Shown here piece after piece: positions 1 through 42,061 of a stretch of 42,061 nucleotides of DNA. Numbering within the stretch: position 1 is the first letter of the stretch; each line of letters begins with the position of its first letter. The translations under genes were made by a program, and so were the position numbers. Source of the DNA: Verrucomicrobiota bacterium (lineage in GTDB: Bacteria > Verrucomicrobiota > Verrucomicrobiia > JAWXBN01); assembly GCA_034440155.1 (NCBI GenBank), contig JAWXBN010000100.1, positions 1 through 42,061 on the forward strand. The letters run 5' to 3'. A model generated the notes under the pieces. The model had not been told where the DNA came from and made no database searches. It saw nothing but the letters and a program-made list of their open reading frames with translations.

Positions 1-107
1 ACGTGCCGCAGGCTCTGCAGCGCTTTGGTGAAGCGAAACACCTTGGTAAGATTGTGATCACGATCGCGCCGCAAGAGCGTCCGCTGGAGTGTTCAACGGT
101 GCCATGA
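1..107 (+). CDS. Medium-chain dehydrogenase/quinone oxidoreductase, C-terminal fragment
   Basis: Only the last 34 codons lie in the window, read from base 3 to a TGA at 105-107; the 5' end is outside. The visible tail contains ALQRFGEAKHLGKIVI, which resembles the closing segment of zinc-independent MDR-family quinone oxidoreductases and enoyl reductases, where a final helix is followed by a GKIV-type beta strand. Substrate and gene name cannot be inferred from so short a piece. A hairpin follows 45 bp downstream. Assignment to the MDR superfamily is an inference from this terminal pattern only. Confidence 0.6.
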   Translation, partial: VPQALQRFGEAKHLGKIVITIAPQERPLECSTVP

Positions 108-151
108 GCAAATTGGGATGGCGCAAGAACCTAACTTTTAAAGGAATGTAG

Positions 152-187
152 AGAACGGAGGATGCGGGAGCATTCTCCGTTCTTTGC
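152..187 (+). terminator. Stem-loop downstream of the MDR gene, possible terminator
   Basis: Bases 152-164 pair with 171-183: AGAACGGAG pairs with CTCCGTTCT, then a G-T wobble, then ATG pairs with CAT, around the loop CGGGAG. The stem is long and stable but is followed only by a short pyrimidine stretch (TTTGC), so as an intrinsic terminator it is imperfect. It sits between two convergent genes and may stop transcription from either side. Confidence 0.5.
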
Positions 188-209
188 ATTCAGGGGTTGA
201 ACAACGGCA

Positions 210-219
210 GGGGGGGGGG
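210..219. repeat. Poly-G homopolymer, 10 bases
   Basis: Ten consecutive G residues lie 7 bp beyond the stop codon of the minus-strand gene at 227-622. The tract is outside any convincing reading frame, so slippage would not change a protein. It is noted because such tracts are prone to length variation and assembly error. Confidence 0.9.
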
Positions 220-226
220 AATGCTT

Positions 227-622
227 TTAAAATAGGCCTGCGGACTCGAGTTCATTCAGGCGCTTATTATCGTGTTCATCGACGATTTCTTTGATATTGG
301 GGAGTTCGACAAGGATCGTGAGGCACATGGCGGGGATTTCGTCGGTGCCGGGGAAACTCGTAGTTTCTATGGCGTGACGGTCTTTGGTGAGGTAGGCCCA
401 GGCAAAGTCTTCCCCGTTGGAAATCCGGAATGAATAACTGGTGTCGGATGCTATTTCTTCAACAGACGTAATGATCTTGGTGGCACCCTCAGCGACATCG
501 GGCAGGACTTGCTCGACCTGGTCGAATCTCCCCAGCCAAAGTCCCACAATGTCGGATATGACGGCCTCGGTCAGGGGATGGGCGAAAATAGCGACGTAAC
601 CGCGGTGATCTAAATTTGACAT
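227..622 (-). CDS. Uncharacterised 131-residue protein
   Basis: This is an intact reading frame with no family I recognise. The product is acidic and soluble-looking, without a signal peptide or membrane segment, and has evenly distributed hydrophobic residues that suggest a single alpha/beta domain. The ATG at 620-622 has no clear Shine-Dalgarno sequence. The gene ends just before a G10 tract and converges on the MDR gene. It lies downstream of hemE-hemN on the same strand, but the 107-bp gap makes membership of that operon uncertain. Confidence 0.6.
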   Translation of the reverse strand: MSNLDHRGYVAIFAHPLTEAVISDIVGLWLGRFDQVEQVLPDVAEGATKIITSVEEIASDTSYSFRISNGEDFAWAYLTKDRHAIETTSFPGTDEIPAMCLTILVELPNIKEIVDEHDNKRLNELESAGLF

Positions 623-729
623 GTCAGATATTCATCCAGATTTAAGAAAAGATTACCAATGTTATTTTGTGGTGGGTCATGACGGGCCATGATCGGCGGA
701 AGCCAGTTTAAATTCATTTTTTAGCCGGA

Positions 730-2118
730 CTATACTGTCCGGGAGAATTTTGCAGCCTGGTTTTTCTGGAGGTATTCATCAAAGGGCATGCAGATATTAC
801 GGATGAGTAGGCGGCCCATCGGGGTGACGCGCAATTTGTCCTGATCCCAGTCGAGCAGACCATCCGCCCGCATCTCGCCAAGTGCATCAAAAGCTGGGGC
901 GAAATATTTCTGGAAATCGATCCCGAACTCCGCAGAGATCTGTGTAAAGGAAAGTTCATAATGGCACAGGAGATTCATGATGAGGGTATGCCTGAGGTAA
1001 TCCTCGTCAGTGAGTAAAATACCGCGTTGGGTAGCCATGCCTGTGAGAGCGATTTGTTTTTCGTAATCGTGGATATTCTTGAGGTTTTGTGAATAGGAGC
1101 GTCCGATCTGGCTGATGGATGACACCCCGAAAGCGAAGAGGTCACAGCCTTTGTGGGTGGTGTAACCCTGGAAATTCCGGTACAGTGTGCCCGCGTCCTG
1201 GGCTAGGCACATGGGATCATCGGGTTTAGCAAAATGATCCATGCCGATATAACGGTATCCGCCTTCTGTAAATTTACCAATCGCCATCCGGAGAATCTCA
1301 AGCTTTACCTCGGGCGAGGGGAGGGCCTCCGCTTTGATGGCCTTTTGGTGTTTAATCATCTCGGGCAGGTAAGCGAAGTTAAAGAGTGCAATACGGTCAG
1401 GGTCCAGGGTGAGGACTTTGTCCACAGTGGACTCGAAGCTGGAAACACTCTGGTAGGGTAGTCCGTAGATGAGGTCGACGGATACACTTTTAAAGCCACG
1501 TTCACGCCCTTCATCGATTACCCGTTTGGTCATGTCGTAGGGCTGGATACGGTTGACGGCCTTTTGGACTGCGGGGTCAAAGTCCTGGAGTCCCATCGAG
1601 AGTCGGTTAAATCCCGCTTTGCCCAGGGCGTCCATGTGTGCGGTGCTTGTTTCCCGGGGATCGACCTCGAGCCCGATTTCGGCATTTTCAGAAAAGTTAA
1701 AACGTTTCCGGATCCCTTCCCACAGGAAAGCAAGTTGCTCAGGGTCAAAAAAAGTGGGGGTACCACCTCCCCAGTGGAGCTGCTCGACCTTACGTCCCGG
1801 CGCAATTTGCGCGGCGATCGTATCCATTTCCTTAAAGAGCCAGTCGATATAAGGGACTGGGCGTTTACGGTCGGCGGTAAAGGTGACATTACACCCGCAG
1901 AAAAAGCAGACGGACTCGCAGAAGGGCAGGTGGAAATACAGGGAAAGGGGTTTGTCCGGATGGGCGGCATTTTCACGGGCGATTTCAGACCGGAGCTGGG
2001 TTTCGGTAAAGTCCGGGGTGAATTGGGGCGCAGTGGGATAACTGGTGTACCGGGGCCCGGCCTTATCGTATTTCGCGATGATGCCCGCATCTACGATGGG
2101 AATAACGGCTTTATTCAT
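730..2118 (-). CDS. hemN: Oxygen-independent coproporphyrinogen III oxidase
   Basis: HemN is a radical SAM enzyme that decarboxylates the two propionates of coproporphyrinogen III to give protoporphyrinogen IX without oxygen, in the cytoplasm. The 462-residue product has the usual family length. The [4Fe-4S]/SAM motif is CESVCFFCGC, with cysteines at residues 67, 71, 74 and 76 in the HemN-type CxxxCxxCxC spacing, preceded by YFHLPF. WGGGTPTF at about 116-123 is the SAM-binding glycine motif. I chose the ATG at 2116-2118 because the open frame continues upstream through hemE in another phase with no homology. The start overlaps the end of hemE by 8 bp, indicating translational coupling. Catalysing the step anaerobically suggests that the organism makes heme under low oxygen. 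Confidence 0.95.
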   Translation of the reverse strand: MNKAVIPIVDAGIIAKYDKAGPRYTSYPTAPQFTPDFTETQLRSEIARENAAHPDKPLSLYFHLPFCESVCFFCGCNVTFTADRKRPVPYIDWLFKEMDTIAAQIAPGRKVEQLHWGGGTPTFFDPEQLAFLWEGIRKRFNFSENAEIGLEVDPRETSTAHMDALGKAGFNRLSMGLQDFDPAVQKAVNRIQPYDMTKRVIDEGRERGFKSVSVDLIYGLPYQSVSSFESTVDKVLTLDPDRIALFNFAYLPEMIKHQKAIKAEALPSPEVKLEILRMAIGKFTEGGYRYIGMDHFAKPDDPMCLAQDAGTLYRNFQGYTTHKGCDLFAFGVSSISQIGRSYSQNLKNIHDYEKQIALTGMATQRGILLTDEDYLRHTLIMNLLCHYELSFTQISAEFGIDFQKYFAPAFDALGEMRADGLLDWDQDKLRVTPMGRLLIRNICMPFDEYLQKNQAAKFSRTV

Positions 2119-3157
2119 AACGCCAAGCTTTGATCGTGTCGATAAATGCCCGGGCATTTTCCACAGGGGTGTCAGGCAGGATCCCATGGCCGAGATTGGC
2201 GATGTAACCGGGGTTTTTGTGTTGCAAAAGCATTTTGCGCGTGCGGTCCTGGATAATCGACGGAGGACAATAAAGGATAGACGGATCGAGGTTACCTTGG
2301 ATCGCGACATGCATACCGGCATTCCTCCGGGCTTCCTGCAAGGGGGTGCGCCAATCGATAGAAAGGACATCGGCCCCGGTGTAGCTGAGGCTTTCGATCA
2401 GGTGGTGCGAGTTTTTGACATACAGAATGATGGGAACGGAGTGTTTTTGTTGAACCATGGAGATGGTTTTCTGGATCGAGCCCGCGACATATTGGTCAAA
2501 GTCACGGCGGCTGAGAATACCCGCCCAAGTGTCGAAAATCTGAACAGCACCTGCCCCGGCTTCGATCTGGGCGATGAGATGCTCGGCCACGGCCTCCGCG
2601 AGGCGGTCGAGGATCCGGGTGAATTCACTGGGTTGCGTGCGCATGAGCTTGCGGATGGCGAGGAATTCACGGCTGGTTTTCCCTTCGATAGCGTAAGCAG
2701 CTAGGGTAAAGGGGGCTCCGGCAAACCCGAGCACCGGTATATTACGGGGATTAAGTTCTTTCGTCACCATGCGGATGGATTCACCGACGTAAGAGAGGCT
2801 TTCAGCAATTTGCCCGTGGGCGAGGGGCACGAAGTCGGAAGCTTGGTTAATCGTGCGGGACAGGCGTGGGCCGGCGTGCTCCTCGAAAGTGACTTCCAGG
2901 CCGAGGGCCTCTAAGACCACGAGAATGTCCGAAAAGATGACGGCGGCGTCTACCCCGAGGATATCGACGGGCTGTAAGGTGACCTCCGCGGCGAGCTCAG
3001 GCGTACGGCAGAGGGTGAGGAAGTCCACTTTAGAACGGATTGCCCGGTATTCAGGCAGGTAACGTCCGGCTTGTCTCATCATCCAGACGGGGGGGCGCTC
3101 GACCTGCTCGATGCGGCATGCTTTTATAAAAAGAGAATTCTTAATCGATTTATTCAC
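2111..3157 (-). CDS. hemE: Uroporphyrinogen decarboxylase
   Basis: HemE removes four carboxyl groups from uroporphyrinogen III to form coproporphyrinogen III, the substrate used by the HemN encoded immediately downstream. The 348-residue product carries the family signature PPVWMMRQAGRYLPEYR at 22-38, the second signature GFAGAPFT at 144-151, the active-site-type aspartate in FSDIL (D77) and a late conserved GHG (H324). The start is GTG at 3157; the ATG one base upstream is followed directly by TGA. No clear Shine-Dalgarno is seen. Only 26 bp separate it from the divergent gene at 3184, so its promoter must overlap coding sequence or that small gap. Confidence 0.95.
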   Translation of the reverse strand: MNKSIKNSLFIKACRIEQVERPPVWMMRQAGRYLPEYRAIRSKVDFLTLCRTPELAAEVTLQPVDILGVDAAVIFSDILVVLEALGLEVTFEEHAGPRLSRTINQASDFVPLAHGQIAESLSYVGESIRMVTKELNPRNIPVLGFAGAPFTLAAYAIEGKTSREFLAIRKLMRTQPSEFTRILDRLAEAVAEHLIAQIEAGAGAVQIFDTWAGILSRRDFDQYVAGSIQKTISMVQQKHSVPIILYVKNSHHLIESLSYTGADVLSIDWRTPLQEARRNAGMHVAIQGNLDPSILYCPPSIIQDRTRKMLLQHKNPGYIANLGHGILPDTPVENARAFIDTIKAWRYE

Positions 3158-3183
3158 ATCACAACGTTATCATTTTCGGCTCA

Positions 3184-4461
3184 ATGGACAATCCACAAAT
3201 TCAAAAAGCCGTCATAAACCCTGACGGACGCCAATATCCCCTCTGGGCGGAGTCTTGGTGGGTGCAGGAATTCCTTGGCGGACATAAGGAGGTTTATCGC
3301 CGGGGATATGATTTCGCGCCCCCGGGATCAGAGGCGGGAGTCACGCCAGAAAAACTTTCGGAAGGCCGCAGTCTTACCCAGCTGCGCGAGCGGGTGGATG
3401 GATTAAGCGATCTCTTTACGAAAGAACGGGTGGAAGGTTTTGGACAATATGCCCGTGACCGCAAATTGCTCCAGGCGTATGGTTTATTTTATTTTCCCCA
3501 GACATTTATCCGGACCCGGATGGTTTTATCGGAAATAGTAAAATCCGGGAAATGGGTGGCGCCCACGGAGAAGATCTCGATCCTAGATTGTGGGGCGGGA
3601 ACGGGTGCGGCGGGGCTGTCAGCGGCCGATTTCCTTAATCAAACGGGTGCGCGGGATATTTTCCTCCACGCGATCGATGACTCCATCCAGAGTATGAAAC
3701 TCATCCAGGAATTCGTCAGCGGTACCCGCAAAGACTGGAGGGGGCCCTCAGTAAAGACGACGGTAGCGGATTTGTCTTTGCCGGAGCAATTTGCGCGGCA
3801 TGGGCGGCGGAAGTATGATGTGGTGATCGCTAGTTTTGTCATGAATGAGATTTATCAAGGTGGGGAACCTCAAAAGGCGCTGGAATGGTGCCGCAATTTG
3901 CTCCGGCTGGTATCCCCAAACGGGGTATTACTCCTGATGGAGCCAGCACTCAAAGAGTCTGCTGAAAGGATCGAATGGATCCGGGATCAATTTGCCCTGG
4001 AAGGTGTCGGAATATTAGGGCCCTGCCTGCACCGGGACAAGTGCCCGCTACTCTCCGAGGGGAAATACCACTGTCACGAAGTGAGGACATGGAAACCGCC
4101 CGAATCCCTCCAGCTCATTAACCGGAAGCTCAAACGTTCTGTCGAACAAACCCTGAAATTCAGCTTCTTAGCCCTGCAACCCGGGCAAATTGCGCGGGAA
4201 AAAGGGGGATTCGAACATTCTTTCCGGATGATTTCTCCTTGGGCACGGGGGAAAGGAAAATGGTTCACGACAGGATGTAATGATCAGGGGGTAAAGGCTA
4301 TTTACGAAATCCAATCGAGGGATTTACCTGAAAAACCTGAAAAGCAATTTGCTCGTATTGAGCGTGGAGACATTGTTTGCCTCACCGCAGAAGGGGTGGA
4401 GCGTAAAGGGGATATCTACAGGATTGAGAATATCGAAGCGATGAAGATCATCAAACCCTGA
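3184..4461 (+). CDS. Rsm22-like SAM-dependent methyltransferase
   Basis: This 425-residue protein resembles the Rsm22 family (mitochondrial small-subunit rRNA methyltransferase-like). Motif I of a class I methyltransferase is visible as ILDCGAGTGAAG at 133-144, with a later YDVVIASFVMNE strand at 211-222. Downstream lies a cysteine group typical of Rsm22 proteins, C281, C287 (in CPLL) and C297 (in CHE), which in the family binds a metal or iron-sulfur centre. A small beta-rich C-terminal region follows (about 330-425). The ribosome is the expected target, but bacterial members are poorly characterised, so the substrate is inference. The gene contains four copies of GCAAWTTGC, the densest cluster in the window. 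Confidence 0.75.
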   Translation: MDNPQIQKAVINPDGRQYPLWAESWWVQEFLGGHKEVYRRGYDFAPPGSEAGVTPEKLSEGRSLTQLRERVDGLSDLFTKERVEGFGQYARDRKLLQAYGLFYFPQTFIRTRMVLSEIVKSGKWVAPTEKISILDCGAGTGAAGLSAADFLNQTGARDIFLHAIDDSIQSMKLIQEFVSGTRKDWRGPSVKTTVADLSLPEQFARHGRRKYDVVIASFVMNEIYQGGEPQKALEWCRNLLRLVSPNGVLLLMEPALKESAERIEWIRDQFALEGVGILGPCLHRDKCPLLSEGKYHCHEVRTWKPPESLQLINRKLKRSVEQTLKFSFLALQPGQIAREKGGFEHSFRMISPWARGKGKWFTTGCNDQGVKAIYEIQSRDLPEKPEKQFARIERGDIVCLTAEGVERKGDIYRIENIEAMKIIKP

Positions 4462-4485
4462 GCAAAAGGTTCTGGCTCCAAAAAA

Positions 4486-5928
4486 CTAGGGAATATTCTT
4501 TTTTTCTATGATATTGATAAAGACTTTTGCCCGGTAATCATCGTTCTTATCCGTGGGCACAACGGCATTTGGGAGATTAATCCAAGTCTCGAAGATATAA
4601 TCGCCGGGTTTCGTAATCAGCGAAAGGTCGACAGGAACTGTGTCTATGTGTTGGCTACTTTTCCAGGATGAGGTCATGACTTTGATTTTCTTCTTATTCG
4701 GTTCAGCTCTCATCAAGGCGATTTCAAACCGGGGATCTAATCCGGATACGAGGGGTTTGACCGGAGCGTCAATGGTTCGTACACGGGCGAGGCGAACCGT
4801 GATTTTAGAGGGGTCGAACCATAATACCTGATACTTTGAGGGGAGTCCTGTGATCATATCCGGACTAAGCTCGATAGGGTTACTGCCTTCCTTCATTTTG
4901 TCGCCATCGACTTGAATAGCCCACTCACGGTTTTTGGCCAGAACGATATTTCGGGGGGTACGGACCATGAATTCCACAATGGGACTGGTAATATTATCGA
5001 CGTAGATATTATCTTCGAGGTTGAGGACTTTGACGGATGCTTGTTGGGAAATGATCATCTCCTGTTTACCAAAGAGCCTGTCGCTAATAGTGCCGATATT
5101 ATATGAGCCGACGGAGGCGAGGATCACGGCTAATATCCATAAGGCAGGGGAGAGGACGGAAATCCGGCGTGAGGACTCGGATTCTTTGGAGATAAAAATC
5201 TTAGTGAGGGCGATCCGGAGCTCTTCAACGGTTCCTGACGGGAGAATGTGGCACAGGCCTTCTTTGAACCAAGTGATACTCCCGCGTTCCTCCGAGACGA
5301 CGAGGACATCGGCGTCGCATCTCTCGGACAAACCTAAGGCGGCCAAATGCCGTGTGCCCCATTCATCATGATCCTGGATCCTGTCAGACAGGGGGAGGAC
5401 AGCCCCGACATGCATAATGCGGTTTGCAGTCAGGATGATGGCCCCGTCGTGGCGTGGGCTTTCCGGATTAAATAAGGAAACACAAAGGGACTTCGTGAAT
5501 TTTGCGTCATACATTTCCCCGCCGACGATGAGGTCTTCGAGGGAGTCATTATGGGAGAGCACCATGATGGCCCCTTCCCTGCGGGATTTGAGTTCGATTA
5601 AGGAGTGGGTGATCTCTTGGATCAGCTCGGGGGTCTGGGATTTCCCCCGGTGTAAAATATTTTGGATGCTGATCCTCTGGATAATGACTTTTAATTCAGG
5701 CAAGGCTTGTATGAGGGATATAATCAGGAAAGGAACGGCGATAGCCATACTGATAAAGGAGGCCAAAGGTAATCCCAAGAGGGTGAAAACAATGACGACG
5801 AAAAGCAGTGAGAGAAAGGAAGCCGAAATATAAAGAAACCGTTTATTCGTCACAGCAAGGCCCATCAGTAGTCGCAAGACAACTGTGCAAACAGCGATAT
5901 CGATGAGATGGAGCCAGAGATTTGACAT
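4486..5928 (-). CDS. cdaA: Membrane diadenylate cyclase fused to YbbR/CdaR-like domain
   Basis: The N-terminal half matches CdaA, which condenses two ATP into c-di-AMP at the membrane: about three transmembrane helices in residues 8-75, then a DAC domain with DGA at 161-163, GTRH at 191-194 and VSEERGSI at 211-218. The usual RHR triplet reads RHL here. After the cyclase a further membrane segment (about 259-276) leads into about 200 residues resembling the extracytoplasmic YbbR repeat of CdaR, the regulator normally encoded by a separate gene beside cdaA; WFDPSKITVRL and a proline-rich strand pattern support this. The 480-residue length far exceeds a typical CdaA (about 270). I infer a one-piece synthase-regulator. 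No glmM lies next to it, unlike the Firmicute operon. Confidence 0.85.
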   Translation of the reverse strand: MSNLWLHLIDIAVCTVVLRLLMGLAVTNKRFLYISASFLSLLFVVIVFTLLGLPLASFISMAIAVPFLIISLIQALPELKVIIQRISIQNILHRGKSQTPELIQEITHSLIELKSRREGAIMVLSHNDSLEDLIVGGEMYDAKFTKSLCVSLFNPESPRHDGAIILTANRIMHVGAVLPLSDRIQDHDEWGTRHLAALGLSERCDADVLVVSEERGSITWFKEGLCHILPSGTVEELRIALTKIFISKESESSRRISVLSPALWILAVILASVGSYNIGTISDRLFGKQEMIISQQASVKVLNLEDNIYVDNITSPIVEFMVRTPRNIVLAKNREWAIQVDGDKMKEGSNPIELSPDMITGLPSKYQVLWFDPSKITVRLARVRTIDAPVKPLVSGLDPRFEIALMRAEPNKKKIKVMTSSWKSSQHIDTVPVDLSLITKPGDYIFETWINLPNAVVPTDKNDDYRAKVFINIIEKKNIP

Positions 5929-6061
5929 GATCAGATGCCTTCAGGGAAAGGCTCTTACTTTTGTATCCTATCAAGCACAGGAAAACAATAGGAGTTTCAT
6001 CCAAAGATCATGTTTTTTTGGGTCTTGGCGGTTGTGTAGGTTTCAGGCAGGTTACACCCTG

Positions 6062-6796
6062 ATGAAATCCCCCATTTTGATTACTTGTGCCGTTCCGGAT
6101 GAATTAGCCTTTTTTGTCGGGCGTTTAAGCGGTCGTAAACAAATATTAGTAGGTAAAAGAAAGCTGATCCAAGGGCAATTAATAGGGGTCAAGAAAACCT
6201 TGGACATCTATATCCTATTCACAGGGATGGGTGGGGAGGTTGCTGGAGAAGCTTTAATCCGAATTTTGCAGGAGATTCAGCCAGGAACCGTGATTATCAG
6301 TGGTACAGCCGGGGGATTGACTAAAGGGATCAAGACCGGGGATCTGTTTATTGCCCAAAATTATGGGGAGGAGGGACTTCGGGCTGGATTCAGTAACAGG
6401 CTGGACCTTGTCGCATTACCGGGAAAGGTCTGGAGGGAAACTCTCGTGACGGTGGAAACTGTGACATCAGGGAGAGATGCTAAGACAATGCTTCACGAGA
6501 AAACGGGCGCGGGCGCTGTCGATATGGAAAGTTCTTTTCTCGCTCGGATAACCGGGGAGCGGGGGATCCCCTCGATTGTTATCCGTGTCATTAGTGATGG
6601 ATTAAATGATCAAATGCCAGTGCCATTTGGGGAATTCATGAGGGCAGACGGGTTTCTCTCCCTTCCAAGGTTGATTGTCTATGTCTTGATACGCCCTTGG
6701 AAAATACCGGCCCTCGTGGTTTTTGGCTGTCGGGTACGGAGGGCCTGCGACCAGCTGGGGGTGGCCCTGGAGAAATTATTACTTTACGAGGCTTGA
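6062..6796 (+). CDS. Nucleoside phosphorylase-family protein, HpnG-like
   Basis: This 244-residue protein belongs to the PNP/MTA-SAH nucleosidase superfamily. SGTAGGL at about 80 is the phosphate/ribose-binding glycine segment, VDMES at about 154 is the purine/ribose motif and VIRVISD at about 173 holds the conserved aspartate. The C-terminal segment, LPRLIVYVLIRPWKIPAL followed by an Ala/Arg-rich helix, resembles hopanoid-associated phosphorylase (HpnG), which releases adenine from adenosylhopane. Futalosine hydrolase or MTA/SAH nucleosidase remain alternatives. I chose the ATG at 6062 because residues upstream of it in the open frame show no family similarity and reach into the divergent gene. 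No other hopanoid gene is visible nearby. Confidence 0.7.
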   Translation: MKSPILITCAVPDELAFFVGRLSGRKQILVGKRKLIQGQLIGVKKTLDIYILFTGMGGEVAGEALIRILQEIQPGTVIISGTAGGLTKGIKTGDLFIAQNYGEEGLRAGFSNRLDLVALPGKVWRETLVTVETVTSGRDAKTMLHEKTGAGAVDMESSFLARITGERGIPSIVIRVISDGLNDQMPVPFGEFMRADGFLSLPRLIVYVLIRPWKIPALVVFGCRVRRACDQLGVALEKLLLYEA

Positions 6797-6827
6797 GCTT
6801 TTCACATTCAATGGTTATTGAAGACTC

Positions 6828-8480
6828 ATGAAATTCCGAAGGCGAATCTTTTTGAAATGCGTTTTTTATATCGCCGCATCCGCCCTGATTATCTACTGCG
6901 CGGGATTGGTGTTTGTATCCTATATTAAAGCTAACTTCCGGCAGATTGCTAATGACTGGATGATCGACCAGAATATCAAAGCGGAAATCGACTATGAATC
7001 GATCCATTTTGGGGGCCTTCACAGTGTGACATTTAAGGGGGTGACGATCTACCCCAAAAACATGAAAGATAAACCGATTATTGAAATTGCCAATCTCCGG
7101 TTCAGGTATACGATTTTTAAATTACTCAAAAAGAGGATGGAGTTAATTTCCATTGAGTCTCCGCGTTTCCGGTTGGCAAAGGAAATAGACCAGGTGATCG
7201 ACCTTCAGCATGATGTGGCTGCCGCAGATCCAGCCGCCCCGAAGATAAAGCCGTGGTTTGTGGAAAAGATGCGCGTGTCGGATGGGAGCATTCATCTGGA
7301 TGACCTCGGTGACGCTATCCCACCGGTTGTTTTTGATTTTGAGACAAGCATGGATAATGTCTGGCTGGGGGATAATGAGGAGGAAGACGAGCCTATAGCT
7401 GTGGCATATATCAGGAGGTTAAAGATTTATTCACCTTGGGATTTATTCACACCCGTTTTGGATTTTCCTGAAATTAAAATCCGCTACAGGGTATCGAACT
7501 TATTGAGAAAGAAGCTGGATGGGTTGGATATCCTCACGCCTATCATTTACATTGGGGAAGACCTGTTTTGGTTGTCGAATTACGCCGATAACATGAATAA
7601 AAAAAGACCCACCAATCAAAAAAAGAATATCCCTTGGACGATTGGCGAGTTTCGTGTGGTGGATGGGAAGATTGGGCTCCAATATTTCGGAAAAATGCAG
7701 TTCATGCTGCCCCTAAAGTTCCAAGCAAATTCGGAGAATATCATGGTGGGCAGTTTTGATAATTTGCAGCTCAAGACATCTTTTGTCTTCGAGAAGTCAT
7801 CTTTTTATTACCCGGAATACAATCTAAGTATTGAAGATGTGGAAGGAAGCTTAGACTTCTCAATGCCACCAAATGTCGATGCGGATAATATCGTTCAGGT
7901 GGTCAAAGTGCGTGGATTCCGCTGGAAGGATTTTACAGCGAAGGATCTTTGGGTGTCCGTGACGTTTGATGCTAAGGGTATTTATTTGGAGTTTGGGGGA
8001 AATTCGTATGGAGGGTATTTGAATGGTGCCGGGGATCTGAGTTTAAAGGGTGTGTTGCCTTGGAATGCTTCGCTGGCGGTCTCGAAAATCGATCTGGGCA
8101 GTTTGACGAAGTCAGTGGCAGTAGACCGTTTTATTATGACCGGTAAAGCGAATTTGAAAACCGTGGTCAAAGCCGAAGGGAAATATGTGAAAGAGGTCAA
8201 AGGCAGTCTGCTTTTGGCAAACTCGGGGAAAATGACTATTCCCGCCTTGGAAGCTTTTTTACCAAAAATCGAACAAGAAAAATGGGATCAGATTAGGAAG
8301 GATCTCGCTGAGATTTTTGTGAGAAGTTTTAGTGATTATCACTATACTCACGGGAGTTTATTATTTGATTATACCCCGAAGGGTGGCAAGATTGATCTCA
8401 AGATGGATGGTGACGGAGGCAAAAGAAATATCAGCATCATTTTAAAAGAAGACGTGTTTAATCAAAAAATAACAAAGTAA
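6828..8480 (+). CDS. YdbH/AsmA-like intermembrane bridge protein
   Basis: This 550-residue protein has one N-terminal membrane anchor (about 9-32) followed by a long beta-strand-rich periplasmic region of the AsmA/TamB/YdbH type. These proteins form hydrophobic grooves that carry phospholipids between the inner and outer membranes. The last 50 residues (LFDYTPKGGKIDLKMDGDGG region) resemble the C-terminal end of YdbH. The decisive clue is the next gene, 3 bp away, which encodes YnbE and YdbL modules, the known partners of YdbH in E. coli. It is shorter than E. coli YdbH (about 880 residues). AsmA-superfamily membership is well supported; YdbH identity rests largely on context. Confidence 0.75.
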   Translation: MKFRRRIFLKCVFYIAASALIIYCAGLVFVSYIKANFRQIANDWMIDQNIKAEIDYESIHFGGLHSVTFKGVTIYPKNMKDKPIIEIANLRFRYTIFKLLKKRMELISIESPRFRLAKEIDQVIDLQHDVAAADPAAPKIKPWFVEKMRVSDGSIHLDDLGDAIPPVVFDFETSMDNVWLGDNEEEDEPIAVAYIRRLKIYSPWDLFTPVLDFPEIKIRYRVSNLLRKKLDGLDILTPIIYIGEDLFWLSNYADNMNKKRPTNQKKNIPWTIGEFRVVDGKIGLQYFGKMQFMLPLKFQANSENIMVGSFDNLQLKTSFVFEKSSFYYPEYNLSIEDVEGSLDFSMPPNVDADNIVQVVKVRGFRWKDFTAKDLWVSVTFDAKGIYLEFGGNSYGGYLNGAGDLSLKGVLPWNASLAVSKIDLGSLTKSVAVDRFIMTGKANLKTVVKAEGKYVKEVKGSLLLANSGKMTIPALEAFLPKIEQEKWDQIRKDLAEIFVRSFSDYHYTHGSLLFDYTPKGGKIDLKMDGDGGKRNISIILKEDVFNQKITK

Positions 8481-8483
8481 CTT

Positions 8484-9032
8484 ATGCCAAAGAATATTTT
8501 ATTAAAAGGGTTTATCTGCTGTGGATTCGGGCTTTTCCTGACCTCGGGCTGTACGCCGACGGTCCAGCTTGCTGCCCCAAAAGATGCGGTTAAAATCGAT
8601 GTGAATATGAAGGTGGAGGTAGTTACCCGTAAAGAAGGCGGGGATCCGATTGTTGTCACCACGACATCCTCAAACCAGTCACCCGCCTCGGTGGTTTCGG
8701 AGCCGAGCGACGCCCGCAGGGATAGGATATCCGAGTACAAAGCACTTTTGAACCGGGGGGTGGCCGGTGTGAACCGCAAGGGGTTATTAGAGATCCTCCC
8801 TGTAGGTAATAAAGCCACTGATAAGCAGTATATTGAGAAGATTATTACTCATGAGAATACAGATCGAATTAATTTGTTGCAGGCTCAGGCAAAAAGTGAA
8901 GGTCAACCCTTAGACCGTGTGGAAGGCGAATTTTACAATCGCCAAAAACAGGCCGTCGAAAATGGGTTAAGCCCTGTTTGGGTTGAGGTCAAAAATGATG
9001 CGGATCAATGGGCCTGGAAAAAAATTCCTTAG
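8484..9032 (+). CDS. YnbE-YdbL fusion lipoprotein
   Basis: The 182-residue product starts with a lipoprotein signal (FLTSGC, lipidated cysteine C23). Immediately after the cysteine, TPTVQLAAPKDAVKIDVNMK closely follows the YnbE pattern (C-T-P, then AAPK, then NxNVKxE). After a Ser/Thr-rich linker (about 47-75), residues 80-182 follow the YdbL/DUF1318 pattern: KALLNRGVAGVNRKGLLE, a stretch of N-x-x-R and Gly-Gln motifs, and a final W-x-K-K. In E. coli, YnbE is the outer-membrane lipoprotein that stacks on the YdbH C-terminus and YdbL is a separate periplasmic protein that tunes the assembly. Here they appear covalently joined, directly after the YdbH-like gene. Family assignment is from pattern recognition, not a search. 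Confidence 0.8.
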   Translation: MPKNILLKGFICCGFGLFLTSGCTPTVQLAAPKDAVKIDVNMKVEVVTRKEGGDPIVVTTTSSNQSPASVVSEPSDARRDRISEYKALLNRGVAGVNRKGLLEILPVGNKATDKQYIEKIITHENTDRINLLQAQAKSEGQPLDRVEGEFYNRQKQAVENGLSPVWVEVKNDADQWAWKKIP

Positions 9033-9138
9033 TATCGTGGATTCCCTAAGTTGTTGATATTAAAGACTTATCAGGGGTATTGTTTATTGAGAGCGATTTG
9101 TTTTTTCATGCGCTCACCCTATCGAGGATGAGGAGAAA

Positions 9139-9171
9139 ATGACCCGGTTTATGCAGTTAGGGGATAAATAG
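9139..9171 (+). other. Possible 10-codon leader ORF upstream of ilvN
   Basis: An AGGAG at 9131-9135 stands 3 bases before an ATG that opens a 10-codon frame (MTRFMQLGDK) ending in TAG. It sits in the 206-bp gap before ilvN, whose own start lacks a clear Shine-Dalgarno. It holds only one branched-chain codon, so a classical attenuation peptide is not indicated, and no clear antiterminator/terminator pair was found. Confidence 0.2.
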
Positions 9172-9238
9172 TCTTTTTCGAAACAGCGAAAATTCCTACT
9201 TGGCAAGGTGGCAGTGATCGAATAATGTCCTCCACCTT

Positions 9239-9712
9239 ATGCTTCACACGATATCAGTACTGGTAGAGAATAAGTTCGGCGTGCTCACGCGCGTGACTGG
9301 GCTATTCAGTGGCCGTGGTTATAATATAGACTCCCTGAATGTCGGTCCCACCAATGATCCCAAGACATCACGTATGACGATTGTTGTCCGTGGTGATGAT
9401 AAAGTCTTGGAACAAGTCGTAAAACAACTTTACAAGCTTGTTGATGTTATTGAAGTCAATGATTTTAAGGCTGATGAATACGTTGACCGTGAGCTGGTGC
9501 TTGTAAAGATCAAGGTCGACTCAAAGAGCCGGGCTGATGTCATGCAGATTTGTGATATTTTCCGGGCGAAAATCGTGGATGTACAATCAAAGAATTTGAC
9601 CATTGAGATTACAGGTAGTGTAGGAAAGATTGAGAAATTCCTGGGGCTCATGTCCTCATACGGGATTATTGATTTGACCCGCACGGGCAAAGTAGCCATG
9701 CCCAGGAATTAA
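9239..9712 (+). CDS. ilvN: Acetolactate synthase, small regulatory subunit
   Basis: This is the regulatory subunit of acetohydroxyacid synthase, which activates the large subunit and mediates feedback inhibition by valine in branched-chain amino acid synthesis. The 157-residue product opens with the ACT domain (HTISVLVENKFGVLTRVTGL, with GRGYNIDSL near 26-34) and has the second ALS_ss C-terminal domain ending in DLTRTGKVAM. The ATG at 9239 fits the family N-terminus exactly; no Shine-Dalgarno is apparent. It lies 52 bp before ilvC and is very probably co-transcribed with it. The catalytic ilvB gene, usually just upstream, is not in this window. Confidence 0.95.
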   Translation: MLHTISVLVENKFGVLTRVTGLFSGRGYNIDSLNVGPTNDPKTSRMTIVVRGDDKVLEQVVKQLYKLVDVIEVNDFKADEYVDRELVLVKIKVDSKSRADVMQICDIFRAKIVDVQSKNLTIEITGSVGKIEKFLGLMSSYGIIDLTRTGKVAMPRN

Positions 9713-9764
9713 AAAAAAGACTGCTCAAGAAATTTATAAACATTAAATAAAAAGAGGAAATACT

Positions 9765-10790
9765 ATGCCAGCGAAGGTCTATACGGACAAAGATGCCGAC
9801 TTGAAAGTGCTCAAAGGAAAGACTTTAGCCGTTCTTGGATTCGGTTCACAGGGCCATGCCCATGCTCTCAATCTTAAAGAGAGTGGATGCAATGTCATCA
9901 TTGGTCTTTATAAAGGGAGCAAATCGGCCGAGGTCGCCAAGAAAAAGGGATTTAAGGTTTATGAAACCGCGGAAGCCGTTCGTTTGGCTGATGTGATCAT
10001 GGTTGCTATTCCTGACACAAAACAACCCAAAGCCTACAAACAGGATATTGAACCAAACCTAAAAAAAGGGAAAACCCTTCTTTTCTCACACGGTTTCGCC
10101 ATTCATTTCAAAACCGTCGTACCACCGAAAAATATTGATGTCATCATGGTCGCTCCTAAAGGGCCCGGACACATTGTCCGCCGTCAATACTTGGAAGGCA
10201 AAGGGGTTCCTTCATTGATCGCCATTTATCAGAATCCCAGCAAACAGGCTAAAAAGGTCGCTCTTGCTTGGGCAAAGGGAATCGGTGGCACACGTGGGGG
10301 TGTCATTGAGACAACCTTCAAAGAAGAGACAGAAACAGATCTTTTTGGTGAACAAACGGTGCTCTGCGGTGGCGCGAGTGCCCTAGTGCTGGCCGGATAT
10401 GAAACCCTCGTCGAGGCTGGATACCAACCTGAGATGGCTTATTTCGAATGCCTACATGAACTCAAACTCTTGGTTGATTTGATGAATGAGGCCGGTATTG
10501 CCGGTATGCGTTTCTCCATCTCTGAGACCGCAAAGTGGGGTGACGTGACTGTTGGTCCGAAAATTATTGATGCCAGCGTAAAAAATCGCATGAAAGCGGC
10601 ACTCAAAGATATCCAAACAGGGAAATTCGCCAAGGATTGGGCCAAAGAATACGAGACTGGCTACAAGAAATATAACGCACTACTCAAAAAAGGTGAAAAT
10701 CATCCCATTGAGAAAACCGGTGCTCGCCTTCGTGGTTTGATGCCCTGGCTCCAAAAGCGTAATCTCAAAGGGGCGCAAGCCGCTTACTAA
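9765..10790 (+). CDS. ilvC: Ketol-acid reductoisomerase
   Basis: IlvC converts acetolactate or acetohydroxybutyrate to the dihydroxy acids of the valine and isoleucine pathways, using NAD(P)H and Mg2+. The 341-residue, class I-length protein shows the Rossmann motif [13 protein letters not shown] (residues 24-36), the catalytic segment with GPGH, and the metal-binding acidic stretch around [17 protein letters not shown] good Shine-Dalgarno (AGAGGA) precedes the ATG by a few bases. The product of the ilvN-regulated synthase is its substrate. A strong intrinsic terminator lies about 30 bp after the stop. Confidence 0.97.
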
Positions 10791-10821
10791 CCAAGCTAAA
10801 AAAGCAATTTGTTTTTATTCA

Positions 10822-10855
10822 GCGGCCTCAAGAATCACTTGAGGCCGCTTTTTTT
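10822..10855 (+). terminator. Intrinsic terminator after ilvC
   Basis: An 11-bp perfect stem, GCGGCCTCAAG at 10822-10832 with CTTGAGGCCGC at 10838-10848, encloses the loop AATCA and is followed by seven T residues at 10849-10855. This is a textbook factor-independent terminator for the ilvN-ilvC transcript. Confidence 0.96.
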
Positions 10856-10943
10856 GTCCCATCAGCGAGTGTACAAGGAGATAAATTCTGGACAGGGGCT
10901 CTCCTCGCGATGTAAAAAGAATATTCTCAAAGCTTGATGATCG

Positions 10944-10957
10944 GCCAATAAATTGGC
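10944..10957. promoter_or_regulatory. Short inverted repeat in the 5' leader of the polysaccharide operon
   Basis: GCCAAT-AA-ATTGGC is a perfect inverted repeat ending 13 bases before the start codon at 10971. At RNA level it would form a small hairpin close to the ribosome-binding region; as DNA it could be an operator half-site pair. No function is demonstrated. Confidence 0.35.
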
Positions 10958-10970
10958 TAAATAGCCGGAA

Positions 10971-12878
10971 ATGTCTTCAGAAAAGTTTATTTTTCGCGGT
11001 CGGTATTGGATTCCTCTCATCCCCCGGTGGGAAAGGGTAATAATTCTTCTGGTTATTGATGCCGCCTTGATATTTTTAGCGTTGAATTTTAGCTTTTTAG
11101 TCCGATTGGGATTTCCTATTCCGCAGACTTATTTAGATAATTTTTATGTTAGCCTGCTTCCCTTCTTCTTTATTGTGCGCTTAGGGGTATTTGCCTTGTT
11201 CGGTCTATATAATTGGAGTTTTCGTTATGCCAGTGTGCATGAACTCATGAGGGTGGTTTATGCCGTATTGACGGGTACAGTGATACTTTATGGGCTGCAG
11301 TTTTTTAAGGCATTCGATGTTTCGCGTATTGTCCTGCTTAATGAAGCAATGCTCTCCGTTGTGCTTGTCGGGGGCATCCGCTTTTCCGGGCGTATTTATC
11401 ATATTCTTTCCCGGCGTTCGAGTGAAAAGACTACAAAAACCATCATTGCAGGTCCCTACCAGCAGGTTGATCTCTACATCAGGTCGTTGATTACGAATCC
11501 AGAGGAAGAAACTTTTGCGGTGGCCGTTGTCGATCTTACTGGGAATAGGATCGGGCAGAAACTCCACGGGGTACGGGTCATCCATGAAAAAATGATTTCC
11601 CAACTTATCGCTGAGGGGAAAGCGAATACATTGATTCTGGTGGGGAATCTCACCGGAGAGGAAACCCGAGGGCTTATTGATGTCTGTCGGACTCACTCCA
11701 TAGCGTTCCGCCGGGCTGAAGTCGTTAGCGACCGAGATACGGGTCAACAGGTGAGTTTGAGGGATATTAATCCCGAAGATTTGCTGGCACGTGCTCCTGT
11801 GAATTTTGATATAGTGATGTTGAAAAGTCAGATCGCGGGGAAAAATGTTTTGGTCACGGGGGCTGCCGGTTCGATCGGTTCAGAGCTAGTACGACAAGTG
11901 GCCAGACTCCAGCCCGAGACATTGGTCTTGCTGGATTTTAATGAGAATGACCTCTATTTAATGGAGCGGGAGTGCGAGCAGCTTTACCCGGGGGTAAAGA
12001 TCGTGAGTGAATTTTGCGATTTGAAAGCAGAGGGACGGTTGCGCGAGGTATTTTCTCGACATAAACCTCACATTGTTTTTCACGCGGCAGCACACAAACA
12101 CGTTCCCATGCTGGAAAGATATCCCGCTGAGGCAGTCCTAAATAATGTTTCAGCATTTCAGATACTCGCGAGCATTTCGATCGAGATGAATGTGGAGCGT
12201 GTCGTCTATATTTCCACGGATAAGGCGGTGGATCCGGTGAATAACCTCGGATACAGCAAAAGGTTGGGGGAATTACTCGCTTTGGCCCATGCACGGCAGT
12301 CAAAAACGAAATTCTTGGGTGTCCGTTTTGGAAATGTCCTCGGTAGTAACGGCAGTGTTATCCATATATTTTTAAAACAAATTGCCCAAGGTGGCCCGGT
12401 GACAGTGACTCACCCGGAGATGACCCGCTTTTTTATGACGATCCGGGAGGCTGTTCAATTGGTGATCCAAGCAGGACTTTTGGGTTCTTCAGGGGAAATT
12501 TTTGTTCTGGATATGGGTAAACCGGTGAAACTGGTTGATTTTGCACGGGAACTGATCACGATTTCTGGGCATTTGCCCGACCAAGAAATAGCCATCAGTT
12601 TTATGGGATTACGTCCCGGTGAAAAAATGCATGAGGAACTCCATACCGATCATGAACCACTTGAAGCATTTTCTGAGCGGATATCGCGTATTTCCGGTAA
12701 GAGGTCTGTCGCGGAAGATTGTATTGAAATCGTAAACCGTCTCACGCAAATTGCCCGGTCGGCTCCCAGCCTTGAAGTCGCCCATGAGCTCCAGAAAGCG
12801 GTAAGTACCTGTGAAGGGATGCCTGTATCAGGCGTGCCGGTACAAGATGGAAAAACCAAACAACAAAATATCATTTGA
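10971..12878 (+). CDS. CapD/WbpM-type membrane nucleoside-diphosphate-sugar 4,6-dehydratase
   Basis: This 635-residue protein has the architecture of the WbpM/PglF/CapD group: four N-terminal membrane helices (about 22-45, 58-78, 93-112, 122-136), a first nucleotide-binding-like domain (about 150-270) and a C-terminal SDR domain with TGAAGSIGSE at 296-305, HAAAHKHVPM near 371-380 and STDKAVDP at 415-422. The family dehydrates and epimerises UDP-HexNAc to 4-keto-6-deoxy sugars for O-antigen, capsule or glycoprotein glycans. In place of Tyr-x-x-x-Lys the active region reads NLGYSKR, as expected for the long-form family where Tyr is replaced. It heads a three-gene operon. The exact sugar product is unknown. 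Confidence 0.9.
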   Translation: MSSEKFIFRGRYWIPLIPRWERVIILLVIDAALIFLALNFSFLVRLGFPIPQTYLDNFYVSLLPFFFIVRLGVFALFGLYNWSFRYASVHELMRVVYAVLTGTVILYGLQFFKAFDVSRIVLLNEAMLSVVLVGGIRFSGRIYHILSRRSSEKTTKTIIAGPYQQVDLYIRSLITNPEEETFAVAVVDLTGNRIGQKLHGVRVIHEKMISQLIAEGKANTLILVGNLTGEETRGLIDVCRTHSIAFRRAEVVSDRDTGQQVSLRDINPEDLLARAPVNFDIVMLKSQIAGKNVLVTGAAGSIGSELVRQVARLQPETLVLLDFNENDLYLMERECEQLYPGVKIVSEFCDLKAEGRLREVFSRHKPHIVFHAAAHKHVPMLERYPAEAVLNNVSAFQILASISIEMNVERVVYISTDKAVDPVNNLGYSKRLGELLALAHARQSKTKFLGVRFGNVLGSNGSVIHIFLKQIAQGGPVTVTHPEMTRFFMTIREAVQLVIQAGLLGSSGEIFVLDMGKPVKLVDFARELITISGHLPDQEIAISFMGLRPGEKMHEELHTDHEPLEAFSERISRISGKRSVAEDCIEIVNRLTQIARSAPSLEVAHELQKAVSTCEGMPVSGVPVQDGKTKQQNII

Positions 12879-12885
12879 GTCTCGC

Positions 12886-13857
12886 ATGGCATCCAGACTA
12901 TTAATCACCGGGGGGAGCGGGTTTATCGGGAGTCATTTACTTCCCTTTATCCCCGAGGACTTTGAAACGGTGCTTTTAACCAGTCGTACAGCGGGGGCTT
13001 TCCGCCAGTTACCCTCTGGCCATACATTGGTGGTTCACGGGGATATTAGCCGTCAAGGGGCATGGCAGAATGAAATTGGTCCCTGTGACTCCGTGATCCA
13101 TATGGCCGTTTACCATCATGCCCGCGAGCTTGATGCCGCTGAAATGGCTTATATTGATGCGGTGAATATTTCCGGGATGAATCATTTGATTAAGGCTTTA
13201 TCGGCCTCGCCACCCAAACGATTTATTTATCTGAGTTCTGTGAAGGTTTCTGAATGGGAGAAGTTAGACGATATTGATAAAAGTAGTTTCTCTTGGACAT
13301 ACGCCCGGAGTAAAGCCCAAGCAGAAAAATCGCTTGAAAAATGGGCTAAAGATAATGGGGTCGAGCTAATTATTCTGAGGGCCGCGCCTGTGTATGGCCG
13401 GGGTAATGTCGCCAATCTTGGTGAGCTTTTTGCTCAAGTCGCACAAAAAAAATTCAAATTCATCGGGTCCGGTGAACAGCGTAAATCGCTTTGTTCCGTC
13501 GAGAATTTAGTGGCGATTCTTATTTATTTATTACAGGTTCCCGGAGAGGGCGTGGCCGTCCGGAAACTTACTCTCAGTGATGGAGCTGCATATCCAGTCA
13601 GCCAAATTGTCCGGTGGATAGCCGCCGCCGCGAGGGTTCGCCCCCCCATGAGGATTCTTAATAACGATTTTTGGTGGGCGATGCTCGGGTTTGGGGAAAA
13701 ATACTTTTACAATCAAAAGACCAGTCGTTATTTCAGGTTGATTAGGAGTTGGCTTACGGAAACCGTCCATGATCCGGATGAACTCACCGCGATGGGCTTG
13801 CAGATGCCCTACACCACTGAAGAGGGCATTAAAAGGGTTTTTGATAAAACAATATGA
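12886..13857 (+). CDS. NAD-dependent sugar epimerase/dehydratase (extended SDR)
   Basis: The 323-residue product starts directly with the Rossmann fold (LLITGGSGFIGSH, residues 5-17) and has the SDR catalytic serine region YLSS (115-118) and Y139-x-x-x-K143. These place it in the nucleotide-sugar epimerase/dehydratase family, possibly acting on the product of the preceding dehydratase. I chose the ATG at 12886 because it lies 7 bp after the previous stop and puts the dinucleotide-binding motif at the usual distance; an ATG at 12847 in the same frame would overlap the upstream gene. The stop overlaps the next start as ATGA. Confidence 0.85.
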   Translation: MASRLLITGGSGFIGSHLLPFIPEDFETVLLTSRTAGAFRQLPSGHTLVVHGDISRQGAWQNEIGPCDSVIHMAVYHHARELDAAEMAYIDAVNISGMNHLIKALSASPPKRFIYLSSVKVSEWEKLDDIDKSSFSWTYARSKAQAEKSLEKWAKDNGVELIILRAAPVYGRGNVANLGELFAQVAQKKFKFIGSGEQRKSLCSVENLVAILIYLLQVPGEGVAVRKLTLSDGAAYPVSQIVRWIAAAARVRPPMRILNNDFWWAMLGFGEKYFYNQKTSRYFRLIRSWLTETVHDPDELTAMGLQMPYTTEEGIKRVFDKTI

Positions 13858-14813
13858 ATCAGGGTGATTACATTATTATCGCCTTATGTTCGATTGTTTG
13901 TTCGTTTTTTGCGACACGGGCCAGTATCAGCATTGCTCATTTGGTAAAAATCCATGCCTCGCCGAATGAACGGACAATGCATCAGGGGAGGATTCCCCGT
14001 TTAGGTGGCGTTGGTATCGGGTTTGCCGTCTTACTCGCTCTTATGGTGTCATGGTTTTTGAATCAGGATATGAAGATTATTTATTGTATTTCTTCGATCA
14101 TGGTTTTGGCGGCAGCCGGACTTTTAGATGATTGGATATCCTCAAAGGGTGGTGACAACCATAAGCTTCCAGCCCTTTTGAAGCTCATGGCGCAAATGGC
14201 CGTTTCCATTTATGTGGCTATTTACGTATTCCATTTTGATTCGGTCATACTGCCGGGGTTCCTACAGTTCAAAGTCGGATTTTTGGGTATCCCCCTGACA
14301 TTTTTTTGGTTGGTCGGAATGACGAATTTTTTTAATTTCATGGACGGATCAAATGGCCTTGCTGGAGGTACCGCCGTGATCATCAGTATATTCTCGGGGT
14401 TTTGGTGTTTCCAGTCCGGGCAAGTCTGGGCGATTGTCCTATGTCTGATTATCGGGCTTTCTGCATTGGGTTTTCTGCCGTTTAATTTTCCACGGGCAAA
14501 AACGTTTATGGGCGATTGTGGTTCCCTCGTTTTAGGTTTTTCACTGGCACTGGTTTCCCTGCCTGCGGCTCAAGGAATGATGGTTGGCCAGCTTAATCCG
14601 GTATTATTAATGCTGATTTGGTCCCCTTTTATCATCGATTCAGGCTTCACGCTGGTTAAAAGAGTCCTCAAACGGGAAAATATATTTCACGCCCATAATG
14701 CGCATCTATACCAGCGTATGATCAAATCAGGGTATTCCCATGTCGAAGTCGCCTTACTTTACTGGAATCTAGCAGTTTTCTTTAACCTCTTGGCCCTCTG
14801 GTTATACCGTTAG
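13854..14813 (+). CDS. Polyprenyl-phosphate HexNAc-1-phosphate transferase (WecA/WbpL family)
   Basis: This is a 319-residue polytopic membrane protein of the MraY/WecA superfamily. It transfers a sugar-1-phosphate from a UDP-sugar to undecaprenyl phosphate to start glycan synthesis. Visible motifs in order are PRLGGVGIGF (48-57), LDDW (91-94, Mg2+-binding aspartates), NFFNFMDGSNGLAG (158-171) and FMGDCGS (218-224), with a late AHLYQRM basic loop. MraY can be excluded by the WbpL-like C-terminal loop and the lack of mur neighbours. It overlaps the epimerase gene by 4 bp, so the three genes form one polysaccharide initiation operon. Confidence 0.9.
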   Translation: MNQGDYIIIALCSIVCSFFATRASISIAHLVKIHASPNERTMHQGRIPRLGGVGIGFAVLLALMVSWFLNQDMKIIYCISSIMVLAAAGLLDDWISSKGGDNHKLPALLKLMAQMAVSIYVAIYVFHFDSVILPGFLQFKVGFLGIPLTFFWLVGMTNFFNFMDGSNGLAGGTAVIISIFSGFWCFQSGQVWAIVLCLIIGLSALGFLPFNFPRAKTFMGDCGSLVLGFSLALVSLPAAQGMMVGQLNPVLLMLIWSPFIIDSGFTLVKRVLKRENIFHAHNAHLYQRMIKSGYSHVEVALLYWNLAVFFNLLALWLYR

Positions 14814-14867
14814 TGATTTGTTTTTATTCTTCCTGTCGGGCCAGTCATCGATAGATTATACAAGCCT

Positions 14868-15914
14868 GTGCAAATTGCTAAACTACTCATCCGCGATTTT
14901 CGCTGCCACGGGGAGTTCCTTGTGGACTTGTCCCCGGGGTTTAATATTTTCTTGGGGGCTAATGCTCAAGGTAAAACTTCTATTTTGGAGGCGGTACATT
15001 ACCTTTCGGTATTTAGCAGCTTTAGGACCTCAAAACCTTTGGAGTTGATCCGGCATGGCTGTCCATCGGCCTTGGTCGCCGCAAAACTGGGGGATCATTC
15101 CTTGCGTGTGTCATTTTCAAAGGAAGGACGCACGTGCTTGCTCGACCGGAAAAAAGTCGATGACCGTAGCGCATGGCGCAAATTGCTCCAGACAGTTCCA
15201 TTTACCACGGAGGATAATCAGATTGCCAAAGCTGGAGGAGTCGTGAGACGGAAATTTCTGGATTCTATCGTCGCTGGTCAACAACCCGGCCATGCGAAGG
15301 AGTTACTGGAGTTTAAGAAGCTCCTGCGTTCACGCAATTTGCTCTTAAAAAAGGGCGTTGATAAAATGAATCAAGAACTCTTTTCTACTATTACTGGCCA
15401 ATTTGCCCATGCATCAGGCAAAATTGCCCGGGCCCGCCAGGAATGGATGCGAAAACTCTCTCCTCTTGCGAGGCTGGCTCACCGGAAAATCTCTGACGGG
15501 AAGGAGGATTTGCAATTGGCTTATCTCGATACTGGTGAAGGAGATGTGGGGGCGAAATTTATACGGTTGTCCGGTGAGGAACGTCGTTTCCGCCAGACCC
15601 TTGCCGGGGCTCAACTCGATGATATGATTTTAACGCTGGATGGGCGTTCTGTTACCCAGTTTGCCAGTGAAGGCCAGCAGCGGAGTGTTGCTTTGGCGTT
15701 GCGGCTTGCCCAAGTGGATTTACTCAAGGGCTTACACGGTTCATGGCCAGTAATCCTTTTGGATGATGTCATGGGTGAGCTTGATGAGGGACGGCGTAAT
15801 CGCTTGATTGAGCTTGGAAATCAAGGGGCACAGGTTCTCCTGACTGCCACAGAAGAATCTTGGAGTGCTGCTGGAGTAGCTGACATCAAGAAATTCCAGA
15901 TTATCAAACAATAA
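14868..15914 (+). CDS. recF: DNA replication and repair protein RecF
   Basis: RecF is an SMC-like ATPase that loads RecA at single-strand gaps together with RecO and RecR. The 348-residue product contains Walker A GANAQGKT (30-37), the ABC signature SEGQQR (267-272) and Walker B LLDDVMGELD (297-306). The start is GTG at 14868; the N-terminus VQIAKLLIRDFRCH matches the family's opening beta strand. One GCAAWTTGC copy overlaps the start codon, and two more lie inside. The gene sits 54 bp after the polysaccharide operon and away from dnaA, dnaN and gyrB, its common neighbours near the origin in many bacteria. Confidence 0.93.
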   Translation: MQIAKLLIRDFRCHGEFLVDLSPGFNIFLGANAQGKTSILEAVHYLSVFSSFRTSKPLELIRHGCPSALVAAKLGDHSLRVSFSKEGRTCLLDRKKVDDRSAWRKLLQTVPFTTEDNQIAKAGGVVRRKFLDSIVAGQQPGHAKELLEFKKLLRSRNLLLKKGVDKMNQELFSTITGQFAHASGKIARARQEWMRKLSPLARLAHRKISDGKEDLQLAYLDTGEGDVGAKFIRLSGEERRFRQTLAGAQLDDMILTLDGRSVTQFASEGQQRSVALALRLAQVDLLKGLHGSWPVILLDDVMGELDEGRRNRLIELGNQGAQVLLTATEESWSAAGVADIKKFQIIKQ

Positions 15915-15938
15915 TTTTTAAAGAAATTTCTCCCTCAC

Positions 15939-17288
15939 TTATTTTTTTGAGAGGGGATTTCGTGAGAGTGTTTCTGTCAGATAATTACCGCGGCGGTAAG
16001 CCTCGGCTAGAAGACTCACGGGATGCATGATTTTAGTTTCTTTACCGCATTTGCGCATCCCAGCACTGAGCTGGACATTACATCCGGGGTTCCCCGATGC
16101 GACAATTGTGGCTCCAGTGCTTTCTATATGGCGAAGTTTGCGCTCGAGCAGCTTGGCGGACATTTCTGGCTGGGTGATATTATAGACGCCCGCACTTCCG
16201 CAACACCAATTCGATTCCGGCAATTCCTTAAGTTCCAGTCCGGGAATACTTTTGAGCAATTTGCGCGGCTGGGCAGTGATTTTTTGTCCATGGCAAAGGT
16301 GGCAGGATTCGTGATAAGTCACCGGTCCATCGAGATCCAGGGAGGCGTGGGGGATACGTAAATCGATTTCGACCAACCATTCGCTGATGTCTTTGACTTT
16401 ACGCGACCATTCCTTGGCTTTTTCCGCATAGGCAGGATCGTCTTCGAGCAAATGGTCGTAATGCTTCAGGTGTGAGCCACACCCACCAGCATTTGTGATG
16501 ATCGCGTCAAGTTCACCAAGCGGAAAGGAATCGATATTTTTACGGGCAAGTTGTTTGGCGAGTTCCCATTCGCCATTATGGCCATGGAGCGAGCCGCAGC
16601 AATGTTGGTCCCGGGGAGTGATCACTTCACAATCATTAGCCAAGAGCACGTCTACGGTATCGCGGTTGATATCGGAGTAGATCAAGTCCTGGACACAACC
16701 GGTGAGCATGCCGACTTTATGACGTGTTTTCAGGGGGCGCTCATGCTCATGGATTAAATCATCAGAGAAGGAGGCTTTAATTTCAGGGGTGAGGGGTTCA
16801 AGTTCACGCAATTTGCGCGGGGCGAGGGCCATCAGTCCTGTTTTTCGGACAAAGGTTTGTAATCCGGTGACTTGGTAAATCCAGAGGAGGCGTCCTAAAA
16901 GCTTGAGTGACCATGGGCGCATGAAGAGGAATTTGACCGTCATGCTACGGACAAAATCACGGATAGGATTATCGAGGACTTTGGTGCGTTCGATCTCCGC
17001 GCGGGCCATCTCGAAAAGCTCGGTGTAATTCACCCCGGCCGGGCAGGCTGTCTGGCAGGCGAGGCATCCGAGGCAGAAATACATTTCATCGCCGAAAGCC
17101 TCATTGACATCCAGTCGGCCGTCGGCAACAGCGCGCATCAGGGAGATACGACCGCGCGGGCTGTGCTTTTCGAGCAGTGTCGCCTCATAAGTCGGACAAG
17201 TCGGCAGGCACATTCCGCAGTGCATACATTGTTGTACGACGGAATAGTCTAAGCCTTTGAGATAATTTTCACTGTGGGCGGCAGACAT
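15939..17288 (-). CDS. glcF: Glycolate oxidase iron-sulfur subunit
   Basis: GlcF passes electrons from the flavin subunit of glycolate dehydrogenase towards the quinone pool. The 449-residue product has two [4Fe-4S] ferredoxin motifs, C21-x2-C24-x2-C27-x3-C31-P and C72-x2-C75-x2-C78-x3-C82-P, followed by two CCG (heterodisulfide reductase-like) domains with CCGSLHG and WCCGSAG. Its start is 14 bp after glcD, so the two genes form an operon in the order glcD-glcF. No separate glcE was found here. A lactate or other 2-hydroxy-acid dehydrogenase role is a possible alternative for the pair. Confidence 0.92.
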   Translation of the reverse strand: MSAAHSENYLKGLDYSVVQQCMHCGMCLPTCPTYEATLLEKHSPRGRISLMRAVADGRLDVNEAFGDEMYFCLGCLACQTACPAGVNYTELFEMARAEIERTKVLDNPIRDFVRSMTVKFLFMRPWSLKLLGRLLWIYQVTGLQTFVRKTGLMALAPRKLRELEPLTPEIKASFSDDLIHEHERPLKTRHKVGMLTGCVQDLIYSDINRDTVDVLLANDCEVITPRDQHCCGSLHGHNGEWELAKQLARKNIDSFPLGELDAIITNAGGCGSHLKHYDHLLEDDPAYAEKAKEWSRKVKDISEWLVEIDLRIPHASLDLDGPVTYHESCHLCHGQKITAQPRKLLKSIPGLELKELPESNWCCGSAGVYNITQPEMSAKLLERKLRHIESTGATIVASGNPGCNVQLSAGMRKCGKETKIMHPVSLLAEAYRRGNYLTETLSRNPLSKK

Positions 17289-17302
17289 GGGATGATCTCG
17301 TA

Positions 17303-18679
17303 TTAATCGAACATTTTTCCAGGGTTTAATATGTTATTCGGGTCAAAGGCAGCCTTGAGATGTTTCATCACACGGACATTGAGTTCGCCGACGGCATCTT
17401 CTAAGAAAGGTTTTTTTGCCAAGCCGACCCCGTGTTCCCCGGTGATTGTCCCACCGAGTTTGACGGCATAATGAAATATCTCGACCATTGCTTTTTCGAT
17501 TTTTTCCATTTCCTCGTGGTCTTTTTCATCAGTAAGGAAGGTCGGGTGCAAATTGCCATCGCCCATGTGACCGAATGTACCGATCTGGAGGTTGTAACGT
17601 TTGGCGATGTCTTGGATGAAATTAACCATTTTGGATAACTCACTCCGGGGGACAGTAGCGTCCTCAAGGATCGTAGTAGGCCTCATCCGGGCTAAGGCAC
17701 TAAAGGCTGTACGTCGGGCGGCTGTCAGTCTATTGGCTTCATCAGTGTCTTTGGCGAGAATGACCTCTTGAGCCCCCCGGGACTGCGCGATTTGAGTCAT
17801 TTTCCGGGCTTCATCATCGACAGCGGCAGGATGACCGTCCGTTTCCATGAGTAGGATGGCTTCCGCATTCACCGGGAGCCCGATTTTAGCGTAATCTTCG
17901 ACACATCGAATCGTGATGTTATCTAAGAACTCCAAGGTGCAAGGAATGATTTTGTTTTCAATGATGGCAGAAACAGTTTCAGCGGCTTGGTCCATCCGAT
18001 TAAAAACAGCCAGCATAGTTTTTTTCGTCTGGGGTTTTGGAATCAGCTTGAGCAAGACTTTGGTGATGACCCCGAGGGTGCCTTCGCTGCCAATAAAAAT
18101 ATCTTTCAGGGAATAACCAGCGACATCTTTCACGCATTTATTACCCATCCAGATGATTTCCCCAGTGGGGAGGACCACTTCTAAGCCCATCACATAATCC
18201 CGGGTCACCCCGTATTTGAGTCCACGCAGGCCACCTGAGTTTTCCGCGACATTCCCCCCGATTGTGGAGATTTTCATGGAACCGGGATCCGGTGGATAAA
18301 ATAATCCTACTTTGTCTGCTTCTTCGGCTATTTTGAGTGTAATGACCCCTGGCTCGACCATCATCGTGAGGTTTTTAGTGTCTACCTCCAGCACTTGGTT
18401 AAATTTAACGGTGCAAAGAACGATACATTCACTCACGGGGATGCTTCCGCCACTTAAACCGGTTCCTGATCCACGTGTGACAACAGGGATTTTTTCGGTA
18501 TTTGCTAAGGCAAGGATTTCACTGACTTGCGCCCGTGTTGAGGCAAAAACTACACATCCCGGGTATTGGTTGAGTACGGCAGTTCCGTCAAATGAATAGG
18601 GGATGAGGTCTTCTTTTTTTGTTAAGACATTTTCGGCACCCAGTATGGTCGAAATTTTCTCAAGGGTAGAGGCATTCAT
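17303..18679 (-). CDS. glcD: Glycolate oxidase FAD subunit
   Basis: This FAD-linked 2-hydroxy-acid dehydrogenase of the GlcD/D-lactate dehydrogenase family oxidises glycolate to glyoxylate. The PCMH-type FAD domain shows GSGTGLSGGSIP and PDPGSMKISTIGGNVAEN, and the C-terminal domain has the metal/substrate motifs FGHMGDGNLHP and GEHGVGLAK. Starting at the ATG at 18679 gives 458 residues and a family-like N-terminus (MNASTLEKIS). An in-frame ATG at 18751 is preceded by a better ribosome-binding match (AGGTGA) and would add 24 residues without family similarity, so the start is unresolved between the two. It pairs with glcF downstream. Confidence 0.9.
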   Translation of the reverse strand: MNASTLEKISTILGAENVLTKKEDLIPYSFDGTAVLNQYPGCVVFASTRAQVSEILALANTEKIPVVTRGSGTGLSGGSIPVSECIVLCTVKFNQVLEVDTKNLTMMVEPGVITLKIAEEADKVGLFYPPDPGSMKISTIGGNVAENSGGLRGLKYGVTRDYVMGLEVVLPTGEIIWMGNKCVKDVAGYSLKDIFIGSEGTLGVITKVLLKLIPKPQTKKTMLAVFNRMDQAAETVSAIIENKIIPCTLEFLDNITIRCVEDYAKIGLPVNAEAILLMETDGHPAAVDDEARKMTQIAQSRGAQEVILAKDTDEANRLTAARRTAFSALARMRPTTILEDATVPRSELSKMVNFIQDIAKRYNLQIGTFGHMGDGNLHPTFLTDEKDHEEMEKIEKAMVEIFHYAVKLGGTITGEHGVGLAKKPFLEDAVGELNVRVMKHLKAAFDPNNILNPGKMFD

Positions 18680-18889
18680 TGGGAGGATTGTAACAATCCA
18701 TGAAAAGGCAGCAAGCTTAGATATCTCTCTCAATATAGAGTTTAGTACCATTATTCACCTTTTTATCTTTAAGGACAGGGCAGCAATGAAAAAGTTAAAA
18801 TTTATAATCCATGGTGAAAATAGAAAATAAACCTTGAAGTATTGTTAAATTATGTGAACTTTATCCAAAAATTAACTGACACACATATT

Positions 18890-19492
18890 ATGTTAAAAGA
18901 AACAGCTCTGCAGGTTTTACAAATTGAAGGCGAAATTCCGCAAGAAGTGCGCCAAATTTCCCTTTCACTCCTTTTTATTACTCCGGGTTCCTTGGGGAAA
19001 ATGCACCGTTCAAATGCACATAATATCGATCAATTTTTGAATTTTCCTCCTTCTAACCTTCTTTTACAGCAGGGAATAGGTTTACGCACAGTGTCCGCAA
19101 TTCTCCATGAAATCCGGACCCTAAGGGACAAGGCTAGTTTATTGAATTATCACTTTAATGACGGGATTATCCCTCAAGATCCAAAGGAATTTGCCAACCA
19201 ATTAATTAATACCCTAGAGAAGGATGAATCCGAAGTGATGGTTTTCCGTTATGGTTTGGGTATTCCCCGTAAACATACACTGGCCGCCATTGGACAAATC
19301 AAAGATATTACCCGCGAACGTGTCCGCCAACGTGAAAATAAGAACCTTCAATATGTATATCGTATTTATGGGCCTTATGTGACCGATTTTATTGAAAAAT
19401 TAAGACAGCCCGATGCTCCACAATTTGATGATGCCATTGGCCGTTATATTGATTTTATTATGGCAGTCGCAGATAGTCCAAACCAAGATTAA
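18890..19492 (+). CDS. Putative transcription factor: alpha-CTD-like motif plus sigma-70 region 4
   Basis: This 200-residue protein lacks sigma region 2 and so is not a sigma factor on its own. Residues 54-80 (NLLLQQGIGLRTVSAILHEI) resemble the helix-hairpin helix of the RNA polymerase alpha C-terminal domain. Residues 113-158 follow sigma-70 region 4: FRYGLG, then HTLAAIGQIKDITRERVRQR, the recognition helix that contacts -35 elements. An extra 16 codons from a TTG at 18842 are possible, but the ATG at 18890 is preferred. It stands alone between divergent glcD and a strong terminator, so it is monocistronic. I infer a polymerase- or promoter-binding regulator; its targets are unknown. Confidence 0.75.
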   Translation: MLKETALQVLQIEGEIPQEVRQISLSLLFITPGSLGKMHRSNAHNIDQFLNFPPSNLLLQQGIGLRTVSAILHEIRTLRDKASLLNYHFNDGIIPQDPKEFANQLINTLEKDESEVMVFRYGLGIPRKHTLAAIGQIKDITRERVRQRENKNLQYVYRIYGPYVTDFIEKLRQPDAPQFDDAIGRYIDFIMAVADSPNQD

Positions 19493-19508
19493 GTTATTCT
19501 CCACACAG

Positions 19509-19535
19509 ATCCCGCCTGTAGGCGGGATTTTTTTT
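19509..19535 (+). terminator. Intrinsic terminator after the sigma-4/alpha-CTD-like gene
   Basis: ATCCCGCC (19509-19516) pairs perfectly with GGCGGGAT (19521-19528) around a TGTA loop and is followed by seven T residues. It ends the single-gene transcript starting near 18842 and separates it from the convergent envelope cluster. Confidence 0.95.
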
Positions 19536-19558
19536 AGACTGAAGCCTTTACGGGGGAA

Positions 19559-21925
19559 CTAGAAATTTTTTGATTTCCACTTTGGGTTGGTAAAGGTCCC
19601 GTCAGCTTCATATTCAAAGAGCTTGCTCATGAGGAATGTAATCGCTCCAAAAATCCCTCGGACATTGATGCGTGCATCCATTTTGAGATGATCCTGAGGG
19701 ATGTCGTAGAATCCGCTGCAAATCAGGGCCCACCCACCGCCACTCATATCGAGTTGGTCTGTTTTTACGACCCCATTTTCCATGGTGAAATCACAGGTGG
19801 CCTTATTCGCTTGTAAGGAAGCGAAACCGGGGATGACGGCATCGGCTAGGGTGGATAGAGGTCCGAGAAATGGCAGGCTAACCAGGTTTCCATTGGTGAC
19901 ATCCATGTGCCCTTTGCCATCGACTTTTGCCCAATTACCGAGCCCCCCATTGAATTTTCCATGGGCATTCAGCGAGCCGGTGGATTTTCCATAATTAAAA
20001 AGGGCCATATTCAAAAGCTGGAAACTCATTGATTTAATTGTCATATCCATGTCAAAGATCGTGTCCTGACCGGGGATAAATTTGAAATTAGCATTTCCCT
20101 CTAGAGTACCTTTATAGATATCGCTTTTGAACCCGGTGAGCTGGCATTTTCCTTGGGTGATCCGAAGTTTTGTCTGGATCCGGTCAAATTTTAAAGTTGC
20201 TTTTGTCATCGGATAATCGATTTTTTGCCCATTGATCGAAATCAGAACATCCGTTTTGTCACCTGTTACGTAATCGACATAACCATTGACAGTCGCTTGG
20301 GGTGGTTGGTGAAAAATATAGGGTTTTACAGCATCAACAGACTTAGGCCCGAGGACTGTAGCGATCGGTAGGGGGTAGAGTTGGGATTTAAAGTTGATGA
20401 TCTGGAGGAGTTGGTCTTTGAATGTGTAAATTATTTCCCCATTTCCCCGTCCTTCTTTCCTCACCACAAGCGCGTTATAACAACGCAATTTGCCCCCCGA
20501 AATATCAAGATCAGTGGAGATTTGTTGGAAGGATTGGTTGACTAAATAGCAATTTTTAATAATAGCAGTTCCCGAAATTTTGAAGCTAGGGTCTTTCTGG
20601 GTGGTGCCTGCTGCCTTTACATCGAGTAATAATGGCGTGTTTACCTTTGTGAACATCATGAAGTATTTTTGATAATTTTCAGGCACCAAATTCACAAAAT
20701 TCAGCGGGTTAATCGCTCCCTGCAGTTCCCCCGTGAGCTCAGTAGATGCGAGATTATAAAGGATTTTCGCCTTGGTTTCACCAAATGAGTCTTTCAGGAA
20801 AAACTGGGGGATGAGGAGTTCACCATTCTGCAGTGCAAACGGGATATCTAACTTTTCAAAATAGGTGCCTGCATAAGTAAAAGACGTAAATCCTAAACGG
20901 CCATAGACACTCCAATTACCGATTTGACTTCCACTTTGTGTTGCCGTGAGGCTGAATTGAGGGCGTTGGAAAAACTCGAACGAGCTGAGCACCCGTTTGA
21001 GGTGAGGATTTAACTCAAAAGAGAACAGAGTAAAATCAAAGTCGCTGACTACGTTTAATTGAGCATAAGGCTCTTCGAGATGTTTATAGCCTGTTGCAGA
21101 AAAAGATCCTGAGGATGTCGAAAATGAAAACTTTTCCAATGTAAGGACTGAATCTTGGAGTTTGAGCAGAAAATCAACAGAGTCGATATTGACATTTTGA
21201 AGTATTAAATTATTTGCACGCAGGACTGCCTCGGCTTTCCATGAATGGATATTTGATAAATCACCGGAAACAATCACTTTCAGATCCGGTTCATGGTTGA
21301 ATTTTATCTGTTTAAGTATGCCAAAGATTTTTTTTCGGAGGATTAGACGTGATTTTTTATCTTCTTCAGAGAGAACCTTCTTTTTAAAGGGAAGGGGGTT
21401 GAGGATGAGCTTGGCTTCCAGATTGAATCGTACACCGGCGGCGATACCATTGAGTGAATCAATGACTAAGGTGTTTTTACCAGTGAAATGTCCGATAGCA
21501 TGGGTGTCTGTGATCGAGAAAACCCCTTCAGAGGGATGCTCGGGGTCTATTGGAAAGCTGAGTTCGACATTTTTAGCTTCCAAAGATGTAACGGGGTTCT
21601 CTCTTTTTATTAAACGCCAAATGGAAAATGATAATTGAACCTCTGAGACGCTGGTTAAGGTCCTGCCTGTGAGTGGATCCAGAAAGTATACATCTTCTGC
21701 GATCAAACCTCTAAGTGGGTTAAGATAAAGCTTGCTGATTCTGGCTTGCATGCCGTGCTCGGCAAGCGCGGACTGGAGTTTATTAGTGATTCCCGGAGGA
21801 AATCCGGCAAAATAGAGATAACAAAGGACAAGGATGACGATGATCGATATCAACAATAAAGTTGAACGCGATATCATCATGGTCCCCCGTAATATCAGGG
21901 ATTTAATAGTCCTTTTGAGTGGCAT
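19559..21925 (-). CDS. AsmA-like periplasmic protein
   Basis: This 788-residue protein has an N-terminal membrane anchor (about 22-41) followed by a long beta-strand-rich region and the typical AsmA C-terminal block. That block contains GSLNAHGKFNGGLGNW, a segment beginning VTNGNLVSLPFLGPLSTL, and a closing motif near the end with DHLKMDARINVRGIFG. AsmA-superfamily proteins span the periplasm and help move phospholipids to the outer membrane. It begins 9 bp after the DUF4340 gene, suggesting translation from one mRNA. An internal ATG at 21880 would shorten the cytoplasmic tip by 15 residues. It is the second AsmA-superfamily protein in the window and differs clearly from the YdbH-like one. 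Confidence 0.8.
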   Translation of the reverse strand: MPLKRTIKSLILRGTMMISRSTLLLISIIVILVLCYLYFAGFPPGITNKLQSALAEHGMQARISKLYLNPLRGLIAEDVYFLDPLTGRTLTSVSEVQLSFSIWRLIKRENPVTSLEAKNVELSFPIDPEHPSEGVFSITDTHAIGHFTGKNTLVIDSLNGIAAGVRFNLEAKLILNPLPFKKKVLSEEDKKSRLILRKKIFGILKQIKFNHEPDLKVIVSGDLSNIHSWKAEAVLRANNLILQNVNIDSVDFLLKLQDSVLTLEKFSFSTSSGSFSATGYKHLEEPYAQLNVVSDFDFTLFSFELNPHLKRVLSSFEFFQRPQFSLTATQSGSQIGNWSVYGRLGFTSFTYAGTYFEKLDIPFALQNGELLIPQFFLKDSFGETKAKILYNLASTELTGELQGAINPLNFVNLVPENYQKYFMMFTKVNTPLLLDVKAAGTTQKDPSFKISGTAIIKNCYLVNQSFQQISTDLDISGGKLRCYNALVVRKEGRGNGEIIYTFKDQLLQIINFKSQLYPLPIATVLGPKSVDAVKPYIFHQPPQATVNGYVDYVTGDKTDVLISINGQKIDYPMTKATLKFDRIQTKLRITQGKCQLTGFKSDIYKGTLEGNANFKFIPGQDTIFDMDMTIKSMSFQLLNMALFNYGKSTGSLNAHGKFNGGLGNWAKVDGKGHMDVTNGNLVSLPFLGPLSTLADAVIPGFASLQANKATCDFTMENGVVKTDQLDMSGGGWALICSGFYDIPQDHLKMDARINVRGIFGAITFLMSKLFEYEADGTFTNPKWKSKNF

Positions 21926-21934
21926 CGGGTCAGT

Positions 21935-23719
21935 TTATGTCTTTGTTGTTGTTAGTTCTTTTTCAATGAGTTGGAAAATGCTTTCATCGATATAATAGAT
22001 ATACTTTTGTCCTTCCACAGTCATTGGGCGCCCGAGTTTTTTATCTTGTTTTCCGAATGATAGCTTTATCTTTTTACCGTCATTCAAGGAGATGATGAGT
22101 TCCAATGCGGGATTTAAAAGGTCTTTAGGCAGATTTGTATATTTATTGACTGAGATTGCCCGCAGATTTTGTACGGCGCTCAAGAGTGTGGATAACCTTT
22201 CATTACTAATGACTCCTTGGTTATTACCTGCCAGAAGCCAACTTTGGCTCGTCGGATCCTTGGAGACAATGGCATAACTTTTCCCGTTTTTAATGACTTC
22301 CAATCCGGTGATTGTATCTGGCTCGATACTCACCGCGATATGATTCAGATAAAAACTAGGATCTGGATTCAGGAAATTGATAATATCTGGATTTACCCGG
22401 TAAATGAATATTTCATCGGAGCGTTTAACATAAACACCACCTTTATCGGTTTTACCGAAATCAAATCTGATTGTTGCCGGGGAGTTTGTGGGGGCATTAT
22501 CTGTATTTGCGTTGAGTGACAAACTGTGGAGGGCAGGTTCTAATCCAAAAGTCTTGAGGGATTCAGGGGCATCGGATACATATTGGGAAATTTGCGATTT
22601 CATTAAGGTGTCCAGAAGTTGTATGATGATTGCTGTGTCGGCCGGTGACCCTTCTGCATCATCGATCTTCCATTCATTATCTTTTTTGAGCAATACGACC
22701 TTCTTGCTGCCAGACTGGATAACTAATGAATTCAATTCATTAGAATATCGGTCAATTAAATGTTTATCACGGTATTCTGCGAGCGGTTTTGTTAATTCCT
22801 TAAACAATTCTGCTGTAATGGTAATCACGCTGTTGGAATCTTTGAGTTTCGCGTAATATTTCTGGGGTGTATTGGGAACTGGTTGTCCGATCAAAAGTGT
22901 CTGGGGCTTGTCTGATTCTGAAGAGCGGATCGAGACTTCCATATCGGGTTCACTTAATCCATAGTTTTTAAGGTCTGCGGAACCTTCGGCAATAAAATCC
23001 ATGGCACGGGCATCAGTAAGAAACAACGTCAGGTCAGTGACTTTATCGGTGGCAGCCCGTGCATCGATCGGCTTAGTGATCCGGGGAATATTATTAGTGA
23101 AGGTGAATTGAATTTGATAAAGATTTGTAGGAGACAAACTCCTGATATCTACTTGTTGGACGGATTTAGCTTGAAAGGGGAAAATACTCCTGTCCCGCAA
23201 ATGGCTTAAATCACGGGCAAGAGTTTCCCTTGCATATTGAGGGATAATATAGACATCAGCATTTTCTTCTTTTTGAACAAACAAACCATTACCCATGGGA
23301 GTATCAGCACCTAAGCGCAAGGAATACCGTTGATCGGGTGTTGACCAGCTCAGAATATGAGTAGGTTTTTTCAGGTGGTATTCCTTGTCCAATGTATCGG
23401 GATTAATATCAGAAAATTTGATTTTTCTTTGAAAATTTATTGAGTTCAGTGATTGGATAATCGTATCAATCTCAAACTGGTCTGCTTTTGTTTCCAGCGG
23501 CTCCACAATGCTCCATTGATCCTTTTCCTTTTTGGCGACAATAGCCCCCTCAGCATTGAGAATTACTAACTCGACTACGTTAGTAGGAGTAAAATCATAT
23601 ATCTTCTCGTCAGCATCTGATCGTTGTTGATAAGTGTTCCCATGCCTTTCCTTGAACCAAATAAAACCACCCAGAATGGACAAGACGATTAAAAGTATAA
23701 GTGTATTACGAACTTTCAT
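21935..23719 (-). CDS. DUF4340 membrane-anchored protein
   Basis: This 594-residue protein has a single N-terminal membrane helix (about 5-22) and at least two repeats of the DUF4340 pattern. In each repeat a beta pair ends in W-x-I-x-x-P or W-K-I-x-D, followed by a helix that pairs a threshold-like LxxL segment, as in KEKDQWSIVEPLETKAD and KKDNEWKIDDAEGSPAD. DUF4340 proteins commonly accompany GldF/GldG-type ABC-2 exporters, but no such transporter gene is in this window. Here it lies between murI and an AsmA-like gene, which points to a role in the cell envelope. The molecular function is unknown. Confidence 0.8.
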   Translation of the reverse strand: MKVRNTLILLIVLSILGGFIWFKERHGNTYQQRSDADEKIYDFTPTNVVELVILNAEGAIVAKKEKDQWSIVEPLETKADQFEIDTIIQSLNSINFQRKIKFSDINPDTLDKEYHLKKPTHILSWSTPDQRYSLRLGADTPMGNGLFVQKEENADVYIIPQYARETLARDLSHLRDRSIFPFQAKSVQQVDIRSLSPTNLYQIQFTFTNNIPRITKPIDARAATDKVTDLTLFLTDARAMDFIAEGSADLKNYGLSEPDMEVSIRSSESDKPQTLLIGQPVPNTPQKYYAKLKDSNSVITITAELFKELTKPLAEYRDKHLIDRYSNELNSLVIQSGSKKVVLLKKDNEWKIDDAEGSPADTAIIIQLLDTLMKSQISQYVSDAPESLKTFGLEPALHSLSLNANTDNAPTNSPATIRFDFGKTDKGGVYVKRSDEIFIYRVNPDIINFLNPDPSFYLNHIAVSIEPDTITGLEVIKNGKSYAIVSKDPTSQSWLLAGNNQGVISNERLSTLLSAVQNLRAISVNKYTNLPKDLLNPALELIISLNDGKKIKLSFGKQDKKLGRPMTVEGQKYIYYIDESIFQLIEKELTTTKT

Positions 23720-23753
23720 GTGATTACTTTACCTCGATTTTTAAATGGATATT

Positions 23754-24554
23754 TCAAAGGCAGACTTTGAGTGTTTCAATAGCCTGAATTCCCAGAAAAG
23801 ATTCCACGACATGGTCTATTTTCCGGGGGAGATCCGTGACAAACAGGGCTGTACGCCCGGGGGTATGATCAGGATTTGATAAATGGAACTTTTCCAACAG
23901 TGATACAGTGGCTTTTGCACTTGCTTCAGCTGAATCCACAAGCCGTACTTTTTCGTTCACTACTTGGCTGATCAATGACTTTAACAAAGGATAATGTGTG
24001 CATCCTAAAACGAGGGAGTCGATGTTATCCTGTAGCATGGGATCCAGGTATTCTCTGAGTATTTCCAATGTGATTTTGTGTTCCAGCCATCCTTCTTCGA
24101 CGAGTGGTACCAGTAAAGGACAGGCTTTTGAGCTCACACGGACAAAAGGTGCTTTAGCCCTGATGGCAGCAGTATAGGCACCTGATTCTATTGTCGCAGA
24201 CGTTCCAATGATACCAATATGTTTTGCCGTTGAATCTTGAAGGGCAGCATCGGCCCCTGAGGAGATCATACCCAAGATAGGGATGGGAAAATCCTTTTCT
24301 AGGAGGGGTAAGGAAAGCGCGGAAGCAGTATTACAGGCTACGACAATCATTTTAACATTATGGGAAATTAAGAATCTGCATACCTCGTGCGAAAAACGGG
24401 TGACAGTATCCGCCGTTTTATTTCCATAAGGAACACGGGCAGTATCCCCCAGATAAATAAAATCCTCATAGGGCAACACTTCCCTCAAAGCCTTGACGAC
24501 AGTCAAGCCCCCAATACCAGAGTCAAATACACCAATGGGATTTTTTGCATTCAT
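23754..24554 (-). CDS. murI: Glutamate racemase
   Basis: MurI converts L-glutamate to D-glutamate for peptidoglycan synthesis in the cytoplasm. The 266-residue product shows the opening GVFDSGIGGLTV (D11, S12), the first catalytic cysteine in VACNTASA (C74) and the second in LGCTHYPLL (C185, followed by H187). Length and motif spacing are normal. It starts 12 bp downstream of the amidase gene's stop and ends 34 bp before the DUF4340 gene, placing a wall-precursor enzyme and a wall hydrolase in one envelope operon. Confidence 0.96.
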   Translation of the reverse strand: MNAKNPIGVFDSGIGGLTVVKALREVLPYEDFIYLGDTARVPYGNKTADTVTRFSHEVCRFLISHNVKMIVVACNTASALSLPLLEKDFPIPILGMISSGADAALQDSTAKHIGIIGTSATIESGAYTAAIRAKAPFVRVSSKACPLLVPLVEEGWLEHKITLEILREYLDPMLQDNIDSLVLGCTHYPLLKSLISQVVNEKVRLVDSAEASAKATVSLLEKFHLSNPDHTPGRTALFVTDLPRKIDHVVESFLGIQAIETLKVCL

Positions 24555-24566
24555 AATCAGTATGAG

Positions 24567-26213
24567 CTAATTTCCGGCAGGTTTATCGCCTGTTTTTGCA
24601 GGTGGTGAATTTGTAGCCATTTCTAAGAGTTTTGAGACAGATATTTCAGTTGGAATATTTTGTGAGCGTTGACCAGATGTTTCATCGGGCTGAGAGACGA
24701 TAACAATGTCCTTTTGCTCGATTACAACCACTTCATCTTTAGATGTGGGAGTTTGGGGTGTCAGTGTTTTTACAGGGGGCGTATCCGCTTCTGCAGATGG
24801 TACATTGTTTTTGGCTGGAGCGTTGTTTTTTGGTGCCGTTGTTTCCTGGGATTTAGCCGATTTTTCTTTTTGTTTTTTAGGGGGCTCAGGGGTTTCTACC
24901 TTTTTGGGTGGGAGCTTGCTTTCTTCTTTTTCCTTTTTGGAAGGGGTAGGATTAGTTTCCTTCTGAGGTTCTGGTGTTTTGACTATCACTTCAGCTTCTA
25001 GGGATGGCTCTCGCTCAGTGACTGGTTCGGGTTTGACTGCTTGTTTGGAAGTTAATCCACGCCCCATCTGTTTGTTTGGCGTAGAGTTTTTCTGAGGGGC
25101 TTGTTTGGGTTTTTCCTTTGGTTCATCAGGAGATGATTCAGGAGCTACATCAATGACTGGCTTCTTAGATGGTTTCGTTTCTTCGTCATCATTATTTCTT
25201 ACTGTATCTTGCCTGATTTCAGGCAAGTTATTTCCTCCACCTTCCATAAGACGGTTATAGGCAATAATCCCCTCCGCAATAGATCTTGCAAAGGTTTCAC
25301 GATAGGATTCACGGCTAATATTTCTGGCTTCTTGAGGATTTGATAGGAATCCGCCTTCTACCAAAATGGCAGGAATGGTGTTATATCTGAGTACCCAGAA
25401 ACGGGCTCTTTTTACTCCACGGTCAATTGTATTTGTGTTTTTCATTGTCGCGCGATGAACAGCCGTAGCTAAAATGATATTTTGTTCATCAGTACGGTTT
25501 CCAGACTGACCCTGAAAATCGGCAACTCTTACTTGATCTGTGCCTGTCGAGGGTGAACCGCGTGGGGCCAAAGCGAATGTTTCAATACCAGATGCACGCG
25601 ATTGTCCTTTATTAAAGTGGATACTGACAAAAATAGTATTTCCTTTTCCCGCTCCAGCCCGGGTCCTCCTATCCAGAGGGATAAATGTATCGGTTGTCCT
25701 CGTCAGATAGGTTCGATATCCCAGTTTTTCAAGTATTCTTTTCAGTCGGAAAGCTGTATCCATAGTGAATTGCTTTTCTGTGCCGATGCGTCCAATGGCA
25801 CCTGAGTCACTGCCTCCATGCCCGGCATCAATGATCACTGTGGTCGCCCGTTCCTTTCTCCTCACCTTATGGGGCCTCAAAATTGGTTCAAAAAGGGCAT
25901 TAACGTCAGTCTTCGCAATGATAAAATCATTTCCATTAGAACTAATCGGGAATGAGAGAGTATATTTGACCCCGTTTATTTCCGCATCCTTTGACTCCAA
26001 GGATAATTTAATTCGCCCCCTCTGGCCGTGGAGAATAGTCGTGCTTCTTTCGGCAAGTGGTTCGTAACGCAAACCATAGAAATCACAAAAACTTCTCATG
26101 GTCACATATTCACGATTTTTGTATTTTACAACTTGCCACTGGGCTAGCGCAGAAACGCTACTCAGGCATAATAAACAAAAGATAATTGTGAAAAGGAACT
26201 TGCGACTGAACAT
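24567..26213 (-). CDS. Secreted N-acetylmuramoyl-L-alanine amidase with Lys/Pro-rich tail
   Basis: This zinc amidase (Amidase_3, AmiC type) cleaves the peptide stem from peptidoglycan in the periplasm. A signal peptide (1-24, ending SALA) is followed by a small domain (about 25-110, YKNREYVTMRSFCDFYGL) resembling copper amine oxidase N-domain-like modules. The catalytic domain at about 122-322 has H132 (DAGHGG), E146, H199 (SIHFN) and E286 (VEGGFLSN). Residues about 330-548 form a low-complexity tail rich in Lys, Pro, Glu and Thr, likely disordered and possibly wall-spanning. I chose the ATG at 26213 because it gives a normal signal peptide; the open frame extends 18 codons further. Confidence 0.9.
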   Translation of the reverse strand: MFSRKFLFTIIFCLLCLSSVSALAQWQVVKYKNREYVTMRSFCDFYGLRYEPLAERSTTILHGQRGRIKLSLESKDAEINGVKYTLSFPISSNGNDFIIAKTDVNALFEPILRPHKVRRKERATTVIIDAGHGGSDSGAIGRIGTEKQFTMDTAFRLKRILEKLGYRTYLTRTTDTFIPLDRRTRAGAGKGNTIFVSIHFNKGQSRASGIETFALAPRGSPSTGTDQVRVADFQGQSGNRTDEQNIILATAVHRATMKNTNTIDRGVKRARFWVLRYNTIPAILVEGGFLSNPQEARNISRESYRETFARSIAEGIIAYNRLMEGGGNNLPEIRQDTVRNNDDEETKPSKKPVIDVAPESSPDEPKEKPKQAPQKNSTPNKQMGRGLTSKQAVKPEPVTEREPSLEAEVIVKTPEPQKETNPTPSKKEKEESKLPPKKVETPEPPKKQKEKSAKSQETTAPKNNAPAKNNVPSAEADTPPVKTLTPQTPTSKDEVVVIEQKDIVIVSQPDETSGQRSQNIPTEISVSKLLEMATNSPPAKTGDKPAGN

Positions 26214-26286
26214 TGGTATAGAAAAATTGCCGAAATGGTGATGGTTAGGCAAGGGAAAAGGTCTCATTATTAGATAATAATCGCGA

Positions 26287-27474
26287 CTAGAAGAGTTCGT
26301 CGATTTTCCCGGAGATGATATCCTTGCGTAACATAATGCAGGATAAATAGATGGACGTGCAACCTGCTAGGATGCCACTAATGGGAATATAATAACCTAA
26401 ACGGAATAGGAAATACCCTATTCCAATCAGGAAAAGGAGACAAAAGATGGGAATCGAATGTAGCTCAAGCGGAAAATAGAGTAAAGCAAAGGCCAGTCCC
26501 ACACTCGTGACAAATCCGAGTAAGTAAATGCCCCAACCCCGTTTTTCAATGAGATAATCCATATTCATAATACTCGAAATAACAGCACCCATTTTTAGAG
26601 CACTGTCTCTTGAGACACCCTGAGGGTTGAAAACGATCACTATTTTTTCCATAAGCGCATTCAATTTCGGTGTTTCCAGCCCACTTTCACCCGAAGTGGT
26701 ATATTCTGTCATGAGCTCATCATACATAACAGTATTGAATTCAACATCTTGCGGAAATCTTTTCAGGTAGAATCCGCCATGCATGTCAATATTTATCTTC
26801 CTTGTTTTTTCGAGTGCTATCCAATCAATCTGTGATCCGCTTTGGATGCGTACGAGCCTTTCAAAAATGCGGTCATGGATAATCAGGGCTTCTAGTTCGA
26901 TTGATGGAACCACCCTATTCTGGCAGTTATAAATCAGATTTACCCGTAATCCATTTTCATTATTTAAGGGGCCAATGCTGTATGTCGCACACTTGATGAA
27001 TATCGAGGCGGGTGCTTTTTCGATTTTTATTTCAGGTAAATCATGAAGTGCTCCCGTAACATTAACGAAGTGGGGCAAGAATGATGGAAAGCTGTTCGTA
27101 TTTGTTTGGCCATGGGATTCAAGGGTGGGAGTCAGGGGAACAATCACATTTCCCGCATAATCCATTGCCTCGGCAAGACGAATGTCGAACATCCCGGTAT
27201 TTTCGTCAGAAGTATTCAAGTCATAGTTTAGGATAGTCAGGCGGGGTGGCCGCCGGGAGAGCGCCCTCATGAGGAGACTGAGATTCAAACGGTTATCCTC
27301 CACAGGGATCAGGACAATTTGATCGTTGGCTTTAGCTTTTCCGGAATATGATGCGTAGATTTCTGCCAAGGACAAATCGACTTTTTCCAGCAATCGTGTG
27401 TATGTCACGACGCTGGCCACGAGACAGGCGCAGAGCCCAAGGATCAGGGCTATTATCCAACGTTTGGATTTCAT
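26287..27474 (-). CDS. CHASE2-domain membrane protein without output domain
   Basis: This 395-residue protein has an N-terminal membrane helix (about 8-25), an extracytoplasmic region with the CHASE2 pattern (KANDQIVLIPVEDNRL, then ALSRRPPRLTILNYDL, then FDIRLAEAMDYAGNVIVPL), and three closely spaced C-terminal membrane helices (about 310-382). CHASE2 domains usually feed a kinase, cyclase or GGDEF domain, but here the chain ends about 13 residues after the last helix. It is first in the minus-strand cluster leading to the amidase, 73 bp downstream. I infer a sensory or structural role tied to the wall genes; signal and partner are unknown. Confidence 0.75.
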   Translation of the reverse strand: MKSKRWIIALILGLCACLVASVVTYTRLLEKVDLSLAEIYASYSGKAKANDQIVLIPVEDNRLNLSLLMRALSRRPPRLTILNYDLNTSDENTGMFDIRLAEAMDYAGNVIVPLTPTLESHGQTNTNSFPSFLPHFVNVTGALHDLPEIKIEKAPASIFIKCATYSIGPLNNENGLRVNLIYNCQNRVVPSIELEALIIHDRIFERLVRIQSGSQIDWIALEKTRKINIDMHGGFYLKRFPQDVEFNTVMYDELMTEYTTSGESGLETPKLNALMEKIVIVFNPQGVSRDSALKMGAVISSIMNMDYLIEKRGWGIYLLGFVTSVGLAFALLYFPLELHSIPIFCLLFLIGIGYFLFRLGYYIPISGILAGCTSIYLSCIMLRKDIISGKIDELF

Positions 27475-27574
27475 TGGGCACTAAACTAAACACCCCCGAG
27501 GTGATTGAAAAGACCTTATTAAAACAAAAATTCACTCTTGCCTTGATCGCTTGAGTCACGAATATAGTCCGTCC

Positions 27575-28753
27575 ATGGAAGAAATTTTACAGCCTGAGGT
27601 CGTGATCATCGGAGCGGGGGCTGCCGGTTTAATGTGTGCGATAGAAGCAGGCAAACGCGGGAGAAAAGTCCTTGTGCTGGAACACAACCAAAGTGCCGGC
27701 AAAAAAATCCTGATTTCTGGTGGAGGCCGGTGTAATTTCACCAATCTTAATGCCGGTCCGGGGAATTATCTCTCCCAAAATCCTGACTTTTGCCGTTCAG
27801 CCCTTGCCCGATATACACCCACTGACTTTCTCAAGCTGGTTGAGGCACATGGGATCGGCTACCATGAAAAAAAACTTGGCCAACAATTCTGTGATACGAG
27901 CGCACGGGAGATTCTGGATTTACTCCTGAGTGAATGCGCGGAAGCCGGGGTACGAGTGATCTATGGTGTCCATGTTGCGGCGATGAGCAAGGGAGATCGG
28001 TTTCGGGTGGATACTTCACGAGGAACGGTTTCTGCTGAAACCTGCGTAATCGCCTGTGGTGGCCTTTCCCTGCCGAAAATCGGTGCCACGGATTTTGCCT
28101 ACCGGATCGCCGAGCAATTTGGTCACCGGCTGGTCGAAACGAGGGCGGGACTTGTACCGCTGACTTTCCAAGGCCGGATGCGCTCGTTTTGTTCGGGTTT
28201 AAGCGGTGTATCCGTGGATGTGGAAGCAAATTGCGCAGGGAAAACCTTCCGGGAGAATCTTCTTTTTACCCACCGAGGATTAAGTGGCCCGTCGATTTTA
28301 CAAATCTCCTCCTTTTGGCAGACGGGGGAGGAACTTTCGATTGACCTGATGCCGGATCAAAATGCCGTGGATTTACTCGAAGATGCCAAAGCACGTGATA
28401 TCCGCATGGACAATTTACTTTCACAGAAACTGCCTTCCCGTTTTGCCGGACAATTTGCCTTGGAATTCGGTCCCTTGCGCCCGCTCAAACAGTATAACTC
28501 GAAGGAACGCGCACAAATTGCTGCGACCCTGAAAAAATGGCCTGTACGGCCTGATGGCTCAGAGGGTTACGTTACAGCCGAGGTAACCATTGGTGGAGTG
28601 GATACCCGTGATATCAACCAGAAAACCTTAGAGTCGCGCAAATTGTCCGGGCTCTTTTTTATCGGCGAATGCGTCGATGTCACCGGTTGGCTTGGTGGAT
28701 ATAATTTCCAGTGGGCATGGTCCAGTGGTTTTTGCGCAGGACAGGTGTGTTAA
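27575..28753 (+). CDS. BaiN/RdsA-family (HI0933-like) NAD(P)/FAD-dependent oxidoreductase
   Basis: This 392-residue flavoprotein opens with the dinucleotide motif VVIIGAGAAGLMCAIEAGKRG and the family hallmark KKILISGGGRCNFTN, and closes with GGVDTRDIN and FIGECVDVTGWLGGYNFQWAW, all typical of the HI0933 family. Characterised relatives include BaiN, implicated in bile acid dehydroxylation, but most members are of unknown substrate. The ATG at 27575 is preferred over an in-frame TTG at 27551. It is divergent from the CHASE2 gene (100 bp) and convergent with the next gene, so it is probably transcribed alone. Confidence 0.88.
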   Translation: MEEILQPEVVIIGAGAAGLMCAIEAGKRGRKVLVLEHNQSAGKKILISGGGRCNFTNLNAGPGNYLSQNPDFCRSALARYTPTDFLKLVEAHGIGYHEKKLGQQFCDTSAREILDLLLSECAEAGVRVIYGVHVAAMSKGDRFRVDTSRGTVSAETCVIACGGLSLPKIGATDFAYRIAEQFGHRLVETRAGLVPLTFQGRMRSFCSGLSGVSVDVEANCAGKTFRENLLFTHRGLSGPSILQISSFWQTGEELSIDLMPDQNAVDLLEDAKARDIRMDNLLSQKLPSRFAGQFALEFGPLRPLKQYNSKERAQIAATLKKWPVRPDGSEGYVTAEVTIGGVDTRDINQKTLESRKLSGLFFIGECVDVTGWLGGYNFQWAWSSGFCAGQVC

Positions 28754-28758
28754 ATTCA

Positions 28759-29544
28759 TTAATTTCCGGTAAACACCCATAAAACAGGAATTAAGAGGAC
28801 TACATCCGAGAGGACTCGCGCTAGAAGGGGTTTGGCGGGTGCAATTTGCTTTGCAGTTATCCAGAGGCAAAACGCGGTTATACCCACGAGGATAAAAAGA
28901 AAATGTGCCGGAAAAAGGAAGGCGCACACCAAAGAGATGGATAGGGGAATAAAACAAATCAGCCATTCGACAAAAGGATAGTGTTTCCTCTCCTCCCAAA
29001 GGGTAATGAACAGGCAATTTTCAAAACATAATAAAACAAATAACAGAAATGCCATGAGCGTTTGAATGTCGAGGGTAGTCCTCCAGATTAATGGAAAAAA
29101 GGCTGTGCCGCAGGCAAAAAGGACCGCAACTCCGGCCTCTTTTACGCCCAGTGCCGTTTGCGCCCAGCGTCGTTGATGAATGCCGATGAGATATGCTCCC
29201 ACGATCAAGGAGAAAACTACACCTCCGATGGCGCCTTTTGGACGCAACATCAGTAGACTTGTGACCGTGCAAATAGAAATAGCCAAGAGGCATAGAACGA
29301 TGATTAATTTCCGGTTGTATCCGGCAAAATCATGGCGTTGTTGCTGGGCAAAACCCTCGGACTCCTTGCTGTTATCTAGAAAGCGGTCCCCCAGGTAAAC
29401 AGCCCATGTCCCGGTGAAAAGAATGACATAATGGAACCATTGCAGACCGCTACTGAGCAAATTCCCCCAAATCATTTGCCATATCATCGCCACAACAGGA
29501 GCGTCGAGGCCAACGAAATGGATATATTTAATAAGCGGTTTCAA
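28759..29544 (-). CDS. UbiA-like polytopic membrane protein
   Basis: This 261-residue protein is almost wholly hydrophobic, with about seven to eight membrane helices. The sequence YLGDRFLDN at about 50-58 has an aspartate pair in the position and setting of the first Asp-rich prenyl-diphosphate site of UbiA transferases. A second acidic loop is much weaker (KEAG near 137), so prenyl transfer is only a possibility. No quinone or tetrapyrrole gene is adjacent. It converges closely (5 bp) on the BaiN-family gene. Verdict: an integral membrane protein, UbiA superfamily likely, function unknown. Confidence 0.6.
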   Translation of the reverse strand: MKPLIKYIHFVGLDAPVVAMIWQMIWGNLLSSGLQWFHYVILFTGTWAVYLGDRFLDNSKESEGFAQQQRHDFAGYNRKLIIVLCLLAISICTVTSLLMLRPKGAIGGVVFSLIVGAYLIGIHQRRWAQTALGVKEAGVAVLFACGTAFFPLIWRTTLDIQTLMAFLLFVLLCFENCLFITLWEERKHYPFVEWLICFIPLSISLVCAFLFPAHFLFILVGITAFCLWITAKQIAPAKPLLARVLSDVVLLIPVLWVFTGN

Positions 29545-29647
29545 TGGGGCAATTCTGTCAGAGCATCAATAATTCTTTATAAAAATATTGCCACTCATTA
29601 GTTTTATAATAAGAAGGTGAATCGTTGCCCTGTTTTTGGGTGCGAAA

Positions 29648-29663
29648 AAGTTACATGTAACTT
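29648..29663. promoter_or_regulatory. 16-bp perfect palindrome upstream of the transaldolase gene
   Basis: AAGTTACATGTAACTT is an exact palindrome 74 bp upstream of the transaldolase start. A TTGACT (29666-29671) follows two bases later and could be a -35 element, although no good -10 stands 17 bp downstream. The arrangement suits an operator for a dimeric regulator acting at the tal-pgi promoter. The regulator is not identifiable from the window. Confidence 0.5.
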
Positions 29664-29737
29664 GTTTGACTCTGGGACAGGCATGGTTTTACCTTGGATG
29701 TCCAACGGTTAAATCCCCTTAAGGAAAGGTTTTGGTT

Positions 29738-30700
29738 ATGGCAAATCTACTCGAGCAATTAAAACAATTCTCTATCGTAGTCGCTGATACAGGTGACTTT
29801 GAATCAATTAAAAGATATACCCCCCGTGATGCGACGACAAATCCCAGTTTGATTGCTAAGGCTGCGACGATGCCCGAATATCAGGATCTGGTGGCTAAAA
29901 CACTTGCTGATGTTAAACAAGAATGCTCCAGCAGCTCCGAGCAACTTTCCGTGGCGATTGATAAGCTTTTTGTGGCCTTTGGTGGCGAGATACTCAAAAT
30001 CGTTCCAAATCGTGTTTCTACGGAGGTGGACGCGCGCTTGAGTTTCGATGTGGTCGGTTCAGTCGCAAAAGCAAAAAGTCTCATAGGACGTTATGAAAAG
30101 ATGGGCATTCCCAAGGAACGTATCCTGATCAAACTTGCCAGCACTTGGGAAGGGATTGAAGCGGCCAAACAACTCAAAAATGACGGGATTCATTGTAATC
30201 TGACATTACTTTTTTCTTTTGCCCAAGCTGTCGCTTGTGCGGATGCGGGCGTGCAACTGATCTCCCCGTTTGTCGGACGTATTTTTGATTGGTATAAAAA
30301 ATCTACTGGTAAAGAATCCTATGCCTCCCACGAAGACCCCGGGGTGTTGTCTGTGACAAGGATTTATAATTATTACAAAAAGTACGGATACAAAACCGAA
30401 GTCATGGGGGCCTCCTTCCGCAATCTCGGGGAAATCACCGAGTTAGCCGGATGTGACCTGCTCACGATCAGTCCCCAGCTTTTAGAAGAACTCATGACCG
30501 CGCAGGGTACCTTGCCTCTCAAGCTCGACGCTTCCAAGGCTGAAGCAAATTGCACTGAGCCTAAAATCCCGATTGATGAAAAATCTTTCCGCTGGATGCT
30601 CAATGAAGATCAGATGGCTACCGAGAAACTCTCGGATGGTATCCGCGCTTTTACCGCCGACCTCTTAAAGTTAGAGAAATTCATCGCTTCAAAACTCTAA
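29738..30700 (+). CDS. tal: Transaldolase
   Basis: Transaldolase moves a dihydroxyacetone unit between sedoheptulose-7-phosphate and glyceraldehyde-3-phosphate in the non-oxidative pentose phosphate pathway. The 320-residue product is of the TalB type: D17 in [16 protein letters not shown] at 31-39, and the Schiff-base lysine K132 in [11 protein letters not shown], at the same numbers as the E. coli enzyme. An excellent Shine-Dalgarno (AAGGAAAGG at 29721-29729) decides for the ATG at 29738 rather than the in-frame codon two residues earlier. Pgi follows 66 bp later with a strong hairpin between, so the two are likely one transcript. Confidence 0.96.
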
Positions 30701-30707
30701 TCAAATT

Positions 30708-30740
30708 TTGCTTGGCCCGTGTCCTCACGGGCTAAAGCAA
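30708..30740 (+). other. Intercistronic stem-loop between tal and pgi
   Basis: GCCCGTG (30715-30721) pairs with CACGGGC (30726-30732) around TCCT, and the flanks TTGCTT (30708-30713) and AAGCAA (30735-30740) extend the stem past a small bulge. No T-run follows, so it is not a simple terminator. Such hairpins often protect upstream mRNA or set the ratio of two genes. Confidence 0.65.
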
Positions 30741-30754
30741 GAACGAATTAATAA

Positions 30755-32407
<1,653 letters not shown>

Positions 32408-32436
32408 ACGATTTCGGGATTATCTTTAAAAGAAAA

Positions 32437-32467
32437 AGGGCACATCAATCGATGTGCCCTCTTTTTT
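32437..32467. terminator. Bidirectional terminator between pgi and the GH57 gene
   Basis: AGGGCACATC (32437-32446) pairs perfectly with GATGTGCCCT (32451-32460) around AATC. A T-run (32462-32467) follows on the plus strand, and an A-rich stretch (AAAAGAAAAA) precedes it, giving a T-run for minus-strand transcripts. It lies between the convergent stops of pgi and the GH57 gene and can serve both. Confidence 0.93.
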
Positions 32468-32471
32468 AAAT

Positions 32472-34052
32472 TTATAAATAATACCGCCAGTTAATATCGG
32501 GGAAGATGTTATCCCGCCATTCGAGGTTACTCAAGAAAGCTTCGTCGATACGGTTGTATTTGATTTGTTCAAAGAGTTTTGTGAAACGCAGGATATGGTC
32601 TTTGGTTCGTTTTGCGGCGTAGTGGGGGGCGGTTCCTGTCTTCATGAGGAAGGCCCAGTCGCTCGATTGGGCGAGGAGGAGTTCACGCGCAAGTTGCTTT
32701 AAGGCGCGTTCCATCTGCCCGTAGGCATTTGGATACATGCAAGCGGCCTCGGTCATGCGTTGGGCAGCCACATGGAGATGAGGGTATATCCAAGCATTTG
32801 GCCCATCGAGCCAGACTTCCCAATAACCTTTCGCTCCCCATGATGATGCGCTCGGGGTGGCGACTTGGTGGGTGTCGAATTGCTTTAGGTAATCAGCGGG
32901 GGTCGTGAGTTTATAGGTGCTTTGGTCAAAGACACTTTTACGGATAAAATAATTCAGGAATTCAGGCCCTTCGTACCACCAGTGACCATAGAGCTCCGCA
33001 TCGTAAGGGGCGATAATAATGGGAGGGGCACCCATGACGCCTTGCAGGTGTTCGACTTGTTTCTCTCGGTTGTGCATGAAGTTGCCAGCATGCATGGCTG
33101 CGTGTTCAAGGGCGACATCCGGATCGTAAGGTTGTTTATGATCGGTTTTACCGGTGATTTTGTAATATTTTAGTCCGGTAAATTTACGTTCACCTGTCGG
33201 GAGGATATACGGACGTATATAGTCATAATCCAGATCAAAACCAATATCCTTATAAAAATCACGGTAAACAGGGTCTCCAGGGTAACCTTCGATGGAACTC
33301 CAGACTTGTTTACTCGACTCGGTGTCGCGTCCAAATGCGGCGGGGCCGCTCCGCGTAAAGATGGGGGCAAATACCCCGTAACGGGGACGTGGATCAGCAA
33401 ACAGAACCCCATGGGTGTCAGTAAGGAAATAACGAATTTCAGCCTCTTGGAGGACTTTTTCTAGCCCAGGGAAGTAGGCGCATTCAGGCAGCCATATACC
33501 GCGGGGCGGCCGTCCAAAACATTGGGTATAATGATCGCGGGCAATCATGATCTGGGCCCGGACAGCTTCTGGATAATCTTGCATCAAGGGCAGGAATCCG
33601 TGGGTCGCGCCGCAAGTGATGATTTCTAGATTTCCTACATCTTGGAATTTTTTAAATGCCGTAATCAGGTTCCGGTTATATTGATCTTGGAATACATGGC
33701 GGATGCCCAACAGGCGTTTGTGGTAGAACCATGCCAGTTTATGGAAAGACGGATCATGCTTTGTCCGTTCGATTTCCTTCCAGCTTAACTCAAGGAGTTT
33801 ATTGACGTAACGAACATAACGATCCTGAAGAAGTGGATCCAAAAGCATGTTGGCCAATGGAGGCGTGATGGACATGGTCAGGCGGAAGTCCACCCCGTCG
33901 GTCAGCATTCCGTCCATCATCTGAACGAGCGGGACGTATGTTTCCGTAATCGCTTCGTATAACCAGTCTTCTTCGAGAAATTCTTCATGTTCAGGATGCC
34001 TGACAAACGGCAAATGTGCATGGAGAACGATTGAAACGTATCCTTTAGTCAT
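32472..34052 (-). CDS. GH57 1,4-alpha-glucan branching enzyme
   Basis: This 526-residue protein is of the archaeal/Thermotoga-type GH57 branching enzyme group, which introduces alpha-1,6 branches into glycogen-like glucans in the cytoplasm. GH57 motifs appear in order: HAHLPFV (11-17), CGATHGFLP (145-153), GIWLPECAYFP (183-193, with the nucleophile-type E188) and APYDAELYGHWW (346-357, with the acid/base-type D349). Activity type is inferred from motif similarity; a related alpha-amylase or 4-alpha-glucanotransferase cannot be fully excluded. It follows the DUF4912 gene by 79 bp on the same strand. Confidence 0.9.
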   Translation of the reverse strand: MTKGYVSIVLHAHLPFVRHPEHEEFLEEDWLYEAITETYVPLVQMMDGMLTDGVDFRLTMSITPPLANMLLDPLLQDRYVRYVNKLLELSWKEIERTKHDPSFHKLAWFYHKRLLGIRHVFQDQYNRNLITAFKKFQDVGNLEIITCGATHGFLPLMQDYPEAVRAQIMIARDHYTQCFGRPPRGIWLPECAYFPGLEKVLQEAEIRYFLTDTHGVLFADPRPRYGVFAPIFTRSGPAAFGRDTESSKQVWSSIEGYPGDPVYRDFYKDIGFDLDYDYIRPYILPTGERKFTGLKYYKITGKTDHKQPYDPDVALEHAAMHAGNFMHNREKQVEHLQGVMGAPPIIIAPYDAELYGHWWYEGPEFLNYFIRKSVFDQSTYKLTTPADYLKQFDTHQVATPSASSWGAKGYWEVWLDGPNAWIYPHLHVAAQRMTEAACMYPNAYGQMERALKQLARELLLAQSSDWAFLMKTGTAPHYAAKRTKDHILRFTKLFEQIKYNRIDEAFLSNLEWRDNIFPDINWRYYL

Positions 34053-34131
34053 ATGATTCTTTCAAAAAAAGCATTTTATCACCCCAAAAACCAGAGCAAA
34101 GTTCATTTCTGCACTAATATAAAGGATATCT

Positions 34132-35439
34132 TTACTCCAAACGTCCCAAAGGTTCGACGTATTTCGGGTCTTGAGGATGATTAGTCACTTCACCATCACG
34201 GGCAGTGGTTCTGAGAAATGACAAAAGTACTCCGCGTTTCTCGACATTGTCGGGAGAGGTAGCCTCTACAGGAATGTGGAAAATACCATCAGGGAAAGAC
34301 CAATGATAGGTGAATGTGCCATCTTTGCGGATGTCTATATCTTTGCCGGAGATCCTGAGCTTCGCCGCAGGGTCGGTAGATCCATAGATAATCAGCTCTG
34401 CATTCACATTCATCCAAAATTCGCGTTGTCCATATCCACCGGCGGGACTAGACCAGCTGCTGAGTGATTCACTACTGAGCAGGCCGGGAACAAATCCCGA
34501 TGTTGTATCCCCTAAGAGACGGCGGCGGAGCCATTCGGTGACTTCATGGGAGCCTACACGAATTGTCTGCATCATATCCTCCTCACCAAGGTAGGTAATA
34601 AGAGCTTGTTCTTGTTCCTGAGTCCATTCCCCCTTTAGGATGTTAGCTTTAAACGGGAAAGGATGTCCGTGATCCTGTAAACGCGCCAAGGCCTCGGCAA
34701 GTTCTTCATTTTCAGACAAGAGTGATTTGATCAATTCCAGAAGGGCACGGAAACTCCACTCGAAAGGAATTGTGGCAAAACGGGCAAAGGTATTTGGTGA
34801 AAAGTTATCGCGCGGGGCTGTGGTGGTGCCGGAGCGGGATATTACTTCAAAATGCTGATCACCATGGCGGTAGAACCCGAGTTCTGCAAAAAAAGTCAGG
34901 TTTGGTTTTTGCGCGTGGTAATAATAATTCCTCACATGGTCGGAAATCTGGGATTGAAGAACCTCATTCCCATTTTCTTCAAAAATTTTGAGGAAAATCT
35001 TACTGTCATGGGCTTTGGCAGCGTATTCGTGGAATTGCTGCCAGCTGAGGTCCCAATAAGCAAAGAGCCAATAGGGATCACGGGCTGAAATAAAAAGTTT
35101 TTTGGTGCCGTAAGCTTCCGGCAATTCACCAAGATCCTCAAAATCAATTCTCGGAGTTGAAGGAGTAGTTGAAACCGTAAATTTACGGTTTGAGATTTCA
35201 ATTTCCGGATCAATGAGATCCGACAGTATTTTTGCCATAGTCCTGCGTTTGACGACAGCTGTTGAACGAACTTTATTTGATTTTTTGGACTGTGAACGAA
35301 TTGATTCGGGTTTCAGCTTTGCATGACGTTTGACAGGGCTTTGGGAAGATGTCTTAGATTTTACGGGTGTTATGGATTTAACTTTGGATGCGGACCGTTT
35401 CGCGGCCGCCGCTGATTTTTTCTTTGCTAGTATAGCCAT
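34132..35439 (-). CDS. DUF4912 protein with basic N-terminal tail
   Basis: Residues about 95-215 match DUF4912: KLFISARDPYWLFAYWDLS, then a strand-rich stretch with IFEENG and HVRNYYYHA. The first about 70 residues are a Lys/Ala/Ser-rich tail (KKKSAAAAKRSASKVK) like histone H1-type or S/T-rich linkers. Helical and beta segments fill the C-terminal half, where GSTDPAAKLRISGKDIDI and DGTFTYHWSFPDG suggest an immunoglobulin- or CBM-like fold. DUF4912 genes often stand beside GH57 (DUF1957) glucan genes, as here. A clear Shine-Dalgarno (AAAGGA) precedes the ATG. A role in glycogen metabolism is inference. Confidence 0.8.
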   Translation of the reverse strand: MAILAKKKSAAAAKRSASKVKSITPVKSKTSSQSPVKRHAKLKPESIRSQSKKSNKVRSTAVVKRRTMAKILSDLIDPEIEISNRKFTVSTTPSTPRIDFEDLGELPEAYGTKKLFISARDPYWLFAYWDLSWQQFHEYAAKAHDSKIFLKIFEENGNEVLQSQISDHVRNYYYHAQKPNLTFFAELGFYRHGDQHFEVISRSGTTTAPRDNFSPNTFARFATIPFEWSFRALLELIKSLLSENEELAEALARLQDHGHPFPFKANILKGEWTQEQEQALITYLGEEDMMQTIRVGSHEVTEWLRRRLLGDTTSGFVPGLLSSESLSSWSSPAGGYGQREFWMNVNAELIIYGSTDPAAKLRISGKDIDIRKDGTFTYHWSFPDGIFHIPVEATSPDNVEKRGVLLSFLRTTARDGEVTNHPQDPKYVEPLGRLE

Positions 35440-35522
35440 AAAGTTAATCCTTTCTGTCCCCGAATATGATTTTCAATTAGATTATCTGTCACAAGTCGTA
35501 ACGACAAGGAACAATCCTGTGA

Positions 35523-35705
35523 CTAAACAATCTCCTTTTCCCCAAACCACTTGGCAATCCAATGACGAGCTTTTCGGTCGGGAATTGGTTGATTCAGGAT
35601 TTTGATCGCCATTATCTGATCCTGATGACCCAGTCCCGTCAAGGAGCCCCTCACATACGTTTCCACAAGCATAGTCTCATGCTGTGTTGCGTAGCCATGC
35701 GGCAT
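35523..35705 (-). CDS. Possible small protein, 60 residues
   Basis: The frame begins with MPHGYATQHETMLVE and ends GEKEIV. It has no recognisable domain. It is listed because AGGTGA sits seven bases before its ATG (35714-35719), a better ribosome-binding site than most genes here have. It lies 83 bp upstream of the DUF4912 gene on the same strand. Chance is a real alternative. Confidence 0.35.
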   Translation of the reverse strand: MPHGYATQHETMLVETYVRGSLTGLGHQDQIMAIKILNQPIPDRKARHWIAKWFGEKEIV

Positions 35706-35888
35706 TGATTCGTCACCTTATAGCAATCATAATGCCAAGTCGATTACTATTCACTCAATAGAAACATTAAAAAATACCAAGAATCTCCTAATTACGCTCT
35801 AAGAACCTTAAAATGAATATCTTAAGTCGTAAAATGAGTTGATTTAAGTTGATGATTTTAGTCTTGTGAGATTTTAAGGAGTATTTTA

Positions 35889-35912
35889 ATGTTTAATTAT
35901 AAGATAATTTAA
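35889..35912 (+). other. Eight-codon mini-ORF upstream of the PEP-CTERM gene
   Basis: AAGGAG (35876-35881) is followed after seven bases by ATG and the codons for MFNYKII, then TAA, 36 bases before the PEP-CTERM start, which itself lacks a Shine-Dalgarno. Ribosomes could terminate here and reinitiate, or the site may be a chance match in AT-rich DNA. Confidence 0.25.
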
Positions 35913-35948
35913 ACGAGGTTAGAATTCGTCAATAAAAAGTTACTCGAT

Positions 35949-37967
35949 ATGAATTTTTTGAAGCTAACAGTTGTAGCATTTTGCAGTTTTCTACTGACAA
36001 GTCCTTTGGCTGCATTAACGATTAATTCAAATAATGCCACTTATTCCCGTTTTTCGGGGGGATTTCCTTCAGCTCCAATAGATAACCCAAGTTTTTTTGC
36101 AGCAGATTATGACCTGAGCGGGATCGGTTGGAATAATGCGAGTGCAGGACAAAGTTTTGCACTGATTAGTCCTCAGCATGCGGTTTTTGCGACACATTTT
36201 TTGCCGGGAATGGGTACGACTATCAAATTTCTCAATGATGATAGCGTATTAGTAAGCAGGACAGTCGCCTCACAAACCCAAATTGCCGGGACGGATCTCT
36301 CCCTTTTGACATTCTCTTCCGCATTCACTGAGGCAGATAAAGTAAAGATTAATCCTGTCCTTTCCATGCCGACTTTGGGTGATTATTTGGGGCAAACAGT
36401 CTGGATGTATGGGCAAACAGCTCAAATGGGCAGCTCGAATTCTGTTTATACATTTCAAATGATATCGAATATTTCGGGACCTACATTGATGTCTATTTAT
36501 CTGCGGGATTATACGACTCCGGGTCAGGCAGTCGGTCAAGTAGGTGACTCTGGAAGTCCTTCTTTTATTCCATGGGACGGGGTTTTAAGCCTTATTGGAA
36601 CTCATTCGGGTATAGATGTAAATGTCGTTATTTCTCCCGGGGTGACCAACGATCTTACCGCCGATGCGTTTATTCCGGCCTATATTTCACAATTGAATGC
36701 AGCCATGGGCAGTTACCGTGTTTCCACCATTGATGTTATTCCATCAGGAAATTACACAACACCTGGAACGGGTGATTTGTCGAATTCGGCCGCCCTCTAT
36801 ATTACAAACGGGGCCACATTACTGAATAATTCCGGGACAACTAACGGGGCAGGTTTATATAGTGATAAGAATCGTAAGGCGGTTGTGACGGGAGCTGGTT
36901 CCCTCTGGTCAAATACGGGGACATTGACAGTGGGGGTGGTGAATAATAGTAACTCGCTGCAAGTCCTTAATAACGGAGTGGTATATGCCACAAATTTTAT
37001 CGTTGGGGGTACGGCTTCATCTACCGGGAACACAGTGAGAGTCAATGGGGGGTTGTTAATTATCACAAATGCCGGAGGTACTTCCACCTATGACCTCAGG
37101 CGGGGGATCCATCAACAATTTGCAGGAACCACCCTTACTGATAATTTTTATATGACGAATTCCCAAGCGACTCTTGTGATAACAGGGGGAGCTTTTACGG
37201 TTAAAAATAGTTCAGCCATTTCAAATTATTCCACCCTCCTTTTATCAGGAGGTGTTTTATCAGGTGGGGCAACATCCATGTCCGTACAGAGTAATGGCGT
37301 TTTGATCGTTAATAGCACCTTAAATGCAGCAGGAGGCCTGCAAATTGCTCAGGGGGGATTACTAGAGGGCCATGGGAGTATTAATGGAGTGGTATCCGGT
37401 TCGGGGTTAGTCAGCCCTGGAAATAGCCCGGGTATTCTCACTGTCAGTCAGGTAGATCCATCGGCTGGTTTGGACTTTGCATTTGAATTCACAGCCTTGG
37501 GAGCCCCCGATTTTTCAAGTCCTGCTGCTTCTACCAATGACTTAATGAGGATTACAAATATGACAGCTTTCACCTCATCATTAAATTCAGGCAATTCAAT
37601 TGATGTATATTTGAACTTGGCTAGTTTTTCTACTGGTACATATTTAGGAGGGTTTTATTTGGATAGCGGGCTTGATATTGTTTCTTCAATCTCCGCGGCG
37701 ACACTCAAATATTGGGTTTATGATGCTGTGGGGACAAATTCATTTAACGGATTCACGTATAATGCGCTCAACCTCCCGCTATATTCTATCTCACTTTCTT
37801 CTAGTTTACTGCCGGCCGATTTTGGATCCGGCATAATCAATGGTTCAATATTAGGATTTAATATTCAGCCTGTACCGGAACCAAAGACGACTATACTCTT
37901 TCTGGTTCTCATTTCAGCAGTGCTCTCGCTGTCATGGTTGTTCAAAAGACCTACAAAATGCGAGTGA
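35949..37967 (+). CDS. Secreted trypsin-like protein with beta-rich passenger and PEP-CTERM anchor
   Basis: A signal peptide (1-22, ending LAA) leads into a trypsin-like domain. H83 lies in AVFATHF, D116 in GTDLSLLTF and S201 in VGDSGSPSF, followed by SLIGTHSG, the usual order and spacing for a His-Asp-Ser triad. Residues about 265-500 are Asn/Gly/Ser/Thr-rich short repeats ending in GSGLVSPGNSPGILTV, the style of autotransporter/beta-helix passengers. The C-terminus has PVPEP at 641-645, a membrane helix and a basic KRPTK end: a PEP-CTERM signal for exosortase sorting to the envelope or outside. No beta-barrel is present. It is flanked by AT-rich DNA and has no operon partner. Proteolytic activity is inferred. 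Confidence 0.82.
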   Translation: MNFLKLTVVAFCSFLLTSPLAALTINSNNATYSRFSGGFPSAPIDNPSFFAADYDLSGIGWNNASAGQSFALISPQHAVFATHFLPGMGTTIKFLNDDSVLVSRTVASQTQIAGTDLSLLTFSSAFTEADKVKINPVLSMPTLGDYLGQTVWMYGQTAQMGSSNSVYTFQMISNISGPTLMSIYLRDYTTPGQAVGQVGDSGSPSFIPWDGVLSLIGTHSGIDVNVVISPGVTNDLTADAFIPAYISQLNAAMGSYRVSTIDVIPSGNYTTPGTGDLSNSAALYITNGATLLNNSGTTNGAGLYSDKNRKAVVTGAGSLWSNTGTLTVGVVNNSNSLQVLNNGVVYATNFIVGGTASSTGNTVRVNGGLLIITNAGGTSTYDLRRGIHQQFAGTTLTDNFYMTNSQATLVITGGAFTVKNSSAISNYSTLLLSGGVLSGGATSMSVQSNGVLIVNSTLNAAGGLQIAQGGLLEGHGSINGVVSGSGLVSPGNSPGILTVSQVDPSAGLDFAFEFTALGAPDFSSPAASTNDLMRITNMTAFTSSLNSGNSIDVYLNLASFSTGTYLGGFYLDSGLDIVSSISAATLKYWVYDAVGTNSFNGFTYNALNLPLYSISLSSSLLPADFGSGIINGSILGFNIQPVPEPKTTILFLVLISAVLSLSWLFKRPTKCE

Positions 37968-38272
37968 TTTTGGAGCGTTTAAAGAGAAACCAGCCAGTTA
38001 GTCGGAATTTATGTCTCATTTTTGGTTTTAATGCCACCGCCTTTCAGGTGGTTACTCAAATCTTTGAAATTCGGGTTCGAGCTTATGGACGGCTTTCAGC
38101 CGGAGCATAATCATTCCACCATCTTTCCAGACGGTGTATTTTGAATTTTATCGGACAAATATCTATTTTTTATGATGGATTAAAAAATGTCACTGTTTTG
38201 TCAAAAAACTGACACATAATTGCCATATCTATCAGTCTATATCGCTCCGAACCTTAACCAAAAGAACCTTTT
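37968..38272. other. Intergenic region, 305 bp
   Basis: No gene is evident. A weak hairpin, CCACC with GGTGG near 38036-38053, lies in the first part, and a near-perfect 27-bp inverted repeat (38188-38214) is found 59 bp before the next start. No promoter pair is convincing, although TTGTCA at 38198-38203 could serve as a -35 element inside the repeat. Confidence 0.6.
38188..38214. promoter_or_regulatory. Inverted repeat, candidate operator
   Basis: TGTCACTGTTTT and AAAAAACTGACA are inverted copies that match at 10 of 12 positions around GTC. The site lies upstream of the small exported protein gene at 38273. It could bind a dimeric regulator or form a hairpin, but its position about 60 bp before the start codon favours an operator overlapping the promoter. 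Confidence 0.4.
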
Positions 38273-38575
38273 ATGATTAAAAAAATACTCGCATCCCTCC
38301 TCTTAACAATATCCTTCTGCCTGATAGCCGATGCGGGGGATGGCTCGTACAGCACAACCGGCACCTTTACTGGTGAAATAACCGCTATTGAGGAATCCCG
38401 TGACTCTATCACTGTAGTGGCTGATGATGGTCAGGTGCGCATGTTTGCCGCCAGTCATTCTCGTAAAAATAACCTAAGTGTGGGGGATAAGATCCGTGTT
38501 GGTTATGTCAACCAATATGAGTGGCCTTTACCTGTTCGTTCTTTGACCGTCCTGCGCGGTGGGTACGGGAAATAA
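38273..38575 (+). CDS. Small exported protein, OB-like
   Basis: This 100-residue protein has a signal peptide (1-21, ending IADA). The mature part has short strands, TGTFTGEITAIEESRDSITV, then DDGQVRMFAAS, then NLSVGDKIRVGYV, with the alternation expected of a small OB- or SH3-like barrel. No cysteine or lipobox is present after the signal, so it should be free in the periplasm or secreted. It is a single gene between an inverted repeat and a terminator. The function is unknown. Confidence 0.75.
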   Translation: MIKKILASLLLTISFCLIADAGDGSYSTTGTFTGEITAIEESRDSITVVADDGQVRMFAASHSRKNNLSVGDKIRVGYVNQYEWPLPVRSLTVLRGGYGK

Positions 38576-38605
38576 CCCCCCCCAGAGTTGTCAGTTTACT
38601 CCAGT

Positions 38606-38641
38606 ACCACCGATTTAACGGGTGGTGCTTTTTATTTTTTT
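38606..38641 (+). terminator. Terminator after the small exported protein
   Basis: ACCACC (38606-38611) pairs with GGTGGT (38621-38626), with a possible G-C extension toward the loop, and is followed by GC and a T-rich run to 38641. It is plausible as an intrinsic terminator, although the stem is short. Confidence 0.75.
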
Positions 38642-38763
38642 GTAGCAAGACAGCCTGAAATATCATTCGCAGGAATATGAAGCAAAATATTCTGATTAGT
38701 GGGACGTGATGAAGTAATTCAGCAGGCAGCATACTTCTCTACTTTTGATTGCAGAATAAATAA

Positions 38764-38784
38764 ACCCCATTTAGTGTTTGGGGT
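38764..38784 (+). promoter_or_regulatory. Hairpin abutting the start codon of the binding-protein gene
   Basis: ACCCCA (38764-38769) can pair with TGGGGT (38779-38784), whose last base adjoins the GTG start. Folding would hide the ribosome-binding region, so translation may be structure-controlled. The stem is only 6 bp. Confidence 0.35.
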
Positions 38785-40059
38785 GTGAAAAAGCTGGATG
38801 TCATTAGCTTACTATTAGCTACGTTATTAATTGTTGCCTGTTCCCAAGACTCAGAGCCGTTGCCACGTGCCCGCGATATTAATGTGCTCATCTTTGCAAA
38901 TAGCCGTGAGGAAGCCTTTATCCGGGCGCAAATTGAGGATTTTCAAAGATTTAACTGGAATGCCAAAGTCCGGCTGCTTGTTCGCCCCCCCGATTTCTCC
39001 GCCTTGGCCGAATTAGAAAGGATGGAATCAAAAGGGCAACCGGTTGATTTATTGTATTTCGAGTCACGAGAGTTATTCCCTTTGGTTGCCAAGGCAAAGC
39101 TGGCCCAAATAGGAAAGGATCATGATATCAGGAAAATTTCCGAAGGGATTTTACCCGAGTTGAATAAAAAATTAGCGATTAAGAACGAGCAATATAGTCT
39201 CCCTTTTGCTTGGAGTACTGCTGTACTTGTGTTCAATAAGAAGATATTTGACGGAATAGGAATATCCTACCCGTCCGAATATTGGGGATGGCCCGACGTA
39301 TTGGAGTCCGCCCAAGCGGCGGCAATGGATACTGATCGTGATGGGAAAATAGACCAATATGGGATGGAGATGCAGTCACGGGCGGATGAAGTAATGATGA
39401 TGTTTTGGCAATTTGAGGGAGAAACACGGACGGATGCTAATTCCCTGACGACATTATTAAACCCTGAAAATAGATTGATCCTAGACCAAACAATCGATTT
39501 TTACAGTGATCTCCAAAAGGGAATGAATGTTGCCACGATCAATTCAAAAGGACTCAAAGGAGGTTTATTTGAGTCTGGGCGGGCTGCTGTTACATTTGGT
39601 CAATGGAGCGATGTAGAGTCTCTTCTGCAGTCAAATCGTAGAAGCTTGTGGCAAATTGCACCTGCCCCAAGGGGCCGCGATAAGGCTACGGTTCTAGAAG
39701 CGAAGCTCTTTGCTGTAGCGCAGGATTCCGTCCATAAAACAGAGGCGATAGCTCTTGCTCAATTCTTCTTACGTTCAGAGGCTCAAAAACTTTTGTTAGA
39801 AGAAGGAGTAGGGCTGCCCGTTTTGACTGCGTTGAATGAAAGAACACTCACAGAGGGAAAAGAAATGGGAATAGATATGCAGTCCTTTTATTTGCAGCTG
39901 CCTGATGCGCAAATTGCACCCCAAAATATTGTGATGAAAGAAATCCAGAAAGTGCTTGATGACCGTCTTTCATCAGGCCACAAAATCGTGACATCACCTG
40001 AAGATAAGCCTTCATTCAGGAGCCGTTTGAAACTCCGCCTGGAATCAGAGAAAAAGTGA
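38785..40059 (+). CDS. ABC-transporter extracellular solute-binding lipoprotein (sugar type)
   Basis: A lipoprotein signal (LLIVAC, lipidated C19) precedes a family 1 type solute-binding fold of 424 residues in total. Typical segments are VLIFANSREEAFIRAQIEDF (first lobe), LPFAWSTAVLVFNKKIFDGIG, a stretch around SEYWGWPDVLESAQAA, and GRAAVTFGQWSD in the second lobe; TDRDGKIDQYG is a calcium-loop-like segment often present in maltose or sugar-binding members. The start is GTG at 38785. No permease or ATPase gene is adjacent on this strand, so the transporter lies elsewhere or the protein works alone. Sugar binding is inference. Confidence 0.85.
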   Translation: MKKLDVISLLLATLLIVACSQDSEPLPRARDINVLIFANSREEAFIRAQIEDFQRFNWNAKVRLLVRPPDFSALAELERMESKGQPVDLLYFESRELFPLVAKAKLAQIGKDHDIRKISEGILPELNKKLAIKNEQYSLPFAWSTAVLVFNKKIFDGIGISYPSEYWGWPDVLESAQAAAMDTDRDGKIDQYGMEMQSRADEVMMMFWQFEGETRTDANSLTTLLNPENRLILDQTIDFYSDLQKGMNVATINSKGLKGGLFESGRAAVTFGQWSDVESLLQSNRRSLWQIAPAPRGRDKATVLEAKLFAVAQDSVHKTEAIALAQFFLRSEAQKLLLEEGVGLPVLTALNERTLTEGKEMGIDMQSFYLQLPDAQIAPQNIVMKEIQKVLDDRLSSGHKIVTSPEDKPSFRSRLKLRLESEKK

Positions 40060-40082
40060 TGTGATAATTTTCATCCTATAGA

Positions 40083-41162
40083 TTATTTTTTGGATGCCGC
40101 TTCTTTATATAACTCGATAATACCATCCACACATTTTTCCCATGTAAACTCTTTTGCTCGTGCTTTTCCCCTTTCAATCATTTCCTGTCGCAGGTTTTTT
40201 TCCAATACAATTTGTTTCATCCGGGCGGCGATCTCTTCCGGCTTGAGAGGATCAAAGTAAAGCGCGGCATCCCCACAGACCTCAGGGAGTGACCCCGCCC
40301 GCGAAATCAGTGCTGGTGTCCCACAAGCCATAGCCTCCAACGGCGTAAACCCAAACCCCTCGGACAATGATGGATGGATGAGGGCTGTGGCATGACTGTA
40401 AAACTCCAATAGCCTTTGATCGTTTAATCCAGACAAAATCATGACTTGCTCACTGAGTCCGCGTGAGCGAATCAACTCTTCAAGTAGTTGCATTTGTCCT
40501 TTAAAACTTTTACCGATAATTACAAGCCGGTATTGGCACCCAGATTGTGAGAAAAGGGCTAAAGCCTCGATCAATGCAGGCAGGTTTTTGTGTGGTGATA
40601 AATTTCCTACATAGAGGAAGTAGGGTTTGTCTATGGAGTCAGGCCGAGATTCTGTGGGCTGGAAACGGGATTCTATGCCTAAATGAATAATTCTGATTTG
40701 AGGGGATACTGATGGATAGTAGTGGACTAGGCAGTCAGCTGTGTATTTTGAGATACAATGTACCAGCTTCGTTCTTTTCAGAAGGATAGGAAGTAGGATT
40801 TTGAGGCCGGCAATCCTTTTGTTACGAAAAAATCCGGGATATTGGAATGCAAACATATCGTAGATAGTCAGAACATCTGGACGCCTGGCTAGGATAGGAT
40901 GATTAAAGTGGGGGGCATGAATGATGGCAGGCTGTCGATAGGCTGTGTGGCCAAGCTGTTCCTTAAGTGTGAAAAGGGCAGTGTCAAATATGCTTATTTT
41001 GGCATTGGGATAACTTAGGGTTAAACTGCTAATATCTTTGCTTGAGGCTAGTAGACGAAGGTTTTTTCCTCGGGAATGAAGTTTTCCAACGAGGTTTGTT
41101 ATAAACCGTCCAATCCCGGAATTCCTGTGCATCCTGAAATCGATAAGAACTTCAGATGACAT
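40083..41162 (-). CDS. Family GT4 glycosyltransferase
   Basis: This 359-residue GT-B fold enzyme begins with LIDFRMHRNSGIGRFITNLV (acceptor-side glycine loop). It carries FLYVGNLSPHKNLPALIEAL (about 193-212) and the GT4 donor-site motif EGFGFTPLEAMACGTP (about 267-282), with GSLPEVCGDAALYFDP downstream. The group makes mannosyl or other hexosyl linkages in lipopolysaccharide, capsule or exopolysaccharide, using nucleotide sugars at the cytoplasmic membrane. It overlaps the next minus-strand gene upstream by 11 bp. Donor and acceptor sugars are unknown. Confidence 0.92.
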   Translation of the reverse strand: MSSEVLIDFRMHRNSGIGRFITNLVGKLHSRGKNLRLLASSKDISSLTLSYPNAKISIFDTALFTLKEQLGHTAYRQPAIIHAPHFNHPILARRPDVLTIYDMFAFQYPGFFRNKRIAGLKILLPILLKRTKLVHCISKYTADCLVHYYPSVSPQIRIIHLGIESRFQPTESRPDSIDKPYFLYVGNLSPHKNLPALIEALALFSQSGCQYRLVIIGKSFKGQMQLLEELIRSRGLSEQVMILSGLNDQRLLEFYSHATALIHPSLSEGFGFTPLEAMACGTPALISRAGSLPEVCGDAALYFDPLKPEEIAARMKQIVLEKNLRQEMIERGKARAKEFTWEKCVDGIIELYKEAASKK

Positions 41163-42061
41163 TTTTTTTCCTTAATACGACAGCACACGTGTCGTAGCCA
41201 TTATAACCGAAGATATGATAAATCAATTGACATGTGCGATAAAAGTTTTTTTCAAATATGAGCTTGATTCCCGTTGCTACATAATAGGGATCAAGTTTCA
41301 TTTCAACGATCTCAAACCCATTCAGAGTGAAACATTTCTCGAGCGAATTAAAATTCCAATGACTAAGATGCAGTTCATGTAAAGATATGTCTGACATGAT
41401 GCGCGGCAGTCCTAAATGGCCGAGGTACTTGAATCTTTTCGGACAATAGACCTTAAGGAAGGGACTTAAAAATCCTTTAAGTTTATTCCTAAATGAATCT
41501 TGATCATTTGGTACTGCAACCAATAATATGCCATTTTTATTCAATAACTCTGAACACCGGAGCATTAAATCGAATGGTTTAGTAACGTGTTCAAGGACAT
41601 GAAATAATGTGATTACGTCATACTTTCGATCAAGGATAATATCTGATATATCACCATTGTATAAATTAATATTATACTTTTCACGTGCGATTTGAAAAGC
41701 CCGCCCGGAAAGTTCAGTTCCCTCCCTAATAGGAATAATACCTTCTAACAGGCTTAAGAATTGTCCAATTCCTGCCCCAATATCTAAAATACTTGAGCCG
41801 ACTAGACAGCTTCTAAATGTTTGAATGCGTCTCTTCCACAGTTTTTCTCTCTCATTTATCTGAGATAACCAATGATCATATTGTTGTGGTTGAGAGTAAT
41901 AGTCGCGAATACTATCCAAGAGTGGTTGAGGGGTATCAAATATCAGTTCACATTTTTTGCACTGACAAAGGTATGCAACTGTATCAATCTGATTAATTTC
42001 AGGACTCAAGCATCCAATACAATTATTATGATTTGATTCATTTATATTATCAGGTAATATC
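41152..42061 (-). CDS. Zinc-ribbon SAM-dependent methyltransferase, 5' end outside window
   Basis: The frame stays open to the window edge: upstream of a possible TTG at 42009 it continues through NNCIGCLSPEI, giving a CxxC that pairs with LCQCKKC about 20 residues later. A zinc ribbon before a class I methyltransferase domain is a known architecture, so I take the gene as partial rather than starting at 42009. The methyltransferase shows motif I SSILDIGAGIGQFLSLLEG, then YDVITLFHVLEHVTKP and LLNKNGILLVAVPN. Such proteins are common in lipopolysaccharide and sugar loci, where they methylate nucleotide sugars or glycans. It overlaps the GT4 gene by 11 bp, so both belong to one glycan operon reaching beyond the window. 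Confidence 0.88.
   Translation of the reverse strand, partial: ILPDNINESNHNNCIGCLSPEINQIDTVAYLCQCKKCELIFDTPQPLLDSIRDYYSQPQQYDHWLSQINEREKLWKRRIQTFRSCLVGSSILDIGAGIGQFLSLLEGIIPIREGTELSGRAFQIAREKYNINLYNGDISDIILDRKYDVITLFHVLEHVTKPFDLMLRCSELLNKNGILLVAVPNDQDSFRNKLKGFLSPFLKVYCPKRFKYLGHLGLPRIMSDISLHELHLSHWNFNSLEKCFTLNGFEIVEMKLDPYYVATGIKLIFEKNFYRTCQLIYHIFGYNGYDTCAVVLRKKNVI

Follow-up and report, generated by a model that had tools for sequence, protein, structure and literature searches.

The palindromic sites of MatP (matS), SlmA and Noc are read by dimers and lie both within and between genes, with tens of copies per genome confined to certain regions. HIP1 (GCGATCGC) has been known since the 1990s, and its function is unsettled. 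The highly iterated palindromes (HIPs) of cyanobacteria occur at 500-2,500 copies per Mb with symmetric extensions, and the model put forward for HIP1 ties it to DNA methylation (Elhai, 2015; PMC4390886). Among DNA-uptake signals, USS are spaced ~1,000 bp apart; point mutation creates such signals, which are under-represented in newly acquired DNA and where coding sequence is constrained (PMC7811141). None of the known uptake signals is palindromic (PMC1939737).

The window, meaning the whole stretch of 42,061 nt analysed here, contains 22 exact copies of GCAAWTTGC, 11 A-centred and 11 T-centred, and three additional variants with C or G (S) at the centre (Table 1), while dinucleotide shuffles gave a mean of 0.68 and a maximum of 3. 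The first-pass annotation had counted 21, correctly giving 11 T-centred copies and missing one of the A-centred (10 instead of 11). The over-representation that it reported stands, and was understated; its expectation of ~0.3 has to be replaced by the ~0.7 of the shuffles. Its remark that copies occur on both strands carries no information, since an A-centred copy reads as a T-centred one on the opposite strand. All 22 copies lie within long open reading frames and, as had been noted, these belong to genes of unrelated function and all three codon phases are represented. The reported overlap with the recF start was also found, the copy at 14870 covering the last base of the assigned GTG, and the reported unevenness proved mild and mostly ordinary (longest gap, P=0.15; seven copies in 2.5 kb, P=0.018). 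The HIP1 word has 0 copies in the window.

Table 1. Exact copies of GCAAWTTGC and S-centred variants in the window.
Word	Positions	Strand	Gene or ORF	Phase	Remark
GCAATTTGC	1802..1810	.	hemN-like ORF 730-2370(-)	2	matrix score 23.6, window's strongest
GCAATTTGC	2805..2813	.	uroporphyrinogen decarboxylase ORF 2111-3157(-)	2	
GCAAATTGC	3461..3469	.	Rsm22-like methyltransferase ORF 3184-4461(+)	1	
GCAATTTGC	3786..3794	.	Rsm22-like methyltransferase ORF 3184-4461(+)	2	
GCAATTTGC	3893..3901	.	Rsm22-like methyltransferase ORF 3184-4461(+)	1	
GCAAATTGC	4185..4193	.	Rsm22-like methyltransferase ORF 3184-4461(+)	2	
GCAATTTGC	4344..4352	.	Rsm22-like methyltransferase ORF 3184-4461(+)	2	
GCAAATTGC	12746..12754	.	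polysaccharide-biosynthesis epimerase ORF 10971-12878(+)	2	
GCAAATTGC	14870..14878	.	recF	2	overlaps start codon (GTG at 14868)
GCAAATTGC	15178..15186	.	recF	1	
GCAATTTGC	15334..15342	.	recF	1	
GCAATTTGC	16256..16264	.	glcF-like ORF 15939-17288(-)	1	
GCAATTTGC	16808..16816	.	glcF-like ORF 15939-17288(-)	1	
GCAAATTGC	17548..17556	.	glcD-like ORF 17303-18751(-)	1	
GCAATTTGC	20485..20493	.	AsmA-like ORF 19559-21925(-)	1	
GCAAATTGC	28226..28234	.	FAD-binding oxidase ORF 27551-28753(+)	0	
GCAATTTGC	28841..28849	.	ORF 28759-29544(-)	2	
GCAAATTGC	30545..30553	.	transaldolase ORF 29732-30700(+)	0	
GCAATTTGC	31692..31700	.	glucose-6-phosphate isomerase ORF 30767-32407(+)	1	
GCAAATTGC	37340..37348	.	ORF 35949-37967(+)	2	T5SS/PEP-CTERM repeats
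GCAAATTGC	39651..39659	.	solute-binding-protein ORF 38785-40059(+)	2	
GCAAATTGC	39909..39917	.	solute-binding-protein ORF 38785-40059(+)	2	
GCAAGTTGC	1730..1738	.			S-centred variant
GCAACTTGC	32125..32133	.			S-centred variant
GCAAGTTGC	32689..32697	.			S-centred variant

A genome-wide count against a Markov model, which had been suggested as a check, came out far above expectation: 1,522 exact copies were found in 2.76 Mb (551/Mb), compared with 7 copies of the reversed pattern. GCAAWTTGC is the genome's top word, with an observed-to-expected ratio of 44-50 (order-4 and order-2 Markov models, 1.23-Mb sample), and with this density and ratio it falls within the HIP class (~500-2,500/Mb and a very high ratio). 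Around 2,400 sites fit the weight matrix, nearly one per kb. The copies are spread across nearly all contigs sampled with moderate clustering (variance/mean 1.3-1.5), and genome-wide spacing revealed no helical phasing between neighbouring sites. Density is 0.54/kb in coding and 0.64/kb in non-coding sequence, and reaches 1.46/kb in short convergent gaps compared with 0.38/kb in divergent (promoter) gaps; a few of the convergent-gap sites lie within terminator-like stems. A type III-B CRISPR contig has no copy in its 18 kb.

Amongst ~460 genomes of the class and phylum, no other exceeded ~50 copies per Mb, and no HIP-like word of comparable strength was seen in the class relatives sampled (20 samples of at most 20 kb each, two of them fully masked). 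None of the relatives' loci reached via the isomerase gene had a raised density of the word, a scan for relatives with a 550-aa AsmA-like protein returned no matches, and the 22 virus contigs matching the consensus carried one to three words each, which is the chance level. Orthologues compared for gain or loss of the word came from relatives at only 35-40% identity. The literature search found no paper describing GCAAWTTGC, and the repeat appears to be undescribed as a sequence. It is quite possibly a highly iterated palindrome confined to this lineage.

The first-pass annotation had suspected a longer consensus, and the genome-wide logo bears this out. The GCAAWTTGC core, a perfect palindrome around W, forms the centre of a longer symmetric site, CCnGMGCAAWTTGCKCnGG (17-21 bp); the symmetry runs out to +/-9 or 10, G or C stands at +/-6 in 62-66% of sites, and nothing is conserved past +/-10. 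The six NCGG tails reported after copies in the window are present and belong to this symmetric extension. Left and right flanks show no significant difference from +/-6 to +/-10, so that the extensions keep the palindrome, as in HIPs. Near-miss cores retain the flanks, as do the S-centred forms, which are ~8-fold enriched genome-wide, and tolerance within the core is uneven, G>A at position 1 being common and most changes at position 4 rare. Across 989 sites the two flanks vary independently (half-flank score correlation 0.018), which fits a dimer reading two half-sites on double-stranded DNA and does not fit a hairpin. Complementarity at +/-5 and +/-6 in the same sites is not above expectation, and with no covariation there a hairpin or cruciform was rejected as a general feature of the sites. 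At +/-9, complementarity lies ~3 sd above expectation.

The palindrome is held strongly enough to alter both codons and proteins. In-frame copies number 579 compared with 55 in synonymous-codon shuffles, in agreement with the earlier statement that no protein motif explains the word; codon usage does not explain it either. The ratio of CAA to CAG is 414:5 within the core compared with 175:75 in control contexts, leucine is encoded by TTG in 358 of 403 cases within the site compared with about a tenth outside, and the constraint on synonymous bases in the site amounts to a log-odds shift of 1.9-4.8 per base. At the protein level, QIA (450 vs 107 expected) and QFA (238 vs 71 expected) hold the top two ranks for over-representation among 5,363 tripeptides, while their reversed forms occur at expectation. 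Ser309 of glucose-6-phosphate isomerase, encoded in the site at 31692..31700, is absent from 73 of 73 homologues.

The explanation we prefer, with confidence a little short of even, is an apparently methylation-independent highly iterated palindrome maintained through one putative sequence-specific dimeric protein, whether by selection or by biased drive. Each site would be bound as double-stranded DNA, without methylation, by a single putative homodimer; sites would arise by point mutation, and nearly one per kb would be upheld by selection on binding or by a drive that binding itself causes. The most likely role proposed is intracellular chromosome maintenance (nucleoid organisation, segregation, or recombination and repair), which is favoured because the site is symmetric, dimer-like and unlike every characterised uptake signal. 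Against this role, all of the distribution facts also fit an uptake signal, which like a chromosome-organising or repair site was a candidate of the first-pass annotation and stays one, and no architectural protein is known to have ~2,000 sites that are under strong selection and lie mostly within genes. Two HU/IHF-family genes are present in the genome, neither of them linked to the site.

A palindromic DNA-uptake signal is less probable, at clearly below even chances, and is the strongest of the alternatives. Here incoming DNA would be bound at the site by the competence machinery, and biased uptake with recombination would lead to accumulation in tolerant places, a molecular drive in which no single site need confer a benefit. 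The number of sites and their spacing of nearly one matrix site per kb match known systems such as USS, coding density is slightly under non-coding, some convergent sites fall in terminator-like stems and the word is missing from the CRISPR contig. The large tripeptide effect would also come about more easily through drive than through ~2,000 separate benefits. A comEC gene is present, although ComEC is widespread and is not proof of competence. Against it stands the form of the site, which is symmetric to +/-9 around a palindromic core, whereas known uptake signals have non-palindromic cores (PMC1939737).

A HIP1-type palindrome whose core is read by a methyltransferase or other base modification, in support of mismatch repair or self-recognition, is improbable. 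The density range and symmetric extensions are those of cyanobacterial HIPs (PMC4390886), and the bias at position 1 of the core resembles that of HIP1, whose deviations are biased to the first and last base. However, PF01555, PF00145, PF02086 and PF02384 had no match in this 97%-complete genome, with positive controls detected, the sole match to PF07669 (Eco57I) was weak and proved to be PrmC, and a motif scan covering 65% of the genome yielded only proteins resembling RNA or protein methyltransferases. The absence refers to these four families and PF07669, as the control of the MT-A70 search was silent and that search is not informative. Within the families with working controls, then, no methyltransferase specific for part of the word was found; an MT-A70 enzyme, DNA phosphorothioation or a gene in the part that the assembly lacks might still supply a modification. 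With the main families of DNA methyltransferase missing, the methylated palindrome offered as a candidate in the first-pass annotation is not supported, and the published pairing of palindrome and methyltransferase may well fail in this genome.

A palindrome of such length is typical of an operator, and on that ground the site might be one at which a transcription regulator acts or, alternatively, a mobile element's target; this is very unlikely, given that sites are mostly intragenic and depleted in divergent gaps, and conservation ends at +/-10. That codon usage, a favoured peptide or mutational bias makes the word is least credible of all and was rejected: the majority of copies lie in coding sequence, chiefly in two frames (254 and 269 vs 55), but the word stands ten times above the synonymous shuffles, the codon biases and tripeptide counts (with reversed forms at expectation) argue against it, non-coding density equals or exceeds coding, and the symmetric flanks reach +/-9.

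The repeat could plausibly be, with a shade less than even probability, a methylation-independent HIP from outside the cyanobacteria, serving as a symmetric signal for DNA uptake or genome maintenance that is read by a dimer and is strong enough to rewrite the proteome. If so, HIP-type words need no methyltransferase, and HIP1 and uptake signals may share a common explanation. A striking palindrome for which no DNA methyltransferase was found offers a counter-example separating the repeat from methylation. The precise 21-bp consensus may be used as bait for the putative binding protein, and the site provides a clean measure of the power of a DNA signal to bend codon choice and protein sequence.

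Compared with HIP1 and the alternate HIPs (PMC4390886), GCAAWTTGC is likewise an iterated palindrome that occurs in genes whatever their function, extends symmetrically and shows a bias in its single-base deviations. It differs in occurring in another phylum, in its odd length and W centre, in a core of only 44% GC where the alternate HIPs are GC-rich, and in its longer symmetric footprint. With the USS of Pasteurellaceae and the DUS of Neisseriaceae (PMC7811141, PMC2397512, PMC1939737) it shares copies per genome, ~1 kb spacing, a strict core with degenerate flanks, sites in terminators and convergent gaps, an effect on coding sequence and perhaps scarcity in new DNA (here one CRISPR contig); unlike these non-palindromic signals it is symmetric throughout. 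Like the sites of MatP, SlmA and Noc it is palindromic and both intragenic and intergenic, with a dimeric reader that is putative here, and unlike them it numbers in the thousands over nearly all contigs sampled.

Counted genome-wide, as the first-pass annotation had proposed, the palindromic word GCAAWTTGC occurs 1,522 times in the assembly (2.76 Mb, 132 contigs, 97% complete), against seven copies of the reversed pattern, with observed-to-expected ratios, in a 1.23-Mb sample, of 50 and 44 under order-2 and order-4 Markov models respectively. The sequence read directly, taken as stretches of this one assembly (1.80 Mb, 65% of the genome), held 990 copies centred on A or T and 90 centred on C or G, compared with a median of 22 for other words of 4+1+4 palindromic form. 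Genomes compared at class or phylum level, none from the same order, all held at most roughly 50 copies/Mb (141 from the class, 388 drawn from the phylum), so the word is a property of this lineage. Judging by the pattern of relatives, the class is likely Verrucomicrobiae. No palindrome of comparable strength was found in 20 samples of class relatives (up to 20 kb each, two fully masked). The word was not found in the open-licence papers searched, and its novelty rests on this limited search. A second enriched word, TCGCCCTACA, found about 42 times over the two strands of 1.23 Mb (a 47-fold excess in a k-mer table), is probably part of a dispersed repeat.

The window (42 kb) is contig C100 of this assembly. 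By word count, GCAAWTTGC is its most extreme 9-mer, with three further C/G-centred copies and few one-base neighbours at core positions (at most four per class). The over-representation reported in the first-pass annotation stands, its count of 21 becoming 22 exact copies (11 A-centred, 11 T-centred; 0.68 expected from dinucleotide shuffles). All 22 lie inside ORFs of unrelated function, as had been stated, and the reported overlap with the recF start was borne out. The uneven spread is mild, the 8.4-kb word-free gap lying within what chance allows (P=0.15).

Features of the window, with observations on each
Position	Feature	Observation
3184-4461	425-aa gene related to methyltransferase-like Rsm22	Five word copies; densest gene in the window
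14870	Word copy	One-base overlap with the GTG start of recF
34132-35439 and 32472-34052	DUF4912 protein adjoining GH57 alpha-glucan branching enzyme	
35949-37967	Protein with T5SS/PEP-CTERM-associated repeats (NCBIfam TIGR04393)	Suggests an autotransporter-like or exported repeat protein

With genes taken as ORFs called by length alone, word density was 0.54/kb within ORFs and 0.64/kb outside. Short convergent gaps carried 1.46/kb and divergent gaps 0.38/kb, which rules out a promoter element; part of the convergent-gap sites sit within terminator-like stems. Neighbouring sites at 50-400 bp are somewhat closer than random, with no helical phasing detected between them, and the 50-100 bp excess partly survives permutation of within-gene position (56 seen, 40 expected). 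The word is absent throughout contig C27 (18.4 kb), which bears a type III-B (Cmr) CRISPR locus and is probably a recent acquisition; this is what one would predict if newly gained DNA does not carry the word. Its other genes include a helicase with a NERD domain and a WYL-type regulator.

In-frame copies number 579, against 55 under synonymous-codon shuffles. In the G|Q-[I/F]-A context with WTT, CAA:CAG is 414:5, compared with 175:75 where the third residue is not Ala. Where [K/N]-L is flanked by GC and C, 358 of the 403 leucine codons that follow a W-ending codon are TTG, compared with about a tenth elsewhere. Expressed as log-odds shifts, these biases amount to 1.9 to 4.8 per base; assuming equilibrium, the values may be interpreted as scaled coefficients of selection or drive. 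The effect extends to proteins: QIA and QFA rank first and second of 5,363 tripeptides by excess (450 against 107 expected and 238 against 71), while their reversed forms match expectation; the word itself encodes 414 of these 688 tripeptides. In glucose-6-phosphate isomerase a word site supplies Ser309, a residue seen in none of 73 homologues. RecF shows comparable departures, but with homologue identity of just 35-40% they prove little.

The longer consensus suspected in the first-pass annotation was confirmed: a logo of 672 sites aligned by central A is symmetric to about +/-10, reading C-C-n-G-M-GCAAWTTGC-K-C-n-G-G (G in 62% at -6, C in 66% at +6), and the NCGG tail is one flank. A 21-bp weight matrix (>11 bits) recovered 1,105 sites in 1.23 Mb, against 48 with column-permuted matrices, or about 2,400 per genome. 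Near-miss cores retain these flanks, which marks many of them as real sites that are degenerate or have decayed. Core tolerance is non-uniform: G1>A occurs often, 207 times where 32 would be expected, and A4>G is scarce (12), though a synonymous transition in the main frame. The two flanks are mutually independent (half-flank score correlation 0.018), and complementarity at +/-5 and +/-6 is no higher than expected. This argues against a hairpin for the sites as a whole, since a hairpin would require covariation, and fits the reading of two half-sites by a dimeric protein, which would not. The exception is +/-9, where complementarity lies 3 sd over expectation, perhaps owing to terminator-embedded sites.

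A methylated palindrome resembling HIP1, the cyanobacterial highly iterated palindrome (HIP), had also been proposed. It finds no support in searches for N6_N4_Mtase, DNA_methylase, MethyltransfD12 and N6_Mtase, which matched control genomes and nothing in this genome. The single weak Eco57I-family match is judged to be PrmC from its length, NPPY motif and a neighbour resembling prfA. Scanning the 1.80 Mb for motifs gave no credible DNA methyltransferase; the MT-A70 search, whose control was silent, was uninformative. The usual DNA-methyltransferase families seem wholly missing, which is unusual for a bacterium. This matters because every HIP genome in a published survey had a matching methyltransferase (PMC4390886), whereas here none was found in the families searched.

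The evidence supports a site that would be read as duplex DNA by one putative homodimeric protein, needing no methylation, with new sites spreading by point mutation. Its symmetry suggests an intracellular role in chromosome maintenance, an assignment we make tentatively, at close to an even chance. That the word is a DNA-uptake signal is the second reading, possible but less likely; comEC is present, although not diagnostic. The uptake signals of Pasteurellaceae (USS) are spaced about 1 kb apart, originate by point mutation and are seldom found in DNA new to the genome or in sequence under constraint (PMC7811141). An uptake signal would fit how many sites there are, how far apart they lie, their apparent scarcity in new DNA and the changes to protein sequence. 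The palindromic symmetry sets the word apart, since uptake signals known so far lack it (PMC1939737).

Follow-up and report, generated by a model that had tools for sequence, protein, structure and literature searches.

The closest described counterpart of the locus presented here is the ydbH-ynbE-ydbL operon of Escherichia coli K-12, whose three products reportedly form an intermembrane phospholipid bridge, as described by Kumar, Davis and Ruiz in 2024 and by Ruiz et al. in 2021. YdbL is said to have been proposed, by Kumar, Davis and Ruiz in 2024, as a chaperone-like protein that prevents runaway stacking of YnbE, and the molecule name given to PDB 28oj is 'Probable chaperone-like protein YdbL'. 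YdbH is an inner-membrane-anchored groove protein that is redundant with TamB and YhdP (PMC8593681), and its C-terminus has been proposed, as restated in PMC12045153, to pair by strand augmentation with YnbE, an outer-membrane lipoprotein. Translation of ydbH and ynbE is strongly coupled in E. coli (PMC6728339). The TamB-TamA and TamB-TamL pairs and YhdP belong to the same superfamily of beta-groove bridges and TamB likewise has an outer-membrane partner, whereas the predicted partner at the present locus is a lipoprotein strand rather than a barrel.

The locus lies in a stretch of 42,061 nucleotides, hereafter the window, which comprises positions 1-42,061 of the forward strand of contig JAWXBN010000100.1 from a Verrucomicrobiota bacterium (GCA_034440155.1). 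Two ORFs occupy the same strand (+) and the same frame, 3 nt apart (TAA ctt ATG): the first (6828..8480) encodes a 550-aa YdbH-like protein of the AsmA superfamily, predicted to be beta-rich, and the second (8484..9032) a 182-aa YnbE-YdbL fusion lipoprotein. Jointly with the mechanism proposed below, it is likely that the locus is a two-gene version of the ydbH-ynbE-ydbL operon, in which ynbE and ydbL have been joined in one ORF. The initial annotation had proposed a YnbE-type lipoprotein covalently joined to a YdbL domain directly behind a YdbH-like gene, and this arrangement was borne out, with both ORFs where it had placed them; the tethering of YdbL and the fixed 1:1 ratio of YnbE to YdbL that it also proposed both follow from the fused architecture. 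Likeness to the E. coli bridge extends to the gene order, the YnbE lipobox and strand, the YdbL fold, an inner-membrane AsmA-superfamily partner and tight gene coupling. The differences are that YnbE and YdbL form a single polypeptide from which the C-terminal half of YnbE has been lost, that the YdbL domain has no signal peptide of its own, and that the YdbH-like protein is strongly diverged and 550 aa long as against 879 aa.

Two further genes of the window lie upstream of the pair. One (4486-5928, minus strand) encodes a CdaA-type diadenylate cyclase (TIGR00159 at 133 bits, below cutoff), whose DAC domain covers aa 109-223 and whose C-terminal extension, some 250 aa long, starts with a hydrophobic helix and contains repeats that are YbbR-like by eye and have no Pfam YbbR match. 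The other (5885-6796, plus strand) encodes an HpnG-like (hopanoid-associated phosphorylase) or nucleosidase protein, matched below NCBIfam cutoffs; its true start is probably further in, because the GTG start overlaps the cyclase gene.

The fusion lipoprotein was aligned with 17 fused relatives. A lipoprotein signal peptide, MPKNILLKGFICCGFGLFLTSG, occupies aa 1-22 (8484..8549) and has the lipobox LTSG-C; the cysteine, Cys23, is invariant in the 17 relatives. After the cysteine comes CTPTVQLAAPKDAVKIDVNMKVEVV; the YnbE-like segment (aa 23-47, 8550..8624), defined by alignment, hhalign and motif count, consists of the lipidated cysteine and the strand AVKIDVNMKVEVV, without the acidic C-terminal tail. 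A T/S/P-rich, low-complexity linker of differing length among relatives follows (about aa 48-79, 8625..8720) and leads into the helical YdbL/DUF1318 domain (aa 80-182, 8721..9029), with the pattern GLLEI...HENTDR...G..WVE....W.

The identity of aa 80-182 as DUF1318/YdbL, claimed from the start, is upheld by three kinds of comparison. Pfam DUF1318 (PF07027) matches aa 84-161 at E=2.3e-4 and 22.1 bits, which is below the 27-bit cutoff, and matches all 17 aligned fused relatives, the best at E=2.9e-20. In profile-profile comparison (hhalign), the fused-family profile matches stand-alone YdbL at E=4.6e-28 and the solved E. coli YdbL, PDB 28oj, at E=3.2e-11. An AlphaFold model of the fusion, built on a three-row alignment, is disordered over aa 1-78 (pLDDT <50) and helical from residue 81 (pLDDT up to 93), and a Foldseek search of the PDB with this model places 28oj first (prob 1.00, TM 0.68 by target, E=4.7e-3). 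The domain shares with YdbL the helical fold and the conserved G..GYL, EN..R and G-W-Q..G-W pattern; unlike YdbL proper, a soluble periplasmic protein with its own signal peptide, it is C-terminal and predicted to be membrane-tethered, being encoded in one ORF with the lipoprotein N-terminus and the linker that precede it. It is the sole DUF1318 protein that a profile search found in its genome.

The preceding segment, aa 23-46, had been assigned to YnbE, an assignment that stands for the lipidated strand and fails for YnbE as a whole. A gapless alignment of CTPTVQLAAPKDAVKIDVNMKVE with E. coli YnbE CTPRIEVAAPKEPITINMNVKIE over the first 23 mature residues scores 75; among 20,000 shuffles in which the cysteine was kept, the maximum score was 53 and none reached 75. 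Comparison of fused with stand-alone YnbE by profile-profile alignment (hhalign, E=1.7e-8) likewise speaks for YnbE, whereas Pfam PF13617 (YnbE, Lipoprotein_19) has no match in the window protein or anywhere in its genome. The model spans aa 26-59 of E. coli YnbE, and the window protein goes unmatched because the counterpart of YnbE's C-terminal half is missing. On Pfam alone, the refuting condition set out in the initial annotation, a lack of any profile match of residues 23-46 to YnbE, holds for this half, and it is the other comparisons that carry the assignment. An HMM made from stand-alone YnbE only was run against 13,989 ORF segments, where it recovered 25-26 of the 37 fused ORFs at E<0.01 along with 61 other matches, a number close to that of the stand-alone ynbE genes used to build it; to the window protein its match is weak (E=0.25, rising to 1.2 when E. 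coli YnbE is left out of the model) but correctly placed. Both the shuffle test and the profiles identify the traits expected of a YnbE, a lipobox and a short mature N-terminus ending in an I-x-I/V-N-x-x-V strand. Relative to the Pfam family, the likeness lies in the lipidated cysteine and the CTP..-AAPK..-I-.-N-.-K-.E strand segment and is confined to the N-terminal half, the C-terminal half of the model having no counterpart. As judged from sequence, what is kept of YnbE is its N-terminal half, which comprises the lipobox and the predicted strand; the acidic tail at the C-terminus is gone.

The upstream gene was described at the outset as AsmA/YdbH-like, and profile comparison supports this, although the Pfam YdbH model misses it: PF11739 has no match in the window's genome, even at E=10. 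The Pfam and NCBIfam matches of the 550-aa protein, AsmA (PF05170, E=3e-4) and GspN_Lepto (5e-5), are both below cutoff and could be taken to mean that it is a generic AsmA-family or type II secretion GspN-like protein whose adjacency to the fusion is incidental. That reading is rather improbable in light of several comparisons. An HMM of 14 YdbH proteins of the phylum, the window excluded, was run on 97 upstream proteins and matches this one at E=3.7e-6, in two places and in order (aa 2-110 and 314-376). A profile of the window's clade aligns with the phylum YdbH family at E=1.9e-9 (hhalign, prob 96) over aa 314-529 (7767..8414), colinear with the conserved YdbH C-terminal core, and in the same region a relative within the clade has a sub-threshold PF11739 match (0.0091). 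The gene order is conserved, and the genes upstream of the fusion in three genomes encode unmistakable YdbH (L041, L093 and L106; PF11739 at 98, 64 and 57 bits, respectively). The protein also has an N-terminal hydrophobic helix (about aa 5-33, 6840..6926; helix 5-47 in the AF2 model, mean pLDDT 54), predicted to be an inner-membrane anchor, so that profile-level YdbH homology, an N-terminal anchor and a position before ynbE are all found. Because the phylum HMM and the clade profile match, and the clade profile against E. coli YdbH alone is not significant (E=0.27), the protein is assigned with moderate confidence as a diverged, shortened YdbH.

A survey within Verrucomicrobiota sensu lato, which the initial annotation had proposed more broadly as a check, searched 388 genomes with the fused-family profile and found that the fusion recurs: DUF1318 is present in 135 of them, and about 38 of these 135 carry the fused form. 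In nearly all other sampled DUF1318 genomes a separate gene for a YnbE-type lipoprotein lies immediately 5' of a ydbL whose product has a signal peptide of its own. Both states, fused and split, occur within five taxonomic families (f15, f20, f31, f32 and f77). That the joined ORF might be a sequencing or assembly artefact, through a frameshift or a lost stop, was considered and rejected, since the same open architecture is common to about 38 genomes of more than 10 families, with differing linkers; one genome (L032) does have a frameshift, but in the upstream gene, and nothing of the kind was found for the fused gene itself, so that the chance of an artefact is negligible. Some genomes of families f40, f52 and f61 (L046, L107, L119, L109 and L115) keep ynbE-ydbL without an upstream ydbH, other genes, such as one for a Der-like GTPase, standing in that position. 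The YnbE-YdbL fusion is mentioned nowhere in the open literature searched, the reach of which did not include the 2024 study by Kumar, Davis and Ruiz; it is a variant of the known E. coli system, new as far as the searched open literature goes.

The fusion could also be read as nothing more than a YdbL with a lipoprotein anchor, in which the YnbE segment is a mere signal and anchor that does not augment YdbH and the YdbL domain serves some other outer-membrane partner. The loss of the YnbE C-terminal half from all fused proteins fits this reading, as does a second DUF1318 lipoprotein in genomes of family f4 (L052, L053, L092 and L030), in which the YnbE segment has decayed (CRSVRISPKQPKLYDVNASINVKSPP...) and ydbH is not adjacent. 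Against it, the strand residues VKIDVNMKV are the best-conserved N-terminal part among the nearest fused relatives, and most sampled fused genes come after a gene for a YdbH- or AsmA-like protein, which they usually overlap at an ATGA or adjoin with a near-zero gap. On this evidence an anchor without a YnbE function is unlikely.

The number of times the fusion arose was addressed with two trees. The DUF1318 tree implies 4-5 changes between the fused and split states, and on its 99 columns an AU test did not reject a single fused clade (p=0.168). As one origin could not be rejected with this tree, the longer YdbH alignment was used. In the YdbH C-terminal tree (382 columns, 49 operons) the fused operons fall into three separate groups, with 3 changes, and a single fused clade is rejected (AU p=2.4e-4) for the operons other than those of the window's clade, which was left out because its YdbH is too diverged. 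Neither tree gives the direction of change, fusion or fission; repeated fusion is the simpler reading because the E. coli genes are split and the split state dominates. The fusion has therefore probably arisen more than once in Verrucomicrobiota sensu lato. One fused protein (L151, family f17) has a very long linker and nearest tree neighbours, L152 and L153, that are split; it is perhaps a further independent fusion.

The preferred reading, which is considered probable as a whole, is that the fusion provides an outer-membrane YnbE strand with its chaperone YdbL in cis, beside a short YdbH bridge; the location, the pairing, the chaperoning in cis and the transport of phospholipids are all predicted. 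The short YdbH would be an inner-membrane-anchored beta-groove protein that carries phospholipids across the periplasm. The fusion would sit in the outer membrane, where its first 25 or so mature residues would serve as the YnbE strand and lengthen the YdbH groove through strand augmentation, and the flexible linker would carry the YdbL domain, which would prevent the YnbE strands from building up amyloid-like multimers by stacking. The tethered YdbL may mask the strand until it is offered to YdbH, making the protein a self-chaperoned YnbE. The 3-nt gap at this locus and the ATGA overlaps in relatives would allow translational coupling as in E. coli. It counts against this reading that what YdbL does is known from E. 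coli alone. When the two genes were modelled with AF2 as a single in-frame read-through product, the YnbE strand was not placed on the YdbH-like protein, an outcome that is uninformative rather than negative because the alignment was shallow (6 rows) and pLDDT was <50 around the strand; Foldseek of this model recovered only YdbL (prob 1.00).

With the chaperone joined to YnbE, acting in cis and in fixed 1:1 proportion, there would be no more need for a free YnbE that has a separate tail for docking YdbL. The split and fused proteins differ in a manner that bears on this point. Because the motifs below were picked after inspection and only two phylogenetically independent pairs are supported, the counts carry no phylogenetic significance and the association between tail and arginine is a lead, not a result: an acidic C-terminal box, LDDFFGDLD (as a regular expression), is present in 50 of 60 split YnbE proteins and in none of 37 fused ones; at the YdbL position that corresponds to E. 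coli A83, 56 of 60 split proteins and 5 of 37 fused ones have Arg, which, counted by the box, is found in all 50 box-bearing pairs as against 11 of 47 that lack it; Y65 (E. coli numbering) is invariant in split YdbL and Tyr in 16 of 37 fused proteins, and position 87 behaves similarly. This pattern suggests that the YnbE tail may be the grip of free YdbL on free YnbE, dispensable once the two are joined. It is a tentative and rather doubtful extension that, in split operons, the acidic aromatic docking box binds an Arg/Ile/Tyr face of YdbL (E. coli 83, 87 and 65) and that repeated independent fusion has dispensed with it, in which case the fusions would reveal the site at which YdbL grips YnbE and would also show YdbL to act in cis, on a single YnbE at a time.

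Other AsmA-superfamily genes occur in the same genome. The window itself encodes a second such protein (19559-21925, minus strand; 788 aa; PF05170 at 32.3 bits, above the 29.8 cutoff), with genes for a DUF4340 protein (21935-23719), a racemase and an N-acetylmuramoyl-L-alanine amidase as neighbours, and one AsmA/YhdP-type protein is encoded elsewhere (contig C10, 9166-10185). TamB (PF04357) has no match in this genome, which is 97% complete, and the YdbH-like/fusion pair would be one of its few AsmA-superfamily candidates for phospholipid traffic. More broadly, the bridge is extended to Verrucomicrobiota sensu lato, where it is undescribed in the literature searched. A natural and probably recurrent fusion is independent evidence for joint action of YnbE and YdbL at the outer membrane; it speaks for YnbE itself, and not YdbH alone, as the partner of YdbL, and suggests that a bridge can work with YnbE and YdbL in a fixed 1:1 ratio. 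The role of YdbL has so far been proposed from one organism, and a self-chaperoned YnbE would make both its partner and its mode of action directly testable.
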